Shown: piece after piece, positions 1 through 63,649 of the stretch
Layout: each line of letters begins with the position of its first letter
Numbering within the stretch: the first letter of the stretch is position 1
Assembly: GCA_017557525.1 (NCBI GenBank)
Contig: JAFYYN010000173.1
Span: 1 to 63,649 of the forward strand
Direction: 5' to 3'
DNA length: 63,649 nucleotides
Source: Lachnospiraceae bacterium
Lineage (GTDB): Bacteria; Bacillota; Clostridia; Lachnospirales; Lachnospiraceae
Translations under genes and position numbers: made by a program
The notes under the pieces: generated by a model
Seen by the model: the letters and a program-made list of their open reading frames with translations, nothing else
What the model was told of the DNA's origin: nothing
The model's database searches: none

Positions 1-39
1 GCAAACGAACGTGGAAAATCACATTTTTTAATGTATATG

Positions 40-76
40 AAAATCTGTCAGAGCACATACTGTGTTCTCTGACAGG
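40..76 (-). terminator. Terminator hairpin behind the tRNA-fMet fragment
   Basis: Arms CTGTCAGAG (45-53) and CTCTGACAG (67-75) pair perfectly, with an inner CACA/TGTG extension. Read on the minus strand the hairpin is followed by a short T-run. It lies just after the tRNA 3' end, so the element brings its own terminator for the tRNA gene rebuilt on integration. A second copy is at 63553-63583. Confidence 0.7.
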
Positions 77-94
77 TTCTCATGTAAAACATTT

Positions 95-141
95 TGGTTG
101 CGGCGGCTGGATTTGAACCAACGACCTTCGGGTTATGAGCC
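95..141 (-). tRNA. Partial initiator tRNA-fMet (3' half), attachment core
   Basis: Read on the minus strand this is the anticodon loop with CAT, the AACCCGAAGG anticodon-arm/variable region, the T-arm GGTTCAAATCC and the acceptor end with encoded CCA. The pattern is that of bacterial initiator tRNA. Sequence 5' of the anticodon (plus-strand 142 onward) no longer matches a tRNA, so only the 3' half is present. This is the usual form of an attP core for integrases that target tRNA 3' ends; integration would restore a full tRNA. Confidence 0.85.
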
Positions 142-163
142 TAAAACTTCTATTTTATTTCCC

Positions 164-202
164 CCTAATTAATGTTATAATATATTTACAACATTAATTA
201 GG
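164..202. promoter_or_regulatory. Inverted repeat flanking the int -10 box
   Basis: Perfect 13-bp arms CCTAATTAATGTT (164-176) and AACATTAATTAGG (190-202) surround a TATAAT (176-181). The right arm runs into the AGGAGG ribosome-binding site of the integrase gene. The likely transcription start falls in or near the right arm, so this is more likely a DNA operator (or recombinase arm site) than an mRNA hairpin. Confidence 0.5.
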
Positions 203-213
203 AGGAATACAAA

Positions 214-1188
214 ATGAAAAAAAAGATAACTTTAAACGATTGGTTAAAAAAGTGGTTCACACTCTATTCTAAGCCGAATGTTAAGCATTCAACAGCCGTA
301 AGCTATGAATGTTATATTCGTAAACATATTATTCCTGAAATCGGTAATGTGTATATGGATAGAATGGATCTCGATACACTTCAAAACTTTTTTAATGCTA
401 AAAGTCGGGAGTTATCTCCCAAAAGTGTATCAAACATCAGAATGATGATGCACGCAGCATTTAAAATTGCTAATTTGAACGATCTAATAAGTAAGAACTA
501 CATAGAATACGTCACAATACCTAAAGTTATAAAAAAAGAAATGAGAGTATTTACAAGGGTAGAACAATCAAAATTATTAATAACGATAGTCAATACCGAC
601 GAGCCTTATGCTTTCGGTATTTTTTTATGTCTCACAACTGGAATAAGAATCGGTGAGCTTTGTGCTTTAACATGGGACGATATTGATTTTGGAAATAAAA
701 AGCTAAAAATCAGACGAACCTTACAACGTTTAATGACACTTGATGATGATAATTCCGATACTAAAACAAAAATATACATAGATACGCCAAAGAGTGCTTC
801 GTCAATTAGGGATATTCCTTTAAGTGACGATATAATGGAACATATTCAAAAACATAGAGATAATATGGAAAAGCAGTATGGCGGTAGTATCCTATTTCCT
901 ACGGAATTTGTAATAACTCACAGATTAGGTTCACCTTGCGAACCTAAAACGCTGCAAGAGTATTTTAAAACAGTATTAGAATATTCAGGTATATCCAAAG
1001 CGAATTTTCATGCTTTGCGACACACATTTGCTACAAGAGCTTTAGAAGCTGGCGTGGATTTTAAGACACTAAGCGTAATTCTTGGTCATTCTGATATTAA
1101 CGTCACAATGAATCGTTACGCTCATGTCCTCGATGATACACGCAGAAAAGCGATGGACAACATAACATCGGTTATTCTTTCTCAATAG
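214..1188 (+). CDS. int: Tyrosine recombinase (ICE integrase)
   Basis: Phage-type integrase of 324 aa that would catalyse site-specific insertion and excision at the tRNA-fMet 3' end. It has an N-terminal SAM-like DNA-binding domain (about residues 5-90) and a C-terminal catalytic domain. Catalytic residues visible are R145 (TGIRIGELCALTW), H266 and R269 (HALRHTF), H292 (LGHSDI) and the nucleophile Y302 (NRYAHV). The length is slightly short, with no N-terminal arm-binding zinc ribbon. The start is set by AGGAGG nine bases upstream. It is the first gene inside the att site and reads away from it. No excisionase gene is recognisable next to it. Confidence 0.93.
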   Translation: MKKKITLNDWLKKWFTLYSKPNVKHSTAVSYECYIRKHIIPEIGNVYMDRMDLDTLQNFFNAKSRELSPKSVSNIRMMMHAAFKIANLNDLISKNYIEYVTIPKVIKKEMRVFTRVEQSKLLITIVNTDEPYAFGIFLCLTTGIRIGELCALTWDDIDFGNKKLKIRRTLQRLMTLDDDNSDTKTKIYIDTPKSASSIRDIPLSDDIMEHIQKHRDNMEKQYGGSILFPTEFVITHRLGSPCEPKTLQEYFKTVLEYSGISKANFHALRHTFATRALEAGVDFKTLSVILGHSDINVTMNRYAHVLDDTRRKAMDNITSVILSQ

Positions 1189-1200
1189 AGAAATGATAAC

Positions 1201-1302
1201 ATCACGGTGGTGGTTGCAAACACAATGGGGCAGTTGAGCCTTCTCTGCCCTGTACCGTGATTATATATGTAAAAGAAGGTAAAAAATAACGCGCAAATGC
1301 GC
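1201..1302. other. Structured leader between int and parA
   Basis: An outer stem ATCACGGT (1201-1208)/ACCGTGAT (1254-1261) encloses an inner stem GGGCAG (1228-1233)/CTGCCC (1245-1250). It is followed by a GCGCA-AA-TGCGC palindrome (about 1291-1302) just before the parA ribosome-binding site. There is no T-run, so it is not a simple terminator. It could be a leader RNA for the par operon or a protein-binding site. Confidence 0.4.
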
Positions 1303-1318
1303 AGAAAGAAGGCTCATT

Positions 1319-1996
1319 ATGAATGATGTAAAAAAAATAGGCATTTACAACAACAAAGGCGGCGTTGCGAAAACAACATCTGTAATAAATCTCGCATACG
1401 CATTTGCCAAAAAAGGAAAGCGTGTACTTGTAGTTGACTGTGATTATCAGGAAAACTGTTTCTCGTTTTTCTTTTCAAATCAGTCCACAAAAGGTATATT
1501 TGATACAGAATATGATGGTATAATGCATACTACTTGGGATAAATATACTTCCCTTGACGTTGATACAAATATCAACGAGTTTGATTATATTATATTCGAT
1601 CTTCCCCCGGCACTCAGTGAGGAAGTTAAACTGATAATACAGCACCTCGATGCTGTATATGTTCCAACAATGCTCGGTGAATTTGAGATACAGGGTTTGA
1701 CTAAGGTCACCAATGAGATCAATAATCAGGGAACAAAGCTCGGTGGTATCTTCGTTACCATGTTTCAGGCTAAGAATGATAAAGAACTCATTGATGAATT
1801 TCGTAATGTACTCAAAGAACGTCTTATGCAGTCTGTAATTCCCTATTCTACTACTGTACGTGAATCACAGAAAGCCGGACTTCCCATAGAAGCATACTTT
1901 ATTGAAAGAAATGTACCGAATATTGGCACATCATGGAAAATAGTTAATGCATACGAAGGTCTTGCTGATGAAATACTTAAGGAGGTAGAAGCATGA
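1319..1996 (+). CDS. parA: ParA-family partition ATPase
   Basis: Soj/ParA-type ATPase of 225 aa. The deviant Walker A box KGGVAKTT lies at residues 13-20, with the Walker A' aspartates of VVDCDYQ following and FDLPP as the Walker B region. Such proteins use ATP-driven DNA binding to segregate plasmids and circular ICE intermediates together with ParB. It overlaps parB by the 4-bp ATGA, so the two are translationally coupled. Its codons 81-86 are one copy of the element-wide GTTGATA palindrome, placed in a surface stretch between motifs. Confidence 0.9.
   Translation: MNDVKKIGIYNNKGGVAKTTSVINLAYAFAKKGKRVLVVDCDYQENCFSFFFSNQSTKGIFDTEYDGIMHTTWDKYTSLDVDTNINEFDYIIFDLPPALSEEVKLIIQHLDAVYVPTMLGEFEIQGLTKVTNEINNQGTKLGGIFVTMFQAKNDKELIDEFRNVLKERLMQSVIPYSTTVRESQKAGLPIEAYFIERNVPNIGTSWKIVNAYEGLADEILKEVEA
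1559..1576 (+). repeat. 18-bp palindrome copy 1 (in parA)
   Basis: Exact GTTGATACAAATATCAAC. Translated in frame as VDTNIN. Confidence 0.9.
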
Positions 1997-2976
1997 AGGG
2001 AAATATGTTCGATAATTTAAAAACAGTTGTTTCAAATACTCTTACTGATGATATAAAGATGATTAATATCAATGAGCTGCATGAATCAGCTGATAATTTC
2101 TTTGTTGTAGAGAATATAGAACAATTCGCTCAGACAATACTCGGTCAGGGTGGCGTTAAGGATAATCTTATTGTAAGACCACTTGAAACAGGTGGCTATG
2201 AGATTATCAGTGGGCATAGACGTAAAGCTGCTGTTCAGTACCTTATTGATAAAGGTGAGAATATCTCCCATGTTCTCCCCTGCCTTGTACAGAACTACGC
2301 TGATGAAGATGATAAAATGCTTAACCTGATACTCATGAATGTTTCGGCACGTCAGTTGTCCGATCAGGAGCTTTGGAAGAGTTATGAAACAATTGATAGA
2401 ATTTTAAAGGACAAAAAAGAAAAAGGTGAATATTACGGCAGACTTCGTGATGATATTGCCAAAACACTCGGCGTTTCCTCCGCACAAGTAGGAAAAATGC
2501 AGAATGTTGAGAAATATGCAATAAATTCCGTTAAGGAAGCCGTAGCAAGTGGAAACCTTTCCATAAGCACAGCCAATGAGATAGCGAAACTCGATAAGAA
2601 AGAACAGAAAAAAATTAAAGATCTTAACAAGGTGCAGCCAAAGGACATAAAGAAAAAAGTCGTTGATACAAATATCAACGCTAAAAGAAATGTCAATAAT
2701 GATGAGGAAGATTTTGTTGATATAAGTATCAACGAAGAACTTGATATTCAAAAGAAATTAAGAGAAACGACAATGCACATCAATGGAGAAACAGTTGTTC
2801 CTACAAGTACCAACAATGACAATTATACTGCAAGTGCGATGAAAGGATATTTAATGCTTGCAGCTGAGGAAGCTTCTTTTTCAAAAGAGCAGATAAACGC
2901 ACTTTTAGGTGGAATGATGAAAGCACTATCGAATTACGATAAGGCAGCAGCTGAGAACAAGTATCTTTCAAGGTAA
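1993..2976 (+). CDS. parB: ParB-like partition protein
   Basis: A 327-aa ParB/RepB-type protein. The N-terminal ParB/Srx domain has the box ISGHRRKAAVQYL near residue 75, which in ParB proteins is the CTP-binding region. A helix-turn-helix follows (about residues 155-200, GVSSAQVGKMQ...). A charged linker then carries two copies of the 18-bp palindrome (residues 224-229 and 242-247). The C-terminal 60 residues are helical. It partners the ParA encoded just upstream. Its DNA site is unknown, but the 23-copy GTTGATA palindrome is the obvious candidate. The canonical chromosomal parS was not seen. Confidence 0.85.
   Translation: MKGNMFDNLKTVVSNTLTDDIKMININELHESADNFFVVENIEQFAQTILGQGGVKDNLIVRPLETGGYEIISGHRRKAAVQYLIDKGENISHVLPCLVQNYADEDDKMLNLILMNVSARQLSDQELWKSYETIDRILKDKKEKGEYYGRLRDDIAKTLGVSSAQVGKMQNVEKYAINSVKEAVASGNLSISTANEIAKLDKKEQKKIKDLNKVQPKDIKKKVVDTNINAKRNVNNDEEDFVDISINEELDIQKKLRETTMHINGETVVPTSTNNDNYTASAMKGYLMLAAEEASFSKEQINALLGGMMKALSNYDKAAAENKYLSR
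2662..2679 (+). repeat. 18-bp palindrome copy 2 (in parB)
   Basis: Exact consensus GTTGATACAAATATCAAC, read in frame as VDTNIN in the parB linker. Confidence 0.9.
2716..2733 (+). repeat. 18-bp palindrome copy 3 (in parB)
   Basis: Both arms intact with spacer TAAG. Reads VDISIN in frame, 54 bp after copy 2. Confidence 0.85.
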
Positions 2977-2994
2977 GGAGGACCTTTAAGTATC

Positions 2995-3636
2995 ATGTAT
3001 AATCTTAGTGAACAACCTATAAGTAAAATACTGGAAGAAATGACGGATTTTACTCCATTAAAAAAAACAGCAATATTTACCGTAAAAGAAAAGTTTGATT
3101 TAAACGATACAGTATATGAAATTGGAGACCATGTAGCGATTTGCAGCTTGGATGATACGACAATATATATAATGCCGTATGAAGAATTAAAAAAATATAA
3201 ATCAGCTCAATTTAATAAAGCTTTATCATTAAATAAAACATCTATGTTTACGTCAATAGATCAATTCAAGGAAAGGTTTGAATTATCAGAAATTGAAACA
3301 GAAAAAGTTGTAACAATTCAAGACGAAATTCAGGGGATAGAAAACTTGTATAATAAGCAAATATCTTCAGTGTTAACAGACCACTATTGTAGTGAAGCTC
3401 AAATTCTTATCCTTTCATTTGGCACTTTGATGGCTTTGGTACTTTTAGCATGGAGTATATGTGACCCCTCATTATTGGCAATAATACCGTGTATTATTAT
3501 TGGAGCTATAGTTATTATAGAGTGGTATGATTTTTTGAGTAAAAGTAAAAGAATAAAAAAAGTGGAAGAAGCTCAATCAGCTGCATTCGATGCTTTAGAT
3601 AATCAGCGGTCTGAAAACGGAATGCTCGTAAAATAA
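2995..3636 (+). CDS. Membrane protein of unknown function
   Basis: 213 aa. A soluble N-terminal part of about 130 residues is followed by two closely spaced hydrophobic segments (near residues 135-155 and 158-178) and a short charged tail. I do not recognise the family. AAGGAGG lies 14 bases upstream of the ATG, a rather long spacing. It follows parB by 18 bp in the same direction and starts a run of small membrane-protein genes. Confidence 0.7.
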   Translation: MYNLSEQPISKILEEMTDFTPLKKTAIFTVKEKFDLNDTVYEIGDHVAICSLDDTTIYIMPYEELKKYKSAQFNKALSLNKTSMFTSIDQFKERFELSEIETEKVVTIQDEIQGIENLYNKQISSVLTDHYCSEAQILILSFGTLMALVLLAWSICDPSLLAIIPCIIIGAIVIIEWYDFLSKSKRIKKVEEAQSAAFDALDNQRSENGMLVK

Positions 3637-3659
3637 TTTTCTTTTCAATATTGATAAAG
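3636..3659 (+). repeat. Pyrimidine-rich intergenic motif (degenerate copy)
   Basis: ATTTTCTTTTCAATATTGATAAAG resembles the recurring TTTTCTTTTTCAATAAAG motif found between genes elsewhere in the element. It sits directly after a stop codon. Confidence 0.45.
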
Positions 3660-3670
3660 GAGTAAAGATA

Positions 3671-3835
3671 ATGAAGATAAACATAGATAAACTACTGAAA
3701 ATAATCGTGATGATATTACTTACAATAGTTGCATTTAAGTTGGCTTTATCAAAGCAGATTATATATGCAATTATAATATGGAGTTGTATAGCATTAGTGA
3801 TTATTAAGGATATTATAATGAGATACAAGGAGTGA
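3671..3835 (+). CDS. Small membrane protein, 54 aa
   Basis: Short ORF beginning MKINIDKLLK with a good AAGGAG ribosome-binding site, ending 4 bp before the next start codon. Two hydrophobic stretches fill most of the protein (IIVMILLTIVAF and IIYAIIIWSCIALVII), so a two-helix membrane peptide is likely. Function unknown. Spacing and ribosome-binding site support it as a real gene of the small-protein operon. Confidence 0.65.
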   Translation: MKINIDKLLKIIVMILLTIVAFKLALSKQIIYAIIIWSCIALVIIKDIIMRYKE

Positions 3836-3839
3836 TAAC

Positions 3840-4139
3840 ATGGGAAAAGCAATATTATACTATATATTATTTCTTGTATTATTAGCTGTACCCATAATAA
3901 ATACTATTAATTATCTTATAAATAACTTTATTTTCAAGAAGGATAACAAAACTCCCCCAAAGCATATACAAAAACTTATTGCCTTAATTGTTACAAGCAT
4001 TCTATTTATAATGTTGTCTTTATTACCATTAAATGAAATGGATAATATCCGAAATAAAAGAATAAAAGATGAACAGCCGACTTATCAGACAATCGTAATA
4101 GACGGAACGGAGTATGAGCTTGTTCCGAAAGGAGAATGA
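3840..4139 (+). CDS. Small membrane protein with TEYELVPKG tail
   Basis: 99 aa. A first transmembrane helix lies at about residues 5-28, a second near 42-62, then a basic stretch and a tail ending IDGTEYELVPKGE. The last dozen residues are nearly the same as the end of the protein at 5143-5358, so the two tails are related by duplication or recruitment. A ribosome-binding site AAGGAG precedes the ATG. Function unknown. Confidence 0.7.
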   Translation: MGKAILYYILFLVLLAVPIINTINYLINNFIFKKDNKTPPKHIQKLIALIVTSILFIMLSLLPLNEMDNIRNKRIKDEQPTYQTIVIDGTEYELVPKGE

Positions 4140-4142
4140 ATT

Positions 4143-4391
4143 ATGAATTTAATAGGTATTATGTTTGTAGTAGTGATTGATATATTCTGTACTATTTATT
4201 GCTGTATTGATAAAAAGACCTACGATGTACGTAGAGCATATTTAAAGCTTTTTCCAATTTTCATTATATTCCCATGTTTGGTAACAGTTTTTTTCAACTA
4301 TAAATTGCTGCTTACGCTGTTTATTGTTTCTGTTCTTGGAATTACATCATTCTGTATCACTACTAAATCTGAGAAGGAAAACAAACAGTAA
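4143..4391 (+). CDS. Small membrane protein, 82 aa
   Basis: Two or three hydrophobic segments (residues 3-19, 34-52, 55-72) with a short charged C-terminus. It begins 3 bp after the preceding gene, with AAAGGAG as ribosome-binding site. No family recognised. Part of the small-gene operon. Confidence 0.65.
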   Translation: MNLIGIMFVVVIDIFCTIYCCIDKKTYDVRRAYLKLFPIFIIFPCLVTVFFNYKLLLTLFIVSVLGITSFCITTKSEKENKQ

Positions 4392-4406
4392 TAGAAGGGA
4401 GAAAAA

Positions 4407-4601
4407 ATGAATAAAATTTATATTCACTGTGATACAATATCGCAGTTCAAAGTATTAAGAGAGATACAGTCCTCTTTTCTTCCAGAAGGAGTGCAGAGCT
4501 TGAAGCTCATTGAGGACGGTATAAGGCTAACCGATCAGACAGGAGCAACAGCAGATTTTATTTATGTTTCCGAGAGTGATACAGTTATTTTATCTCAATA
4601 A
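4407..4601 (+). CDS. Conserved-looking small soluble protein, 64 aa
   Basis: Soluble 64-residue protein with alternating strands and one helix (FKVLREIQSSFL). It has no membrane segment or metal motif. Good AAGGGAG ribosome-binding site. Not recognised. Same operon as its neighbours. Confidence 0.6.
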   Translation: MNKIYIHCDTISQFKVLREIQSSFLPEGVQSLKLIEDGIRLTDQTGATADFIYVSESDTVILSQ

Positions 4602-4615
4602 AGGAGAAAATGCTA

Positions 4616-4759
4616 ATGAATGATATAAAAGTAGTATGTGATTGCAGCGATTGCAGCAATAATGAAGATGGTCTTTGCACTGTAGAAGAAGTATTTATAA
4701 GCCGTGACGGAGAATGTTGGACATTTGATAAGAAGAAAGGAAAAAGCAATGAAAACTAA
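4616..4759 (+). CDS. Cysteine-rich small protein, DUF1540-like
   Basis: 47-aa ORF starting MNDIKVVCDCSDC, with five cysteines in a C-x-C-x2-C ... C ... C arrangement. The pattern (an early C-x-x-C pair, Asn/Asp-rich middle, later single Cys) recalls DUF1540 small metal-binding proteins of Clostridia; this is a likeness only. AAGGAG precedes the start. Its 3' end overlaps the next gene by 11 bp. Confidence 0.55.
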   Translation: MNDIKVVCDCSDCSNNEDGLCTVEEVFISRDGECWTFDKKKGKSNEN

Positions 4760-5111
4760 CATAATTATTGTGGTAGCTGCACTTTTTGTAAACATAGTCT
4801 CCATAATATGCTTTACCAAAGTGAAAAACCACGAATTGAAGTCAGTATATAAAACACTCCCTATTCTTATCAATATATCCTCAGCCTTTTTAATCTTAAT
4901 CCAAGGCATAAAGCAAAGCTCGTTGGATTTGATCTATGATAAACTTCCAATACTTCTAATAATTCTTGCATTAGGTTTCATTTCCTATTTCATTATGGAC
5001 TGTAAAATGAAAAATGAGAATGTGGTTGAAGCAGCGGAAAATCCCATCTATCAGAATAATAAACGGGATACAAGAAAGGAATATTACAAAAAACATAAAA
5101 AGAAGCGTTGA
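4749..5111 (+). CDS. Membrane protein of unknown function, 120 aa
   Basis: Start chosen at MKTNIIIVV (4749), behind GAAAGGAAAA. A longer form to 4704 is possible but lacks a ribosome-binding site. Three hydrophobic helices (about residues 3-20, 34-52, 63-82) are followed by a very basic tail (KKHKKKR). The TGA stop is formed by the palindrome at 5107-5124. Function unknown. Confidence 0.6.
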   Translation: MKTNIIIVVAALFVNIVSIICFTKVKNHELKSVYKTLPILINISSAFLILIQGIKQSSLDLIYDKLPILLIILALGFISYFIMDCKMKNENVVEAAENPIYQNNKRDTRKEYYKKHKKKR

Positions 5112-5124
5112 TACAAATATCAAC
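5107..5124 (+). repeat. 18-bp palindrome copy 4 (supplies a stop codon)
   Basis: Exact consensus. Its TGA (5109-5111) is the stop of the preceding gene. Confidence 0.9.
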
Positions 5125-5142
5125 TTATAGGAGGTCAGCCCA

Positions 5143-5358
5143 ATGAAAGAGCGAATAGATGGAATAGGTTTAATGGACGTTGGAATTGCTGTGTTTATTT
5201 TTGTATTTGGTGTTTTGTTTTTTCTTGGTATTCGCAACATAATGCATAACAGTAAACCGTCTGAGAGTAGTCAGGGAGAAGCAATTACAACGGAAGTCAC
5301 AACAAATCAGACAACTATAATCAATGGAACAGAATATGAGCTTGTTCCGAAAGGATAA
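5143..5358 (+). CDS. Small single-pass membrane protein with TEYELVPKG tail
   Basis: 71 aa. An N-terminal transmembrane helix (about residues 10-32) is followed by a Ser/Thr-rich spacer and the tail INGTEYELVPKG, shared with the protein at 3840-4139. Ribosome-binding site AGGAGG. It may be an exposed tail or a binding motif for another element protein. Function unknown. Confidence 0.65.
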   Translation: MKERIDGIGLMDVGIAVFIFVFGVLFFLGIRNIMHNSKPSESSQGEAITTEVTTNQTTIINGTEYELVPKG

Positions 5359-5363
5359 TAGTA

Positions 5364-5567
5364 ATGAAGTTGAACAAAAAAACAAATAAGGAAATATTGT
5401 TACTCCTAACTTTGATAGTAGTATTAGAGATAATTATGTTTTTCATAGTATTACCATTGATAGGAAAACATATAGGTTGGTTTGAAAGAATAATAACAAT
5501 GGTTTCAATCATTCTTATGTTACTTAATTGGCTACATTTCTATGTAGAAAGTTGGAAGATGAAATAA
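5364..5567 (+). CDS. Small two-helix membrane protein, 67 aa
   Basis: Two hydrophobic segments (about residues 9-31 and 40-58) joined by a short basic loop. It follows the previous stop by 5 bp with AAGGAT as ribosome-binding site. Not recognised. Confidence 0.6.
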   Translation: MKLNKKTNKEILLLLTLIVVLEIIMFFIVLPLIGKHIGWFERIITMVSIILMLLNWLHFYVESWKMK

Positions 5568-5585
5568 CAACAGGAGGTAATAACA

Positions 5586-6446
5586 ATGGCTACAATGCAA
5601 GGAAGCGTTTTACGTTCAAACAACATGACACAGGAAGATTGGGACAAACTTAATAGCTTGACTTCAAAGGACTTTGAGCATTGTCCATTCTGTGGAGAGC
5701 AGCAAGGTCAGCTCATGATGGATATTACACATAAGCGATTAGGTGGAAGCAAAAAAGCTCCAAGTCCCTTTTATGTAGAGTGTGGTAATCCAAAGTGTAT
5801 GGCAAGAGGTGGATTTGACCTTGATCCATACAAGGCAATTGAAAAATGGAATAATAGAGCCGATGCTACAAGTAGCAACGATGATGAGCTGATATATGGT
5901 GTATCAGATTCAGGAATGAGCTTTACTCACAAAGGTGAAATGATAAGTCAATACAATAATAATGATGACTTCGATTATCATGTTCTCAAGGGTAAAATGA
6001 GGATATATGATTACTTCGATAAAGATCATATTATCTATGATAAGGACAATATTGAATTATTAACTCCCGAAATACTGTCAAATATATGTGCGTTCCAGTA
6101 CACGGAGCTTGGAGCTGAAGGTGCAGGTGGTTTACTATTAATGTTTGATACTAACGGTCAATCGTATTCCGTTTGTTACTATTCATGTTCAGCTGACGAT
6201 GAATGTTATACTGCCTATGACTATATCAATAAGTATCTTAATTTAGACGAAAAGGTTAAGATCAAGATGGAACGTGGTGAATGGTCAAAAAAGGCAGATA
6301 AATGGACGACACTGAAAAATGGAATGGGATGGTATATATGCTGTCACGATAGCGTTATCAATAAAATTCCTGAGATAAATGATTTTTATCAGGATATGGA
6401 GGGAGTAATGTTTTATTTCCCATACTTTTTTCAAAAGAGAACTTAA
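5586..6446 (+). CDS. Lar-like zinc-ribbon protein (possible restriction alleviation)
   Basis: 286 aa. The N-terminal 80 residues contain a Lar-type zinc ribbon: CPFCG near residue 34, then YVECGNPKCMARGG and a terminal WNNRA. Lar proteins of phages and mobile elements help incoming DNA escape restriction. The remaining 200 residues are acidic, strand-rich and unrecognised. A decayed palindrome copy (GATGCTACAAGTAGCAAC, 5862-5879) lies at the domain boundary. The zinc ribbon is clear; the function is by family analogy. Confidence 0.65.
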   Translation: MATMQGSVLRSNNMTQEDWDKLNSLTSKDFEHCPFCGEQQGQLMMDITHKRLGGSKKAPSPFYVECGNPKCMARGGFDLDPYKAIEKWNNRADATSSNDDELIYGVSDSGMSFTHKGEMISQYNNNDDFDYHVLKGKMRIYDYFDKDHIIYDKDNIELLTPEILSNICAFQYTELGAEGAGGLLLMFDTNGQSYSVCYYSCSADDECYTAYDYINKYLNLDEKVKIKMERGEWSKKADKWTTLKNGMGWYICCHDSVINKIPEINDFYQDMEGVMFYFPYFFQKRT

Positions 6447-6469
6447 ATCATAAATAGGAGGAATGATAT

Positions 6470-6826
6470 ATGTCGGAACCGATAGATTCAGAGATTATAG
6501 AAATTGGTAGTAAAGTAAAAATAATATGTAAAGATAAGAATAATCCTGAGCGTTGTGGTGAAACAATTATTGGTATTGTTACCAATCAAAGCTTAGTGTA
6601 TTATGAAAATACAGCTCCGTATGCAATCATAAGATTAGTTCTAACAGAGCCAAATGAAACAAACTTCTATTTTGATGTTATTCGTGTCAATGATATTCAA
6701 CAAATAGAACTGCTCAAAGAACCGCCTGAAAGTATTACAGAATTAATGCTTAGCTCCGCCCCCGGTTCAGTGCAACATGATATAGCTAAAGAATTAGAAA
6801 AAATATTACGTATAATGGAGGAATAG
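6470..6826 (+). CDS. Unknown small protein, 118 aa
   Basis: A soluble, mostly strand-rich N-terminal half (about residues 10-85, possibly SH3-like) and a helical C-terminus. Strong GGAGG ribosome-binding site. Ends 3 bp before the next gene. No family recognised. Confidence 0.6.
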   Translation: MSEPIDSEIIEIGSKVKIICKDKNNPERCGETIIGIVTNQSLVYYENTAPYAIIRLVLTEPNETNFYFDVIRVNDIQQIELLKEPPESITELMLSSAPGSVQHDIAKELEKILRIMEE

Positions 6827-6829
6827 CTC

Positions 6830-7492
6830 ATGAGTATTAAAGAACGTAATGAATTAAGAAACCTAATTGATGAAATTGCAACTAAAGACTTTGATTTTAC
6901 AAACGTATCATCGAAAGGCAAAATTATATGTTCAGATATCAAAGAAACACCTTATCTGATGGTGGACGGTGTAAAAATGCACAAGATATTTATACCAAAA
7001 GTAACCGTTTCTCCTTCACAGTGGGATGGAGAGTACAGCTCTGACAACTGCGGTTTTCATTATAATTACTATAACGAGCATACAGATGAAGTTCAATATC
7101 TTTATCCGTGGGATATAGGATATGAGCTTGACATGACAGAAGATGAATATAACGCATTTAAAACTTCTTTTGATAAAATAGAATATATAGAAACAGAAGC
7201 TCAAATAACATATGCTGAGTTCACGAACGCTAATTTGAAAGAAAAGATCTGTGATTTGAAGTTGTTTACAGATTTGATTACTCGTATAAACTATCCATTG
7301 AGAGGTTGGACAGGAGAAACATTCTTTGAAACTCGTTTCGGTCCTTTATTTACAGAAAGGAATAAGGTACTTGATATAATTGATAATATTAAGGACTTTT
7401 CTGAAAGCGACGAAGAAAAGATAATAAAAGCATATAAAAAGTTCTTGCATAAAGAACTTAAAGAATTAGAAGAAAATCTAAAAAAAACATAA
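6830..7492 (+). CDS. Unknown protein, 220 aa
   Basis: Soluble protein rich in Tyr and acidic residues, with a helical, Lys/Glu-rich last 40 residues. AATGGAGG ribosome-binding site. It lies between an unknown gene and ssb in one transcription unit. No motif recognised. Confidence 0.6.
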   Translation: MSIKERNELRNLIDEIATKDFDFTNVSSKGKIICSDIKETPYLMVDGVKMHKIFIPKVTVSPSQWDGEYSSDNCGFHYNYYNEHTDEVQYLYPWDIGYELDMTEDEYNAFKTSFDKIEYIETEAQITYAEFTNANLKEKICDLKLFTDLITRINYPLRGWTGETFFETRFGPLFTERNKVLDIIDNIKDFSESDEEKIIKAYKKFLHKELKELEENLKKT

Positions 7493-7509
7493 TAATGGAG
7501 GTATGAATT

Positions 7510-7905
7510 ATGAACAAGGCAATTATAACCGGCAGGCTCACAGCTGATCCTGAACTCAGGCAAACAACAAGCGGAATCTCAAAATGTCAGTTTACCGTGG
7601 CTGTTCCAGAGGAATATAAAAAGGCTGACGGTACAAGAGGTGTAGATTTCCTGACAGTCGTTGCATGGAGAGAGAAAGCTGAATTTATCACAAGATACTT
7701 TAAAAAAGGCAGTGGAATTCTTATTATTGGTCAGAATAAGAGTGATGAGTATGAAAAAACCGGTCAGAAAACGTCCTTTAAGTACATACTTGCTGAATCA
7801 GTTGAGTTCTTTGGATACAAGAATAACAGTACCAACTCAAATGACGTATCAAACTCGGCAGCAGAATTTGAAGATATAGGAATAGACGAAGTTCCTTTCG
7901 TTTGA
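7510..7905 (+). CDS. ssb: Single-stranded DNA-binding protein
   Basis: 131-aa SSB with one OB fold. The opening NKAIITGRLTADPELRQT, the core QFTVAVPEEYK and FLTVVAWREKAEFITRYFKKG are typical of the family. The C-terminal tip is acidic and ends DEVPFV, close to the usual D-D-x-P-F protein-interaction tip. It would coat single-stranded DNA during conjugative transfer and replication. Confidence 0.92.
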   Translation: MNKAIITGRLTADPELRQTTSGISKCQFTVAVPEEYKKADGTRGVDFLTVVAWREKAEFITRYFKKGSGILIIGQNKSDEYEKTGQKTSFKYILAESVEFFGYKNNSTNSNDVSNSAAEFEDIGIDEVPFV

Positions 7906-7921
7906 GATTAAGTTCAATATC

Positions 7922-7950
7922 TTGACTTTGAGCTGCTGCTATGATATAAT
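7922..7950 (+). promoter_or_regulatory. Promoter before 8081
   Basis: TTGACT (7922-7927), 17-bp spacer, TATAAT (7945-7950). Transcription from about 7957 would pass through the pyrimidine motif and two palindromes before the gene at 8081. Confidence 0.65.
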
Positions 7951-7963
7951 TCAATATGAAAAT

Positions 7964-7981
7964 GTTTTCTTTTCAATAAGG
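7964..7981 (+). repeat. Pyrimidine-rich intergenic motif
   Basis: GTTTTCTTTTCAATAAGG, a copy of the recurring motif, placed at the predicted transcript start and 10 bp before a palindrome. Confidence 0.5.
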
Positions 7982-7991
7982 CTGATATAGC

Positions 7992-8009
7992 GTTGATACA
8001 AATATCAAC
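7992..8009 (+). repeat. 18-bp palindrome copy 5 (intergenic)
   Basis: Exact consensus between ssb and 8081, downstream of the 7922 promoter. Confidence 0.9.
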
Positions 8010-8041
8010 GCCACAAACGCCTATAATAAGCCAAACGTCAA

Positions 8042-8059
8042 GTTGATACTTATATCAAC
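8042..8059 (+). repeat. 18-bp palindrome copy 6 (intergenic)
   Basis: Arms intact, spacer CTTA; 50 bp after copy 5 (start to start) and just before the ribosome-binding site of 8081. Confidence 0.85.
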
Positions 8060-8080
8060 ATATTAAAGGAGGGATAGTTT

Positions 8081-8356
8081 ATGCATGGTGAACCTGAGAG
8101 AGAAATAATGAGAAAAAAACGAAATGCTATTGTCTCAGCTTTAAAAGAAGTAGAAGCACAAAGTGACACCAAGTTTTTTAATTACACGGGAGTGGACGTA
8201 AAAATGGGTGAAGAATACATATTCTTTATCGGTTGTAATGGTATTAACTATTCCATTCCTTATGAATTATTTATGTCTCTTCCTCAAAAAAGACTTGTTA
8301 TTGAAGTTGCAAGGGCATTATCAATTGAGTTTAATGACTATGGTGAAGGGTGTTGA
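8081..8356 (+). CDS. Unknown small protein, 91 aa
   Basis: Soluble protein of 91 residues starting MHGEPEREIMRKKRN behind AAAGGAGG. Helix, strands, then helix. No motif recognised. Its stop codon TGA is part of palindrome copy 7. Two further palindromes lie upstream, so its expression may respond to whatever binds them. Confidence 0.6.
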   Translation: MHGEPEREIMRKKRNAIVSALKEVEAQSDTKFFNYTGVDVKMGEEYIFFIGCNGINYSIPYELFMSLPQKRLVIEVARALSIEFNDYGEGC

Positions 8357-8369
8357 TACAAATATCAAC
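8352..8369 (+). repeat. 18-bp palindrome copy 7 (supplies a stop codon)
   Basis: Exact consensus. TGA 8354-8356 ends the preceding gene, and the site lies 26 bp before the lipoprotein start. Confidence 0.9.
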
Positions 8370-8394
8370 GTATATTAAAATGGAGGTAAAACAA

Positions 8395-9123
8395 ATGATA
8401 TTTTCCAAATTTCTAAAAGTCGCAGCTCCTATTTCTTGTATTTTACTACTCTGTTCATGTGGTAAAGCAAGTGACTCCAAAACAGAAAACGCTGCGCCTA
8501 AGACGAAAGAAAGCAGTGTAACAACTACAGTAGAAAAGGTACAAATTAACCTTACTGATTATTTTCATAATACTTGTGAGGGTTATGATACTGTCGGCTA
8601 TTCAAAAAAATATGGCATTGATGAAAATCAAATGATTGTTGACCATCCGGCAGCATTTGGTTTACCTGAACCTTATGTTGAAGATGCTCAAAGTGATGCT
8701 GTTCTCAATAATCTCCTGAAAAGTATTGATATTGAGGAAATCGAAAGATTTGACCATTACGCTAATGGTGATAAGATAAAAATAACATGGAAAGAAGATT
8801 ATAAAAGTCTTAGTGATGTATATAATGTCGAGTTCGTCCCCGGCAGCAGTGAGTTTACAGTAAGTGGGCTGACAGAATTACAGGAATTTGATCCGTTCGA
8901 GAATATCAATGTTTCTTTCAGTGAAGTAGATGGAAAGGTAGTTTGTAATACAACCGGTAATCCTCCTGAAATTGAATGTGTTCCTGATAAAGAAGATTTC
9001 AATATGGGTGATACCGTTAAGATTTCTCTTGTTCCAAAAGATAAAGACACATCAATTGAAGATTATTATGCAGAGAATGGCTTGAAGCCATCTTCAACTG
9101 AAAAAGAATACAAGGCTGAATAA
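8395..9123 (+). CDS. Lipoprotein of unknown function
   Basis: 242 aa from the ATG at 8395 (TGGAGG upstream; an upstream extension only translates the palindrome). A signal sequence is followed by a lipobox-like LLLCSCG with cysteines near residues 18 and 20, so lipid anchoring to the outer face of the membrane is likely. A Thr/Lys-rich linker then leads to about 190 residues of mostly strand-rich sequence. No family recognised. Followed by a strong terminator. Confidence 0.7.
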   Translation: MIFSKFLKVAAPISCILLLCSCGKASDSKTENAAPKTKESSVTTTVEKVQINLTDYFHNTCEGYDTVGYSKKYGIDENQMIVDHPAAFGLPEPYVEDAQSDAVLNNLLKSIDIEEIERFDHYANGDKIKITWKEDYKSLSDVYNVEFVPGSSEFTVSGLTELQEFDPFENINVSFSEVDGKVVCNTTGNPPEIECVPDKEDFNMGDTVKISLVPKDKDTSIEDYYAENGLKPSSTEKEYKAE

Positions 9124-9151
9124 GTCAAAATACAACTTAATATATCATAAG

Positions 9152-9182
9152 AAGCTTTAGTAATACACTAAAGCTTTTTTTG
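9152..9182 (+). terminator. Intrinsic terminator after the lipoprotein gene
   Basis: AAGCTTTAGT (9152-9161) pairs with ACTAAAGCTT (9167-9176), followed by a T-run. Closes the par/ssb/lipoprotein region. Confidence 0.85.
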
Positions 9183-9204
9183 TACCCATTTGGAGGTGTT
9201 TACA

Positions 9205-11466
9205 ATGAATATGGGTGATGAAGTTACAGGTACCGTTGTAATGGTATCGGGCAAAGTTGCTGAAATAGGTGTTCGTACAATTGCAGATATTATCGGAAAG
9301 CTATTACATTATCTTGCTGCTATACACAGAGAGCATAAAGCAAACAAAAAGCTCGATGTCCATAACAATGATATAACGGATATAAAATCAGGTAAGGTTT
9401 CCTCAAAGGAGCTTACAGAATACTGCCTGAAAAATGGCATTCAATACGTTACATCTGAGAACGGATTTAGTTCCAATGACGCTTCATACATGGCAGCTCA
9501 GGCAAAGAAAAGCGGTATACCTATTGCATTCTACAAGAATAAGGATAAAAGTACCATATATGCCTACGTTAGACAAAGCGACCTTCCGATATTCAAAAAA
9601 ATAGCAACTGATACCGTTATAAACAATATGAAAACACGTCCTGAAGATCTTGGAAACTATAAGTGTTCAGAGTGGGAAATCCCATTTCTCATCTCAGAAT
9701 TGAAGGAATGTGACCTTGCTGCACAGTTTGCCAAAACAAGAAACGGCGATTATCTTTGTGTATATGAAAAACTTGATGAAAAATCCATAAAGTTCGCAAG
9801 AGAGCAATTTTTAAAGAAATGCACAGCTGTTGAGAATGAAGTACAGATATTAGATAATGACGAAGATGGAAATACTACTATAAAGAATTTGCTTACAGGG
9901 CATGAAATAAGTATTTCAGGCGTACCGAATAAGCGTGAAGTAGCCATTCAATTTCAAAACACCTTTGGTTATGACGAAAACAAGGCGAATATTGCCGCTG
10001 CAAAGATAGGACAGGAGCTTTTCAAGGGTGATGATAAGATAAAGTATTTTGCCGATGATCCTACAGCTGAGTTCTCATATATTTCTCAGGTAACATGGGA
10101 TAATGAGGATCCGTTGACAAAGCCCTATGAATGCTATTATGTTAATACTCGACTTGACGGTAAATCCAAAATTGCGTTCATGTATAATGATGAAGAAAGA
10201 CAGCGTGAGAAGTTTGTTATACTTGATCCACCTAATCAGTCAAAGCAAGAAATGCGTAATGAAATCAAGAAAATGCTCGGTGTTACCGATATTCGTGAAC
10301 AGGACGCACTTATTGCAAAGGCAGAGCATATTTCTCAGGTAAATGCTAAGTATCGTGGTATAAACGGCGAAATACAGGATTTGCATGAGCATAATATGGA
10401 TTTTAGCGATAATGATGAAGTCGGAATAGACAGCATTTCCACTAATATTGAAAGAAAGAATTCAAACTTCTTTGAAATTGAAAGTACAGTAAAATCTGCC
10501 GATACGAACATGAACGGCACAAAAAAACTTAGTCTTTCTTTTTCAAACAAGAAAAATGCTATTCAGCAGCTTAAAGAACTGTATGTTTCTCAGGGCGTTT
10601 CTGACAAAACAGCAAAGGAAATGGCAAAGAATGTATATCGCAAGGCTGAGTTACAGTCTGCTGAACCTCTGATAGCAGTTGAAGAAAAAGCTTTTGCTGA
10701 TTTAAGCAATATCAGCTTGCTTATATCAACTCAAAGCAAAGCAATTGAAACTATCAGCAAGAAGTATGGTGTTCCTTATGAACAGGCTGAAACGATTTAC
10801 AACAAATATAAAGATAATGCAGAAAATACAGCTCAACACGTCAAATCTGTATATGAGAACAAGACTGACTATAATACTGCTATGAACCGCATGACTAAGA
10901 GAGAGCAGAACAAGTATGACAGTATGGTTGTCTGCTGTGCTGCAAATCCTGAAAGACATATAGTTGTATCAGGCAGTCACAACGGTGATCGTGTTGTCCA
11001 TAATTATAATTTATATAACGGACAGAACAACATCGGCAACTTCACCGATGCACACACAACAGATGCTAAAGGTAATGCGGTTATTGAAGAAAACGGCAAA
11101 CACGCATGGACAAATCTTAAAAATGATATGTCAATGACAGCCGGTATAAGTAACGACGTTCTGATATTTGACTCTAAGGAAGAGTATCAAAACTTTATGA
11201 TGGAATCAGAATTCATTGAAAAGTTTAATGAAGCTACTGCTTCTGCCGAAAGTGTAGAGAATTCAGAACGGTCTGAAACAACTGAAAAGGATAACAAGTC
11301 TGAAAGAACCGAAGGAAATACAGAGAGCGTAAATAAAAACAGCAATAATGAAGTAATCAAAGAGAACACACATCTGCGTAAAGAGAACCAAAGCGGTAAT
11401 GTTCTTAATGAGCTGCATAATGCTGCGGCAAACACTCCAAAAGCAACTTCACGGGGAGGACGATAA
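9205..11466 (+). CDS. PcfB/DUF3801-like conjugation protein with long C-terminal extension
   Basis: About 753 aa from ATG 9205 (TTTGGAGG upstream). The N-terminal 150 residues resemble DUF3801/PcfB proteins, small partners of the coupling protein in Gram-positive conjugation: an opening helix, KVSSKELTEYCLKNGIQY, then AKKSGIPIAFYKNKDKSTIY. The rest is unrecognised, with helical stretches and an acidic, Asn/Ser/Glu-rich tail from about residue 690. It directly precedes VirD4 (2 bp), the family's usual position. The length is far above the usual 150-200 aa, so it is probably a fusion. Confidence 0.65.
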   Translation: MNMGDEVTGTVVMVSGKVAEIGVRTIADIIGKLLHYLAAIHREHKANKKLDVHNNDITDIKSGKVSSKELTEYCLKNGIQYVTSENGFSSNDASYMAAQAKKSGIPIAFYKNKDKSTIYAYVRQSDLPIFKKIATDTVINNMKTRPEDLGNYKCSEWEIPFLISELKECDLAAQFAKTRNGDYLCVYEKLDEKSIKFAREQFLKKCTAVENEVQILDNDEDGNTTIKNLLTGHEISISGVPNKREVAIQFQNTFGYDENKANIAAAKIGQELFKGDDKIKYFADDPTAEFSYISQVTWDNEDPLTKPYECYYVNTRLDGKSKIAFMYNDEERQREKFVILDPPNQSKQEMRNEIKKMLGVTDIREQDALIAKAEHISQVNAKYRGINGEIQDLHEHNMDFSDNDEVGIDSISTNIERKNSNFFEIESTVKSADTNMNGTKKLSLSFSNKKNAIQQLKELYVSQGVSDKTAKEMAKNVYRKAELQSAEPLIAVEEKAFADLSNISLLISTQSKAIETISKKYGVPYEQAETIYNKYKDNAENTAQHVKSVYENKTDYNTAMNRMTKREQNKYDSMVVCCAANPERHIVVSGSHNGDRVVHNYNLYNGQNNIGNFTDAHTTDAKGNAVIEENGKHAWTNLKNDMSMTAGISNDVLIFDSKEEYQNFMMESEFIEKFNEATASAESVENSERSETTEKDNKSERTEGNTESVNKNSNNEVIKENTHLRKENQSGNVLNELHNAAANTPKATSRGGR

Positions 11467-11468
11467 AC

Positions 11469-14021
11469 ATGAGTGTTCCCCGTCCAAAGCCGCGAATAAC
11501 AACATCTACCGTTATAATAAGTGGTGTTGCTACTCTTATTATTGCGTTCTTAGCTGCTATGTTGGGCGGAGCAATGGACTTCTCGGTTAAACCAAACGGC
11601 AAAGTAGATGCTTCAAAGCTCGGTCAAGGCTTAAAGCAAATAGCATCGAATATGTCATATCTTTTCTCTCATATATCAGATAAAAACAGCTATGTACCCA
11701 AGATGGCTTTTTTAAGCCTAATGTGTTTAGCTGTTTTTTTCATATATAAATACAGTGAAGAAAAGAAAAGGCTACATCGAAAAGGTACTGAATACGGTTC
11801 TGCTAAGTGGGGCAATGAAAGCGAAATGAAAAGCCTTGCTGAAAAAGAAAAAGAACCTGTATTTAAGCCTGTTCTACGAAACGGAGAACGAGTATTTGAT
11901 GATAAAAATAACTTTATTGGATTTAATATTGATAATAATATTATTCTCACCAAAGAGGTCAAGTTATCATTGAATACATATCAGCATAATCTTAACCTAA
12001 ATGTTATGATAATCGGTGATGCCGGTTCAGGTAAAACAAGATATGTAGCTCTTCCTAATATATGTCAGCTAAATACGTCTTATGTAATTACCGATCCTAA
12101 AGGTGAAATCCTTGCTAACACAGGAAAAATGCTCACGGAAGCGGGATATAAGATACGAGTATTTAATCTGATACAGATGAAATATTCAAATAATTACAAT
12201 CCTTTTGATTATGTTTATGACTATGAAGGTAACTTTTCAGAGCAAGAAGTAATCAAGATGATTGAAGTATTATTCTCTGCTACAAAGGGTGACGGAGAAA
12301 AGGACGATTTCTGGTCACAGAAAGGTAGAGCACTACTTGAAGCAATTGTTTTTCTCCTTTTTGAAGAAAGCATATATAACGCAGAATGGGACGATAACGG
12401 TAATGTTATAGAGACTTCGAGAGATAGAACTCATTTGAATTTCTTTTCAATAACGGAAAAAATGAGAAAGCTCATGTATCCGCCCCGTGGTTCAACTGAC
12501 GGTTACTTCTTGGAAAGAGAAATAAATGAATCTGACGAAGATTACTTAAAAAGGCGCAAAGCTGCTTTCCTTTGTCCGCTTGACTATGACTTTATAGAGC
12601 TTGAAAGCCGAAATCCTGATTCACTGGCTATAAGGCTATATAAGGAAATAAGACAAGCACCTGAAGAAACAGGACAATCGTTTCTTTCTTCAGCGAATGT
12701 CAAAACATTCATGTTCAATCTGAATGAAGTCGAGAACCTGACGTGTTGCGATAATATTCAACTTGAAACTATTGGTGATGAAAAAACTGCACTATTTATA
12801 ATCGTGCCGGCAAAGGATAAAACTTTTAGTTTCCTTGTTACAATGCTATACACACAGATGTTTGATGTGCTTCAAAACAGAGCTAACTTTAAATATTCAA
12901 ACAATGACCGTAAGCTCCCCGTTCATGTTCGCTGCATCATGGACGAGTTTTGTAATATACCACAAATACCTGATTTTGACGAAACTATAGCGTTTGTACG
13001 TTCAATGAATGTAAGTCTTAATGTTATTATTCAGACATTATCACTTTTTAAAGCGAAGTACGAAAAAACATGGGAAGCGATAATAGGTTGTTGTAGTTCT
13101 ATATTGTTCCTCGGTGGTAATGAAGATACTACCAAAAAATACATATCAGAGTCTCTTGGTAAAGAAACTATTGATATAAAGGGCAGAAACAGGACTAAGG
13201 GCGCAAGGCAGTCCAGTACAAACGAGAATAATCAGATAATTGGAAGAGAGCTATTACAGCCTAATGAGGTTGGTTCTATACCAATTGATGAATGTATTCT
13301 GATTATGCGTTCTCACAATCCATTTTACTGCAAAAAATATCCATTGGAAAAACATCCGAATTATAGTTTTTTAGCTTTATCAGGTACAGATAAGGAGAAA
13401 GCTGAAAAGCAATTTCAAATCAGTTCAATTACAGCATTATCAGTCAAGGACGTTAAGCCTGTGATTCCCGTTGATATAAATATCAACGAGCAAGTACAGG
13501 TCAACAAGGCAGCACCTTACGATTTGAAGGTTGATACAAATATCAACGCTTTTCCTAAGAGCAGTTCTTTGACCGAAGATGTGCTGATTGATACATTTTC
13601 TTCAACCGCAGCCGATATTCTCAGCTTGTTTGAAAGCAAGAATGTCAGAATATACGGAGAAGAAGAGCTACTTAATGAAGTAGTCGAATATTCAAAAGTG
13701 CACTTTGAATTTGACAGCTATGATTTAGGTGAACCTATGATACAGGGAAAGGAGGAAATTTCAAGTGAAGATCAGGAACCGTTCACGCCCGACATTTTAA
13801 ATCCTGACGGAAGTATTAACGAAGCTCAGAGTGAGCTTAATGAAAGTCCTACGGACACAGTACAATTCAATATACCTGATACGACAGCTTCGCCAATCGA
13901 GGATTTATCCCCCGAAATAATTGACGAGGCTGTTGTTATTACGGAGAATTCAACTCCACCATTATCTGATCTTGTCGCTGACTTAGCATCAGATGGCAGA
14001 TTTGATGATATTTCAATGTAA
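11469..14021 (+). CDS. VirD4/TraG-type coupling protein (T4CP)
   Basis: 850-aa ATPase that would link the relaxase-DNA complex to the secretion channel. N-terminal membrane helices lie at about residues 14-35 and 76-94. Walker A GDAGSGKT is near residue 184, and a Walker B-like CIMDEFCNIP near 490. The C-terminal 180 residues are an acidic, low-complexity tail containing two palindrome copies that read VDININ and VDTNIN. Membrane-bound, at the cytoplasmic face of the transfer machine. Confidence 0.9.
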   Translation: MSVPRPKPRITTSTVIISGVATLIIAFLAAMLGGAMDFSVKPNGKVDASKLGQGLKQIASNMSYLFSHISDKNSYVPKMAFLSLMCLAVFFIYKYSEEKKRLHRKGTEYGSAKWGNESEMKSLAEKEKEPVFKPVLRNGERVFDDKNNFIGFNIDNNIILTKEVKLSLNTYQHNLNLNVMIIGDAGSGKTRYVALPNICQLNTSYVITDPKGEILANTGKMLTEAGYKIRVFNLIQMKYSNNYNPFDYVYDYEGNFSEQEVIKMIEVLFSATKGDGEKDDFWSQKGRALLEAIVFLLFEESIYNAEWDDNGNVIETSRDRTHLNFFSITEKMRKLMYPPRGSTDGYFLEREINESDEDYLKRRKAAFLCPLDYDFIELESRNPDSLAIRLYKEIRQAPEETGQSFLSSANVKTFMFNLNEVENLTCCDNIQLETIGDEKTALFIIVPAKDKTFSFLVTMLYTQMFDVLQNRANFKYSNNDRKLPVHVRCIMDEFCNIPQIPDFDETIAFVRSMNVSLNVIIQTLSLFKAKYEKTWEAIIGCCSSILFLGGNEDTTKKYISESLGKETIDIKGRNRTKGARQSSTNENNQIIGRELLQPNEVGSIPIDECILIMRSHNPFYCKKYPLEKHPNYSFLALSGTDKEKAEKQFQISSITALSVKDVKPVIPVDININEQVQVNKAAPYDLKVDTNINAFPKSSSLTEDVLIDTFSSTAADILSLFESKNVRIYGEEELLNEVVEYSKVHFEFDSYDLGEPMIQGKEEISSEDQEPFTPDILNPDGSINEAQSELNESPTDTVQFNIPDTTASPIEDLSPEIIDEAVVITENSTPPLSDLVADLASDGRFDDISM
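13470..13487 (+). repeat. 18-bp palindrome copy 8 (in T4CP tail)
   Basis: Arms intact, spacer TAAA. Reads VDININ in frame. Confidence 0.85.
13530..13547 (+). repeat. 18-bp palindrome copy 9 (in T4CP tail)
   Basis: Exact consensus. Reads VDTNIN in frame, 60 bp after copy 8. Confidence 0.9.
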
Positions 14022-14051
14022 ACTTAAAATTTAAAAAGTGAGGTTTTTATT

Positions 14052-14501
14052 ATGAGAAAAGTATTTACACGTTTTGCAACTCTTATTATGGCAGTATTCA
14101 CAATGGCTATTATAGCCGCTTTACCTATGACAGCATTTGCAGCTGAGAATGAAGCTGTTGTAGCTGTTGTCGATGAAGCTCCGGTATATGAAGATGATGT
14201 TATCTACGTTCAGGCTATGGCAAACACTTATGATGAGCCTGTTATTCAGCAGCTTGGTAATAATCAGCAGCAGCAGCAAGCAGCAACAGCTGATTCTGCA
14301 TACGAAAACACCATTGATTTCTTTATTACATGGATACGTCGTGTTGGTGCAGCTATCGCATTTATCGGTGCTATCATGTTCGCTCTTGCAATTAAGAATG
14401 ATGATGCAGAGCGTAAACAGGCAGGACTTATGACTTTAGCAGCCGGATTTGTCGTTTGGGCAGTCTGCGCAGCCGCTGATATGTTTGACCTGTTTACGTA
14501 A
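14052..14501 (+). CDS. Pilin-like (VirB2/TrbC, Maff2-like) protein with signal peptide
   Basis: 149 aa. A signal peptide ends near MTAFAAENE (about residue 31). An acidic, Gln-rich spacer follows, then a two-helix hydrophobic domain: IRRVGAAIAFIGAIMFALAI, then a polar NDDAERKQAG turn, then a second helix. This is the layout of VirB2/TrbC pilins and of Maff2-type proteins in clostridial ICEs. The domain recurs twice in the next gene. Confidence 0.7.
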   Translation: MRKVFTRFATLIMAVFTMAIIAALPMTAFAAENEAVVAVVDEAPVYEDDVIYVQAMANTYDEPVIQQLGNNQQQQQAATADSAYENTIDFFITWIRRVGAAIAFIGAIMFALAIKNDDAERKQAGLMTLAAGFVVWAVCAAADMFDLFT

Positions 14502-14515
14502 TAAAAAAGTTAGTT

Positions 14516-14544
14516 ATCTGCCCTTGTATAAAACAAGGGCAGAT
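14516..14544. terminator. Hairpin between the two pilin-like genes
   Basis: Perfect 12-bp stem ATCTGCCCTTGT/ACAAGGGCAGAT with a 5-nt loop, but only a weak T-run after it. It probably stabilises or partly terminates the upstream pilin mRNA, so that the pilin is made in excess of downstream products. Confidence 0.6.
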
Positions 14545-14571
14545 ACACTTTCAATTGCAAGGAGGTTTTGA

Positions 14572-15069
14572 ATGGAATTACTACTATCACACCTTGCAGC
14601 TTTTTTATCATTCCTTCCTGATCCACCAACCGGGACGCCAAATGAACTTGCAAAAGACGGAATTGATTTCTTTCAATTATGGATTTCTCGTATAGGCGGT
14701 ATTGTCGCATTTATAGGTGCTGTAAAATTTGCTTTGGGTGTCAAAGACGACGAAGCAAAAGAACAGCTTCAAGGAGTATTGATAATGGTTTCAGGTTTTA
14801 TGATACAAGCTGCTGTCGGTAACTTGGATATATTCAATATTCCGGCAACATATTCAGATGCAGCTGCCGAAACTGAATTTGAGTCTATTTTACAATTCAT
14901 AGGCAGATGGGTTCGTCGAGTTGGAGCATTGGCAATGCTTATAGGTGCAACAATGTTTGGCTTTTCAATTAAAGACAATGATGCCGTAAAAAAGGTATCA
15001 GGTTTAAAAACAATGGCGGCAGGCGGAATAGCTGTTTCTGTATCAGCTTTTCTACACACTTTCGTTTAA
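14572..15069 (+). CDS. Tandem two-domain pilin-like protein
   Basis: 165 aa, no clear signal peptide. Residues 20-85 and 100-165 are two copies of the domain in the previous gene: SRIGGIVAFIGAVKFALGV-KDDEAKEQ-... and RRVGALAMLIGATMFGFSI-KDNDAVKK-.... Each has two hydrophobic helices around a polar D-D/N-rich turn. Such duplication within one polypeptide is unusual for VirB2-type pilins. It may be a minor subunit or channel component. Confidence 0.65.
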   Translation: MELLLSHLAAFLSFLPDPPTGTPNELAKDGIDFFQLWISRIGGIVAFIGAVKFALGVKDDEAKEQLQGVLIMVSGFMIQAAVGNLDIFNIPATYSDAAAETEFESILQFIGRWVRRVGALAMLIGATMFGFSIKDNDAVKKVSGLKTMAAGGIAVSVSAFLHTFV

Positions 15070-15081
15070 GGAGGGATTATA

Positions 15082-16257
15082 ATGCAAGGGGTAATACCAT
15101 ATCCCTATTACCAAAAATTAAAGAAAACACGCAGAATAGCCTATACAGCTATTATTGTATTTGGTCTGCTTCAAATATTCTTCCCTTTAGTAGCTCATGC
15201 CGATCTGTTTGGTTTTCATGTACATGATGTTTATACTGATATTACAGAGAATTGTATGGAAACTAACAACATTCTTACTAAAGCATTTAGCTTTTCAAGA
15301 TTATCTCCGTGGACGGTATTGAATAACTTACCGGCAGGCAGTGGAGATTATCAGATAGCAAATGCCATTCACAATGCGACCAAAACTATGGCTCTTGTCA
15401 CCGCAACTCTGCTTCTTATGGTTGATTTCTTTAGGAAATCCATTAATTTTGAATGGTCATCACGTTGGGAAAATATATTGATATTCCTGATAAAAATCAT
15501 AGTCATAAAACAAGTCGTTCAGAATGCAGACACAATCATGGGATATATTTATTCTATGTTTGACTCTATAAACGCAGCAGCAACAGGTACGTCCAATGAA
15601 TTCTTACCATGTGGTGATAAGCACACATACCTCATAAATTTCCCCGAAGGAACTTTTAAGCAATTAGATAAAGGTTGGTTTGAATATTGGGCAGACAAAA
15701 AAATGGGTAATGATTACGAACAGGCAAGATATACTATTTCTCATGATGCTGTCAGAATGTTCTATCCCAACGCTACATTCCCACATAAAGAGGACGGTTC
15801 TATTAAGGTTGCTATTGGATTAGGTGAATTCTATGACGCATTTCGACCACCTAAAGAGGGAAATTTCTTTCCTTTATGGGAAATAGCAAGAAATCAGTGG
15901 ATGTTTATTGTAATGAAAGCGATTGCATACATTGTATTCGTAATAGTTATTGGTCGAGTATTCGAGCTTACTATATACACTATCTTTGCTCCCCTTCCTC
16001 TTGCAACATTTGCTTCTGATACAACAAATGACGTTGCAAAGAGCTTCATTAAGAACTATATAGCGACAATACTGCAAATAGCAGTTATTGTAATGATGTT
16101 TGTCGCATTTGTTGCTACTAATGCAGCAGCTGCAAAGTGGATGCAAACAAACGGTTATACATCATTTAATATAATGTTCTTTATTGAGCTGTGTGCTTTA
16201 GGACTTGGAGTTATGCGTTCAGGCGCATGGTCTAAGAAAATATGTGGTATAGGTTGA
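15082..16257 (+). CDS. VirB6/TrbL-like polytopic membrane protein
   Basis: 391 aa. A first helix near residues 15-38 leads to an external segment, then a helix pair near 105-150. A polar loop (about 160-260) is followed by four or more helices to the C-terminus. The position between pilins and PrgI/VirB4 and the topology fit the VirB6/TrbL inner-channel protein. Its TGA stop is created by palindrome copy 10. Confidence 0.7.
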   Translation: MQGVIPYPYYQKLKKTRRIAYTAIIVFGLLQIFFPLVAHADLFGFHVHDVYTDITENCMETNNILTKAFSFSRLSPWTVLNNLPAGSGDYQIANAIHNATKTMALVTATLLLMVDFFRKSINFEWSSRWENILIFLIKIIVIKQVVQNADTIMGYIYSMFDSINAAATGTSNEFLPCGDKHTYLINFPEGTFKQLDKGWFEYWADKKMGNDYEQARYTISHDAVRMFYPNATFPHKEDGSIKVAIGLGEFYDAFRPPKEGNFFPLWEIARNQWMFIVMKAIAYIVFVIVIGRVFELTIYTIFAPLPLATFASDTTNDVAKSFIKNYIATILQIAVIVMMFVAFVATNAAAAKWMQTNGYTSFNIMFFIELCALGLGVMRSGAWSKKICGIG

Positions 16258-16270
16258 TATAAATATCAAC
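16253..16270 (+). repeat. 18-bp palindrome copy 10 (supplies a stop codon)
   Basis: Arms intact, spacer TAAA. TGA 16255-16257 ends the VirB6-like gene, and the site sits just upstream of the next gene's GGAGG. Confidence 0.85.
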
Positions 16271-16282
16271 GGAGGTGAAACA

Positions 16283-16702
16283 ATGTTAGAAGTAAAAATA
16301 CCGTCAGAAATACAAGATTATAAATCAAAAGTAATCTTTGGCTTATCTCTCAGGCAATTGATAGCTGTTGCAGGAGCTATGATAACTGCAATTCCTGTGG
16401 GAGTTATTGGTCATGGACGTATTTCTTCGGATATTCTTCCGTGGATCATAATGCTTATGACAGCTCCGTGGGTTGGATATGGCTTTTTGAAGTTTCAAGG
16501 ATTAAAGTTTGAAGAATATGCCCGTTCATGGCTGCAATTCACTTTTCTTCCTCAAAAAAGAGTTTATGAAGATACTGACAGTACTCTGCAAGAACTTCAT
16601 GTTGAGCTATTGGAAAAAATGATAATACAGCAGCGAATTGATACCGGAGAATATGAGGAAACAGAAATGAATGATACCGTTATAATAAGTACCGAAAAGT
16701 AA
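16283..16702 (+). CDS. prgI: PrgI family protein (VirB3-like)
   Basis: 139 aa beginning MLEVKIPSEIQDYKSKVIFG, the typical PrgI opening. Two transmembrane helices (about residues 22-45 and 52-70) and a cytoplasmic tail follow. PrgI/VirB3 proteins bridge the channel and the VirB4 ATPase. It lies directly upstream of virB4, as in most Gram-positive type IV secretion systems. Confidence 0.85.
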   Translation: MLEVKIPSEIQDYKSKVIFGLSLRQLIAVAGAMITAIPVGVIGHGRISSDILPWIIMLMTAPWVGYGFLKFQGLKFEEYARSWLQFTFLPQKRVYEDTDSTLQELHVELLEKMIIQQRIDTGEYEETEMNDTVIISTEK

Positions 16703-16726
16703 TAAAACAAAAGGAGTGAAAAACAA

Positions 16727-19204
16727 TTGAGCCTATTCAAGAAAAAGAGCAGTTCAGAAAACTCGGCAAGAGAACGAGACAAAAAGCGTGAAAGTTCTTC
16801 AAAAAAGACAAAAAAGAAGGCAAAAGCTGCGAAAGAGCAGCGTGTTATAAAGCGTACAACTCTACAGACATTGCCGTATGAGTGCTTTGTCAGCAATTAC
16901 GTCATGCTTAATAAAACAGGCGTAAAGATTGGCAAGCAGACAGCCAATCTTTATTCCAAAACATATCTTGTGCCTGATATAAATTATTCAGCCGTTACAC
17001 AAGATCAGCAAGAAGAACTGCAAGCATTGTACATCGAACTGCTTAATGGGTTCGATGATTGTGCAAGTTTACAGATTTCAATCCTTAATACAGCAATAAA
17101 CAAAGAAGAATTTAGCGATAAAATTCTCCTGAAGGACAAGGATGACGGTCTTGACAATGAACGTCATGAGTTTAACGACATTCTCCGTGATAAGATAACG
17201 CACGGTCAGAACGGTCTGCAGTGTCGTAAAGTGTTTACAGTTACCATAGCTGCTATCAATTTTGAGCAAGCAAATACACGTTTCTTCAATATTGAAGCTC
17301 ACATGATTAACTGTCTGAACCGTATGGGAACAGAACTTATTCCGTTAAATGCCAATGAAAGAGTACGTCTTATAGCAGATATTCTCCGTGATGTTGACTG
17401 TAAGATACTGCCTTGTTCACGTGATGAATTTGCAAGACGTGCAGAAAAACAGCATTGTTGCCCTGAGTACATGGAGTTCAAAAGAGATTATTTTCTTTTC
17501 AATGACAGCTACGCACGGTGTATAGCTATTCAGAAGTACCCTAATTCAATCGTTGACAGCATTTTTAAGGAAATTATCGAGTTAAATCAGACCATGATAA
17601 TAACTGAAAACCTTGAATTTGTGGAACAGGTTGAAGCTATAAGGCTATTACAGCGCAAAAATACCGATATGAAACAAGAAGCTATCGTAAAGGTAAAGAA
17701 GTCTGCCGAAGCAACAAAAGGTGCTTTTGTTGATCCGATTGAGGGTACACAGCTACAAAAGGATATGGAACAGGCACAATCATTCCTTACTGATTTACAA
17801 GAAAGAAATGAGAAAATGGTGCGTGGTCATATCGTTATTATGCTTACAGCCCCTACATTTGAGGAACTTGAAAAGAATACTGATGCTTTGAAGATTATTC
17901 TTCGTAAGTATCAGCTGCAACCTATGAAGTGTTCTGCGCTTCAGGAGGAAGCATTTGACAGTGTACTGCCTGTTGGCAACTCAGCTTCTATTGATAAAGA
18001 CAAGAATTTACAGATAAGAAGAACTCTTTCTTCGTCAGCAACGGCTGGATTTATGCCTTTCAATTCTAAAGAGTTGCTTCATAAAGGCGGCTTGTTCTAT
18101 GGACAGAATAAGATGACACAAAATCTTATCCTGTTTGACCGTAAGAAGCTTAAAAATCCGAACGGATTTATATTCGGTGTTCCCGGAAGTGGTAAGAGTT
18201 TCCTCGCTAAACTTGAAATGCTTTATTCTCGCTTACAGACCGATGATGAGATACTTATCCTCGATCCCGAAGGTGAGTACACAGCTCTCGCTGAGCTTCT
18301 TGGTGGAGAAGTGATATATATATCTGAAAATTCATCAACGTATATCAATCCACTTGACCTTACTGAAAATCCTGATAAAACTGATACATCTTATGATCCG
18401 ATAAAAGCAAAGCTTGACTTCCTGTTGTCGTTCTTCTCTTGTATTCTCGGCAATCAGGAGATTTCACCTGTTCAGAAAACTATTATTGATGATGTAATGC
18501 ATAACACATACAATAATCATTATTTGCCAACTTTACGTGAATTCTATGATGAACTTGAAGCTTATGAGGAAAAGGCTGCCGATCAGGTAAAATCTGATGT
18601 AGTATATCTCAAGCAAACGCTACACCTTTATGTACACGGTAGTATGAATGTCTTTTCCAATATGTCTAACGTAAATATCAATAAGAGAATGGTCGTTTAT
18701 AACATTAAGGGACTTGGAAAGAACTTACAGACTTTGGGTATGATGATAGTGCTCGAAAATCTATGGGATAGAGTGGCTAAAAACCGTGTTAAGGGAATAA
18801 GCACAAGAATATACATAGATGAAATGTATCTTCTTTTCAAATCAGAACAATCCGCTAATTTCTTCTATGAGCTGTATAAACGTGCTCGTAAGTGGGGCGG
18901 TATTCCTACCGGCATTACACAAAATGTAGAAGATCTGCTGCGTTCAGAGCTTGCAAGGACAATGCTATCTAATACACAGTTCGTTGTAATGCTTTCTCAG
19001 AATGCGACAGACAGAGAACAGCTTGCAAGGCTTCTGAATATATCTCAGGAAACAATGATGTATGTTACCAATTCTTCTGCCGGTAGCGGTCTGCTATATG
19101 CTGATGAATACGGTACTATCCCATTTGAAAACAAATTCCCGACAAACTCCAGTATCTATAAGATTATAACAACTAAGTTTAACGAGGATACTGAAACAGC
19201 GTAA
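16727..19204 (+). CDS. virB4: VirB4/TraC-type secretion ATPase
   Basis: 825 aa with a TTG start set by AAGGAG ten bases upstream. A Lys-rich N-terminus is followed by the VirB4 N-terminal domain. The RecA-like ATPase core has Walker A GVPGSGKS (about residue 485), LILDPEGEY (about 507) and the Walker B region IYIDEMYLLF (about 695). It energises assembly and substrate transport of the conjugation channel. Confidence 0.92.
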   Translation: MSLFKKKSSSENSARERDKKRESSSKKTKKKAKAAKEQRVIKRTTLQTLPYECFVSNYVMLNKTGVKIGKQTANLYSKTYLVPDINYSAVTQDQQEELQALYIELLNGFDDCASLQISILNTAINKEEFSDKILLKDKDDGLDNERHEFNDILRDKITHGQNGLQCRKVFTVTIAAINFEQANTRFFNIEAHMINCLNRMGTELIPLNANERVRLIADILRDVDCKILPCSRDEFARRAEKQHCCPEYMEFKRDYFLFNDSYARCIAIQKYPNSIVDSIFKEIIELNQTMIITENLEFVEQVEAIRLLQRKNTDMKQEAIVKVKKSAEATKGAFVDPIEGTQLQKDMEQAQSFLTDLQERNEKMVRGHIVIMLTAPTFEELEKNTDALKIILRKYQLQPMKCSALQEEAFDSVLPVGNSASIDKDKNLQIRRTLSSSATAGFMPFNSKELLHKGGLFYGQNKMTQNLILFDRKKLKNPNGFIFGVPGSGKSFLAKLEMLYSRLQTDDEILILDPEGEYTALAELLGGEVIYISENSSTYINPLDLTENPDKTDTSYDPIKAKLDFLLSFFSCILGNQEISPVQKTIIDDVMHNTYNNHYLPTLREFYDELEAYEEKAADQVKSDVVYLKQTLHLYVHGSMNVFSNMSNVNINKRMVVYNIKGLGKNLQTLGMMIVLENLWDRVAKNRVKGISTRIYIDEMYLLFKSEQSANFFYELYKRARKWGGIPTGITQNVEDLLRSELARTMLSNTQFVVMLSQNATDREQLARLLNISQETMMYVTNSSAGSGLLYADEYGTIPFENKFPTNSSIYKIITTKFNEDTETA

Positions 19205-19208
19205 TCAA

Positions 19209-19226
19209 GTTGATACAAATATCAAC
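19209..19226 (+). repeat. 18-bp palindrome copy 11 (intergenic)
   Basis: Exact consensus, 4 bp after the virB4 stop and just before the next gene's GGAGG. Confidence 0.9.
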
Positions 19227-19237
19227 GCAGAACGGAG

Positions 19238-21154
19238 GTGAGTATCATAGAAAATCCTTTGAATAAGCCCATTGACAAGGAAAGTACCTCTGATACAGGT
19301 ACAGATGCCTTAAAATTAGGTTATCAAACGGTTGATGTATCAAAAAAGGCTGCTCAAACAGCTTATAAAGGCACAAAAATAGCTGCAAATACAGCTGTAA
19401 ATGTAGGTAAATACATAGCAGAGCCCCATACTCGGTTACAAAGCATTCAATGTGAGATTAAGGATATTGCTAATATGTCTGAGCAACTTCACAGAGCGAA
19501 TACTGAAATAATAGACATAAGTGAGCGAATAGCTGAAAAAAAGGAAAACTTAGCTTTACTTTCTTCAATAGAGGATAAAACAGCTCAGAATATGGAAAGT
19601 ATCAAAAAGTTGCAAAAAGATATTAAGTATCTCGACTCCCGAAGGGAAAAGCTTGAAAAAGAAAGTCAGAAAATAAGTGACTCAGTCTCTCAGAGGAAGG
19701 ACAGATTGGATGCTTTAATGGAGAAATTGAAGCCACATCCTGTAAAGAAAACTTTTAAAGCAGCACTTACTGTTTCAAAAGATGCTCTAAAGGTTTCTTT
19801 CAGAGCAAGTAAAAATATTGCTGCAAGAGCAAATCCGTTTAACAAGTCTATTGATACTAATAGTACCACCGATACAGGCTATGATGCTCTTAAATTCGCC
19901 AACAAAACAGTAAAAACCACAAAGAGCGTTGCAAAAACGTCTGTAAGGACAGCAAGAGCAACCGCTAAAGCTCCGAAAAAAGCTGTACAAACCGTAAAAA
20001 TAATATATCGTACACCAATCAAAGCAGCAAAGGGAGCAGCAAGAGTAATACGAATAGCAACTACAGCAGCAGCGCACGTTGTTGCTATTGTCTTGAATCC
20101 AATCTTTTGGATAGCAGCTATATTCATTTTATTGGTAATAACGATATTATATCCCTTAGTTATTATACTCGGCGGAGGTGCTGCCGGTGGAACTAATACC
20201 AATATTGCATACGGTACAGCTGCAGGAACTAACAAGGAAAACACTGAAATTTTCAACGAAGCAAAGGAATACTATCGAATAGCCTGTGAAAACAGGCAAA
20301 ACGACTTTAATGCAGATATTGATAGTTTATATTATTCTGATAGTGACCGTGTACATTCTGACCTTGTAAGTATGATAAGTTTGCCTGAAGGCGGTGGATA
20401 TGCAAAGGATTTTGCAAGGGATAACAGAAAGCAAGGTATCAAAGAAAAATTCAGTAATTCAATTGATAAAGCAACAGCTATATCGCTGCTATACGTCAAG
20501 CTTGAAAAAGAAAAGAATGACGAAAACAAGTCAGAAGGACAGATTTATGATGTAGTATTCGATCAAGATGCTTTTGACGATCTGCTTACTTCTTTTGTAA
20601 CATGGACCGATACTACAACAGGTAATCAAACCTGTCCTTTTCAAGATTGTACTGTACATAGGGAAGAAAAGCACAATCCCGATTTTGATACCGCAAAATA
20701 CAACTGCGATATGTCTTGTAATGCTTTTTATGAATGGCGAGATACAATACAACCGCTTATTGAGCACAATCATCATGATATTCGTGATGGTGCAGCTCAG
20801 TCACGGGATTGGGAAGCTAACATAGGATGGCGAATAGATAACTGGAATTCGGTTTATGCGTGGTTAACCGGTTATGCATATACTTCAAATGATGGTAAGG
20901 ATTGTCTTGCAGATTTAGACCGCATTTCAGATTACTACGTTGAGGTATTAAATAGTACTCCCGAAACCATAGTAACAGAAACTAAAGCCTGCGACCACAT
21001 ACATACACTTCATGATATTACACTAACTGCGTTGGATAAAGACGCTATCATGGATAGTTGGGGCTTCAATGACCTTTACAAAGAATGGGTTGACTTAACA
21101 ATAGAGGGATTTATGCAAAATCCTGATATTCTCGACGAAGATAAAGGAGGGTAA
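19238..21154 (+). CDS. Large membrane-anchored conjugation protein of unknown family
   Basis: About 638 aa. The N-terminal part contains two related repeats (NPLNKPIDKEST-DTG-DALK and NPFNKSIDTNSTTDTGYDALK) separated by a coiled coil (about residues 60-165). Basic, Ala-rich helices lead to a transmembrane segment (about 285-312). The outer C-terminal domain of about 320 residues has several cysteines and histidines (for example TCPFQDCTVH). No peptidase or transglycosylase motif was found. Start: the GTG at 19238 overlaps the GGAGG, so a non-standard ATC/ATA codon at 19244/19247 may be used. Confidence 0.6.
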   Translation: MSIIENPLNKPIDKESTSDTGTDALKLGYQTVDVSKKAAQTAYKGTKIAANTAVNVGKYIAEPHTRLQSIQCEIKDIANMSEQLHRANTEIIDISERIAEKKENLALLSSIEDKTAQNMESIKKLQKDIKYLDSRREKLEKESQKISDSVSQRKDRLDALMEKLKPHPVKKTFKAALTVSKDALKVSFRASKNIAARANPFNKSIDTNSTTDTGYDALKFANKTVKTTKSVAKTSVRTARATAKAPKKAVQTVKIIYRTPIKAAKGAARVIRIATTAAAHVVAIVLNPIFWIAAIFILLVITILYPLVIILGGGAAGGTNTNIAYGTAAGTNKENTEIFNEAKEYYRIACENRQNDFNADIDSLYYSDSDRVHSDLVSMISLPEGGGYAKDFARDNRKQGIKEKFSNSIDKATAISLLYVKLEKEKNDENKSEGQIYDVVFDQDAFDDLLTSFVTWTDTTTGNQTCPFQDCTVHREEKHNPDFDTAKYNCDMSCNAFYEWRDTIQPLIEHNHHDIRDGAAQSRDWEANIGWRIDNWNSVYAWLTGYAYTSNDGKDCLADLDRISDYYVEVLNSTPETIVTETKACDHIHTLHDITLTALDKDAIMDSWGFNDLYKEWVDLTIEGFMQNPDILDEDKGG

Positions 21155-21158
21155 TCTA

Positions 21159-21560
21159 ATGAAATCTCACAAGGACAGAGTAGAAAAAATAAGAGAGACA
21201 ATTGACAACAACAAAGTTTTTTCTGTTGTAGTCGTTGTGCTTCTTTTCATTATTATTGGCAGTATTGTTACGAATAAAGTTAATGACTATATGAAACATA
21301 AAGCCGCTAATGATACAAGTATCAGCGAAGAACAGAACGCTGCGGACGCCAATATTATTGAAATGCAAGATGATGTTGATACAAGTATCAACGACGAAGA
21401 AGCTGCCGTTGATACAAATATCAACAATGAAAGTACGGTGAAGAATGAAAAACCTCACTGGAGATTTTATTGGATTGACCTTTGGATATTACTTGGTGGC
21501 GGTGGATTTTGCCTGATTAAAATAATGCAAGAAAAGAAGAAAGCGAGGGAAAAACTGTAA
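21159..21560 (+). CDS. Single-pass membrane protein rich in palindrome-encoded peptides
   Basis: 133 aa. A basic N-terminus is followed by a transmembrane helix (about residues 20-42), then a polar segment with three peptides of the same origin (NDTSIS, VDTSIN, VDTNIN) encoded by palindrome copies. A second hydrophobic stretch (about 107-123) and a basic tail follow. Function unknown. The stop overlaps the next start by one base (TAATG). Confidence 0.65.
   Translation: MKSHKDRVEKIRETIDNNKVFSVVVVVLLFIIIGSIVTNKVNDYMKHKAANDTSISEEQNAADANIIEMQDDVDTSINDEEAAVDTNINNESTVKNEKPHWRFYWIDLWILLGGGGFCLIKIMQEKKKAREKL
21375..21392 (+). repeat. 18-bp palindrome copy 12
   Basis: Arms intact, spacer CAAG. Reads VDTSIN in frame. 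Confidence 0.85.
21408..21425 (+). repeat. 18-bp palindrome copy 13
   Basis: Exact consensus. Reads VDTNIN in frame, 33 bp after copy 12; a decayed copy is at 21309-21326. Confidence 0.9.
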
Positions 21561-23686
21561 TGACCTATTTTGCCCGTGCAAATTGCGTAAGCTCAAAAAA
21601 CAAATCAATAACGACCTACGTAATACTTGGGGACGAAAAACAATTGACCGAAGATATTATTCGGGAAAATCAGCAATTTAAAGAGTTTATGCATGATTAC
21701 AAGCCAAAGGTCGTTTACGTTGATTATGCTGTATATCATACTGAGGAAAGACTCGATAACAGTATGCAGCCTGAAACCTTTGAAAATGTTATAAGCACTG
21801 ATTCAACTTTTTATTCTCAAGGAGAGCTTACTTTAGAAGCAAAAAACAAGAGTAAGTCAGTAGCAAAGAAGAAAAAAACATCACCGGCTGTTATCGGTGT
21901 AATTTGTTTTGGTATTGCTGTCGTTGCTGCTCTTGGCGGAATTGCTATTGGTAAGAAGCTTTTTCAAAATAGTATTCTTCCCGAAACATCGGAAACTACA
22001 ACAATTCCTATTAATGAGGACGGAATGATAATTCCTGAACAAATGGATTTGGATGCAAATGCAGAACAAATAACAGTAACTATTGACCGTTCCTATTCTG
22101 CAATTCCAATGGAAGATGTTGAGCTTAAAGGAGCAATAGTTGACGGAGTAGCAACAATCACATTGCCCGAATTTGATAAAACTGACTTCTTTACTCATGT
22201 TCCCGGTTATACTTGGGGGTTTTCTTCTATTCCTGACGGTAAACAGATAGAGTATTATGGCGGTCAGAGTTATGAATTCAGAGAGAACAAAAAACTATAT
22301 CGTGTACTTGTTAAATACGGTGGTGGTTCAGGAACAAAGAATGATCCGTATCGAATAGACTATTATGATCAGCTTGAACTTATGGCAGATGAAGGTGCAA
22401 GAGGATATTTTAAGCAGACTAAGGATATATCATTTCCGAGTTATGCTTCACATAAGTCTATAGATACTGTCAATGAGCTAAAAAGCGATCCTGATTCAGA
22501 ATACTTTGAGTATGATGGTGGTGGCTATCTGATAGAGTATATTGATAGTCCATTATTTGGTAACGTATCAGGTGCAACTATAATGAATGTCAACATTAAG
22601 AATTCCACTATAAATGAGACTGTATATAAGGATTACGGTGCAATTGTATGTCGTGTATTCAATTACAGTTATCATAACAATAATGTGGCTTATGAAACAG
22701 GTGAAACGCTGATAAAGCACTGTACCGTTTCTCATTCTTCTATCAACTTAGGAGAGATACCTGATGATACAGCAGAGCCTACTACAACAGCTCCTATTAT
22801 AGTACCGGCTGAGAAGATAGAGTATGATGAAAACGGAAATCCTATTGATAAAGAAGAAGAAAAAGAAGAGAAAAAGGAAGTATTGGTAAAGAAGTCAGAG
22901 GGATATTCTATAGGAGCTATAAGTGGTAACGGTGGACAGATAGAGGGTTGTTATGTTACCGATGTAAGTATCAACGTATATTCCGATGATTATATTCTTA
23001 ATGTAGGTGGAATAAGTGGTAAATCTGCAAACACTATAAACTGTGCCGTTAATGGTTTTTCTTGTTCAGGAAAGATATTCAATGCCGGTGGTATTGTAGG
23101 TTCTGCTTCAGGTTCACGTATGTACGATGCAAAAGGCAGAGAGCTTCCTGACTATTACGGTGGTAATATTCAAGGCTGCGTAACACGTAACACTACGTTA
23201 AATTGTGAGCTTTGTGCCGGTGGTATCGCAGGAACAGGCGGTAGCAATGGCGAAAGTCCAATAATATCAAATAGTTATTCCTGTGATTTTTATCCCAATT
23301 GCGGTGAATACTCAAATGACCAGCTCGTTAAAGAGGGCATTGTTGGTGGTATTCTTGGCATGGATGGAACTTTTGAGAATGGACATAATATAACAAACAC
23401 TGTATCTGTTGCTGAATACAGCGTTATAGGAAAAGCACAGAAATCCAAATATGATGATACAGTAAGACAGGCTCCTGATTATGCATATTATCAGCAGAAC
23501 ATTCTAACTGTAATTAATAAGAATACTGTCAGCCCTGTAAATCCAAAGGAAATATTTACCGGTAGCTTTGCATTTGGTAGTGCTGATACATTTGGAAGTG
23601 ATAGTGGTGCTTTGAGCTATCCTACAGCTATTGAGGACTTATTTGAAAAAACAATAACGGAGGACACATCAAATGAACAAAGTTGA
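21560..23686 (+). CDS. Surface protein with GLUG-like repeats
   Basis: 708 aa. About 110 cytoplasmic residues precede one transmembrane helix (about 112-135). The large outer region ends in Gly/Asn-rich beta repeats such as GGISGKSANTINCAVNGFSC and GGIVGSASGS, which resemble GLUG motifs of adhesin-like surface proteins. A Lys/Glu-rich insert lies near residue 430. Its place in the transfer module suggests a role at the cell surface, such as mating-pair contact. That role is inferred. Confidence 0.65.
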   Translation: MTYFARANCVSSKNKSITTYVILGDEKQLTEDIIRENQQFKEFMHDYKPKVVYVDYAVYHTEERLDNSMQPETFENVISTDSTFYSQGELTLEAKNKSKSVAKKKKTSPAVIGVICFGIAVVAALGGIAIGKKLFQNSILPETSETTTIPINEDGMIIPEQMDLDANAEQITVTIDRSYSAIPMEDVELKGAIVDGVATITLPEFDKTDFFTHVPGYTWGFSSIPDGKQIEYYGGQSYEFRENKKLYRVLVKYGGGSGTKNDPYRIDYYDQLELMADEGARGYFKQTKDISFPSYASHKSIDTVNELKSDPDSEYFEYDGGGYLIEYIDSPLFGNVSGATIMNVNIKNSTINETVYKDYGAIVCRVFNYSYHNNNVAYETGETLIKHCTVSHSSINLGEIPDDTAEPTTTAPIIVPAEKIEYDENGNPIDKEEEKEEKKEVLVKKSEGYSIGAISGNGGQIEGCYVTDVSINVYSDDYILNVGGISGKSANTINCAVNGFSCSGKIFNAGGIVGSASGSRMYDAKGRELPDYYGGNIQGCVTRNTTLNCELCAGGIAGTGGSNGESPIISNSYSCDFYPNCGEYSNDQLVKEGIVGGILGMDGTFENGHNITNTVSVAEYSVIGKAQKSKYDDTVRQAPDYAYYQQNILTVINKNTVSPVNPKEIFTGSFAFGSADTFGSDSGALSYPTAIEDLFEKTITEDTSNEQS

Positions 23687-24041
23687 ATTAAAATCCTTGA
23701 ATAAAAAGGTTCAGACCTTGAAAACTGCAATTGCAAAATCCGAAAGCAACGCTGAGAGCAAAAGGGAGAAGATCAAGGAATTACAAGATGAATTGGACGA
23801 AATTCTCAAAGACATTGAAAAACAGAAATCAGAGTTAGCTAAAAAGGAAGATGAACTTAAAAAGGCTGAATATTCTGACGCTCTCGAAATGTTAGATAAT
23901 GCAGCATTAAGCAAACTCTCTAAAAGGCAGGCAGAACAGCTTGCACAGCATATATTATCAGGCAATTTAGCTTCTCTATTAGGAGATGAAGCAAGTGATA
24001 ATGACGAAAATAAAGCCGTTGATACAAATATCAACGGCTGA
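23673..24041 (+). CDS. Coiled-coil protein ending in a palindrome-encoded tail
   Basis: 122 aa, starting inside the 3' end of the previous gene (14-bp overlap, GGAGG upstream). Residues 5-75 are a strong coiled coil, followed by a helical segment. The last residues are VDTNING, encoded by palindrome copy 14 and then the stop. Function unknown. Confidence 0.65.
   Translation: MNKVELKSLNKKVQTLKTAIAKSESNAESKREKIKELQDELDEILKDIEKQKSELAKKEDELKKAEYSDALEMLDNAALSKLSKRQAEQLAQHILSGNLASLLGDEASDNDENKAVDTNING
24018..24035 (+). repeat. 18-bp palindrome copy 14
   Basis: Exact consensus. Encodes the C-terminal VDTNIN of the coiled-coil protein. Confidence 0.9.
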
Positions 24042-24060
24042 CAGAACAAGGAGAAGATAT

Positions 24061-24258
24061 ATGAAAGCGGCTGCAAATGAGATAATAAGAGAAAAGCGTA
24101 TGAAGTTAGGGCTATCACAGAGAGACTTAGCTAAAAAAGCCGGTGTAAGTCATAATACGGTATATAACGTAGAAAATGCGAAAGGAACACAAAGTTTGAC
24201 AACATATAAAAAAATATGCGATGCACTTGGAATCAAAGTGTCAAGTGTCCTGAAATAA
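24061..24258 (+). CDS. XRE-family transcriptional regulator, 65 aa
   Basis: Single HTH_3 domain: IREKRMKLGLSQRDLAKKAG followed by VSHNTVYNVEN and a closing helix. Start at ATG 24061 behind AAGGAG. It acts as a small DNA-binding regulator, probably of itself or the nearby GntR/macro genes. A predicted antisense small RNA ends at or just inside its 3' end. Confidence 0.8.
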   Translation: MKAAANEIIREKRMKLGLSQRDLAKKAGVSHNTVYNVENAKGTQSLTTYKKICDALGIKVSSVLK

Positions 24259-24318
24259 CAAGAGACACCCCGTGCAGGAAATGGTGGCATCGGAGTGTCA
24301 TATTGTTGCCGTAGCAGC
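24252..24318 (-). ncRNA. Predicted small RNA A (minus strand)
   Basis: A perfect promoter (24325-24353) predicts a transcript starting near 24318. It ends in a hairpin whose arms are plus-strand GACAC-CCG (24264-24272) and CGG-GTGTC (24291-24299), with a U-rich run after it. The length is about 65 nt. It shares sequence with RNA C near 63.0 kb: both contain a GACGGGG/CACGGGG-GTGTC core next to CACCAT. Confidence 0.55.
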
Positions 24319-24346
24319 AAGCTTATTATATCATAGTATCATTTAA
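24281..24346 (+). CDS. Possible 21-codon hydrophobic ORF opposite RNA A
   Basis: Plus-strand ORF starting ATG GTG (MVASEC...) with a hydrophobic second half, lying antisense to RNA A and its promoter. The ribosome-binding site is poor (AGGA one base before ATG). A similar ATG GTG ORF lies opposite RNA C. It could be a type I toxin-like peptide, or chance. Confidence 0.2.
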   Translation: MVASECHIVAVAASLLYHSII

Positions 24347-24353
24347 CTGTCAA
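24325..24353 (-). promoter_or_regulatory. Promoter of RNA A
   Basis: On the minus strand TTGACA (24348-24353), 17 bp, TATAAT (24325-24330): a perfect consensus promoter directed against the flanking genes. Confidence 0.8.
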
Positions 24354-24380
24354 GACTATTAACGAAAAGGAGCGTTTATA

Positions 24381-24803
24381 ATGGAAATACAAAAAAACAG
24401 TCCAGTACCTATATATATGCAAATAGTGTACGATATAAAGAACAAAATTAACTTTGGCAAATTAAGATCCGGCGATCAGTTACCTTCGGTACGCTCCATA
24501 TCCAAAGAATGCGATATTAATGTTAATACAGCAATAAAAGCCTATGAACAGCTTATCAAAGAGGGATATGTTACTTCTCAGAAAGGTTTAGGCTATTATG
24601 TCAGCTCAAATATAAAGGAAAATGTAGCGGCATACCAAATGGAATATATAAGGCAGAGCCTTGAACTCATAAAAACATCAGCAGAAATAGGAGATATAAG
24701 TCTCGAATCAATTTGTAACCTTATGAAAGAAGTATGGAATGAAGATAAGGCTATCTGTCCAGATAAAGAAAATCAAATAATTCCTAAAAGGATATCTTTT
24801 TGA
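24381..24803 (+). CDS. GntR-family regulator (YtrA-like)
   Basis: 140 aa. N-terminal winged helix PIYMQIVYDIKNKI ... GDQLPSVRSISKECDINVNTAIKAYEQL ... GYYV, the full GntR signature. A short helical tail follows, as in the YtrA subfamily, which has no ligand domain. Ribosome-binding site AAAGGAG. It is the likely regulator of the following macro-domain gene or of itself. Confidence 0.88.
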   Translation: MEIQKNSPVPIYMQIVYDIKNKINFGKLRSGDQLPSVRSISKECDINVNTAIKAYEQLIKEGYVTSQKGLGYYVSSNIKENVAAYQMEYIRQSLELIKTSAEIGDISLESICNLMKEVWNEDKAICPDKENQIIPKRISF

Positions 24804-24837
24804 AATTTCCATAAATATGTAAAAAAGGAGTTTTCTT

Positions 24838-25440
24838 ATGAATAAAGAGGAACGTATGTCAGGAAATCTCGAATTAGAATATATTGGGCTTAGAAAAGTA
24901 ATTTGTAAAGGTGATAAAACAATAGAAAAAGAGTTGGTTAAAATACCAGTTATAAAAGGAGATATTGCATTAGCTGAAGTAGATATTATTGTCAACGCTG
25001 CCAATGGCTGCGGTTGGATGGGTGGCAAACGCTGTCAGTCAGAGCTTCACAAAGGTGTTGCAGAGCATATAAACTACTACACTAAAGGTACAGTAGAACA
25101 GGAAGCACGGAAAGCAGCAAGAAAAGTTCCGTATATATCATCATGGATCTTCGGTCATAAAGCCGGAGATTTTTTTGTAACAGGTTCCGGCGGACTAAAA
25201 TGCAAGAAGATAGTTCATGCTGTAACAATGCGCTATCCTGCAAGCCATAGCAAAACTGAAACAGTGACCGAGGTTTTGCGAAAAATATTTGAGTTTTGTT
25301 CTGAGGAAGGCTATAAAAGTATTGCGCTTCCGGCACTTGGCTGTGGTAATGGAGGGATAGATAGAGGAAAATTTAGAGAAGTTTTTCTCGATGAAGCCCA
25401 GCATTTCCCTGAACTTGATATAAGATATTATACCTTGTAA
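24838..25440 (+). CDS. Macro-domain protein
   Basis: 200 aa. After a 40-residue N-terminus comes a macro domain: GDIALAEVDIIVNAANGCG (ADP-ribose-binding loop with the conserved Asn pair), later FFVTGSGGLKC and IALPALGCGNGGIDRG. Such domains bind or hydrolyse ADP-ribose adducts on protein or nucleic acid. In a mobile element this may counter or serve ADP-ribosylation-based defence. AAGGAG at a good distance. Confidence 0.85.
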   Translation: MNKEERMSGNLELEYIGLRKVICKGDKTIEKELVKIPVIKGDIALAEVDIIVNAANGCGWMGGKRCQSELHKGVAEHINYYTKGTVEQEARKAARKVPYISSWIFGHKAGDFFVTGSGGLKCKKIVHAVTMRYPASHSKTETVTEVLRKIFEFCSEEGYKSIALPALGCGNGGIDRGKFREVFLDEAQHFPELDIRYYTL

Positions 25441-25497
25441 GCAAAAAGAGCAGTCGTATCATAGGGATTAACGAACTGCTCTCTTTGATGTATGCAT
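25441..25497 (-). ncRNA. Predicted small RNA B (minus strand)
   Basis: From the perfect promoter at 25504-25532 a transcript of about 55 nt would end at a hairpin with arms AGAGCAGT (25447-25454) and ACTGCTCT (25475-25482) and a U-run. The same hairpin could also end the macro gene on the other strand. No resemblance to RNAs A and C outside the promoter layout. Confidence 0.5.
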
Positions 25498-25503
25498 ATT
25501 GGT

Positions 25504-25532
25504 ATTATAATACACAAGCGTTCAAATGTCAA
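25504..25532 (-). promoter_or_regulatory. Promoter of RNA B, overlapping a plus-strand -10
   Basis: Minus-strand TTGACA (25527-25532), 17 bp, TATAAT (25504-25509). The ATTATAAT core is nearly palindromic, so it can also serve as -10 for the plus-strand XRE gene. Confidence 0.75.
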
Positions 25533-25543
25533 GAGGTGCAACA

Positions 25544-25765
25544 ATGGACAAGCAAACGATTATTGAAAATCTGATAAATAACATCAATTCAGCTTGTGTT
25601 GAAAGAAATATGTCAATAAATGAGTTTTGTCGTAAGTGTAACGTCCATAAAAGCGTAATGGATAACCTTAAACGGAATAGTGCTCCTGCAATTGACATAA
25701 TTGCGAATATAGCTATATTTCTCAATGTTTCGATAGATGAATTGATCGGTTTGAAAGGAGAGTAA
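25544..25765 (+). CDS. XRE-family regulator, 73 aa
   Basis: HTH_3 protein. Start taken at MDKQTIIENL (25544) behind AGAGGTG; the ATG 18 bp upstream lacks a ribosome-binding site. HTH motif: MSINEFCRKCNVHKSVMDNL, then IIANIAIFLNVSIDELIGL, typical of short Firmicute Cro/CI regulators. Heads the genes to 28.2 kb. Confidence 0.78.
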   Translation: MDKQTIIENLINNINSACVERNMSINEFCRKCNVHKSVMDNLKRNSAPAIDIIANIAIFLNVSIDELIGLKGE

Positions 25766-25769
25766 TATA

Positions 25770-26126
25770 ATGAGGTTTCAAGACTTAGAAGCGTGTCCGT
25801 TCTGCGGCTGTGATGAGTTCTATGAGAAACAGCAAACAAGAGGAACAATTCATTATCGCATAAGATTTGATGGAAAAGAAACTGATAACTCGGATATGTA
25901 TGATAGTTTGCTCACAATGTATTCAGGAAGAGCATACTGTAATGATTGCAAGCGTTATCTTGGCAATTACATAAAAGATGAAGTCGGTAAAGTTGCACAG
26001 AGAAAGTGTTTTGAGAATTCCTTAGAAGGCGAAAGTCAGGAAGTAAAGGACTTTTTCAAAAAAGCTATAGCTGACAATAAAGAGTTTCAGAAGAAGATAG
26101 AATCTGAAAGGGTGAGAAAATGGTAA
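25770..26126 (+). CDS. Zinc-ribbon protein, 118 aa
   Basis: Two Cys pairs, CPFCGCDEF near residue 9 and YCNDCKRY near residue 52, form a probable zinc ribbon of the Lar/treble-clef kind. A helical, Lys/Glu-rich C-terminal half follows. AAAGGAG precedes the start. Function unknown. Confidence 0.65.
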   Translation: MRFQDLEACPFCGCDEFYEKQQTRGTIHYRIRFDGKETDNSDMYDSLLTMYSGRAYCNDCKRYLGNYIKDEVGKVAQRKCFENSLEGESQEVKDFFKKAIADNKEFQKKIESERVRKW

Positions 26127-26389
26127 CAGGAATACTCGGATACAACAGCAGCAACGACAGATACGGCTTGCTTGTAATGGATTTATGGAGGATAGAGGGC
26201 TTTCACTGTGGTGACTTGCTCGATGTTTGGGACAGCGCAAAAGAAGAATGGATACCCACAAGAATGGAAATGCGCTGGCAAGCCCCTTCGTTTCCGCCAA
26301 AGCGTAATGACGGTTGGTATTTGGTAGGCACTCCATACAGTGGAACAGCCTTAGAGGGACTAAAAGTTAGAGTAAATGATTACCAATAG
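26120..26389 (+). CDS. DUF5348 domain protein
   Basis: 89 aa. The segment FHCGDLLDVWDSAKEEWIPT then RMEMRW and WYLVGTPYSG follows the DUF5348 pattern seen in clostridial mobile elements. Overlaps the preceding gene by 7 bp. Molecular role not known. Confidence 0.7.
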   Translation: MVTGILGYNSSNDRYGLLVMDLWRIEGFHCGDLLDVWDSAKEEWIPTRMEMRWQAPSFPPKRNDGWYLVGTPYSGTALEGLKVRVNDYQ

Positions 26390-26424
26390 GAACGTGCTAT
26401 ATAGCATAATTGGGAAGTGATAAA

Positions 26425-26739
26425 ATGTTAATATTAACAATCAAAAAACAATGGTTTGATATGATTGCTGTAGGAGTAAAAAAAGAAGAATACAGGGATA
26501 TTAAGCCATATTATACATCGAGATTTACGAGTATTGGCTTACTTGATAAAACGTCAAGACCTACAAATACAAGCGTATGGATTATGTTCCGAAATGGATA
26601 TTCAAAGAGTTCGCCTACATTAAAGGCATTATGTAGGCTTGATGTAAAGCAAGGCAATACTACATGGGGCGCAGAGCCTGATACAACTTACTATACACTA
26701 AAAATTGAAGAAACTGAAAATGATAGGAAGGGAGAATGA
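26425..26739 (+). CDS. ASCH-like domain protein
   Basis: 104 aa from ATG 26425 (GGAAG upstream). The opening MLILTIKKQWFDMI-GVKKEEYRDIKPYY matches the ASCH/ASC-1 homology pattern (I-x-P/K ... G-K-K-x-E-Y-R). ASCH domains are thought to bind RNA or modified nucleotides. Assignment from sequence likeness only. Confidence 0.6.
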   Translation: MLILTIKKQWFDMIAVGVKKEEYRDIKPYYTSRFTSIGLLDKTSRPTNTSVWIMFRNGYSKSSPTLKALCRLDVKQGNTTWGAEPDTTYYTLKIEETENDRKGE

Positions 26740-26741
26740 GA

Positions 26742-27404
26742 ATGTGTATGAGTATTAAGGACTTTATGTCACCAACAGAACTTGAAAATATCAATAATAA
26801 CAATAAAAATGTTAAAAAGAGCAGTATTGACAGAAAAGAAACAACAAAGTTACTTACTGATATTCTTGTAGCAGATAGATTGAATGATAGAAAATACTAT
26901 GCAAAGGAAGTGACTTTGGATTATGGTACATCTCATTCTAAAAGAATAGATGTTATGCAGTTTTCTCCAAAAGGTGTTGTCCATTTGTCTGATATAGAGA
27001 AAGGAATATTTACAAGCTATGAGATAAAATCTTGTATAGAAGATGTTTATAGTGGTAACGGGCTGAATTTCTATGGAGAAAAGAATTATATCGTCACAAC
27101 TATGGATACATACAAAAAGCTTCAGGAAGATATAAACAGTGGTGATTTGGGACGTTTCATTTTGGATCATTATCCTGAATCTTCTCATCACTACGGATTT
27201 ATGATACCGGTTCCAAGCAGTATCAACCTTAAAGATACCAAAGCAATTTATGCAGAATTTGAGAATCCTACTCCCTTTAAAGGTTCAGCTTCAGAATGGA
27301 AATTATGGACTGCAATTGTCTGTAATGAAGGACCGAGAGTGCGTTCTATTGTTGAACTGCTGTTCTGTATGTTAAGGAGTAAGCATTCCTACACGAATCA
27401 TTGA
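26742..27404 (+). CDS. Protein with PD-(D/E)XK nuclease-like motif
   Basis: 220 aa. The start is placed at ATG 26742, seven bases after GGAAGGGAG; an ATG at 26736 overlaps the preceding stop. The core KRIDVMQFSP ... SYEIKSCIEDV ... YIVTT has the Asp and Glu-x-Lys layout of PD-(D/E)XK nucleases or their inactive relatives. It could be a nuclease or a DNA-repair-like factor. Family not identified. Confidence 0.5.
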   Translation: MCMSIKDFMSPTELENINNNNKNVKKSSIDRKETTKLLTDILVADRLNDRKYYAKEVTLDYGTSHSKRIDVMQFSPKGVVHLSDIEKGIFTSYEIKSCIEDVYSGNGLNFYGEKNYIVTTMDTYKKLQEDINSGDLGRFILDHYPESSHHYGFMIPVPSSINLKDTKAIYAEFENPTPFKGSASEWKLWTAIVCNEGPRVRSIVELLFCMLRSKHSYTNH

Positions 27405-27447
27405 ATTAACATCGTAATTATAAAATAAAGTAAAAAGAGGTGCAAAG

Positions 27448-28182
27448 GTGCGGAATATAAAATTATCCAATAAAATATTTGATTTCGGCTTAAATCCGAA
27501 AGAAATGAGCATATATGCATATTTATGTAGCTTACCGTCAGAAAATCCAATGTTTGAGGGTAACGCAGTTAAAGTAAAACAGGCTACAATTGCTCAGAAA
27601 TGCGGTATAAAGGCTGTGCAAACGGTATCAAAGGTAATTGATACCCTTGCAGCAAAAGGGCTTGTAATACCGCTTAAACGCTCCGTAAAGCAAAACGGAC
27701 ATAAAGGTACATACATATATGAAATAAAGAAGCTGCCAACAAATGACAGCTTCTTTTTTATGGATCGCAGCGTGTTCGGAAAGCTCGTTCCGAGACAGAT
27801 GATGATATATCTGTTTATATGTAAGAGCTATTCGCTGCAGCTCAAGGACAGTTGGAACAGCTACAATGACATATCAGCGCAGACCGGTATGAAGCGTGAG
27901 ACGATTATAGATACGATCTCAGAGCTTGAACAATTAAAACTAATACGTAAGAGCAGACGTAAGGCAAGGGATAATAAAAGACTATATGTCGATAACCATT
28001 ACTTCCTTATCCTGTATGTTAGGGGAAAGATAAAGAAACAAGCAAAAAAAATAGCCCGATTGTACTGCAAATGCAATCGGACTGGTTCATCGCTTTTAAA
28101 AAGCTTTAAATTCACTTGTTATAATATCACAAAAAAGAAGATTTGTCAAGTCAGCGGAAATAATTTTTTTGAAAGTGGGTAG
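27448..28182 (+). CDS. Tandem winged-helix protein (replication-initiator or regulator-like)
   Basis: 244 aa, GTG start behind AGAGGTG. Two similar winged-helix units: residues 1-95 (FGLNPKEMSIYAYLCSL ... IAQKCG-VSKVIDTLAAKGLV) and 100-180 (FFFMDRSVFGKL ... WNSYNDISAQTGMKRETI ... LEQLKLIRKSRR). The second resembles RepA_N-type initiator and HTH_36 domains. The last 40 codons overlap a minus-strand small-RNA unit and look like read-through, so the original protein may have been shorter. Confidence 0.6.
   Translation: MRNIKLSNKIFDFGLNPKEMSIYAYLCSLPSENPMFEGNAVKVKQATIAQKCGIKAVQTVSKVIDTLAAKGLVIPLKRSVKQNGHKGTYIYEIKKLPTNDSFFFMDRSVFGKLVPRQMMIYLFICKSYSLQLKDSWNSYNDISAQTGMKRETIIDTISELEQLKLIRKSRRKARDNKRLYVDNHYFLILYVRGKIKKQAKKIARLYCKCNRTGSSLLKSFKFTCYNITKKKICQVSGNNFFESG
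28043..28114 (-). ncRNA. Predicted small RNA D, antisense to the 27448 gene
   Basis: Promoter at 28121-28149. The transcript of about 70 nt ends at a hairpin with arms CCGATTG (28056-28062) and CAATCGG (28074-28080), followed on the minus strand by eight T residues. It lies wholly within the 3' end of the winged-helix gene and is complementary to it. Confidence 0.6.
28121..28149 (-). promoter_or_regulatory. Promoter of RNA D
   Basis: Minus-strand TTGACA (28144-28149), 17 bp, TATTAT (28121-28126). Confidence 0.7.
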
Positions 28183-28350
28183 TCCGCTAATTTACACTCA
28201 TCTTCTAAGTACCCAATAACTTGCTATATTGAAATAAAAAAACAAGTCTATTACTTTAAGTATATTATAACTTAGAATATATAATTCTTTATTATAATAT
28301 GCTTTTTGTTGTGCGGCGTTAAGGAATAATTGTGCCGTGAAAGAAAGCGC

Positions 28351-28370
28351 GTTTTTCTTTTTCAATAAAG
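28351..28370 (+). repeat. Pyrimidine-rich intergenic motif
   Basis: GTTTTTCTTTTTCAATAAAG, the best-preserved form of the recurring motif. Confidence 0.55.
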
Positions 28371-28442
28371 CCTGATTTCGCAGTAAAGGAGGTTTCTATC
28401 TGTTCCGTTGTTTTAAGTAACAGCGTTTTTATGTACATAATA

Positions 28443-28471
28443 TTGACTTATGGCTTAAAATATACTATGAT
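28443..28471 (+). promoter_or_regulatory. Promoter of the giant gene
   Basis: TTGACT (28443-28448), 17 bp, TATGAT (28466-28471). The predicted start near 28478 gives a leader of only about 12 nt before ATG 28490. Confidence 0.65.
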
Positions 28472-28489
28472 AAGGGAGGAATTTTCATC

Positions 28490-31400
28490 ATGTTAGAGCC
28501 TACACCCGTCGGACATTTCAGTAAACTTGGCGCACAGACTATTGCAAAAGTCACAAGTAACGATGCTGAATATCTCAAATTCTTGAAGTATTTCGGTAGA
28601 GTTTTCAAGCATCCTGTTTCCGTTGCGCTTGAATTCTATTCAAACAAGCCTGACGCACAGTTCATTGCTTCAAAAGGGCAATGGGAACGTGCTGATTATC
28701 ATGTTGCTATCGGTGCAAAAGGTATTAATTTTCTCGATCAAAAGGGCAATTTGATTACTCTTTATGATTTTGAGGACGTTATTGAGGAAATACCGCCAAA
28801 GCGTTGGTCTGTTACTCAGAATAATGTTTCTGCAATACGTTCTCAGCTTAATTTACCTTCTGACACTCCATTGTTCATTGAGTTAGAAGGCTCTGTAACC
28901 TCTCCAATCGACGATTTGAGCATTATTCAGGATTTGGGACTTGCAGCATTGCCTGATACTGACAAGCTAAAATTCCGTGATTCTTATCATAACATGATAC
29001 AGGTTATGCTTACAGGCAGACTTGAAGTAAACGGAGCAATATATAGAATACAACCTGACAGAGCTGCTTTAGGCTATTGTCAGACTGACGAGCAGAAGTT
29101 TTATCTTCTTACCGCAGCAGCTTCGGCTGCAAGAAAAGCTCTAACAAGTCTTGAATATGCATTTGATACACTCCGTACACAGAATGAAATAATCAGAAAG
29201 GAAGCGAATGAAAATGAAATACGCAGAATGGCAGAAACTCAGTCAGGAAGAAAAGCTGACAGTACCGGCAGCGGACTATCCGCAGCTTCAGACTACGGAA
29301 CTTCACAACGGAGTAACATCAGCGAAAGTAGAGAAGAAGGACGGACAGATAGGCTGGCTTCTGACACAGGAAGTCGGGGCAATGAAACAGGAGAAATGGT
29401 TTCCGGAGATAACAACGGAAACACTGAAATCGGGAACAGAAACGATAGAGCAGCCATATCTTCTGAATCCGTTGGACGGTCTGTACACTCCGATGATAGA
29501 GTACAACGAACCATCACTGGAGGAACAGCCGATAGGGATATTCGGCAAAATGTGGATGGAGAATATGGAGAAGAATTACCCGGAGAAAGTCGAAATGATG
29601 ATGTTCTTTCACAGGTATCTGACGGTAGCAAGGTCGGTGGACAAGAGAGCGGAGGAATATTACGATCAGCTGAGCGAACAGTACAACAGGAACAATCCAC
29701 GTCCTCAGAACAGCTCGGAGGAAATAGCGACTTGGGAGACAATGAAGAAATACGAGATAGAACACCTGATAATGACGGAAGTAGTTCTCGTACCGGTAAC
29801 GACTCCCTGAACGTTGATATAAATATCAACTCAGAAATTGCCGATAAATGGGACAATCTCGATGTTATAATAGATAATAAGAATGGTTCTATTGATTGGA
29901 TTTACTTTAATCCTGATAGTCTATCTGGTGGTCAGCTCGTTATCAATCATATCCGTGATGAGCAATTTGAGGAAGCTTCAAGATTTGACAGCATTTACGA
30001 TTATCTTAATTCTGTAGCTGATCAGCAGCTTGTCGATATTGATACATCAGATTTTTATGTTGCTGCTACTCAGTATCTTGATATTGCTGATAATGGGAAC
30101 GCTGCATTAGTCAGCACAACCGGCAATTCAAAGGAAATAGAGCAGTTCTTGCAGAACTACGCCAAAAATTTAAAATTGAATAATAATGCTTACGCTGAGT
30201 ATCGTGCTTCACTGCGGAATACGGTTTATACCCGTCTGAACGATACCCAGCGTTTTAAATTCTCCCATTGTAAATACGTTGAAGAACCAAAAAACTGCAT
30301 TTGGGGACAAATAGATAACGCTGTACGTATAAACAATGGTATTTTTGAGGTTTCAACAGCTTCACACGGCGGTATTATGATAAGATCCGAGGTGGCAAAA
30401 GCGATTTTATCAAGAGAAGCTCAGAAAATCGCACAGAAAGAACACGATTGGTATTTCTATGAGGAAGATTGTGCTTATGCTGTAGCATTGAGAGAAATCG
30501 TTGATAAAAACCTGTTCAGCGATATTAATTCTTATTTTTCAAAGCAGTATAACAAGACAACAGACGATTTCCTCCCGAAATTCAACGAAGCAATAAATCT
30601 TTCTCTACAGCGTTGGTTCTCGTCATATTGGGATAAGCGTGAGACAGCGTTATATAATACCTTGTCTCCTGAAGAACAGGCAGAAGAAATAGGACAGCTT
30701 TCTTTCGGGGATAATGCTGCGGAGAGCGTAGAAGATAAAGAGGTTTCAGCTATCAGAAGTCGTGAGATACAAAAAGCTATCCATGATATTAAGCGACGAA
30801 TAGATAACTTCGATCCTCAAACCGGTAAGTCACAGGAGCTTGAAAAACAGAAAGCTTTACTAAAATTCTTCCAATCTGCAAATAGCAACGATATTGAGCT
30901 TACTCCTGAGAGCTTTAAGAGTTTTATGGAACAGTCTGCCGTTGATACAAATATCAACAGTGATGCAGCTGATAAGCAGACTAATTTGCAAGCTCTTTTC
31001 AGCGTAGAAGTCAACGGAGAACAGAGCTTTTATAAGGTCAGCAATAAATCATCTGATGATATACTGCGTATTGCAAAGTCTGAATTACCGAGGTTAGGCT
31101 TTAACAACATCGGTGATAAGATAAGTGAAATAGAGTATGCTGAAATACAGCAGAGTTCTGCCTTTACATTCTCTGTAGATATCAATCTCGATACTAATAT
31201 GGCAAGTCTTTATAGTGTAAACCAAGGATACGGAGGTATATCAGAGGGAGATAGGACAGATGATAATGTAAGCATAATAAATATCCGTCTTTCTGATTAC
31301 AGAGTGCCTTATCGTGGACTTGCAGCTGAGAAAATACCTGTAAGTGCAAGCTATGCAATATCTATGTGGGAGAATGGTTTCCCCGTATATCTGAATAATG

Positions 31401-34400
31401 AGGTCGTTCCGAAAAGGAATGAGCTTGCAGTGGGTACCGATGTGACTGAACTGTTCAGTGATGATAAAGTATTTTCAGCTGAATTTGGCGATGTTAAAAA
31501 GCAGCAGTTGATAGATGCTGTATCAAGTGATATAAGCGATATTGATGCTGCAATGCCCGAAGAAAAATACATTGATATACGTGATTTCGTAGAGCACGAT
31601 GAAAATAACGTATTTGAATGGGATAACGGACAAAATGTATATTTGAACGTCACCAAAGCTCTTATAGACCGTAATATGGGATTCATTGATGATTATCTCA
31701 CTGCTGTTAAAAATGAATTTGACAGCTTTAGAGGTGAAACAGCGCAGAATAGGCTTGTAGAGTATGCGAATTATGCGCCACCTGAGAAAGAATGCGATAC
31801 GGTCTTAGATATGCCTGAATATAGTTTGAGCATAGATCTCAAGGAGATTGATGAGCTTTATATCAAAGATGAGTATTCATATTATGAGGGCGGTATAGAT
31901 TCTGACGGTCATGAGCGAAAAGATAATTATTCTCGTCATAATAGAAGCCTTACAATCAGTCTTGATCCATACGGTGTTGTATATGTAAATTCGTATGATG
32001 ATAGAGATTTGTACGATCCTTATCGTGAAAAAGATTATGATGTTTCAGATTCAAATGAAGTTAAGGCTCTCAGAGAACAGGTTATCGAGTTTATAAAAAC
32101 ATCAGAAGATTTGTCAATAACCTCATATAATGAGGGAAGAACACAGGATTTTCAAGTAAAAGCAGCTGATAGTGAAACTGCAATTGCTGATGATAATATG
32201 CTTTCTTCCGGTCCGATTGTGGACGGTGTACAGGTCTATGAAGCTCTCGCAGCCGAAATAGACAGAGGTACGGGTTTTGTCAACGGAAAAATACGTGTAC
32301 AGGAGTTCTATGAAAAAAGTCGTAGCATTCCTAATCATCCTACAACCAAAGAATTAGCTGAATGCCTGAAAAAAGAATATGGTATTGGCGGTCATAGTGG
32401 CAGCGGCAATATTACTATGGTTGATTATAACAGCAAAGGCATGACTTTTTCTTTTCAAAATGGTGAGAAATTCCGTCATTCATGGTTTGATGTAGCTTCA
32501 TTAGCTGAATATCGCCTTAGAGAGAACATATATCTTTCACCTGAACAGCAAAATGAATGGCAAAGAATAAAAGCTAACCGTTCACCGGAGCTTAATTATG
32601 AGCCTTATGAAATTAAAATCGGAGATCAATTCCGTCAGAAAGCTACTCATGTAGTTTCTGAGGTTGTAGCCCTTACAGACACAGAACCGTATTATAAGGG
32701 CGATTATACCGTCAAAAGAATGCAGGGAGCTTCTGAGATAACTGAAAACGTTTCATATAATATTCTTCTCAGCGATTTATACCAATTCATCGGTAATTCC
32801 AACGACTTAAAAGCTGAACAGGAAAAAGATAACTCAAATACATTTGAGATATACCAAGTTAAAAGTGGTGAAGATTATCGTTATTACAGGTTTACGAGCT
32901 ATGAAATGCTGCACAACGAAGGAAATACAGTTGATTTCAATAATTATGAGCTGAAATATACAGCTGAACTTGTTGACGGAACAACACTTGAAGATATTTA
33001 CACACGCTTCAATGTAGAACATCCCGATGATTTTACTGGACATTCGCTATCTGTAAGTGATGTTATTGTCGTTCACGATGATGATGTTACTACTGCATAT
33101 TATATTGATGATGTTGGGTATAAGAAAGTTCCTGAATTCCTTCAGTTAGAGCAGAAAGAGGATATTGTTGAGGATTTCCAAAATAAAAATACTGCAACAA
33201 CTGATACACCTGATTATAGTCAAGCAATACATGAGGGCTTTACAGCTTTATATAGTAGTCACACCTATACTGAAAAGCAAAATAAATTTCTTAAACGTCT
33301 TGAAAACTACGCTGCAAATAACAATGTGACCGAAAACATTGTCAATACGGCATTTGAAAAGGGTGCTGCATTTAGAAATACTTACGGTAACAAGGAATAT
33401 ATAAGTCGTAATCTTTTTGCAAGGCGTTTAGGCTCTCTTGAAAAAGAGCTTGAAAGTAATATAAGAGCTGTTATAAATCCACAGGAGCTTGAAGAAAAGA
33501 TACATCAGGTTATTACCAATGCCGGTTATGACGGTGGCGTTGACGAAAAAAAGGAATATACTTCATTCAAAGAAGCTCTTGAAGTCGGACAGAAATATAT
33601 TGAGGACGGTTATCTTGGATTTGCGATTTATAATCAGAATACGCAAATGATAGAGCGTGTAGAAGGAGATTTCCCTGTAACAACTGCTTTCAGCGATGAA
33701 ATACTAAAAATTAATGGTATAGATAATCGGAAAGTTGAAGTGAATACCGTTATAAATGGCAATAACTTGGAGAATACTGATGCTTTGGCAACTGCAAAGC
33801 AGCTTATAAATGAGTTTTGCGAAGATGAATACGAAATATCAGCTGATTTCAGTGATATGCATAACGTAGCACTTGCACACACAACGCTAACCGATGAACA
33901 AGTACCAGTTCAAGTTACAGCTGACTTATTAGACTATAAACTCATATATGAGTTTGGCTATGAAGTGTTCAAAACAGAGAAGTTCAGCAGCATTGAAGAT
34001 ATGGTTCAGAACGGGCTCACAGGTCTTGATTTTGCTGACCTTGTCGATGTTCCTGATGAACTTATCGAAAAATACGTACCGAATATAAAGGATTACTACA
34101 ATCAATATGCGATTTTATCACGTTGCAAGCAAGACTGTATTTATGCTATAAACAGAGCAGAACACATCGACAGTATAAAAAGCTTAAACAAATATCTTTA
34201 TCTTGGTTCTGTTGATGGTTGTATCAGCACTATGCATGAGCTGTACGAACAGTTACCGGATAATGCAAAGCCTGAATGGTTGACACTTGAAGATATAAAT
34301 GAATATGAAACGCAGCTTACTGAAATTTCCCGAAATATAGCTTCAAATCCCGTTGATACAAATATCAACGCTGAAACAACTGTTGATACAAGTAGCAACG

Positions 34401-37400
34401 ATATAGAGCAGCTGACAGATGAAGCAAATGCAACGACATTAGCAGAGATCGAAGTCGGAGACATTCTCTATTTAAAAGAGCCTGAAAGTGGCGAAATGAT
34501 GTATTTCCGCATTGACAGTTTTCAGGACAACTTTATGGTAAGTATGAGTCGTGTTGCTGATGCTGCCGGAAATGATTTTACAGAGATTGGAAAAGCAAGT
34601 ATAGGTATTATTGATGGTCACTGGAGAGAAACGCTGCTTGACCATAATACTGATTCTCCAATATTGCGATATACAAAGAACTATCAGGAAGAACTAAAGC
34701 AGCAAAATAATATTGCTACAAATAGCAACGAAGCTCCCGTTGAGGAAAGAGTTCATAAAAGAGCGTCAAGAGCTGAAATGCTTTACAGAGAGTTCACAGA
34801 AGCATATCCTGACATTGCTAATGGTACTCACACATACGAACGATATGGTGAGGACTATGACGAATACGGTGAAAACGATGCATTTGAACCTCTTTCTCTC
34901 GAATACTTAGGTGATGATACATATTCATTCATGACATGGTATGTTCAGAATGGTGACTTAATGCATGATCCTGATTTTGTTTTCACGCTCGATCATGAAA
35001 ACAAAGAACTTCATGTATGGGAGTTCCAAATGGACGGTGTTCCGGCATTTGGTACGTTATATGAAAGAGTAGAGCAAGAGGACGGTTCAATTGACAGAAA
35101 GTTGCAAGCTTCACTGGAGGATAATTTCAGAACCAATCTCAGAAATGCAATAGCTGTTAAGCGTGAATTAACTGCATATACGGATATAAATGGTGAAGAA
35201 CACGAACTAAAGTCAAATGAACCACAAGTTAAACCTGAAACGCCTGAAATAAATGATAGCAGCGCATATTATCGTGAAGCTCTGAATTCTTTTTCAGAGA
35301 AGCATGGTTTAGGAGAGCTGAATATCAAAAACTCCGATAATGGCTTTCATATCACTGAAAAGTTTAAGGACGGTATTTCTGTTCCAATATGGTTCATATC
35401 ACATCGAGAGCCGACTTTACTGACTAATAACGAACTTGAAAAAGAGTTTGAATTAATTGAAAAACAAGCTGAAAGGAACAAAACAACTGTATCAGAAATG
35501 GATTTCAGGGAGCGTAGAGTTGAGGAACACGGCGGTATGACAGAACTTCCTATGGTTCAGGACAATCTACCTGAAATAAACTTTGCAAGAGATCCAAGGC
35601 AAAAGATTTCTGATAATAATATCGCTCTTATCGAACTTAATAGATTAAGAACCTGTGAAGCAAATGGAAGATATCCTTTTGATAAGGGACGAAATGACTA
35701 TAACAGCATAGATAATTCTCTTGCACGTTTGCGTGGATATTCAGGTTGGGGTGGTGTTCCTCAGTTATTCGATGAAACTTTCTCAAATTTAAAATATTTG
35801 AGAGATGCAATAAAATCAAGACTTACACCTGAAGAATATGCAAATGCACGTAGAAGTACCCTTACATCGCACTATACACCACAAGTTATTATTGACGCAA
35901 TGTACAAAACAATACGTAATATGGGACTTCCAAAGAATTCAAGAATACTTGAACCGTCCTGTGGAACAGGTAATTTCATAGCACGTATGCCGCATGATAT
36001 GGGCAAAGGTGGTATTGTCGGTGTAGAAATTGACTCGATTACAGCTGATATTGCTAAATATCTCAATGTTCCAATGGATAATCCGTATGCTGACGAAAAA
36101 GACGAAATACTGAGAGATAAGCGAGATATTAAGATACTGAACTGTGGCTTTGAACGTTCAGGACTTGAAAACAACAGCTTTGACCTTGCTATTGGTAATG
36201 TCCCTTTCGGAGAATTTAAACTGAATGATCCTGATTATACTGATGATTGGTATATACATGACGCATTCTTCCGTAAAGCACTTGATAAAGTTGCACCGGG
36301 CGGTATTGTTGCATTTGTAACATCTACGGGTACACTGGATAAGAAAAATCCAAAAATAAGAGAATATCTTGCAACTCGTGCAGAGCTTGTAGGTGCTGTA
36401 AGATTACCAAATAATGCTTTTGCCGATGCCGGTACAAGCACGTCAACAGATATTGTATTCTTACAAAAGAGAAAAGAGCTTTTAAAGGTTCACGATCCAA
36501 AGCCGGATTGGTGCTATACGCTGCCTGTTGAGGTTGAAATGGTCGGAAAGAAGTATGAAGGTGAAAAGCGTACAGCATATATTAACTCATATTTCGTTCA
36601 AAATCCGCAAATGGTACTTGGTACTATAAAGCAGACTACTCACTTTGATATGCTTACCTGTGAGCCAATAGAGGGCAAAACTCTTAAAGAACAGCTCGAT
36701 ATTGCTTTCAGGCAGCTCAATGCAAAAATATCCATTGATAAGAGAGAACAGTCTGTTCTCGAAAAGAAGGGATATATTGAGCCTTGGGGTAAAAGTTTCA
36801 CTTATCAGATTAAGGACGATAAGGTTTTCTTCAATACTGGAAATGCAATGGAAGAAGTTGAAACAAAGGGCAAGAGCTTAGATAAGTACAAAGCACTTTG
36901 TCAACTCAGGGATACAACAAGAGAGCTACTTGAAAAACAAGTAACAACCGATATTGATTATGACCTTACACCATTAAGGAATAAGCTGAATGAGCAATAT
37001 GACAGTTTTGTCAAGGAATATGGAAATACTACAAGCAAAGCAATTATCAAGCTATTCAGAAAAGACGCAGATTACCCAATACTGGCTGCATTAGAAAGTG
37101 TTGATCCTGATACTAAGGTAGTCACAAAAGCTGATATTTTCACTCGCAGAACAGTTAATCCAATCAAAGAAATTACAGAAGTCGATACGATTGAAGAAGC
37201 AATGCAAGTTTCTCTTGACAAGAAAGGAAAAATTGACATAGGATATATGTCATGGCTGCTGCAAAATAAATACGATGATATGAATATATCATCAGTAGCG
37301 GAAAAGATTGCTGATGAACTTCTTGAAAGAGGACTTGTATTCAAGGATCCGGCAAAGTTAGCAACAGGCAAGCCTTATGCTGCTATTGTGGATAGATCTG

Positions 37401-40400
37401 AGTATCTTTGTGGTGATGTTCGCAGAAAGCTTTTTGAAGCAGAACAGGCAGCTGCGGAGGACAGTAGTTATGCAAAGAATGTAGAAGCCTTAAAGGAAAT
37501 TATTCCTGAAGATATAGGAGCTACAGAAATAAGTGCTGACCTCGGCTGTACTTGGATTGATACTGAGGATTACGAAGAATTTATACGTTCTCTCAGTGGT
37601 AGAGGTAAATATGATTCTAAGGACTCCAGTGTTCAGTTTTCAAATGTCACCGGTCAGTTCAAGGTCGGAAGTGCTCGCAGCAGATCAACAGATATATTTA
37701 ATACAAATGAAATATCTACATACGGTACAGAAGATATGAATATGTATCGTATTATTGAAAATCTGCTTAATCAGCGTAAAGTTCAGGTATTCGATTATAT
37801 TCCTGATCCACAAAAGGAAGGAAAGCTCAAATCTGTAATAAACAGCTATAAAACCAAAATAGCGCAGTCAAAAGCAAAGGAAATCAAAAAAGCGTTCCAT
37901 GAATGGATATTTGCAACAGATGAGCGCAAGGAAAAATATGTTAAGCGATATAATGAGAGGTTTAACAGTATTGTAGGACGTTCTTATGACGGTTCGCACC
38001 TTACATTTACGGGATTGTCTAACAAGTTTAATCTTCGTAAACATCAGCTCGATTGCATTGCCCGTTCAATATACGGCGGTAACACTCTTGCCGCACACTG
38101 CGTAGGTGCCGGTAAGTCTGCGGTAATAGCAGCATCGGTAATGAAGAAAAAAGAGCTTGGTCTTATACACAAAGCTTGTGTTGTAGTTCCAAAACCACTT
38201 ACAGAGCAAACAGAACGTGAATGGAGAATGAGTTTCCCCGATGCAAAGCTCTTTTTACTTGATAATAAGGATTTGTCTGATGAAAGTAAAAGAGAATTAT
38301 TCACAGCAAGAGTTGCAACAGGCGATTATGATGCTGTAATCATGTCACAGGAACAGTTTGAAAAGCTGGCTATGTCTCCTGAATATCAGGCTGAATATCT
38401 CGACAAGAAGATAGCAGAAATGAGAAACGACCTTGAAGAAAGGAAACGTGAAACAGGTCGTAGAGATCCGTCTGTAAAGGAATTGGAAGTTGTCATTATT
38501 AAAACAGAACGTCAGATTGAGAACATTATGAATCCAAAGTCAAAATCAAGAGGTAAAGATAACCTGTTAAACTTTGAATCGCTTGGTTTTGATTACCTTG
38601 TGGCAGATGAAGCTCATGCCTATAAAAACGGTTATGTATCAACTAAGATGGGCGATGTGCAGGGCGTTAATACAAATGAGTCCGGACGTTCAGGTGATAT
38701 GCTCATGAAGTGCGATTACTTCAATAATGAATTTGGCAATGGTCATATTCTTTTTGCAACAGGTACTCCAGTATCAAATTCAATGTCAGAACTATACGTA
38801 ATGACACGTTATCTTCGTCCTGATTTGCTTGAAAACTGTGGCTGCTCTCGATTTGATGATTGGGTAGCTACATTCGGAATGATTAAAACTCAGAACAAGA
38901 AAACAGCAACAGGCGAACTGAAACTGAAAACTTGTTTTGCAGGCTTTAAGAACCGTCCTGAGCTGATGAAAATGTACAAAGAGTTTGCAGACCTTGTAGC
39001 ACTCGAAAAGTTGATTGCTGATCCAAATTCTAATATAGTAGTGCCGAAAATTAAAGGCGGTAAACCGCAGATAATTGAGGTTGATGCTACACCTGAACAG
39101 CGTGAGATAGTAAAAGACTTTGCAAGACGTGGCAGAGAAATACAGAGCGGTAACGTCAGACCTGATGAAGATAACCTGTTAAAAATCACAGGCGAAGCTC
39201 GATTGGTAGGTTTAGGAAATAAGGCTGTTGCTGCTGTATGGCTCAAAAATGAAGGTTTTCTTCCTGACGGGTTCCTTGAAGATGATAAATCTGGAAAAAT
39301 AGATGAGTGTGTCAGACAAACAGCTAAAAGATATCACGATAGATATGATGACAAGGCGGTACAGATTATCTTTTCAGATATTGCAGTTAATAGTGATGAT
39401 GGAAAGTTCTCAGCTTATGAATACATCAGAAAAGAACTTATCGCAAAGGGCGTAAAGGCAGATGAAATTATATTTGCTCCGAAATCCGATGCAAAAAACA
39501 GGACTGACGTGTTTAGGGATATTAATGAAGCAAAATACCGTATAGTCATTGGAAGTACAGGAACTATCGGAACAGGAGCTAATATTCAGAAACACCTTTA
39601 TGCATTACATCATCTCGATATACCGTGGAGACCAAGTGATTTTGCTCAACGTGAAGGAAGAATTGTCCGTCAGGGCAACCTCAACGCAGAAGTTGAGATA
39701 CTAAATTACGTTACAAAGGGTACTCTCGATAGTTACTTATATCAGGGCGTTACTGATAAGGCAAGAGGTATAGCACAGCTTTGGAACGATAGTAACATCA
39801 GTCGCACATCTGAGGATATAGACGAAAAGGTTCTTACATTCGGTGAACTCGAAGCTGCTGCGGAGGGTAATCCGAAACTCAGAGAGTATTCAGAATTAAA
39901 GAATAAAATCGACGAAATGCAAGTTGTCAGATCTGAATACAATCATGAAACTACAAGAATTGAGCGTAATCTGAAAGAAATACCTGATAAGCTTGAAGCG
40001 ACAAAGAAATTACTCGCCGGAGCGCAAAAAGACCTTGAACGCACAAAATCCATGCGTAGGAATGACAAAATGGAGTCTATTGAAATCAAAATGCATACAG
40101 GCAATGTCACTTCTGACAGGGCAAGAGCCAATAAATATATGGCAGATAAGGTAAGCTTGAAAGTTGCTCGACCTCTTGACGGAAATCCTGAATTTTATAT
40201 AGAAGGATTCAAAATATCACTTGCAACTACTGAAGATCGTGCACATCCAGCATTTGCAATACAAGGTGAACGTGCTGCAGCATATCGTATTGAGTGCGGT
40301 GTTGGAGAAAACTCTGACAATTATCAGAGATTACTTAATTTCTTTGATAAAGGTATTGAGAGACAGATTGAAAAAGATACTGCTGTCATTGAAAAGCTGA

Positions 40401-40639
40401 ACCTTGACTATAAGCAGTCTCAGGAGAGAGTTAAAACTCCTTTCCCCGGTGAAGATGAGTACAACAATACTCTTAAAGCGTTTGAAGAACTCGAACACGA
40501 ATTAACTGCCGGTGGCTTCCTCGATAATGGAGAAGAACTTACAGGCGCAGACGATTTTAAGGACTACGAAACAGAAAAAATGGATACAAACGTTAATGAT
40601 AACGCTGATATGGACATATCAGAGTACAATAGCATATAG
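28490..40639 (+). CDS. Giant polyvalent DNA methylase / SNF2-like helicase, 4049 aa
   Basis: Largest gene of the element. Residues 1-238 form an N-terminal domain; 239-440 are a Ser/Gly/Asp/Arg-rich disordered linker overprinted by another gene. Residues 440-2390 hold several large-polyvalent-protein domains, including FVNGKIRVQEFYEKS ... LKKEYGIGGHSGSG. An N6-adenine methylase-like domain follows, with YSGWGG (about 2418), SAM motif EPSCGTGNF (about 2487) and NVPFGEF in place of NPPF (about 2568). The superfamily 2 helicase has Walker A GAGKS (about 3205), DEAH (about 3373) and REGRIVRQGN (about 3720), then a coiled coil. Such proteins are thought to protect or remodel incoming DNA. Three full palindromes and decayed ones lie in linkers. 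Confidence 0.88.
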   Translation: MLEPTPVGHFSKLGAQTIAKVTSNDAEYLKFLKYFGRVFKHPVSVALEFYSNKPDAQFIASKGQWERADYHVAIGAKGINFLDQKGNLITLYDFEDVIEEIPPKRWSVTQNNVSAIRSQLNLPSDTPLFIELEGSVTSPIDDLSIIQDLGLAALPDTDKLKFRDSYHNMIQVMLTGRLEVNGAIYRIQPDRAALGYCQTDEQKFYLLTAAASAARKALTSLEYAFDTLRTQNEIIRKEANENEIRRMAETQSGRKADSTGSGLSAASDYGTSQRSNISESREEGRTDRLASDTGSRGNETGEMVSGDNNGNTEIGNRNDRAAISSESVGRSVHSDDRVQRTITGGTADRDIRQNVDGEYGEELPGESRNDDVLSQVSDGSKVGGQESGGILRSAERTVQQEQSTSSEQLGGNSDLGDNEEIRDRTPDNDGSSSRTGNDSLNVDININSEIADKWDNLDVIIDNKNGSIDWIYFNPDSLSGGQLVINHIRDEQFEEASRFDSIYDYLNSVADQQLVDIDTSDFYVAATQYLDIADNGNAALVSTTGNSKEIEQFLQNYAKNLKLNNNAYAEYRASLRNTVYTRLNDTQRFKFSHCKYVEEPKNCIWGQIDNAVRINNGIFEVSTASHGGIMIRSEVAKAILSREAQKIAQKEHDWYFYEEDCAYAVALREIVDKNLFSDINSYFSKQYNKTTDDFLPKFNEAINLSLQRWFSSYWDKRETALYNTLSPEEQAEEIGQLSFGDNAAESVEDKEVSAIRSREIQKAIHDIKRRIDNFDPQTGKSQELEKQKALLKFFQSANSNDIELTPESFKSFMEQSAVDTNINSDAADKQTNLQALFSVEVNGEQSFYKVSNKSSDDILRIAKSELPRLGFNNIGDKISEIEYAEIQQSSAFTFSVDINLDTNMASLYSVNQGYGGISEGDRTDDNVSIINIRLSDYRVPYRGLAAEKIPVSASYAISMWENGFPVYLNNEVVPKRNELAVGTDVTELFSDDKVFSAEFGDVKKQQLIDAVSSDISDIDAAMPEEKYIDIRDFVEHDENNVFEWDNGQNVYLNVTKALIDRNMGFIDDYLTAVKNEFDSFRGETAQNRLVEYANYAPPEKECDTVLDMPEYSLSIDLKEIDELYIKDEYSYYEGGIDSDGHERKDNYSRHNRSLTISLDPYGVVYVNSYDDRDLYDPYREKDYDVSDSNEVKALREQVIEFIKTSEDLSITSYNEGRTQDFQVKAADSETAIADDNMLSSGPIVDGVQVYEALAAEIDRGTGFVNGKIRVQEFYEKSRSIPNHPTTKELAECLKKEYGIGGHSGSGNITMVDYNSKGMTFSFQNGEKFRHSWFDVASLAEYRLRENIYLSPEQQNEWQRIKANRSPELNYEPYEIKIGDQFRQKATHVVSEVVALTDTEPYYKGDYTVKRMQGASEITENVSYNILLSDLYQFIGNSNDLKAEQEKDNSNTFEIYQVKSGEDYRYYRFTSYEMLHNEGNTVDFNNYELKYTAELVDGTTLEDIYTRFNVEHPDDFTGHSLSVSDVIVVHDDDVTTAYYIDDVGYKKVPEFLQLEQKEDIVEDFQNKNTATTDTPDYSQAIHEGFTALYSSHTYTEKQNKFLKRLENYAANNNVTENIVNTAFEKGAAFRNTYGNKEYISRNLFARRLGSLEKELESNIRAVINPQELEEKIHQVITNAGYDGGVDEKKEYTSFKEALEVGQKYIEDGYLGFAIYNQNTQMIERVEGDFPVTTAFSDEILKINGIDNRKVEVNTVINGNNLENTDALATAKQLINEFCEDEYEISADFSDMHNVALAHTTLTDEQVPVQVTADLLDYKLIYEFGYEVFKTEKFSSIEDMVQNGLTGLDFADLVDVPDELIEKYVPNIKDYYNQYAILSRCKQDCIYAINRAEHIDSIKSLNKYLYLGSVDGCISTMHELYEQLPDNAKPEWLTLEDINEYETQLTEISRNIASNPVDTNINAETTVDTSSNDIEQLTDEANATTLAEIEVGDILYLKEPESGEMMYFRIDSFQDNFMVSMSRVADAAGNDFTEIGKASIGIIDGHWRETLLDHNTDSPILRYTKNYQEELKQQNNIATNSNEAPVEERVHKRASRAEMLYREFTEAYPDIANGTHTYERYGEDYDEYGENDAFEPLSLEYLGDDTYSFMTWYVQNGDLMHDPDFVFTLDHENKELHVWEFQMDGVPAFGTLYERVEQEDGSIDRKLQASLEDNFRTNLRNAIAVKRELTAYTDINGEEHELKSNEPQVKPETPEINDSSAYYREALNSFSEKHGLGELNIKNSDNGFHITEKFKDGISVPIWFISHREPTLLTNNELEKEFELIEKQAERNKTTVSEMDFRERRVEEHGGMTELPMVQDNLPEINFARDPRQKISDNNIALIELNRLRTCEANGRYPFDKGRNDYNSIDNSLARLRGYSGWGGVPQLFDETFSNLKYLRDAIKSRLTPEEYANARRSTLTSHYTPQVIIDAMYKTIRNMGLPKNSRILEPSCGTGNFIARMPHDMGKGGIVGVEIDSITADIAKYLNVPMDNPYADEKDEILRDKRDIKILNCGFERSGLENNSFDLAIGNVPFGEFKLNDPDYTDDWYIHDAFFRKALDKVAPGGIVAFVTSTGTLDKKNPKIREYLATRAELVGAVRLPNNAFADAGTSTSTDIVFLQKRKELLKVHDPKPDWCYTLPVEVEMVGKKYEGEKRTAYINSYFVQNPQMVLGTIKQTTHFDMLTCEPIEGKTLKEQLDIAFRQLNAKISIDKREQSVLEKKGYIEPWGKSFTYQIKDDKVFFNTGNAMEEVETKGKSLDKYKALCQLRDTTRELLEKQVTTDIDYDLTPLRNKLNEQYDSFVKEYGNTTSKAIIKLFRKDADYPILAALESVDPDTKVVTKADIFTRRTVNPIKEITEVDTIEEAMQVSLDKKGKIDIGYMSWLLQNKYDDMNISSVAEKIADELLERGLVFKDPAKLATGKPYAAIVDRSEYLCGDVRRKLFEAEQAAAEDSSYAKNVEALKEIIPEDIGATEISADLGCTWIDTEDYEEFIRSLSGRGKYDSKDSSVQFSNVTGQFKVGSARSRSTDIFNTNEISTYGTEDMNMYRIIENLLNQRKVQVFDYIPDPQKEGKLKSVINSYKTKIAQSKAKEIKKAFHEWIFATDERKEKYVKRYNERFNSIVGRSYDGSHLTFTGLSNKFNLRKHQLDCIARSIYGGNTLAAHCVGAGKSAVIAASVMKKKELGLIHKACVVVPKPLTEQTEREWRMSFPDAKLFLLDNKDLSDESKRELFTARVATGDYDAVIMSQEQFEKLAMSPEYQAEYLDKKIAEMRNDLEERKRETGRRDPSVKELEVVIIKTERQIENIMNPKSKSRGKDNLLNFESLGFDYLVADEAHAYKNGYVSTKMGDVQGVNTNESGRSGDMLMKCDYFNNEFGNGHILFATGTPVSNSMSELYVMTRYLRPDLLENCGCSRFDDWVATFGMIKTQNKKTATGELKLKTCFAGFKNRPELMKMYKEFADLVALEKLIADPNSNIVVPKIKGGKPQIIEVDATPEQREIVKDFARRGREIQSGNVRPDEDNLLKITGEARLVGLGNKAVAAVWLKNEGFLPDGFLEDDKSGKIDECVRQTAKRYHDRYDDKAVQIIFSDIAVNSDDGKFSAYEYIRKELIAKGVKADEIIFAPKSDAKNRTDVFRDINEAKYRIVIGSTGTIGTGANIQKHLYALHHLDIPWRPSDFAQREGRIVRQGNLNAEVEILNYVTKGTLDSYLYQGVTDKARGIAQLWNDSNISRTSEDIDEKVLTFGELEAAAEGNPKLREYSELKNKIDEMQVVRSEYNHETTRIERNLKEIPDKLEATKKLLAGAQKDLERTKSMRRNDKMESIEIKMHTGNVTSDRARANKYMADKVSLKVARPLDGNPEFYIEGFKISLATTEDRAHPAFAIQGERAAAYRIECGVGENSDNYQRLLNFFDKGIERQIEKDTAVIEKLNLDYKQSQERVKTPFPGEDEYNNTLKAFEELEHELTAGGFLDNGEELTGADDFKDYETEKMDTNVNDNADMDISEYNSI
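29208..29810 (+). CDS. TnpV-like protein overprinted inside the giant gene
   Basis: 200 codons in the +2 frame relative to the host ORF (shift of 718 nt). Start ATG 29208 (or 29214) has AGAAAGGAAG just upstream. The sequence looks like a folded protein: NPLDGLYTP, then IGIFGKMWMENMEKNYPEKV, a helix with DKRAEEYYDQL, and a closing EIEHLIMTEVVLVPV. This matches the layout of TnpV family proteins (GKYG-M-x-YL-E-P ... D-A-E ... EIV-x-x-V). The giant ORF's own product here is low-complexity. Ends 2 bp before palindrome copy 15. Confidence 0.75.
   Translation: MKMKYAEWQKLSQEEKLTVPAADYPQLQTTELHNGVTSAKVEKKDGQIGWLLTQEVGAMKQEKWFPEITTETLKSGTETIEQPYLLNPLDGLYTPMIEYNEPSLEEQPIGIFGKMWMENMEKNYPEKVEMMMFFHRYLTVARSVDKRAEEYYDQLSEQYNRNNPRPQNSSEEIATWETMKKYEIEHLIMTEVVLVPVTTP
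29813..29830 (+). repeat. 18-bp palindrome copy 15 (giant gene)
   Basis: Arms intact, spacer TAAA. Reads VDININ; immediately follows the overprinted gene. Confidence 0.85.
30941..30958 (+). repeat. 18-bp palindrome copy 16 (giant gene)
   Basis: Exact consensus, VDTNIN near residue 818. Confidence 0.9.
34352..34369 (+). repeat. 18-bp palindrome copy 17 (giant gene)
   Basis: Exact consensus, VDTNIN near residue 1955. A decayed copy GTTGATACAAGTAGCAAC follows at 34382-34399. Confidence 0.9.
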
Positions 40640-40656
40640 GCTGTATCCAGTGATTA

Positions 40657-40687
40657 ACAAGCACTATGCTGAGTGTATAGTGCTTGT
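40657..40687. terminator. Hairpin after the giant gene
   Basis: ACAAGCACTAT (40657-40667) pairs with ATAGTGCTTGT (40677-40687), an 11-bp perfect stem. There is no T-run, so termination strength is uncertain. Confidence 0.5.
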
Positions 40688-40737
40688 ATAGTCACGCCAA
40701 CAATTGTAAATTCTTTCTTAATATTCTTAGATATATG

Positions 40738-40766
40738 TTGACTTACCTCTCAATGAGTGGTATAAT
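40738..40766 (+). promoter_or_regulatory. Promoter of the 40822 operon
   Basis: TTGACT (40738-40743), 17 bp, TATAAT (40761-40766). It drives the regulator, the zeta-Toprim gene and perhaps more. Confidence 0.75.
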
Positions 40767-40821
40767 CATATTGAAGAAAAAAATTATATCACTTTTTATC
40801 ACGTTTAAGGAGGTAATAAGC

Positions 40822-41262
40822 ATGACAATCAAACAGATTCGTGAGAGCTTTGACCTAACACAAGCAGAGCTTGCAAATATTACTGGCATTCCCAAACGCT
40901 CGATAGAGAATTGGGAAATGGAAGTCAGAAAGCCACCTGAATATATTCCCGACTTAGTTCTATCCAAGGTCGAAGCTGCCATGAGAGTGCAGCACAAAAA
41001 TGAGGAACTTGAAAACTTATACTTAGGTATGGAAAGATGTGATTTGAGAATATATGCAAATACAATCCTTAATCACTATTACACCTTTTTAGCAAATCAT
41101 AACATCAATCCAGTTACCGAACCGGATCACTTTATGTCTAAATGCTGTAAAGATGTTTGGAGCATTTATGAAGCAGCAGCTCAGTGTAGCAGTTCAGTTC
41201 AGATAAGAGACTATATGAGCAGACTTGATAAATTGAACGCATACTTGAATAATGCTCGTTAG
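40822..41262 (+). CDS. Cro/XRE-type regulator, 146 aa
   Basis: Start at ATG 40822 behind AAGGAGG; an upstream ORF extension only reads the promoter region. N-terminal HTH: TIKQIRESFDLTQAELANIT then IPKRSIENWEMEVRKPPEYI, a pattern shared with the protein at 49601. The C-terminal half is helical and unrecognised. It may regulate the adjacent zeta toxin gene or act as part of its antitoxin. Confidence 0.78.
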   Translation: MTIKQIRESFDLTQAELANITGIPKRSIENWEMEVRKPPEYIPDLVLSKVEAAMRVQHKNEELENLYLGMERCDLRIYANTILNHYYTFLANHNINPVTEPDHFMSKCCKDVWSIYEAAAQCSSSVQIRDYMSRLDKLNAYLNNAR

Positions 41263-41280
41263 TTATAAGGAGGTTAATCT

Positions 41281-41778
41281 ATGACAGAGTTAGATTTAAC
41301 TATAGCGAAAGATAACGCTAAAATGAACGCAAATCGAGTAAAGGATTTGTATGAGGATTATATACAGACCAAAGAAATTTCCAAATTTAATGATAATAAT
41401 CATTACGTTTGGGTTTATAATCAGCTCGAAGGGTTCCTGAATACATTCATTGATTTGTGCAGGACTGAGCGTGAGGTATCAAACATTACTGATAAGGTAA
41501 ATGCTTTCAAAGCAGAAATTGAAATGCGGTTCAAAGCACAAAAAGGATTGATGCAGCCTTTAATTGAACTGGATCATTATATTGAAATGGTCGATGCTGA
41601 TTTTTATTGGTATCTTGAAAATAATAATATTGATTTGCTTACTCAGAAAGATCATCCTATGGTAATAAAGTATCAAGAGCTGCGTAAATTAGGTCGTGAT
41701 ACTGTTGACTGCGACAGTATGGAGGACATTAAAGCTGTAAGAGCAAAGGTTGATGAAATCAGAAACCTAATAAAGTGA
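41281..41778 (+). CDS. Helical protein of unknown function, 165 aa
   Basis: All-helical soluble protein between the XRE regulator and the zeta toxin gene, with AAGGAGG 7 bases before ATG. No family recognised. The position makes it a candidate antitoxin for the zeta domain. Confidence 0.6.
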   Translation: MTELDLTIAKDNAKMNANRVKDLYEDYIQTKEISKFNDNNHYVWVYNQLEGFLNTFIDLCRTEREVSNITDKVNAFKAEIEMRFKAQKGLMQPLIELDHYIEMVDADFYWYLENNNIDLLTQKDHPMVIKYQELRKLGRDTVDCDSMEDIKAVRAKVDEIRNLIK

Positions 41779-41789
41779 GATAAGCATTT

Positions 41790-43574
41790 ATGGATAAGGA
41801 TATAATTTTTTCTTCAGAACAGTATGAACGTGCTTACCAAAAGATTAAGAACAGAGTAACAGATGAAATAAGCAGCGTTCAGAATCCAACAGCCATAGTT
41901 CTTGGTGGTCAGCCCGGTGCGGGAAAGTCCTCACTTTATAAAGAAGCTGATATAAGATTTAGAAAAAACATTGCTCATATTGATATTGACAAGTTCAGAG
42001 AATATCACCCTGATGCAGCCGAACTTAATAAAGTTCCTGAAACATACGGACAAAACACAAACGAGTTTGCAGGTGCAGTTGTTGATAGACTTATTGATGA
42101 ACTTGGTGAAAAAAGATTTAATATGATAATTGAAAGCTCAATGAAATCTCCAAATGCAGCTTTTCAGAATTATGATTTACTTAATCCTCGTGGTTACAAA
42201 CTTGAAGCTCAGGTAATGGCAACACCAAAAGAAATATCATGGCAAAGTGTTCAGGACCGATACGAAAAAGAAAAACAAGAGGGCAAACTTGCCCGAACTG
42301 TTCCAAAGGATTTTCATGATTATGTTGTAGAAAACATTGCAAATTCACTTGATATGATTTATCAATCAAATAAAATGAATGATATTATAATCTACAATAG
42401 AGATATGGAAGTCGTGTACCAAATGACTGAAACACCACACATAAATCCGTCGATACTGCTTGACAGTATCATCAATCAATCAGTGTTAGGAGGTAAAGCA
42501 ATGACCGATATTGAAAACAAAGAACTTATTGAAAAAGCTCGAACCGCAGACCTTGCAGACTATTTCAGAACAAGCGGATATACTCTGAAAAAGATATGTG
42601 GAGAGACTTATGTAAACGAAATCAAAGGATTAGTTATAAATACAGAAAGCAACAGTTGGTTTTCTCATTATCAGCAAGTAGGACGCAGAAACAACTCAAT
42701 TGATTGTCTGACAATGATACTTGATAAAACATTTAAAGAAGCTGTTTATGAATTGACAGGACAGGATATTTCACAAACTCGTTCATCTGACAGACGAACA
42801 GAGAAGAAGCCAATTGTGAAAGCAGCCCCACAAAAGCAACAAGAACCAAAAGAGAAAAAAGAAATAGAAATGCCTGAACACGCTCCAACACAAAGAAGAG
42901 TTTTTGGTTATCTTCATACCGGCAGGCACATATCAAATGATGTTATCCGTGAGCTTGTAAATGAGAAATTGCTTTATCAGACACAGGTGGAATTTAAAGG
43001 CAAGCTTCAAGATCAACCTGTAACTTACAAAAGAGCTAATGCAGTTTTTGTACACAAAGATGAAAATGGAAACGAAGTAGGCGGCGAGGTTCAAGGACTT
43101 GATATTAACAAAAGATTCAAAGGAACAGTAGCCGGAACCGGTGAGACTTTCTTCAAATTTGTTCCGGTCAAAGAAGCCAAACCAGTTCGAGCTTTTGTAT
43201 TTGAAAGCGCAATAGACCTCATGAGTTTTTATACAATGTGTACCGATAAGTCAAGGCTGAAAGGTACAATGCTTGTATCTATGGCAGGCTTAAAAAACTT
43301 TGTTGTCGAACAGCTCAGAGCGCAGGGACTTCATGTTATCTCTGCTGTTGATAATGACGATGCCGGAAGAAAATTTGAAAGGCTGAATGAGCTTACACGC
43401 TCGGACTCTGTGAAAGATAAACTCGATATTCACAACTTTAAAGACTGGAATGAACGTCTTGAATATCAAACAAAGCACCCAGATTTTCTTGCAGAAGAAC
43501 CTAAAATTATAAGTGAAATCAAAGAAAAAATTTCAAAAGAGAATTCAAATTATAATTCTCTTGGTGGGAGATAA
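41790..43574 (+). CDS. Zeta toxin-like kinase fused to DUF3991/Toprim primase-like domain
   Basis: 594 aa. Residues 1-235 are a zeta-type P-loop kinase: Walker A GGQPGAGKSS (39-48), HIDIDKFREYHP, and FNMIIESSMKSP. Zeta toxins phosphorylate UDP-N-acetylglucosamine. Residues 238-594 are a DnaG-like part: DUF3991-like N-terminus (DLADYFRTSGYTLKK), then a Toprim domain with FVFESAIDLMSFY (Glu) and VDNDDAGRK (Asp-x-Asp). An AGGAGG lies exactly before ATG 42501 (residue 238), so the Toprim half can also be made alone. Usually these are two adjacent genes. Confidence 0.8.
   Translation: MDKDIIFSSEQYERAYQKIKNRVTDEISSVQNPTAIVLGGQPGAGKSSLYKEADIRFRKNIAHIDIDKFREYHPDAAELNKVPETYGQNTNEFAGAVVDRLIDELGEKRFNMIIESSMKSPNAAFQNYDLLNPRGYKLEAQVMATPKEISWQSVQDRYEKEKQEGKLARTVPKDFHDYVVENIANSLDMIYQSNKMNDIIIYNRDMEVVYQMTETPHINPSILLDSIINQSVLGGKAMTDIENKELIEKARTADLADYFRTSGYTLKKICGETYVNEIKGLVINTESNSWFSHYQQVGRRNNSIDCLTMILDKTFKEAVYELTGQDISQTRSSDRRTEKKPIVKAAPQKQQEPKEKKEIEMPEHAPTQRRVFGYLHTGRHISNDVIRELVNEKLLYQTQVEFKGKLQDQPVTYKRANAVFVHKDENGNEVGGEVQGLDINKRFKGTVAGTGETFFKFVPVKEAKPVRAFVFESAIDLMSFYTMCTDKSRLKGTMLVSMAGLKNFVVEQLRAQGLHVISAVDNDDAGRKFERLNELTRSDSVKDKLDIHNFKDWNERLEYQTKHPDFLAEEPKIISEIKEKISKENSNYNSLGGR
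42501..43574 (+). CDS. Possible internal start: separate Toprim/DUF3991 protein
   Basis: The in-frame ATG at 42501 has TTAGGAGGTAAAGCA before it, an ideal ribosome-binding site. This would give a 357-aa protein starting MTDIENKELI with the primase-like domain only. Confidence 0.55.
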   Translation: MTDIENKELIEKARTADLADYFRTSGYTLKKICGETYVNEIKGLVINTESNSWFSHYQQVGRRNNSIDCLTMILDKTFKEAVYELTGQDISQTRSSDRRTEKKPIVKAAPQKQQEPKEKKEIEMPEHAPTQRRVFGYLHTGRHISNDVIRELVNEKLLYQTQVEFKGKLQDQPVTYKRANAVFVHKDENGNEVGGEVQGLDINKRFKGTVAGTGETFFKFVPVKEAKPVRAFVFESAIDLMSFYTMCTDKSRLKGTMLVSMAGLKNFVVEQLRAQGLHVISAVDNDDAGRKFERLNELTRSDSVKDKLDIHNFKDWNERLEYQTKHPDFLAEEPKIISEIKEKISKENSNYNSLGGR

Positions 43575-43579
43575 CAGAT

Positions 43580-43912
43580 ATGAGTTACAACAAGACCTAT
43601 ACGAATTTACTGTTATCAAGAGATCAGATTGAAGGAATACTCTACGTCATGGATTGTTATTCTCAAACAGAAACAGCTCATAAGTATAAAGAATATGCAG
43701 AGAGAGTGAGAGAAAAAATATTAAAGTACGGAAGAGTTTTTGGCAGGGATAATGAAGAAATGGTTGCACTAAATATGTATGAAACAGATATGATAATATT
43801 TGTTAAATTACTTTCCACATATATTTCGGCAGCACAAGAAATGCCGAAAGATTATTTTCTTGATGTCAAAAATGCATTCTGTGTTCGTAACGAAAAAATA
43901 ACGGAAACGTAA
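43580..43912 (+). CDS. Helical protein of unknown function, 110 aa
   Basis: Small helical protein starting MSYNKTYTNLLLSRDQI, 5 bp after the zeta-Toprim stop, with GGGAG upstream. No family recognised. The last gene before the oriT-like region. Confidence 0.6.
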   Translation: MSYNKTYTNLLLSRDQIEGILYVMDCYSQTETAHKYKEYAERVREKILKYGRVFGRDNEEMVALNMYETDMIIFVKLLSTYISAAQEMPKDYFLDVKNAFCVRNEKITET

Positions 43913-43944
43913 AAGGGTTTGGGAATTTCCCCAAAAAAGTGGAA

Positions 43945-44165
43945 CGATATGAACTGCTCTTAAATGTAAAAAGGAGTTGCCTTTAAGAGCAGTTCAACAA
44001 AAGTCAAGGAATGTGTCCTTGCCCAAAAGCAGCACTTGTTGCTGCGGCTGTTTTGGAGGGTAAAAAATTAATATTTTTTATCATCCAAAACAGTTATTGG
44101 GTTCAAAAACCATTGTGTACGCACAGCGGTTTTTGAGTCGCTAATATTCTCCGAATATTAGAACA
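43945..44165. other. oriT: Probable origin of transfer (oriT) with five inverted repeats
   Basis: Directly upstream of the relaxase gene, without coding capacity. IR1 GAACTGCTCTTAAA (43951-43964)/43982-43995; IR2 GCAGC/GCTGC (44029-44045); IR3 CTGTTTTGGA/TCCAAAACAG (44048-44093) with an inner A-run/T-run; IR4 TCAAAAACC/GGTTTTTGA (44103-44136) around TGTG-TACG-CACA; IR5 CTAATATTC/GAATATTAG (44141-44161). Dense hairpins beside a relaxase gene are the hallmark of an oriT. The nick site cannot be placed; the pMV158-type nick sequence was not found. Confidence 0.6.
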
Positions 44166-44197
44166 GAATTGAAAAAATAAAGGAGGAACTGATAAAA

Positions 44198-46063
44198 GTG
44201 GGCGCATACAGCATCAGCTTCACACTCGGTAAAGCAAGCGCAGAACATGGCGGAAATGTTCAACACAACAATAGAAAGTTTACAGCTCCGAACGTCGATC
44301 CTGAAAAAGAAAAAGACAACATCTATTACAAAACTCAGGATATAAGAGAAGCATATCACGAACTTTTTGACGAGGCTGTTGAAGAATACAACAAGAAACA
44401 ATCTCGTCCTTGTCGAAAAATAAAAAATTATTTTGAGCACATCAACGAAGGAAAACGAGAAGAAATTTTCTACGAGTCAGTTGTACAGTTTGGCAATTTT
44501 GATGATTCACCATGTGGAAGTGAGCGTGGTGAAGAAGTCAAGCAGTTACTCGATGAATACATGAAGGAGTTTCAGGAACGTAATCCAAACCTTTACGTTT
44601 TCAATGCTGTACTGCACATGGACGAAGCAAGTCCTCATATACATATTGACTTTATCCCCTACTATACAAAAGGCAGAGTCAACGGACTTTCAAAGGGCGT
44701 TTCGATGAAAGCTGCTTTAGCTGAACAGGGATTTAAAACAAACAGCAAAAATTTTAACTGTTTGGTTTCGTGGGAGGCTTCTGAAAGAAAAGCAATGGAA
44801 GTCATACTTAACAGACGTGGTCATAATCGTGAAGATATGAATGCGACTTATAAGCACATGAGTGTTGAAGAATACAAGATAAGAAAAGATGAGCAGAATA
44901 TTCGTAAGCACCTAAAAAATGTTTTGAATGTAGGTTCTACTGATAAAATTGAGAACACAGTACGAAATCTGAACATAAAGCTTCAATCTGCCAATCAGAA
45001 AATCAACAAACTTGAAAAAGAAAAATCCTCACCTCATAAGTCTTTCTTCTACTCAGACTCTGAGAAACAAGCCTTTGTCCAGAATAAAATGGAAGAGAAT
45101 AATATTCCTTTTGTTGAAACAGAAAATGGATTCGATGCTCAGGAATGTTATGTGGAGAAGATTAGAAACTGGGAACACGAATATATCTCACCTGAGAAAA
45201 GTAATCGTAAGAAGCTCATGGAGGATATTGACAGGTTAATTGTTACCTGTGATGATATTAATGAGCTTTACAAGAAACTTGAAGAGCTTAAATACAAAAT
45301 TCGCTTTGGAAAATATGTATCAGTTAAGCCACCTTTGGCTGAACGATATATCAGATTGAAGTCACTCGGTGAAGATTATAATGAGCGTTCATTGCAGAAT
45401 GCTATCCAGTTCCGCATTAAGTTTGAGCAAGATCTGAAAGAGAAAATTGAGCAGCCTAATGCAGAATATCTTCCAAATTATAAAACCCTTACAACAATTA
45501 GGTTCTATACTGTAACATTCAAAAAAGGTTTTCTTCCTTATCAAAAGATGCATAAATTCAAACCTTTCACATGGACAAACGATGAAGAACTTGACAAGTT
45601 GCTGCTGCTGAATAAGAAAATTAGTGAGGGCGAAACTATTGAGTCCATGAAGAAAGAATTTGAACTTAAGGAGCTTGACTATAAGGAAAAAGACAAAGCT
45701 GCCGATGAAGCAATGAAAAAATATCAGCGATTAGTAAGAGGTAAAGAAGCCTTTTCGGTTCTGTATGAAGGTAAAGAGTCGAAGTATATTTCAAAAGAGC
45801 AAGCTGAAAAATTCCGTGAAGCTTTTCCGCACATTACTGAGAATAATTATATTGAACTATTTGCATTCACTGATCAGGCTAAACAAGATTTCGATGTAGC
45901 CAAGAGCATAGCAAAAGAAGCTGAACAGGAGCTGCGGTCCCTCAGTGGTGCTATTGCCATCGCTGAACAGGTAGATGCTGGCACTTACGTTCAGGAGCTT
46001 GTAAGCAAAGAGAACATTCATCGTAACGCTGATCATCTTCCTAATGGAGTTTTCCAGTTATGA
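44198..46063 (+). CDS. mobV: MobV (Pre/Mob) relaxase
   Basis: 621 aa, GTG start with AAAGGAGG. N-terminal SISFTLGKASAEHGGNVQHNNR and the metal-binding box HMDEASPHIHIDFIP (about residues 140-154), the H-x-D-E-x-x-P-H-x-H signature of Pre/Mob relaxases. The C-terminal half is a long coiled-coil-rich region. It would nick oriT and pilot the strand to the coupling protein. The last four bases overlap the traX-like gene (ATGA). Confidence 0.9.
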   Translation: MGAYSISFTLGKASAEHGGNVQHNNRKFTAPNVDPEKEKDNIYYKTQDIREAYHELFDEAVEEYNKKQSRPCRKIKNYFEHINEGKREEIFYESVVQFGNFDDSPCGSERGEEVKQLLDEYMKEFQERNPNLYVFNAVLHMDEASPHIHIDFIPYYTKGRVNGLSKGVSMKAALAEQGFKTNSKNFNCLVSWEASERKAMEVILNRRGHNREDMNATYKHMSVEEYKIRKDEQNIRKHLKNVLNVGSTDKIENTVRNLNIKLQSANQKINKLEKEKSSPHKSFFYSDSEKQAFVQNKMEENNIPFVETENGFDAQECYVEKIRNWEHEYISPEKSNRKKLMEDIDRLIVTCDDINELYKKLEELKYKIRFGKYVSVKPPLAERYIRLKSLGEDYNERSLQNAIQFRIKFEQDLKEKIEQPNAEYLPNYKTLTTIRFYTVTFKKGFLPYQKMHKFKPFTWTNDEELDKLLLLNKKISEGETIESMKKEFELKELDYKEKDKAADEAMKKYQRLVRGKEAFSVLYEGKESKYISKEQAEKFREAFPHITENNYIELFAFTDQAKQDFDVAKSIAKEAEQELRSLSGAIAIAEQVDAGTYVQELVSKENIHRNADHLPNGVFQL

Positions 46064-46785
46064 CAAAGCTGAATGCAACACAAATAAAGGTCATAGCAAT
46101 TATAGCTATGACCATAGATCATATTGCAGAGCTTTTCGTTCCGTATGGTTCTGCACTATATTATATAATGAGACTCATAGGAAAAATAACAGCTCCTGTT
46201 ATGTGTTATTTTCTTGCAGAGGGTTTCAGATATACGCATGATAAGAAGAAATATATATTGCGACTTTCGTTGTTTGCTGCCATAAGTCAGCCTGCATATT
46301 ATATACTTGTATATGGTGCAGCTCCTTCCAGTACAGCTCACCTCCTGCAGAATCTCAACTTCTTATTCAGCTTACTATTAGCCTTTATATGTTTACTTAT
46401 CCTGACTAACAGTAAGCTGAATGCTGCATTGAAAGTAGTCTTTACCGTGATAACAATATCATTTACTCAGTTTGTAGATTGGGGGTTGATTATCCCGGTA
46501 TGGACAATAATTTTTTTCTTTTTCAATAAAGACATTATGAAAATGACGTTGCTATTTATATCAACGACATTAATTATTCTGCCGGTGACGTTCCTGAAAC
46601 TATATGATAGTTTCGGATATTTCACTCTCAACTATGGTGCGCTTCTCGCTCTGATCCTGATACTTTTATATAACGGTAAGCGTGAACGCTGCAGCACTCC
46701 ATTGAAAAAGAAAATCAATCGTTGGTTCTTCTACGTTTACTATCCCCTGCACATGATAATAATATCTGTCATAGCCTATAAATGA
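46060..46785 (+). CDS. traX: TraX family membrane protein
   Basis: 241 aa, polytopic with six or more transmembrane helices. The opening LNATQIKVIAIIAMTIDHIA and PVMCYFLAEGFRYTHDKKKY are typical of TraX proteins, which acetylate pilin in F-like plasmids; in Firmicutes the substrate is unknown. Translationally coupled to the relaxase. It contains a chance-looking copy of the pyrimidine motif (46511-46531). Confidence 0.88.
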   Translation: MTKLNATQIKVIAIIAMTIDHIAELFVPYGSALYYIMRLIGKITAPVMCYFLAEGFRYTHDKKKYILRLSLFAAISQPAYYILVYGAAPSSTAHLLQNLNFLFSLLLAFICLLILTNSKLNAALKVVFTVITISFTQFVDWGLIIPVWTIIFFFFNKDIMKMTLLFISTTLIILPVTFLKLYDSFGYFTLNYGALLALILILLYNGKRERCSTPLKKKINRWFFYVYYPLHMIIISVIAYK

Positions 46786-46817
46786 AAAGAGCAAGGTCAC
46801 TGCCTTGCTCTTTTTTT
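46785..46817. terminator. Bidirectional terminator between traX and the minus-strand operon
   Basis: AAAAGAGCAAGG (46785-46796) pairs with CCTTGCTCTTTT (46803-46814), with T-runs on both strands. It ends both converging transcripts. Confidence 0.88.
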
Positions 46818-46825
46818 ATGCCTGC

Positions 46826-47014
46826 TTAACAGAGTTCTATAAATTCCTCAATCTGATTGACGTATTCTTCAGGTATATCATCTTCTAAAATCTCACAGTA
46901 AACGGAAAGTTTGTTACACAACATATTATATAATCTCATCGGTGCAGCTGAGTTTGCCTGAAGCTCTCCGAGAGTAGCAAGCATATTCTGTATGATCGTT
47001 TCTTTGCTTAACAT
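46826..47014 (-). CDS. Small unknown protein, 62 aa (last gene of minus operon)
   Basis: Start at MLSKETIIQN (47014) with AAAGGAG nine bases upstream; an ORF extension to 47032 is less likely. Acidic helical protein. Unlike the other operon members it lacks the leader repeat. Not recognised. Confidence 0.6.
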   Translation of the reverse strand: MLSKETIIQNMLATLGELQANSAAPMRLYNMLCNKLSVYCEILEDDIPEEYVNQIEEFIELC

Positions 47015-47036
47015 AATATAAGCTCCTTTCATCTTA

Positions 47037-47255
47037 TTACATATTTGGATGATACTTCTTGTATTCGTCTTTTATTCGTATAGTGTAATTACTATTTAGC
47101 AGCTGATTGTATTTTAATATTGCCCACCCGTCATGTTTGACAGGAACGAAGCAGTATCCCTCTATATTATTACCGCCTACATTTTCATATTCAACTCCAT
47201 GAATCACTAAATAAGCTCTTGCTGCGAGTGCCAATTCAACTTCCAGTCGTTTCAT
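47037..47255 (-). CDS. Small unknown protein, 72 aa (minus operon)
   Basis: Starts MKRLEVELALAARAY behind leader repeat copy 1. A helix is followed by strands. No family recognised. Confidence 0.6.
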   Translation of the reverse strand: MKRLEVELALAARAYLVIHGVEYENVGGNNIEGYCFVPVKHDGWAILKYNQLLNSNYTIRIKDEYKKYHPNM

Positions 47256-47268
47256 AATATGCTCCGTT

Positions 47269-47291
47269 CTCCCCGTAGCCTGATAGGTCAG
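47269..47291 (-). repeat. Leader repeat 1 (minus operon)
   Basis: On the minus strand CTGACCTATCAGGCTACGGGG, immediately before the ribosome-binding site of the 47255 gene. One of seven such copies. Confidence 0.8.
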
Positions 47292-47298
47292 TTTCTCA

Positions 47299-47544
47299 TT
47301 AGGTTATCCTCTCGATTTTCACATCTTTAATTGGTATTCCGTCACAACCATGTTTGCTAATATCAACTGCGATTTCTTTAGCATCTTCATAGGAAAAGCT
47401 TTTTCCGTTATTTGAAAAGTAATCCTCAATCCACTTGCCATCGGGATTTTTTTCTAAAAAGGTTACTTTATATTTTCCATATTCTTCTTTAAGTTCTGCA
47501 AGTTGTTCACTGCCCGGCATTGGAACTAACTTATTTTCTTTCAT
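47299..47544 (-). CDS. Small unknown protein, 81 aa (minus operon)
   Basis: Start placed at MKENKLVPMPG (47544), at the same distance from the leader repeat as in neighbouring genes; an in-frame ATG 12 bp upstream falls in the ribosome-binding site. Soluble, charged. Not recognised. Confidence 0.6.
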   Translation of the reverse strand: MKENKLVPMPGSEQLAELKEEYGKYKVTFLEKNPDGKWIEDYFSNNGKSFSYEDAKEIAVDISKHGCDGIPIKDVKIERIT

Positions 47545-47556
47545 GATACGCTCCAT

Positions 47557-47582
47557 TCTCCCCGTGTAGCCGATAGGACAGC
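47557..47582 (-). repeat. Leader repeat 2
   Basis: GCTGTCCTATCGGCTACACG followed by GGGAGA on the minus strand. Confidence 0.85.
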
Positions 47583-47589
47583 TTTGACT

Positions 47590-48048
47590 TTATTCTCTTT
47601 CGCTTGATATTCCGTCAAAGTATATACCGCCATGTTTCTTTGCATTATACATTATATCAACGAATGTGTCCATAAGCTCTGCAAATTCATCATCTTCGGT
47701 ATAGTCCTCAAGGTCAGAGTCTTTGGTTTCTTCATTAATGTCTCCGTCTGCAACTCCAGTGACAAGCCAACTTCTGAATACTCTTTCGTTATTGACAGAT
47801 CTTGCGAGTAGCTCCATAGCTCTTACCATTTTTATTCGCTCTCTGTTCAGGTGCGGTTCATAAGCTATAAGTTGCTTCTTAACTTCTTCTTTTGTTACAT
47901 TTGAGGAGCATATCCATATAATGGTTGCTATTTCTTCAATATCAGCACCTTTGCTTACCCTATCGAAAAGTGTTTCGTATTGTTCGTTATCGCCATTTGT
48001 GAACCAATTATTCTTTATGCAGAGTTCCCTGATTTCCATAGTGTTCAT
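47590..48048 (-). CDS. Unknown acidic protein, 152 aa (minus operon)
   Basis: Start placed at MNTMEIRELC (48048). A longer frame to 48123 would translate leader repeat 3 as ADLSATRGERT, so the short form is preferred. Mostly helical, acidic C-terminus (DSDLEDYTEDDEF). Not recognised. Confidence 0.6.
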   Translation of the reverse strand: MNTMEIRELCIKNNWFTNGDNEQYETLFDRVSKGADIEEIATIIWICSSNVTKEEVKKQLIAYEPHLNRERIKMVRAMELLARSVNNERVFRSWLVTGVADGDINEETKDSDLEDYTEDDEFAELMDTFVDIMYNAKKHGGIYFDGISSERE

Positions 48049-48061
48049 AGTATAAGTCCTT

Positions 48062-48087
48062 TCTCCCCGTGTAGCCGATAGGTCAGC
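48062..48087 (-). repeat. Leader repeat 3
   Basis: GCTGACCTATCGGCTACACG followed by GGGAGA on the minus strand. Confidence 0.85.
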
Positions 48088-48101
48088 ATATTCTTCGTAT
48101 T

Positions 48102-48386
48102 TTACTGATAACACCTTATCCATTCGTCTGGAACATCACAAAAGTTCTCACCGTTAACACCTACGATAAGTGCGTTACCGACTATGTAAGTGCCTGCAAT
48201 GACACTTGCAACAGTATTTTGTTTCATTTCCCTGATAAGTCCTTCTTCATTGACAATCATATCTACTTTATCAGGAACCAGAGTGACAGTCTCGATGTAA
48301 CCGTCAACTGCTTTTTGTAGTGCTTCAAGCTCATTTTCTATCTCGATTATCTTCTGCTCGTCCAGTGTAATTAAGATTGCTTTCAT
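48102..48386 (-). CDS. DUF3846 domain protein
   Basis: 94 aa. Helix-rich ELEALQKAVDGYIETVTL, then IVNEEGL and VIAGTYIVGNALIVG follow the DUF3846 pattern, a small domain common on plasmids, phages and ICEs of Firmicutes. Function unknown. Confidence 0.75.
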   Translation of the reverse strand: MKAILITLDEQKIIEIENELEALQKAVDGYIETVTLVPDKVDMIVNEEGLIREMKQNTVASVIAGTYIVGNALIVGVNGENFCDVPDEWIRCYQ

Positions 48387-48398
48387 AGTTCTTTCCTT

Positions 48399-48424
48399 TC
48401 TGCCCGTCCTGCCGTTAGCTCAGC
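48399..48424 (-). repeat. Leader repeat 4 (divergent copy)
   Basis: GCTGAGCTAACGGCAGGACG then GGCAGA; the least conserved copy, but in the same place before a start codon. Confidence 0.6.
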
Positions 48425-48434
48425 TCCTATTGCC

Positions 48435-48719
48435 TTAAACTACGTCGTATTTAATGTTCTTTCCGATATACGCAAGAACATAGGTGTGATCTATCTTTGC
48501 GATTTTCGCAGCAACTCTTACTATTTCACACGAAAACTCATTTGTCATAAAGGAATGACTATCATCCTCTTTCATGATTTCCTGACAAGTATACTCGACG
48601 TTTTCGTCGGTCAGATTTCTTATTCCTACGTCCATAAGATGACTTATAGCCATTCTGAATAAAACTTCGTTGTTTCTTCGCATTTTGTCCAGTTCTTTTA
48701 CTGCTTCTTTGTAGTTCAT
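48435..48719 (-). CDS. Small unknown protein, 94 aa (minus operon)
   Basis: Starts MNYKEAVKELDKMRR behind leader repeat 5. Helical and soluble. No family recognised. Confidence 0.6.
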   Translation of the reverse strand: MNYKEAVKELDKMRRNNEVLFRMAISHLMDVGIRNLTDENVEYTCQEIMKEDDSHSFMTNEFSCEIVRVAAKIAKIDHTYVLAYIGKNIKYDVV

Positions 48720-48730
48720 AATGGTACCTT

Positions 48731-48756
48731 TCTCCCCGTGTAGCCGATAGGACAGC
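48731..48756 (-). repeat. Leader repeat 5
   Basis: GCTGTCCTATCGGCTACACG followed by GGGAGA on the minus strand. Confidence 0.85.
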
Positions 48757-48766
48757 TGCCTTCTTT

Positions 48767-48940
48767 TTATTTATTTAAGTTTGGGCAAAGCGCATTACCG
48801 CCTGCACTCCGAGGAAAACGTCTGTAATCGTGATAGCACTTACAATTGCCTTTGTTGCTACATTCTTTACAATAGCAAGCCTTGTACTCTTCATAGGTCA
48901 TATCAAGTTCCATTTTCTTAAACTCTTCCTTTGTGATCAT
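48767..48940 (-). CDS. Cysteine-rich small protein, 57 aa (minus operon)
   Basis: Short ORF starting MITKEEFKKMELDM behind leader repeat 6 and GAGAAAGGA. Cysteines in YKACYCKECSNKGNCKCY and a later single Cys suggest a metal-binding knuckle. Not recognised. The shared leader supports it as a real gene. Confidence 0.65.
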   Translation of the reverse strand: MITKEEFKKMELDMTYEEYKACYCKECSNKGNCKCYHDYRRFPRSAGGNALCPNLNK

Positions 48941-48952
48941 GATGATTTCCTT

Positions 48953-48978
48953 TCTCCCCGGTATAGTCGATAGGTCAA
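48953..48978 (-). repeat. Leader repeat 6
   Basis: Minus-strand TTGACCTATCGACTATACC then GGGGAGA; two substitutions from consensus. Confidence 0.75.
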
Positions 48979-48993
48979 CTGCGTTATTACTTC

Positions 48994-49323
48994 TTATCGC
49001 TTATATTCTATCAAATACAGGTAACCATGTCCGCTCTTCTCGTCAGTAAAGTCGAACTCCATGATGAAATTGTAACTGTCCTGTAAAAAGAGCTGCCATT
49101 CATAAGGTTGGATTTTGCAAATTTCCTTTTGTGGCTGTTCCCAATCTTTATGTTCGTCACGGCTGTTACATCTATTTATAGGATTTACAAATTGTTCAAG
49201 GCTCTCCATCCAGTCTGTTAACTCGATGTTGTGTTTTTTACAAAACCTTTCGCAGTAAGCATAGAAGCTTTCAACGCTCTTAAAATAGCGATTTGATTCG
49301 ATTTCGTATAACTTCTTTTTCAT
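48994..49323 (-). CDS. Unknown protein, 109 aa (first gene of minus operon)
   Basis: Starts MKKKLYEIESNRYFKS behind leader repeat 7. Aromatic-rich, soluble. No family recognised. First gene after the divergent promoter. Confidence 0.6.
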   Translation of the reverse strand: MKKKLYEIESNRYFKSVESFYAYCERFCKKHNIELTDWMESLEQFVNPINRCNSRDEHKDWEQPQKEICKIQPYEWQLFLQDSYNFIMEFDFTDEKSGHGYLYLIEYKR

Positions 49324-49335
49324 GATATACTCCTT

Positions 49336-49360
49336 ACTCCCCGTAGCCTGATAGGTCAGC
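49336..49360 (-). repeat. Leader repeat 7
   Basis: GCTGACCTATCAGGCTACGG then GGAGT, in the 5' untranslated region of the first operon gene. Confidence 0.8.
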
Positions 49361-49406
49361 TATTTAATTTTCAAGTTCCTTGTGGTTTATCTCAACCTCT
49401 ATATAT

Positions 49407-49435
49407 ATTATACACCCATTGGGTGTATAAGTCAA
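49407..49435 (-). promoter_or_regulatory. Promoter of the minus-strand operon
   Basis: Minus-strand TTGACT (49430-49435), 17 bp, TATAAT (49407-49412), with an operator filling the spacer. Confidence 0.8.
49411..49427. promoter_or_regulatory. Operator O1
   Basis: TACACCCATTGGGTGTA, a perfect palindrome inside the minus-operon promoter. Confidence 0.8.
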
Positions 49436-49452
49436 TGGTTTTGGCTCAAAAT

Positions 49453-49469
49453 TACACTCATTGGGTGTA
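49453..49469. promoter_or_regulatory. Operator O2
   Basis: TACACTCATTGGGTGTA, one mismatch, between the two divergent promoters. Confidence 0.75.
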
Positions 49470-49523
49470 TTTTCGTATACTTGCACAATATATGCACTTG
49501 CATTTTGTAGATGTTTACAAAAG

Positions 49524-49543
49524 TTTTTTCTTTTTCAATAAAG
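49524..49543 (+). repeat. Pyrimidine-rich intergenic motif
   Basis: GTTTTTTCTTTTTCAATAAAG-type copy ending 2 bp before the -35 box of the 49601 gene. Confidence 0.5.
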
Positions 49544-49545
49544 CA

Positions 49546-49574
49546 TTGACAGTTACACCTAATGGGTGTATAAT
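49546..49574 (+). promoter_or_regulatory. Promoter of the 49601 regulator with operator O3
   Basis: TTGACA (49546-49551), 17 bp, TATAAT (49569-49574). The spacer is operator TACACCTAATGGGTGTA (49554-49570), so a bound repressor would block RNA polymerase. Mirror image of the minus-operon promoter. Confidence 0.85.
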
Positions 49575-49600
49575 TATAAAAAATATTAGGAGATGGTCAA

Positions 49601-49801
49601 ATGACTTTTAAGGAATTACGCTCACAAACAGAGTTTAATCAGACTCAGTTTGCAAATTACTTTAATATACCTTTGAGAACCGTACAGAATTGGGAGGGCG
49701 GGGTAAGACAGCCGCCTGAGTATTTAATGGACCTTTTTATTTACAAGCTCAGGAATGAAGGATTATTAGCTAATACCGAAACATTTGGTGATAAAGAATA
49801 A
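49601..49801 (+). CDS. Cro-like XRE regulator, 66 aa
   Basis: HTH protein: TFKELRSQTEFNQTQFANYF then IPLRTVQNWEGGVRQPPEYL, related to the N-terminus of the 40822 protein. Ribosome-binding site TAGGAG. It lies next to three copies of an ACACC-ATT-GGTGT operator placed in its own promoter and in the divergent one, so it is probably an autorepressor that also controls the minus-strand small-gene operon. Confidence 0.82.
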   Translation: MTFKELRSQTEFNQTQFANYFNIPLRTVQNWEGGVRQPPEYLMDLFIYKLRNEGLLANTETFGDKE

Positions 49802-49820
49802 CTTTTCTTTTTCAATAAAG
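49801..49820 (+). repeat. Pyrimidine-rich intergenic motif
   Basis: ACTTTTCTTTTTCAATAAAG, directly after the stop of the 49601 gene and 8 bp before a palindrome. Confidence 0.55.
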
Positions 49821-49828
49821 CAATATAA

Positions 49829-49846
49829 GTTGATACAAATATCAAC
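49829..49846 (+). repeat. 18-bp palindrome copy 18 (intergenic)
   Basis: Exact consensus upstream of the 49865 gene. Confidence 0.9.
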
Positions 49847-49864
49847 GCTAAGGAGGTATCCATA

Positions 49865-50047
49865 ATGCCTATTTACGCATTTTATTCAAAAAATCTAAAT
49901 CATAATATTGAAGCTAAAGACAAGAAAGAAGCAATTAAAAAGGCTAAAGAGTTTGCAGAGCAACATAAAATCAATGCTTATATCGTTATGAATACCCGTG
50001 CCGATGTTGTATGTGCGGTTGATGAAAGTGAAGGTGAATTGCCATGA
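49865..50047 (+). CDS. Small unknown protein, 60 aa
   Basis: Starts MPIYAFYSKNLNHNIEAKDK behind AAGGAGG. Small alpha/beta protein with a Lys-rich helix. Ends overlapping the next start (ATGA), so translationally coupled. Not recognised. Confidence 0.65.
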   Translation: MPIYAFYSKNLNHNIEAKDKKEAIKKAKEFAEQHKINAYIVMNTRADVVCAVDESEGELP

Positions 50048-50634
50048 AATGTTTAATAACAGAAAACGGTGATGGAATTATAATGGACAACATTGTTTCG
50101 GTAGAATGGCTTTTCACTAAAGACTTGCCTAAGGAATTAAAGGAATATGCTAAGAAGGAAGCTGTTGTGATTGCAAAAGATATTAATAAGCACAAATTAC
50201 TCTTAGGTGAATATTCAACTTGGAGTTACGCAGAGTTAGCTGTAGAGGATATTATGAAGTGGTTATCTGATCCAACTATCTCTGATTTATATTATATCTA
50301 TTCTGCTAATGATGGAATAGTAACAGATACCGATGCACCTATATATAATTATCCATCTTATTATGAAACTTATCTAAAAAAGAATACAGTAGAATGTTCA
50401 GACGAAAACAGTAGTCCTAATGAAGAAAACATTTCATTATTAAGTACTGTTAATTTGGGTTTATCTTGGCGTGTTTGTAATGTTTTATCAAATAATGGAA
50501 TTAAGTCATTGGCTGACATTATTACTCTTTCTCCTGAAAAGCTAAAGAAACTAAAAGGTTTAGGCGAATCTGATTATAACGAAGTTATTAATGCTCTTAG
50601 CAAGCGTGGTAGGAAATTATGTGGACATAATTAA
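50044..50634 (+). CDS. Protein with C-terminal RNA polymerase alpha-CTD-like domain
   Basis: 196 aa. Residues 1-135 are unrecognised. Residues 137-192 read LGLSWRVCNVLSNNGIKSLA then LSPEKLKKLKGLGESDYNEV, which follows the bacterial alpha-subunit C-terminal domain (LSVRAYNCLKRAGI ... KNLGKKSLEEI). Such domains bind UP elements or activators. A free-standing copy on an ICE may redirect host RNA polymerase, or simply bind DNA through helix-hairpin-helix motifs. First of three related genes in a row. Confidence 0.7.
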   Translation: MKCLITENGDGIIMDNIVSVEWLFTKDLPKELKEYAKKEAVVIAKDINKHKLLLGEYSTWSYAELAVEDIMKWLSDPTISDLYYIYSANDGIVTDTDAPIYNYPSYYETYLKKNTVECSDENSSPNEENISLLSTVNLGLSWRVCNVLSNNGIKSLADIITLSPEKLKKLKGLGESDYNEVINALSKRGRKLCGHN

Positions 50635-50698
50635 AGTGACAAGTAAACAATAAATGATAGGTATAATTTCCCTTTATATATTTGATGTGGTGATATGT

Positions 50699-51424
50699 AT
50701 GGTTAATATTAAAGAAATGCGAAAATCCTATCCAATCAACGTTTTTTCTGATATTATAAAATTTGGGCATAGCCGAGATCATTTTGATCACAATCTATCA
50801 GTCTATTATGGCAGAGCTGATGTATTATACTTGTTTGAGTATTTCGTATATAAACATTTGTCAAGTGATGAAGCTGAAATTTTTCACTTGTATTATCGTG
50901 ACAATCTTGCCATCAATAAAATCTGTGAAAAATATCATATCACTAATACACGTTTTACAACAATTAGGAAACGGGTATTATCTAAGCTTGAGAACTGCTC
51001 TTTCACTTATATTCTTGCACATGGATTTGAGTTTTACGAAAATAAGCTCTTAGATGATGGTAAAGAAAAAGGGTATGAAATAGGATATAAGAACGGATAT
51101 AATGACGGATACAAAGACGGACACAGTATGCTTGAAAAAGAAAAGGATTTTTCTTTGAGACAAGGAACAGCTGCGCTTAAGGAACTGAAGGAGCTTCCGC
51201 ATATAGTATTGGAAGATCTTCCTCTAACAACCAGAGCTTATTCTTGTTTGCATAGATATGGTCTAAAAACTCTACGTGATGTAGCTGTTGTCTCTCCAGA
51301 AGAACTCGATAAAATTAGAAACTTAGGTAAGGTAAGTTATTCAGAGATTGTCGAACTTCTAAGCAAGTATGGTGTAAATAAGGAACCATTTATAAAATAT
51401 CTTCATAGAAACGATAAGGAGTAA
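50699..51424 (+). CDS. Sigma-region-4-like HTH plus alpha-CTD-like protein
   Basis: About 241 aa from ATG 50699 (an earlier ATG at 50654 has no ribosome-binding site). Residues 57-96 (EAEIFHLYYRDNLAINKICE, then NTRFTTIRKRVLSKLE) look like a sigma-70 region 4 HTH. A Gly/Tyr/Asp repeat (GYEIGYKNGYNDGYKDG) follows, then residues 171-230 match the alpha-CTD closely: LEDLPLTTRAYSCLHRYGLK, then ELDKIRNLGKVSYSEIVELL. Both modules normally contact promoter DNA and RNA polymerase, so this is a candidate element-specific transcription factor. Confidence 0.7.
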   Translation: MVNIKEMRKSYPINVFSDIIKFGHSRDHFDHNLSVYYGRADVLYLFEYFVYKHLSSDEAEIFHLYYRDNLAINKICEKYHITNTRFTTIRKRVLSKLENCSFTYILAHGFEFYENKLLDDGKEKGYEIGYKNGYNDGYKDGHSMLEKEKDFSLRQGTAALKELKELPHIVLEDLPLTTRAYSCLHRYGLKTLRDVAVVSPEELDKIRNLGKVSYSEIVELLSKYGVNKEPFIKYLHRNDKE

Positions 51425-51427
51425 ATA

Positions 51428-51655
51428 ATGGCAGATAGAGAAATAATTGACAGAGATACTTATAAAAAGATAAAGAAAATGGATCGTGAAACTCTGACTA
51501 AGTTCATTCTCCAGTACGGAGATAAGTTACTCGGAGAACAAGGTAAAACGATAGATCTTCCTGCACTGGAAGTCGAGCTGAGTAAAATCAAAGGTATTGG
51601 CGGTAAGCGACTTGAGGAAATTATGATCGTTATTGAAAAATTCTTAGATGTATAA
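51428..51655 (+). CDS. Small helix-hairpin-helix protein, 75 aa
   Basis: Starts behind AAGGAG 3 bp after the previous gene. The C-terminus LSKIKGIGGKRLEEIMIVIE is a helix-hairpin-helix of the same type as in the two preceding alpha-CTD-like proteins, but without the rest of that domain. Probably a DNA-binding partner. Confidence 0.65.
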   Translation: MADREIIDRDTYKKIKKMDRETLTKFILQYGDKLLGEQGKTIDLPALEVELSKIKGIGGKRLEEIMIVIEKFLDV

Positions 51656-51671
51656 AAATTGAGGGTGTACT

Positions 51672-52133
51672 ATGCAAATTTTGCCAAACAGAAGAATTGC
51701 TTATATCCTTACTCGAATATGCTATCGTGAAGCAAAGTGTTGGGAAGATTATCATTCTCAGAAAGTGAAGCTTGATATGCATATATATGAAGAAATGTTA
51801 TCTGCTGTAAAGTTTAACCTGTTGTTCTATCTTCAATTCGTTAAGTATATGCGAATGAATACGGAAGAATGGTTAAGTATAGTTAATGAACTTCCTGAAC
51901 AGGTTCAGGATATTATGCTTGCAATTCTACTCTATAGTGGAGGATACTTTGAATGGGAACCTGCCGAAAAAATTAATGAACCAATACCAAAAGATATAAC
52001 AAGCTTTCTGTTATGTGGAAGGCTTAAATCAGCTTGTGAAAATGGCGAAGTATTGGATAATAGTCTGATGAAGCAGATAAACATAGATGTTCACAATCGT
52101 ATGTTCACTTTGATATCACAAAAACGCATTTAA
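51672..52133 (+). CDS. Unknown helical protein, 153 aa
   Basis: Starts MQILPNRRIAYILTRICYRE behind GAGGGTG. All-helical with no motif recognised. Same direction and tight spacing as the alpha-CTD-like genes, so probably one operon. Confidence 0.6.
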   Translation: MQILPNRRIAYILTRICYREAKCWEDYHSQKVKLDMHIYEEMLSAVKFNLLFYLQFVKYMRMNTEEWLSIVNELPEQVQDIMLAILLYSGGYFEWEPAEKINEPIPKDITSFLLCGRLKSACENGEVLDNSLMKQINIDVHNRMFTLISQKRI

Positions 52134-52299
52134 AGTCATGGTAACTAATGTGTTTTCTTTTTCAAGAAAGTTGATACAAATATCAACCAAATCGAAATAA
52201 TTCGACATAATTCGACTTTTTCCCTTTTTTTATTCTGATGCCTTTTATCAGATCGTGTGTTATAATGATACTATCATCTTAATTATGGAGGTATCTACA
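52134..52299. promoter_or_regulatory. Regulatory region before 52300
   Basis: Contains a pyrimidine motif (52151-52170), palindrome copy 19, two AATTCGAC repeats with the palindrome TCGAA-ATAA-TTCGA (52194-52207), and an extended -10 (TGTTATAAT, -10 at 52261-52266) without a clear -35. The TCGAA repeats may be an operator. Confidence 0.45.
52170..52187 (+). repeat. 18-bp palindrome copy 19 (intergenic)
   Basis: Exact consensus, directly abutting the pyrimidine motif. Confidence 0.9.
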
Positions 52300-52587
52300 A
52301 TGAACACAATCAAAAAAGGACTAAAAAGAGCTGCATACGAATTCGGCGTTCCCTTATCTGAGGTAAGAGATGTGATACAGGAGTTAATTGACGAATGCTA
52401 TAACAGCACTGACAAGGAAATATATGACAGATGGCGTCAGATTTGCTCTAATGGAGAAAAGCCAACTCCTGAGCAGTTAATTGCCTATGTAACTGATATG
52501 ATTAATAAAGAACAAAACAATACACCTCAAACGTCCAATAAAAAGGTTAATTTCATTTCCTTTTTACTTGGGCGTTTTTGTATCTAA
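52300..52587 (+). CDS. Small unknown protein, 95 aa
   Basis: Start at ATG 52300 behind TGGAGG. Helical protein (MNTIKKGLKRAAYEFGVPLS...) with an early segment like an HTH helix pair, then a polar linker and hydrophobic end. Family not recognised. Followed by a strong terminator. Confidence 0.6.
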   Translation: MNTIKKGLKRAAYEFGVPLSEVRDVIQELIDECYNSTDKEIYDRWRQICSNGEKPTPEQLIAYVTDMINKEQNNTPQTSNKKVNFISFLLGRFCI

Positions 52588-52590
52588 TAA

Positions 52591-52630
52591 AAAAGAAAGT
52601 CAGAGTATGGTTGCTCTGGCTTTCTTTTTA
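52591..52630 (+). terminator. Intrinsic terminator after 52300
   Basis: AGAAAGTCAGAG pairs with CTCTGGCTTTCT, followed by a T-run. Confidence 0.85.
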
Positions 52631-52757
52631 TGGTATAATAGATTTATCCTGATAGAGCCTACTCTAAGAGGATGTGCAGAATATGTCCGAATAAAGTCTA
52701 TATTCGCATTAATAAACGTCCGCTATTATTTGAGCACTCTAAAAGGACACAATTTGA

Positions 52758-53399
52758 TTATTTGCGCCTATTTCGGTACTCGTTGTAAATATTATTAACT
52801 GTTTCTGCAAAAATAGTTCGGGAATGTTTCTCAGGATTATTGTTTCTGCTTTTATTAATGAGATATTGGTCACGGAGTTGCTGCTTCAACCTATTTTCTT
52901 CAATCCATTGTAATTTCTCATCTATATCATAAGCTTTATCCCGATATTCCCAACGGTAATATAGCCGCCAATCTTTATAACAGCGTATGTACTGTTGCTG
53001 ACCATTACCGCAATTATATACTATTGCAATGTCGCAGCTGTGTTCAATCCGGCTGTTTACTTTGTCAACCGCCTTAATAGTGATTACACTTGTAGAATTT
53101 TCAATCTTTGAATAGCCATATTTACCCTTGTGTTTTTGAAAAGCTTCAAAAATTAGGCTATGTATCTGTTCTGCACTGTATTTTTCGTCGGGATCATTAG
53201 GCTCTATATTAAGATCAAAGTCATATCCAATATTGCCGTTTACTTCCCGTGTAATCATGTTTCGGCTTGAACTCCCTATAAAATCAAAACGAAACGTTAA
53301 ATAAGGTTTAACTTCTTTCTGAACTGCTTTAATAAGGTTGATTAGATTATCCTTGTGTGGAGCAGCTTCTTTTCTTGAGACATATTCAAATTCTCGCAT
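52758..53399 (-). CDS. Nucleotidyltransferase-fold protein (pol-beta/OAS-like)
   Basis: 213 aa. FIGSSSRNM (GS at 42-43) followed by YDFDLNIE (D60, D62) and SCDIAIVY (D123) gives the GS ... D-x-D ... D pattern of catalytic polymerase-beta-type nucleotidyltransferases, the fold shared by CCA-adding enzymes and CD-NTases. No effector gene of a cyclic-nucleotide system is adjacent. Minus strand, good AAAGGAG before MREFEYVSRK. It is the only minus gene between 49.4 and 62 kb. Confidence 0.6.
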   Translation of the reverse strand: MREFEYVSRKEAAPHKDNLINLIKAVQKEVKPYLTFRFDFIGSSSRNMITREVNGNIGYDFDLNIEPNDPDEKYSAEQIHSLIFEAFQKHKGKYGYSKIENSTSVITIKAVDKVNSRIEHSCDIAIVYNCGNGQQQYIRCYKDWRLYYRWEYRDKAYDIDEKLQWIEENRLKQQLRDQYLINKSRNNNPEKHSRTIFAETVNNIYNEYRNRRK

Positions 53400-53502
53400 A
53401 CAAAAACTCCTTTATAATAAGAATATCCCAAGCCACCGTTTGATACTTTCAAACCTTTTTATTATATTACAAATCAAGGGCGTTGTCAATATCAAAATTA
53501 TC

Positions 53503-53520
53503 GTTGATACAAATATCAAC
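53503..53520 (+). repeat. 18-bp palindrome copy 20 (before recombinase)
   Basis: Exact consensus, 16 bp before the recombinase start codon, next to its ribosome-binding site. Confidence 0.9.
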
Positions 53521-53536
53521 GGAAAGGAAAAGTAAT

Positions 53537-54112
53537 ATGGATAAAACCTACATTGGATATGCCCGTGTTTCTACTGAGGAACAGAATGAAGCCCGGCAGC
53601 TACAATCCTTTGAAAGCTATACTGAAAAAATAAAAAAAGTATTCATCGACAAAATGAGTGGTAAAGACACCAATCGTCCGCAGCTGCAAGCTATGCTTGA
53701 ATATGTGCGTGAGGGTGATGTAATTGTTGTTTCAGAGTTTTCTCGACTTGCGAGAAGTACAAGAGATATGCTACAGATCGTTCAAGAACTGACCGATAAA
53801 GGGGTAGGTCTGATCAGCTTAAAGGAGAAAATCGACACCGATAGCAGCACCGGACGTTTTATGTTAACGATATTCGCAGCTCTGGCAGAGCTTGAAAGGG
53901 AGACTATCCTGCAAAGGCAGCGTGAAGGTATTGCTATTGCGAAGCAGCAAGGCAAGTATAAAGGACGTAAGCCTCTTCCTTTCAATGAAGATAAGTTCAG
54001 AGCTGAGTGTAAGAAATGGCGCAACGGCGATCAGACTGCGGTTGCAACCATGAAAATACTTAATATAAAACGTAACCGGTTTTATACTAAAGTCAAAGAA
54101 CTGGGGGTGTAA
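53537..54112 (+). CDS. Serine recombinase (resolvase/invertase family)
   Basis: 191 aa from MDKTYIGYARVST (catalytic Ser12). The catalytic domain contains FSRLARS and LAELERETILQRQREGI, followed by a short C-terminal HTH (KFRAECKKWRNGDQTAVATM). This is a small resolvase/invertase, not a large serine integrase. It may resolve dimers of the circular form or invert DNA. No obvious res site other than the dispersed palindrome. Confidence 0.9.
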   Translation: MDKTYIGYARVSTEEQNEARQLQSFESYTEKIKKVFIDKMSGKDTNRPQLQAMLEYVREGDVIVVSEFSRLARSTRDMLQIVQELTDKGVGLISLKEKIDTDSSTGRFMLTIFAALAELERETILQRQREGIAIAKQQGKYKGRKPLPFNEDKFRAECKKWRNGDQTAVATMKILNIKRNRFYTKVKELGV

Positions 54113-54115
54113 TTC

Positions 54116-54313
54116 ATGAATATAGAGGATATAGAGCTTAATCCATCATTAGGTGGTAAAGGCTGTAAAGGAAACGGTGAACATGAAGGAATAGAATGCC
54201 AGTGTGATGAATGTGACTACTTAATGGAATGTTTTCCGATAAAAAGCTCAAGTTCAACAAGTAAAAGTCTTGTTATAGATAAAATAGCTGAGATAATTAA
54301 CGATAACAAATGA
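54116..54313 (+). CDS. Cysteine-rich small protein, 65 aa
   Basis: Four closely spaced cysteines (ECQCDECDYLMEC) plus an earlier Cys in a Gly-rich part suggest metal binding. GGGGGTG ribosome-binding site. It follows the recombinase by 3 bp. Not recognised. Confidence 0.6.
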   Translation: MNIEDIELNPSLGGKGCKGNGEHEGIECQCDECDYLMECFPIKSSSSTSKSLVIDKIAEIINDNK

Positions 54314-54331
54314 TTTTCTTTTTCAAATAAG
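54313..54331 (+). repeat. Pyrimidine-rich intergenic motif
   Basis: ATTTTCTTTTTCAAATAAG, directly at the stop of the preceding gene and 20 bp before a palindrome. Confidence 0.5.
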
Positions 54332-54350
54332 TGATTTTTTGAATTTATTC

Positions 54351-54368
54351 GTTGATACAAATATCAAC
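54351..54368 (+). repeat. 18-bp palindrome copy 21 (left edge of defence island)
   Basis: Exact consensus; the last copy before 7.6 kb without any. Confidence 0.9.
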
Positions 54369-54388
54369 GATATTTTTTTCGTTTACAA

Positions 54389-54404
54389 TCACAAATATTT
54401 GTGA
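54389..54404. promoter_or_regulatory. Operator-like palindrome TCACAAATATTTGTGA
   Basis: Perfect 16-bp palindrome upstream of the defence-like genes. Nearly the same sequence (TCACAAAAATTTGTGA) fills the promoter spacer at 62881-62896, so one regulator probably reads both. Confidence 0.65.
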
Positions 54405-54483
54405 CTTTGACTAATTGAAACCTTTGTATATTGGTTAATTCGGCTAAAATTATTTCAGAAGTATTAATTTCAGAACACAGTCA

Positions 54484-54512
54484 TTGTTGCTTTTGATTAT
54501 TTGATATATAAT
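54484..54512 (+). promoter_or_regulatory. Possible promoter of the defence island
   Basis: TTGTTG (54484-54489), 17 bp, TATAAT (54507-54512), about 110 bp before the first gene. The -35 is weak. Confidence 0.4.
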
Positions 54513-54623
54513 AGATTATAATAAATAATTTATAATCTTAGATTGGCAAGTGTTATTATTACAAAACAGCGATGAGTATTAATTGTACTTAAAGAATTCT
54601 TTTCAATAGTGAGGTGTTCGGTT

Positions 54624-57512
54624 ATGTTTGACTTTGGAAATGCAAATGCTAATCAACGTTCAGCAATCTCAGCGGTTAATGGTCCAGTGCTTATTACAGC
54701 CGGTCCCGGAACAGGCAAAACATATACGCTCGTTCAAAGAGCTATATATTTAATTGAAGAGTGTGGAGTTAAACCCGAAAACATTTTCATTGCAACATTT
54801 ACAGAAAAAGCAGCTAAAGAATTACTAACGAGAATTACAAATGAGTTTGCATCTCGCAATGTGTCGGTTAATATAAACGAAATGTATCTTGGTACATTTC
54901 ATTCACTTTGTTTGCGAATAATTAGAGAACATATAGAATTTTCAAATCTAAAGCGTAATTACCGATTATTGGATTCTTTCGATCAACAATATACCATTTA
55001 TCAGAATCTTTATAGTAGATTTAAGAAAATAGAGGGATTTGATATTGTTTTTGGTAATAATTCAAGTTGGCAACAGGCAGCTGATATTTGTACCTATGTT
55101 AATAACCTGACAGAAGAACTTGTTGAGCCTAAATTACTTATACAAGATTCTGATCCTAATATTCAAATACTTGGAAATGTTTATAAGACTTATCGTGACA
55201 TTTTGAAAGAGAATAATATGATAGACTTCGCTTCTATTCAAAGTGAAGCGTACTATTTACTAAAGAACAATCCGAATATACTTTCAGAAATTAAAGCTAA
55301 AATCAGTCATATTATGATTGACGAATATCAAGATACTAATTTCATTCAAGAGCAGATTGTGTTTATGCTTGGTGGCGATACAAAGAATATTTGTGTTGTT
55401 GGAGATGACGATCAAGGTTTATATCGTTTTAGAGGGGCTACAATTCGAAACATTCTTGAGTTTCCATTTAAATTTGCAAAAAATGAATGTCAAATCATTC
55501 CGCTTGTAGTAAACTATCGTTCCAACAGTGATATTGTAGATTTTTATAATAGGTGGATGCTTCCTACAAATGGTTCTGATAAAAAGAATCAGTTTGAATG
55601 GGGCAGATTTCGCTATGAAAAAGAAATAATCGCCCATAAAGTTAAGGATATATCAAGTCCGGGAGTAATAAAAATATATGCCAATGATGACGAAGATAAA
55701 TGGTGCAACAAAATATATGATTTCATAATTGAACTAAAGAATTCGGGGAAACTAAGTGATTACAATCAAATTGCTTTTCTTTTCAAATCAGTAAAAAGTC
55801 CACAAGCTACAAAACTTGCCAATTATCTTGAAGAAAATGGAATCAATGTTTACTCACCACGTTCAAATATGTTTTTTGAGCGTAATGAGATTAAATTAAT
55901 CCTTGGTTGTTATCTAATAATGTTTCCTATGTATGTTGCTGCCCTTGAGGATGATAAATTTAAGTTTTTGCATGGTAGTAGATTTGATTACTCGAAATAT
56001 TATTTTGATTGCATTGAATATGCTATTCAAATTCTTGAAGATCCGAAACATAATGAACTAAAGAATTTCTTGCTATTAATGCAAAACAATCATATTAACC
56101 TTTCAGGAACAACGGATTATGCTTATTCTACACTGTTATATCGCCTTTTTGAGTTTGAACCTTTTACTACCATAATTGGAACGGATATTGAATCTGGAGT
56201 TGTAGATGTTAGACCTCTTCGGAATATATCAATATTTTCTCAAATAATCGGCAAGTTTGAGTATTTACATAATATTTCCGTATTGAGTGATAGGTTTATA
56301 GAACATAATACTGAAATGCTTTTTAATAATTTTCTGCGTTTTCTTATTGGCGGAGGAATATCTGAATATGAAGATGATAGTGAATACGCTCCCAGTGGCT
56401 GTGTATCATTCCTAACGGTTCATCAAGCAAAAGGAATGGAATTTCCTATAGTATTTGTTGGTCTTAATTCAAAAGGTCCAGTAAAAAACGAAAATCCCAT
56501 ACTTATGCAGATTGAAAATAAGTATTATAGTCGTAAGCCATTTGAGCCAATGGATAAAACAAAGTATTATGATTTTTGGCGTTTATACTATACCGCTTTT
56601 TCAAGAGCGCAAGACTTACTTATTCTAACCTCAAATGAAACAAATCGTACTCCGCACAAAGCATTCTCGATTTTATATAATGAACTTGTAGAACCAAGCA
56701 GTTCTCTTTTCAATATTGATGAATTTGAGTTTCACGATGTCAAAGATGTGAATATAAAAACAGCCTACTCATTCACTTCACATATTACAGTTTACGAGAC
56801 TTGTGCTATGCAGTACAAATTCTATAAAGAACTATCATTCACACCTGTTAGAGCTGGAGGTATGTTATTTGGTCGTTTAGTTCACGAAACAATTGAAGAT
56901 GTACATAGAGCAGTTCTCAGGGGAGAAGCAGAAACAATCACAACAGAAAACATTGAAAAGTGGTTTCATACCAATTATGAAGCACTCTCCAAAGCGGAAC
57001 ACTCCTACTTAGTCGAAAGGCAACAGGACGCTGCGCTCTCTCATGTCCAAAGATATGTTGAAAGGCAGCATGGTGATTGGTCTATGATACAGCAAGCAGA
57101 GGTTGATGTAAGTCTTGTAAAACCTGATTATATCATTGAAGGTAAAATAGATCTTATAAAAGGTGATGATTCTACCGTAGAAATAGTTGACTTTAAATCT
57201 GAAAAAAAGCCTGATATGGTTACTGGAAAAGATAGAATTGAGCATTACAGAAGGCAACTTAACATATATGCCTACCTTGTTGAAGAAAGAACTGGATTAA
57301 AAGTAAGTAAAATGCACCTATATTACACTGGTTCAAAAGAAGATGAAGTACCTACAATTACATTTAAAAATACAAGAACTTCCCTCGAAGGTACAATGGC
57401 TTCATTTGATAAAACAGTTCACAAGATAATGAACAAGGATTTTTCATACTGTGCAAATAAATCAGATGTTTGCAGAAACTGCGATTTTAGGTTTTATTGC
57501 GGACAAAGATAA
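54624..57512 (+). CDS. UvrD/Rep-type helicase with C-terminal PD-(D/E)XK nuclease
   Basis: About 962 aa from ATG 54624 (GAGGTG upstream; a GTG at 54609 is the alternative). Superfamily 1A helicase: ITAGPGTGKTYTLVQRA, IATFTEKAAKEL, LGTFHSLCLRII, IDEYQDTN, GDDDQGLYRFRGA, LTVHQAKGMEFPIVF, AFSRAQ. The C-terminal RecB-like nuclease (from about residue 745) has GRLVHETIE, EGKIDLIKG and EIVDFKSEK, and ends with clustered cysteines (YCANKSDVCRNCDFRFYCGQ) like the Fe-S site of AddB/Cas4. First gene of a three-gene operon with the methylase and Res-like genes. Confidence 0.88.
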   Translation: MFDFGNANANQRSAISAVNGPVLITAGPGTGKTYTLVQRAIYLIEECGVKPENIFIATFTEKAAKELLTRITNEFASRNVSVNINEMYLGTFHSLCLRIIREHIEFSNLKRNYRLLDSFDQQYTIYQNLYSRFKKIEGFDIVFGNNSSWQQAADICTYVNNLTEELVEPKLLIQDSDPNIQILGNVYKTYRDILKENNMIDFASIQSEAYYLLKNNPNILSEIKAKISHIMIDEYQDTNFIQEQIVFMLGGDTKNICVVGDDDQGLYRFRGATIRNILEFPFKFAKNECQIIPLVVNYRSNSDIVDFYNRWMLPTNGSDKKNQFEWGRFRYEKEIIAHKVKDISSPGVIKIYANDDEDKWCNKIYDFIIELKNSGKLSDYNQIAFLFKSVKSPQATKLANYLEENGINVYSPRSNMFFERNEIKLILGCYLIMFPMYVAALEDDKFKFLHGSRFDYSKYYFDCIEYAIQILEDPKHNELKNFLLLMQNNHINLSGTTDYAYSTLLYRLFEFEPFTTIIGTDIESGVVDVRPLRNISIFSQIIGKFEYLHNISVLSDRFIEHNTEMLFNNFLRFLIGGGISEYEDDSEYAPSGCVSFLTVHQAKGMEFPIVFVGLNSKGPVKNENPILMQIENKYYSRKPFEPMDKTKYYDFWRLYYTAFSRAQDLLILTSNETNRTPHKAFSILYNELVEPSSSLFNIDEFEFHDVKDVNIKTAYSFTSHITVYETCAMQYKFYKELSFTPVRAGGMLFGRLVHETIEDVHRAVLRGEAETITTENIEKWFHTNYEALSKAEHSYLVERQQDAALSHVQRYVERQHGDWSMIQQAEVDVSLVKPDYIIEGKIDLIKGDDSTVEIVDFKSEKKPDMVTGKDRIEHYRRQLNIYAYLVEERTGLKVSKMHLYYTGSKEDEVPTITFKNTRTSLEGTMASFDKTVHKIMNKDFSYCANKSDVCRNCDFRFYCGQR

Positions 57513-57526
57513 TGGAGGAATTACTC

Positions 57527-59338
57527 ATGGAAAACAAAAATTGGATGATTGAATTAGAAAAAACCGCTGCACAAAAATCAATACAAGGCTATCCAACATT
57601 ATGGTGGCAAGGAAAACGCCCATATAATGTTGCAATGTATTATCCAGCGCAAGAAAGAGAAATATATGGAACACCAGATATTGAAACCGGATGGATGAAC
57701 AAGATTTTTTGGGGCGATAATCTGCAAGTTATGAGCCATCTTTTAAAAGAATTTCATGGTAAAATAGACCTTATCTATATTGATCCACCTTTTGATTCAA
57801 AAGCTGAATATAAAAAACAGATTTCCGTTAAGGGTGTTGGTTCTGCAGAAAGTGATATATCTTCATTTGAAGAAAAACAATATGGGGATATTTGGACTAA
57901 TGATGAATACCTTCAGTTTATGTTTGAGCGATTAAACATTATGAAAAATTTACTTTCAGATAAGGGTGCGATTTACGTTCACTGTGATTGGCATAAATCA
58001 GCTCATTTGAAACTTGTGATGGACGAGATTTTTGGACAACAGAATTTTAGAAATGAAATAGTATGGTGTTACAGAACATCTTTACGAAGCTCAGACAATT
58101 CGTTTGGTCGTGATCATGACACTATTCTTTTTTACAGCAAAACAAATAAGCATAAAATACACCCTGATCGTAAGGATTTTCCAGTAAGCGAAGCAACTAT
58201 AAAAAGATGGGCAGCATACGCAGACGAAAATGGTTTTGTAAGCAACAAACACTTTGCCGGAAGTAACAGTACAATTATAGATACTTCTGATGAAACAAAA
58301 GGCTTTTATATCAATCAAGGCATACCTCGCGATTGGTGGGAAATCTCTGCTAATGTTGCAAAAGGAAATACTTCTGAGGTTATCGCAGGAAAATATCCAA
58401 CTCAAAAGCCTGAAGAATTAGTCGAGCGTATTATAAAAGCCTCCTCTGACCCCGGTGACCTTGTGTTTGATTGCTTTATGGGAAGTGGAACAACACAAGC
58501 TGTTGCTATGAAGCTTGGACGAAGATTTATAGGTGCTGATATAAATCTTGGTTCTATTCAAACTACCACCAAAAGGCTTACATATTTAGCAAAGAAACTA
58601 AATGATACTACTCAAAAAGGCGAATCAGATTCAGCTATAAAATATACTGGCTTTACAGTTTACAATGTAAACAACTATGATTTCTTCCGTAATCCAATTG
58701 AAGCAAAGAATATAATAATCGATGCACTTGGTGTTCAACCGTTTCCTCAAGGAGATCTTTGGGATGGTGAACTTGATGGACGAATGGTTAAAATCATGCC
58801 TGTAAACAGAATTGCGACAAAAGCTGATCTTGCAGAATTAATACATAATATGCCTTATAAAGAATATGAAAAGCGAAAAGCTCAAAATATAAAAGAACCC
58901 GTTGAACATATTACTATAATTTGTATGGGACATGAGCCTGACTTAAAAGCAGGAATAATTCAAGAATTATCGCAATATGTTTGGGATATTGATATACTCG
59001 ATATTCTTAGTGATAAAAAGGATCTTCAACTCAAAAGAGAAGCAGAAGCAGAAATTGTTCGTGAGGGCGATAAACTCGTAATTCGTGAATATTATCCAAT
59101 GAACCTTATGCAGAAACTTTCACTTCAAAAAGATAACTATGTCGAAGATTGGAGACAGCTCGTTGACTCCATTATGATTGATTGGAATTATGACGGTGCT
59201 GTAATGCAGCCTTCAATAATTGATATTCCCGACAAAAAAGCTCTTGTTTCAGGTATTTATGACATTCCAAAGAACGCCGGTATAATTCGAGTAAAAGTTA
59301 CAGATCTTCTTTCAGAATCTCTTGAAATGGAGGTGTAA
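57527..59338 (+). CDS. Type III Mod-like DNA methyltransferase
   Basis: 603 aa, start at MENKNWMIELEKTA with TGGAGG. Beta-class order of motifs: YIDPPFDSKAEY (catalytic DPPF, residue 86) before VFDCFMGSGTTQAVA (SAM-binding, about residue 315). Between them lies a probable target-recognition stretch. N6-adenine methylation is expected. Unusual opening (YPTLWWQGKRPYNVAMYYPAQ). The helicase gene stops 14 bp before it; its own end nearly meets the next gene. Confidence 0.88.
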   Translation: MENKNWMIELEKTAAQKSIQGYPTLWWQGKRPYNVAMYYPAQEREIYGTPDIETGWMNKIFWGDNLQVMSHLLKEFHGKIDLIYIDPPFDSKAEYKKQISVKGVGSAESDISSFEEKQYGDIWTNDEYLQFMFERLNIMKNLLSDKGAIYVHCDWHKSAHLKLVMDEIFGQQNFRNEIVWCYRTSLRSSDNSFGRDHDTILFYSKTNKHKIHPDRKDFPVSEATIKRWAAYADENGFVSNKHFAGSNSTIIDTSDETKGFYINQGIPRDWWEISANVAKGNTSEVIAGKYPTQKPEELVERIIKASSDPGDLVFDCFMGSGTTQAVAMKLGRRFIGADINLGSIQTTTKRLTYLAKKLNDTTQKGESDSAIKYTGFTVYNVNNYDFFRNPIEAKNIIIDALGVQPFPQGDLWDGELDGRMVKIMPVNRIATKADLAELIHNMPYKEYEKRKAQNIKEPVEHITIICMGHEPDLKAGIIQELSQYVWDIDILDILSDKKDLQLKREAEAEIVREGDKLVIREYYPMNLMQKLSLQKDNYVEDWRQLVDSIMIDWNYDGAVMQPSIIDIPDKKALVSGIYDIPKNAGIIRVKVTDLLSESLEMEV

Positions 59339-59342
59339 GATT

Positions 59343-62021
59343 ATGGCAGCAAAAAAACAAGAAATATCCCTTGATTTTGCTTTTTCAGAATGGCTTTGGT
59401 ATTACTATAGTCAGAATCGAGGTAAAATTCGTTCAAGATATAGGCAACTTACAAAGAAATTTTTAGACTACAATGATAAAGCTAAGAATGCAGATGCTTT
59501 TCTTCGTCAACCACAATTTGAAGCTCTTGAAATGTATGTCTTTATAAAAGAATTTCTCGATAATATGCAAGTTTCTGAAATGTTCTACAAGTGGATTAAT
59601 CGTGAGGGAGACTTTTCTGATAGCTCCTACTACTCTATTCATAAAAGTGGACAGCAACTTTTACTTGACGCTGCCGGAAACGCTGAAGATCAGAATAAAT
59701 ATCTTTTCGAGCAAATGAAGGCATATCAAGAAGCGTATCCTAATTACATCTATGCACTTACAATGGGATTAGGAAAAACATATCTAATGGCAACTTGCAT
59801 TTTTTACGAATTTCTACTTGCAAGAACATATCCGAAAGATGAGAAATACTGTCACAATGCTTTAATTTTTGCACCTGATAAAACGGTTCTTCAAACATTA
59901 CATAGTATCGTTACTTTTGATAAATCAAAAGTCGTTCCACCAGAATATGCATGGATTTTAGATTCAAATATTAAATTTCATTTTCTTGACGACACTAATA
60001 TTTCACTTGATACAGTTAACGATTCAGATTATAATATCATTATTTCGAATACTCAAAAAATCATCGTTAAGAAAAAACATAAGGAACCATCAGCCAAAGA
60101 ACGACTTTATAAGATGCCGGCTGCTTTAAGTAAGTTAAAACCGTCTGATGATGTTATACTCGATGAAACAGCTCTAAAGGACAACATACGATTTAAAAAG
60201 CTTTGCAGATTGCCACAACTTGGTGTTTATGTTGATGAAGCACACCATCTGTTTGGTTCTGAACTTGAAAAGTCATTACGAAGAGGAAAAAAGGATGATG
60301 ATGATTCAGGGAAAACAAGTTTGCGAGGTACAATCAATATTCTTGCCAAAGCAACAAAAGTTGTAGCTTGTTATAATTTTACTGGAACGCCCTATGTAGG
60401 AAGTCAGATTCTCCCCGAAGTTGTTTATTCCTGTGCGTTGTATAATGCTATTCATAATAAATATCTAAAGCAAGCTGATCCACATGGATATGAGAATGTA
60501 AAAAATGAGGATTTTCTGCGTGAAGCTATTTCAACTTTCCTTGAAAAATATGGAGGACAGAAATATGAATATTTAAATCCTAAGATGGCAATTTATGCTG
60601 CTTCTATTGATGAAGCTGAAAATGTAGTAAGACCGACTGTCGAAAAGATACTTAGCGATTTAAACTATGACACCAACACTATACTTGTAAATAATGGAAA
60701 TACAAAACATAGTGACATCAAACTGTTCTACGATCTCGATGTTCCGAACTCTGAAGGTGACAAAAAGCAATTTATTATTCTTGTTGGAAAAGGCACAGAA
60801 GGATGGGATTGCCGTTCGCTTTTTGCTGTTGCTATGTTCAGAAATCCAAACTCAGCAACATTTGTACTTCAAGCCACAATGCGTTGTATGAGACAAATCA
60901 CAGATACTCAACAAACAGCTTCGATTTTTCTTTCAAAAGAGAACTGGGATATTCTGAATTTAGAATTACATAACAACTTCGGCATGAGTATTGAGGATTT
61001 AAGCATTCCTAATAGTAAACCCAAACGCAGATGTGAAGTTCGTGTCCTTCCTCCACCAAGAATAATAAAACTTAAATTTGTTTCACGCACTTACAAATGT
61101 GTTGAACTTAAACCTACTGAACCAATAAATTTTAACCTCTCAGCATTAGATTTAGAAAAATATAAAAGTTATGTTTATACTAAGGAAAGCATTACAAGTG
61201 AAAATGGCGTAATAAAAACAGAAGCAAATCATATTAGAACTAAAACCAAGTATAGTAAAATTACACTTGTAGCTGAGTTGTCAAGATACCTTAATATTCC
61301 TTGCATAAAGCTTTCAAGAATCATATCAAACTCAGTTGATGGTATTGATAAAATATTAGACCTTGTTAATGAATATAATTCGATAATTGAAGAAGTTATA
61401 ACTCCTTGTGTGTTCAGATACTTATATAAACTTGAATCGGAGGATAACTATTTTGAAAAAGAAGTAACTCTTTTAAAAGCTCCTAAAGATCCCGATTATT
61501 ACGAATTTCATGCCCAAGACAATATGATTGTTACAAAACAGTCGAATGATTTTTCAAAAGAAGATATAAAAAAATCATTTCATGCAGATACGTATTGTTT
61601 TGATTCCAATCCTGAACGAAGTCTTTTCTATCAATATATAAAGAGTGATAAAGTAAAAGAAATATATTTTACAGGTATGTTTACGTCTAATCACTCTGAC
61701 TTCTCTGTTTATTACTATGATCCAGATTCAGGTAGGTTAAGGAAGTATTATCCTGATTTCTTAGCCAAAATGAATGATGATACTTACCAAATTATTGAGG
61801 TTAAACAAGATAACATGATAGAAGATTCGGTTGTAAATGCTAAAAAACTGGCAGCGGAACAATTAGCTTCTGCAAATAAAATGAAGTATATTATGTTTCC
61901 GGGAAAAGTTGTTACCGATATGGATATTATTAATGACGTGCCGTTTGATTTATCACCAAAAGAAATGTCAGAACTCCGTAATAATCGAAAGTATTCAAAC
62001 ATGAGTTCCGACACATTGTAG
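59343..62021 (+). CDS. Type III Res-like helicase-nuclease
   Basis: 892 aa from MAAKKQEISLDF. Superfamily 2 helicase: MGLGKTYLMATCIF (about residue 140), VDEAHHLFG (about 297), FTGTPYVGS, GKGTEGWDCRSLFAVAMFRN (about 482) and QATMRCMRQI. The C-terminal segment DFLAKMNDDTYQIIEVKQ is a PD-(D/E)XK nuclease motif, as in type III restriction subunits. With the Mod-like gene it would make a type III-like restriction system; the extra UvrD-nuclease is not part of the classical set. Confidence 0.85.
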   Translation: MAAKKQEISLDFAFSEWLWYYYSQNRGKIRSRYRQLTKKFLDYNDKAKNADAFLRQPQFEALEMYVFIKEFLDNMQVSEMFYKWINREGDFSDSSYYSIHKSGQQLLLDAAGNAEDQNKYLFEQMKAYQEAYPNYIYALTMGLGKTYLMATCIFYEFLLARTYPKDEKYCHNALIFAPDKTVLQTLHSIVTFDKSKVVPPEYAWILDSNIKFHFLDDTNISLDTVNDSDYNIIISNTQKIIVKKKHKEPSAKERLYKMPAALSKLKPSDDVILDETALKDNIRFKKLCRLPQLGVYVDEAHHLFGSELEKSLRRGKKDDDDSGKTSLRGTINILAKATKVVACYNFTGTPYVGSQILPEVVYSCALYNAIHNKYLKQADPHGYENVKNEDFLREAISTFLEKYGGQKYEYLNPKMAIYAASIDEAENVVRPTVEKILSDLNYDTNTILVNNGNTKHSDIKLFYDLDVPNSEGDKKQFIILVGKGTEGWDCRSLFAVAMFRNPNSATFVLQATMRCMRQITDTQQTASIFLSKENWDILNLELHNNFGMSIEDLSIPNSKPKRRCEVRVLPPPRIIKLKFVSRTYKCVELKPTEPINFNLSALDLEKYKSYVYTKESITSENGVIKTEANHIRTKTKYSKITLVAELSRYLNIPCIKLSRIISNSVDGIDKILDLVNEYNSIIEEVITPCVFRYLYKLESEDNYFEKEVTLLKAPKDPDYYEFHAQDNMIVTKQSNDFSKEDIKKSFHADTYCFDSNPERSLFYQYIKSDKVKEIYFTGMFTSNHSDFSVYYYDPDSGRLRKYYPDFLAKMNDDTYQIIEVKQDNMIEDSVVNAKKLAAEQLASANKMKYIMFPGKVVTDMDIINDVPFDLSPKEMSELRNNRKYSNMSSDTL

Positions 62022-62038
62022 GAGATTGAAAATGAATA

Positions 62039-62056
62039 GTTGATACAAATATCAAC
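62039..62056 (+). repeat. 18-bp palindrome copy 22
   Basis: Exact consensus, 17 bp after the Res-like gene; right edge of the defence island. Confidence 0.9.
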
Positions 62057-62088
62057 AGTATAAAAGCCTATAAATAGGCAAAATGTTC

Positions 62089-62106
62089 GTTGATACAAAT
62101 ATCAAC
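62089..62106 (+). repeat. 18-bp palindrome copy 23
   Basis: Exact consensus, 50 bp after copy 22, the same start-to-start spacing as copies 5 and 6. Confidence 0.9.
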
Positions 62107-62156
62107 ATTTCCAATGATCAGATAAATGTTGTAGAGCAAAAGATTATGACATATAG

Positions 62157-62190
62157 AAAAAGAGCCTGCATTAAAACAGGCTCTTTTTTT
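62157..62190. terminator. Bidirectional terminator
   Basis: AAAAAGAGCCTG pairs with CAGGCTCTTTTT with T-runs on both strands. It separates the defence operon from the converging XRE gene. Confidence 0.88.
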
Positions 62191-62208
62191 CAAAAAAGTT
62201 TGATTGAT

Positions 62209-62628
62209 TTAAATAGCTTCAAGTACGGCAATTGCAGCACGAATTAATCTACGTTGTTTTCGGGAAAGAGGTGTTAAGTTACTATAGTAAGTCAAATTCT
62301 TAACTCTTTGTGAAAATGCTTCTACTTCAGAACGAAAGGTAGGTTCACTATTATCTGCATTTAATTTTTCAGCGGAAATAAGGTAGTTTCTTATCTCTTC
62401 CCTGACTACAGTCACGTCACAGTCCAACATACGGGCAATTGAATTTGCAACATCGTTCTCTTTCGGACGTCTAATTGAATCTATAAGGTATATGCCTGAA
62501 AGCCAATTATATATTGCATTTGGGGATATACCTAATTTATCGGCAGCTCCAGTAACGTGAATATTTTTTTCGTTCATTTTCTCTGCTAACCACTTGAATT
62601 CATAAAGATTTGAATTTAGCTTTCTCAT
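62209..62628 (-). CDS. HTH regulator, 139 aa
   Basis: N-terminal HTH: MNEKNIHVTGAADKLGISPN then AIYNWLSGIYLIDSI, an XRE-like domain with an insertion. The C-terminal half is helical and basic (LSRKQRRLIRAAIAVLEA). AGGAGG precedes the start. Its promoter overlaps a TACAG/CTGTA repeat, suggesting self-control. It might also read the TCACAAA-type operators. Confidence 0.72.
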   Translation of the reverse strand: MRKLNSNLYEFKWLAEKMNEKNIHVTGAADKLGISPNAIYNWLSGIYLIDSIRRPKENDVANSIARMLDCDVTVVREEIRNYLISAEKLNADNSEPTFRSEVEAFSQRVKNLTYYSNLTPLSRKQRRLIRAAIAVLEAI

Positions 62629-62656
62629 ATAGACCTCCTAATTCTATTTTAAAAAT

Positions 62657-62715
62657 TACAGACTTACAACCTGTAGTCCTGCAATTATTATAGTATTATT
62701 TCAAAGTATTGTCAA
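62657..62715 (-). promoter_or_regulatory. Promoter and operator of the 62628 regulator
   Basis: Minus-strand TTGACA (62710-62715), 17 bp, TATAAT (62687-62692). Downstream, TTACAG-ACTTACAA-CCTGTAG (62657-62675) is an inverted repeat in the 5' leader, a likely autoregulatory site. Confidence 0.7.
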
Positions 62716-62732
62716 GCATTAAATACAACTAA

Positions 62733-62750
62733 TTTTTCTTTTTCAGAAAA
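62733..62750 (+). repeat. Pyrimidine-rich intergenic motif
   Basis: TTTTTCTTTTTCAGAAAA, diverged copy. Confidence 0.4.
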
Positions 62751-62760
62751 GTTCGCAATA

Positions 62761-62809
62761 TTTGATAAAATCGCAACAATCGTTCATAAGAAAATTTGAT
62801 AAGTTCGCA
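62761..62809. repeat. Short direct repeats (iteron- or arm-site-like)
   Basis: TTTGATAAAATCGCA (62761-62775) and TTTGATAAGTTCGCA (62795-62809), 34 bp apart, with an extra AGTTCGCA just upstream. Could be arm-type recombinase sites or replication iterons; only two copies. Confidence 0.35.
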
Positions 62810-62824
62810 TGATAACGTAAAAAT

Positions 62825-62850
62825 CCCCGATTTTATGAGAAAAATCGGGG
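62825..62850. terminator. Terminator-like hairpin
   Basis: CCCCGATTTT (62825-62834) pairs with AAAATCGGGG (62841-62850), T-rich on both sides. Confidence 0.7.
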
Positions 62851-62873
62851 AATAAATTTTTTATATAAACCTC

Positions 62874-62902
62874 TTGACAATCACAAAAATTTGTGATATA
62901 AT
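62874..62902 (+). promoter_or_regulatory. Promoter of RNA E with TCACAAA operator
   Basis: TTGACA (62874-62879), 17 bp, TATAAT (62897-62902). The spacer is the palindrome TCACAAAAATTTGTGA. Confidence 0.82.
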
Positions 62903-62917
62903 GCAATTGTACTTAAT

Positions 62918-63023
62918 AAAAAAATAAACACTCCGCAGGGAGCATCAGGACGGCAATCCCGACACTCCCCGTCGCCAAACAGATGGTGAGACATCTGATT
63001 GACTTAGCAAAGTGGCTATTTGC
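62918..63023 (-). ncRNA. Predicted small RNA C (minus strand)
   Basis: About 105 nt from the promoter at 63030-63058 to a CTCC/GGAG hairpin (62931-62942) followed by a long T-run. Complementary to the middle of RNA E. Shares a core with RNA A. Confidence 0.6.
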
Positions 63024-63036
63024 GTGTATATTATAG
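62983..63036 (+). CDS. Possible 17-codon hydrophobic peptide in RNA E
   Basis: ATG GTG ... encodes MVRHLIDLAKWLFACIL, amphipathic to hydrophobic, stopping inside the -10 box of RNA C. No ribosome-binding site. Type I toxin-like in context only. Confidence 0.25.
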   Translation: MVRHLIDLAKWLFACIL

Positions 63037-63058
63037 CACGTTTATATAGTATTGTCAA
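63030..63058 (-). promoter_or_regulatory. Promoter of RNA C
   Basis: Minus-strand TTGACA (63053-63058), 17 bp, TATAAT (63030-63035), perfect consensus. Confidence 0.82.
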
Positions 63059-63106
63059 GCCTTTCAGTGTATGTTTCGCCGCATCTGCTGAAAGGTTTAC
63101 TTTTTG

Positions 63107-63508
63107 TACATAGTACATTCATTGAAACTTGACAAGCTTACAATGTGAAGCGTCCAACTATACAATTGTAAGATCATATCAAGATTTGAAGCGAATTTAC
63201 AGCACCTTATCCTTACGACTTTTAATAATGAAAGCAGTCACGAGTTAGTAACCTATTAGGAGTAGTCGGGAGAAAGAGCGATGATATGAGCCTGTTTAGC
63301 TATGCTAAATCAACTCTTAGAGTCCGTTAGGACCTATGTTTGCAAAGACAAGGCAGCAGTCACTGTTGTTACAAGTAACAACGTAAGACCTCATGAGCCT
63401 TAAAGGTGTATGTAATGCGGAAGCGTGATGAGTAATTCTTCGAAAGATTTTCAAAGGGTACGTGAATACCGGAGATAAAAAATAGGAGTTTTGTAAACGC
63501 AACCGAAA
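63107..63508. other. Noncoding, possibly structured region next to att
   Basis: About 400 bp without a credible gene. Contains TTTAGC-TAT-GCTAAA and GTTGTTAC-AA-GTAACAAC perfect hairpins, TCTT-CGA-AAGA, GGTA-CGTGA-ATACC, and GC content above its surroundings. It looks like a structured RNA, or the remnant of one (group II intron domain I or an omega-RNA are possibilities), but no family could be assigned. AGGCTCAT, the tRNA core, recurs here on the minus strand. Confidence 0.4.
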
Positions 63509-63649
63509 GCAAACGAACGTGGAAAATCACATTTTTTAATGTATATGAAAATCTGTCAGAGCACATACTGTGTTCTCTGACAGGTTCTCATGTAAAACAT
63601 TTTGGTTGCGGCGGCTGGATTTGAACCAACGACCTTCGGGTTATGAGCC
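63509..63649. repeat. Terminal direct repeat, right copy
   Basis: Identical to 1-141; see there. Confidence 0.9.
63603..63649 (-). tRNA. Partial initiator tRNA-fMet, right copy
   Basis: Same 47-nt tRNA 3' half as at 95-141, with encoded CCA, cut by the window end. Confidence 0.8.

What the first reader, a model, noticed from the sequence alone, without database searches (positions are those of the whole stretch)
1559..62106. An 18-bp palindrome, GTTGATA-N4-TATCAAC, occurs 23 times across the element
Seventeen copies are exactly GTTGATACAAATATCAAC. Six keep both 7-bp arms but change the 4-bp spacer (TAAG, CTTA, TAAA three times, CAAG). Conserved arms with a drifting spacer is the pattern of a dimeric protein's binding site. 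The element encodes its own ParA and ParB, so a dispersed centromere or a Noc-like/silencing network is plausible. I know of no described site with this sequence.
Basis: partly seen in the sequence, partly recalled or inferred. Interest (0 to 1): 0.88.

Follow-up and report, generated by a model that had tools for sequence, protein, structure and literature searches.

The report
Scattered ParB centromere sites across ICE
A circular mobile DNA element of a bacterium carries 23 copies of one short mirror-image DNA sequence that most likely are landing sites for the element's own segregation protein, and in related elements the sites and the protein appear to change together.

Summary
In detail: 23 exact-arm copies of GTTGATA-N4-TATCAAC, none elsewhere in the 3.93-Mb draft host genome. 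Best reading: parS sites of the element's own ParB (1993-2973), dispersed over a 63.5-kb circular ICE. Evidence: (1) 14 of 39 related parB genes examined carry, in the coding linker downstream of the HTH segment, palindromes of the same architecture in six half-site versions (GTTGATA, GTTGCTA, GTTGCCA, GTTGACA, TGTGACA, TGTGGTA); a 15th has imperfect ones. (2) Half-site and recognition helix vary together (Mantel r 0.56, 0 of 5000 permutations as high, relatedness only partly removed). (3) A small XRE protein and a serine recombinase do not track the sites. (4) ICEs of R. flavefaciens FD-1 and genome G709 carry mainly GTTGCTA-type sites. Of 15 elements, 7 have sites only in parB (two on 5-kb contigs); window-like ICEs have them throughout. 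Precedents: repABC parS, and 14 parS on IncC plasmid R55. Not shown: binding, segregation, silencing. 8 of 17 GTTGATA-type copies in XPD3002 and 3 of 5 in FD-1 lie on contigs other than the ICE's, unexplained.

The parts
1319..1996 (+). parA (Walker-type ATPase)
   Evidence: Pfam AAA_31 2.2e-25, CbiA
1993..2976 (+). parB (ParB_N; HTH-like segment; linker with two sites)
   Evidence: Pfam ParB_N 1.2e-6; family profile matches Noc/ParB structures
1559..1576 (+). site, spacer CAAA, in parA, in frame
2662..2679 (+). site, CAAA, in parB linker, in frame
2716..2733 (+). site, TAAG, in parB linker, in frame
5107..5124 (+). site, CAAA, supplies stop codon TGA of ORF 4704-5111
7992..8009 (+). site, CAAA, intergenic, first of a 50-bp-spaced pair
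8042..8059 (-). site, CTTA on + strand (reverse of TAAG), second of the pair
8352..8369 (+). site, CAAA, supplies stop codon of ORF 8081-8356
13470..13487 (+). site, TAAA, in VirD4-like coupling protein tail, in frame
13530..13547 (+). site, CAAA, in VirD4-like coupling protein tail, in frame
16253..16270 (+). site, TAAA, supplies stop codon of ORF 15082-16257
19209..19226 (+). site, CAAA, between VirB4-like gene and next gene
21375..21392 (+). site, CAAG, in ORF 21159-21560, in frame
21408..21425 (+). site, CAAA, in ORF 21159-21560, in frame
24018..24035 (+). site, CAAA, last codons of ORF 23673-24041, just 5' of the XRE gene
29813..29830 (+). site, TAAA, in 4049-aa helicase ORF, in frame
30941..30958 (+). 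site, CAAA, in 4049-aa ORF, in frame
34352..34369 (+). site, CAAA, in 4049-aa ORF, in frame (variant neighbour at 34382)
49829..49846 (+). site, CAAA, intergenic
52170..52187 (+). site, CAAA, intergenic
53503..53520 (+). site, CAAA, 5' of the likely serine recombinase start (ATG 53537)
54351..54368 (+). site, CAAA, intergenic
62039..62056 (+). site, CAAA, intergenic, first of a 50-bp-spaced pair
62089..62106 (+). site, CAAA, second of the pair
34382..34399 (+). variant site GTTGATACAAGTAGCAAC (hybrid half-sites)
46548..46565 (+). variant site GTTGCTATTTATATCAAC
63365..63382 (+). variant site GTTGTTACAAGTAACAAC
63509..63649 (.). exact copy of bases 1-141: the contig closes into a 63,508-bp circle

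Best explanation
The 23 palindromes are parS (centromere) sites of the ParB encoded by the element itself. A ParB dimer puts one helix-turn-helix on each half-site GTTGATA(C). By analogy with other CTP-dependent ParB proteins it then closes into a clamp and slides off along the DNA, so that 23 loading points, on average one per 2.8 kb, would let ParB cover the whole circle. Together with the adjacent ParA this would segregate the excised circular form of the ICE, and might also dampen its transcription. The sites probably began inside the coding linker of parB and later spread through the element, at places where V-D-T-N-I-N is tolerated in a protein or where 18 bp fits between genes. Shown by sequence: the sites, their confinement to this contig in this draft genome, their in-frame placement, their covariation with ParB in relatives. 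Inferred: binding, clamp loading, segregation, silencing, and the direction of spread.
For: ParA and ParB genes are adjacent; a profile of 19 ParBs matches Noc and ParB structures, and G74, R76, R77, A80, N116 and R120, which fall in the CTP motifs (motif identity recalled), are invariant among the 19. 39 ParB genes were examined (18, 21 more): all 19 places, 17 hand-picked places of the many, one each, and the window. 14 have coding palindromes with arms of 6 bp or more in the linker downstream of the HTH segment, 12 of the 14 in the window's frame (G302 and G539 in another); G689 has two imperfect ones; G750 is cut short. Half-site goes with recognition helix: SSAQVGKMQN or SPAQVGKMQN with GTTGATA; SASQ[I/V]GKMQN (FD-1, G709) with GTTGCTA; ASQVSKMQN and AAQVSKMQN with GTTGCCA; QVKKIQN with GTGGTA; QVRKIQN and QVSKLQH with GTTGACA; QISKIEH with TGTGACA. 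Mantel r 0.56, partial r 0.43 given the N-terminal domain, 0 of 5000 permutations each. FD-1 and G709 carry GTTG[C/T]TA-type sites over the ICE parts in hand. XRE24 has no convincing hit in 11 of 16 elements, including G651 with 58 kb in hand. Between window and UBA1190 ICE, arms are 95.4% identical and flanks 88.7% over the 17 of 23 sites that could be aligned.
Against: No binding data. The single window ParB finds no PDB chain by phmmer and stays below the NCBIfam cut-off for TIGR00180. The window-clade node of the ParB tree has support 0.40, and permutations do not remove relatedness; half-sites were assigned by hand and G724 and G747 have unequal arms. Against XPD3002 the 5 alignable sites are kept no better than flanks (65.7% against 73.5%, 1 of 5 identical). 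In XPD3002 8 of 17 and in FD-1 3 of 5 GTTGATA-type copies lie on contigs other than the ICE's, and G643 (12 copies), G636 (8) and G633 (5) have the motif without a close ParB. The centre follows transcription more often than a symmetric protein needs (coding 44 to 4, intergenic 20 to 6 in five ICEs, orthologues counted repeatedly, 14 further copies not tallied). The site is 18 bp, not the usual 16.
Confidence: 0.84

Rival explanations
1. Operators of the small XRE (Cro/CI-type) protein at 24061-24255, making the sites an ICE regulon. Operators of about this form are typical of such proteins (recalled).
For: Homologues of 52-88% identity occur in the ICEs of UBA1190 (two), FD-1 and XPD3002; sites or variants lie shortly upstream of the gene in the window, both UBA1190 copies and FD-1.
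Against: No hit in G709, G697, G689, G755, G651, G724, G759, G747, G640 and G539 and only a 27% stretch (E 0.19) in G302 (several are short contigs); 10 of these 11 have palindromes in parB and G689 imperfect ones. No site seen upstream of the XPD3002 copy. 11 window sites lie inside genes.
Confidence: 0.06
2. Crossover sites of the serine recombinase at 53537-54112, with AA as the 2-bp core.
For: Palindromic arms around a conserved AA centre in the window; one site 5' of the gene in the window and UBA1190.
Against: Homologues of 75% (G637:C12) and 86% (G634:C71) identity have no site, two mismatches allowed, in the 15 kb fetched around each; FD-1 C4 has none in the 150 bp upstream. Other ParB versions have AT or TA centres. 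Direct repeats all over an element would be expected to delete it (inference).
Confidence: 0.02
3. An RNA hairpin (7-bp stem, YAAR loop) acting in the transcripts, not a DNA site.
For: Centre orientation follows transcription in most copies; several sites stand just 5' of ribosome-binding-like sequences.
Against: Opposite-orientation copies exist in the window, UBA1190, XPD3002, FD-1 and G709; amino-acid constraint may explain the coding bias; half-sites change with ParB's recognition helix.
Confidence: 0.03
4. Sites of a Ruminococcus host DNA-binding protein that ICEs exploit.
For: Copies on other contigs in XPD3002 and FD-1, and in G643, G636 and G633, several next to terminator-like hairpins by eye.
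Against: The window's host has none outside the element. In FD-1, 15 of 17 relaxed matches on the ICE contig are not GTTGATA-type, while 3 of the 4 on other contigs are.
Confidence: 0.05

Closest known systems
parS of alphaproteobacterial repABC replicons (PMC9040568, passages read)
   Same: Palindrome recognised by a ParB-family protein; example GTTGACAGCTGTCAAC, consensus GTTNNCNGCNGNNAAC, arms like GTTGACA of G640 and G724; some sites within coding sequences.
   Different: 16 bp rather than 18, GC centre, almost always inside or near repABC; window sites are spread over the whole element.
IncC plasmid R55 parABS and SGI1 (PMC10954446, passages read)
   Same: 14 parS sites on a conjugative plasmid; a second mobile element carries two and uses the plasmid's ParB.
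   Different: Different palindrome (22-bp inverted repeat motif); lower density (plasmid size recalled); no array inside parB in the passages read.
KorB and its OB operators on RK2 (PMC11790492, passages read)
   Same: ParB-family CTP clamp with 12 binding sites (from a cited title) and long-range silencing; partition role recalled and from cited titles.
   Different: No KorB domain reported by Pfam here; no KorA partner looked for; different palindrome.
Chromosomal ParB/parS and Noc/NBS (PMC7383237, PMC7022226, passages read)
   Same: Recognition-helix residues set specificity; aligned helix positions vary here too. B. subtilis has 10 parS sites.
   Different: parS TGTTNCACGTGAAACA is 16 bp; 8 of the 10 B. 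subtilis sites are in the ori domain.
SXT/R391 ICE active partition (PMC4489591, search listing and abstract start only)
   Same: An ICE family with active partition.
   Different: Different host group; details not read.

Membership tests
ParABS partition system | Adjacent ParA-type Walker ATPase | tested here: met
   ORF 1319-1996, AAA_31/CbiA
ParABS partition system | ParB with N-terminal CTPase-type domain | tested here: met
   ParB_N 1.2e-6, above its cut-off; invariant G-H-R-R and N-R residues; profile match to Noc/ParB structures. Below cut-off for NCBIfam TIGR00180, 31.7 against 58.45 bits; no phmmer hit in the PDB.
ParABS partition system | ParB DNA-binding HTH | tested here: inconclusive
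   Alignable recognition-helix segment; profile positions 42-164 match chain 6t1f 53-170; no Pfam HTH hit; structure prediction did not finish.
ParABS partition system | Palindromic cis sites at or near parAB, matched to ParB | tested here: met
   Sites in parA and parB; covariation
ParABS partition system | Physical ParB-site binding and segregation | not testable with these tools
   Needs bench work
KorB-type global repressor | KorB DNA-binding or C-terminal domain | tested here: not met
   Pfam reports ParB_N only at E up to 0.001
KorB-type global repressor | Repression of element promoters | not testable with these tools
   -
Noc nucleoid occlusion | Membrane-targeting N-terminal helix | not tested
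   A conserved hydrophobic N-terminus is visible but was not analysed
Integrative and conjugative element | Integrase, coupling protein, VirB4-type ATPase, relaxase, circular form | tested here: met
   the integrated form was not seen in the own genome
XRE operator regulon | Regulator present wherever sites of this family are | tested here: not met
Serine recombinase crossover site | Site accompanies recombinase homologues | tested here: not met

The most novel reading that the evidence does not exclude
A mobile element has turned its whole sequence into a centromere: parS sites that arose as codons inside parB multiplied through the element's genes, so that ParB clamps coat the entire circle as an element-specific nucleoid protein that both segregates and silences it; ParB and its coding-embedded sites switch specificity together, which would make co-resident ICEs compatible, while neighbouring plasmids with copied sites (for example the Rep3-type contig L053) ride on it.
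Probability: 0.3. Interest if true: 0.82.

Novelty: new variant of a known kind. Interest (0 to 1): 0.68.

Why it matters
It gives a natural series of ParB proteins with matched, different sites, six half-site versions in 14 genes, each site embedded in the gene of its likely binder. That makes specificity change in a centromere system directly testable by binding assays. It also offers a case for asking why an ICE would need a centromere spread over its whole length, and whether such sites mainly segregate, silence, or set compatibility between co-resident elements.

Tried and rejected
Serine recombinase core site: considered because of the conserved AA centre; dropped because close homologues lack the site and other versions have other centres. 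XRE24 as binder: dropped. RNA hairpin: weak, see rivals. A distributed uptake-type sequence: few copies per genome. First palindrome scan reached only one locus and was redone on larger regions. Elements with ParB of about 40% identity (XPD3002 C39/C40) show no such palindromes in the stretches fetched. Three viral-contig hits of the 18-mer are single copies and were not followed. No paper in the held library contains any of the three 18-mers searched. Searches on parS within parB, dispersed ParB sites or ICE partition listed no paper whose title or abstract start describes parS arrays inside parB that spread over an ICE; most listed papers were not opened.
Full report
OBSERVATION. The 23 exact-arm sites are real and at the stated coordinates. 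Up to 2 mismatches gives 28 against 0.56 expected. All 23 of the own draft genome's matches lie in this contig. In 299 genomes of the family (own included) 11 match, the other 10 once each.

THE ELEMENT. The contig closes on itself: bases 1-141 recur exactly at 63509-63649, giving a 63,508-bp circle. It encodes a tyrosine integrase, ParA, ParB, a VirD4-type coupling protein, PrgI, a VirB4-type ATPase, a Mob_Pre/MobV-like relaxase (the MobV match is below its cut-off) and TraX. A stretch resembling a tRNA-Met 3' end (my reading; ARAGORN found no tRNA in the matching host locus) stands beside the integrase, and the UBA1190 ICE has parts of the same stretch beside its integrase. I call it an ICE, present here as a circle in the assembly; the integrated form was not seen.

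ANATOMY OF THE SITES. 22 of 23 read Y-A-A-R in the centre on the + strand, one is the reverse. 11 of 23 lie inside genes, all 11 in one frame, coding V-D-[T/I]-[N/S]-I-N; 3 supply the TGA stop codon of a gene; 9 are intergenic or 5' of a start. Across five ICEs, variants included, the centre follows the coding strand in 44 of 48 coding copies and in 20 of 26 intergenic copies whose direction could be called; orthologues were counted repeatedly, 11 copies could not be called and 3 in another frame or 5' of a start were not tallied. In coding copies the reverse orientation would put a cysteine in the peptide, which may explain part of this bias.

WHERE ELSE. The exact 18-mer occurs in 40 stretches of a collection of 84,980 species genomes; 31 of the 40 carry Ruminococcus names. 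In the 15 genomes that I took from those hits the arm pattern occurs 21 times in R. flavefaciens UBA1190 (G634), 17 in XPD3002 (G635), 12 in G643, 8 in G636, 5 in FD-1 (G639), 5 in G633, 1-3 in the other nine. UBA1190 and XPD3002 hold homologous ICEs (ParB 88% and 75%). On the 215-kb XPD3002 contig the matches lie between 164,120 and 190,757, within the ICE.

THE SITE CHANGES WITH ParB. The homologous ICE of FD-1 (ParB 66%) has mainly GTTG[C/T]TACAAGTA[G/A]CAAC (15 of 17 relaxed matches on its contig; two are GTTGATA-type), and so has G709 (ParB 78%). I then took all 19 ParB places at E up to 1e-30 in the genus of G635 (16 of 125 genomes), 17 hand-picked places, one each, and the window: 39 genes. 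Fourteen have, in the coding linker downstream of the HTH segment, palindromes with arms of 6 bp or more: window, UBA1190, XPD3002 GTTGATA; FD-1, G709 GTTGCTA; G697 GTTGATA with centre CATA; G755 three and G759 five copies of GTTGCCA (one of them GTTGACA) in tandem protein repeats about 111-117 bp apart; G640 GTTGACA; G724 GTTGACA on one side and TGTGACA on the other; G651 TGTGGTA and AGTGGTA; G747 AGTGGTA and TGTGGTA; G302, G539 TGTGACA. Twelve are in the window's frame, G302 and G539 in another. G689 has two imperfect copies in its linker. G750 is cut short. The sister group of seven and 16 further ParBs show none of this type at the thresholds used; four of the 16 (G385, G501, G527, phage Cormatin) have another recurring palindrome, of the form TGTCCG...CGGACA, in or just after parB. 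Peptide repeats such as K-K-V-A-T-N-G-N-F-S-E-D-D carry the site in the linker.

COVARIATION. Recognition-helix residues and half-site change together (table; Mantel r 0.56; partial 0.43; 0 of 5000 permutations each). The residue aligned by eye to Caulobacter ParB 173, a known specificity residue (PMC7383237, passages read), is among those that vary. Limits: 14 sequences, arms assigned by hand, relatedness only partly controlled, clade node support 0.40.

FROM ONE TO MANY. Exact matches to each element's own version: window 23 in 63.6 kb, UBA1190 19 in 62.9 kb of fragments, XPD3002 9 in 59.5 kb, FD-1 15 in 49.0 kb (flanks included), G709 11 in 20 kb, G697 4 in 40 kb (one in parB, three about 3-4 kb away), G689 1 (6 with two mismatches) in 47 kb; but G651 1 (2 with mismatches) in 58 kb, G302 1 in 57 kb, G539 1 (2), G724 2, G747 0 (2), G755 3 and G759 5 on 5-kb contigs, all of these in parB, and G640 0 (2, one in parB). 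Five shuffles per element gave means of 0 to 0.2. The simplest history is that sites arose in parB and spread in the window's lineage; this order is inferred.

CONSERVATION. Against UBA1190, 17 of 23 sites could be aligned; 14 have identical arms; arm identity 95.4%, flanks 88.7%. Against XPD3002, 5 aligned, 1 identical, arms 65.7%, flanks 73.5%. Against FD-1 0 of 2 and G709 0 of 5 are identical, keeping 11-12 of 14 arm bases.

OTHER BINDERS. Good XRE24 homologues were found in the window, UBA1190 (two), FD-1 and XPD3002 only, among 13 genomes and 16 elements. The serine recombinase has close homologues without sites.

MECHANISM. ParB dimers load at each site and, if this ParB is a CTP clamp as its conserved residues suggest, slide to cover the circle; ParA then moves the complex. 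Precedents are the 14 parS of IncC R55 (PMC10954446) and KorB on RK2, a sliding clamp and long-range repressor (PMC11790492); passages read. Segregation and silencing are inferred.

WHAT DOES NOT FIT. GTTGATA-type copies on contigs other than the ICE's in XPD3002 (8 of 17) and FD-1 (3 of 5), and copies in genomes without a close ParB (G643, G636, G633), remain unexplained. They may be hijacked sites, as SGI1 does with IncC, or relics, or parts of elements whose ParB is missing from draft assemblies.

Noticed in passing
window 7992-8059 and 62039-62106; L067 7485-7552; L072 8588-8655 and 8948-9015: Pairs of sites exactly 50 bp apart with a related 32-bp insert (near GCCTATAAATAGGC); at window 8352 one unit of such a pair is missing compared with UBA1190, as if lost between the repeats.
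   Followed up: partly
L053 6405 (in Rep3 gene 5595-6797), L053 225 and 5229, L034 296: Plasmid-like contigs without a ParB in view carry the site, one inside a Rep3 initiator gene with a peptide (KKVDTNINFSEND) like the ParB linker repeats; possible users of an ICE's ParB.
   Followed up: partly
L084, L085 (G643), L079 (XPD3002 C25), L042/L063 (FD-1): Copies between genes, several by eye right after terminator-like hairpins, near type I restriction, LRR or dockerin genes; L042 and L063 share the right flank of the site but not the left.
   Followed up: partly
parB of G385, G501, G527 and phage Cormatin (L097, L155, L152, L160): Another palindrome family (TGTCCG...CGGACA) recurs in or just after these more distant parB genes; perhaps their own site.
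   Followed up: no
window 50044-51424: Two neighbouring proteins with RNA polymerase alpha C-terminal-like domains just downstream of a site.
   Followed up: no
window 54609-62021: UvrD-type helicase with PD-(D/E)XK nuclease, DNA methylase, and a ResIII/TnsA-like protein in a row: looks like a defence cargo (not scanned against a defence library).
   Followed up: no
G637:C12 upstream of the recombinase (L118): The serine recombinase homologue has another palindrome-like stretch upstream (around ATAGAGTACACTCTAT), perhaps its real site.
   Followed up: no
L069 (UBA1190 contig 31): A second, diverged ICE fragment in UBA1190 with GTTGATA sites and, upstream of its XRE gene, one GTTGTTA and one GTTGCTA site.
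   Followed up: partly
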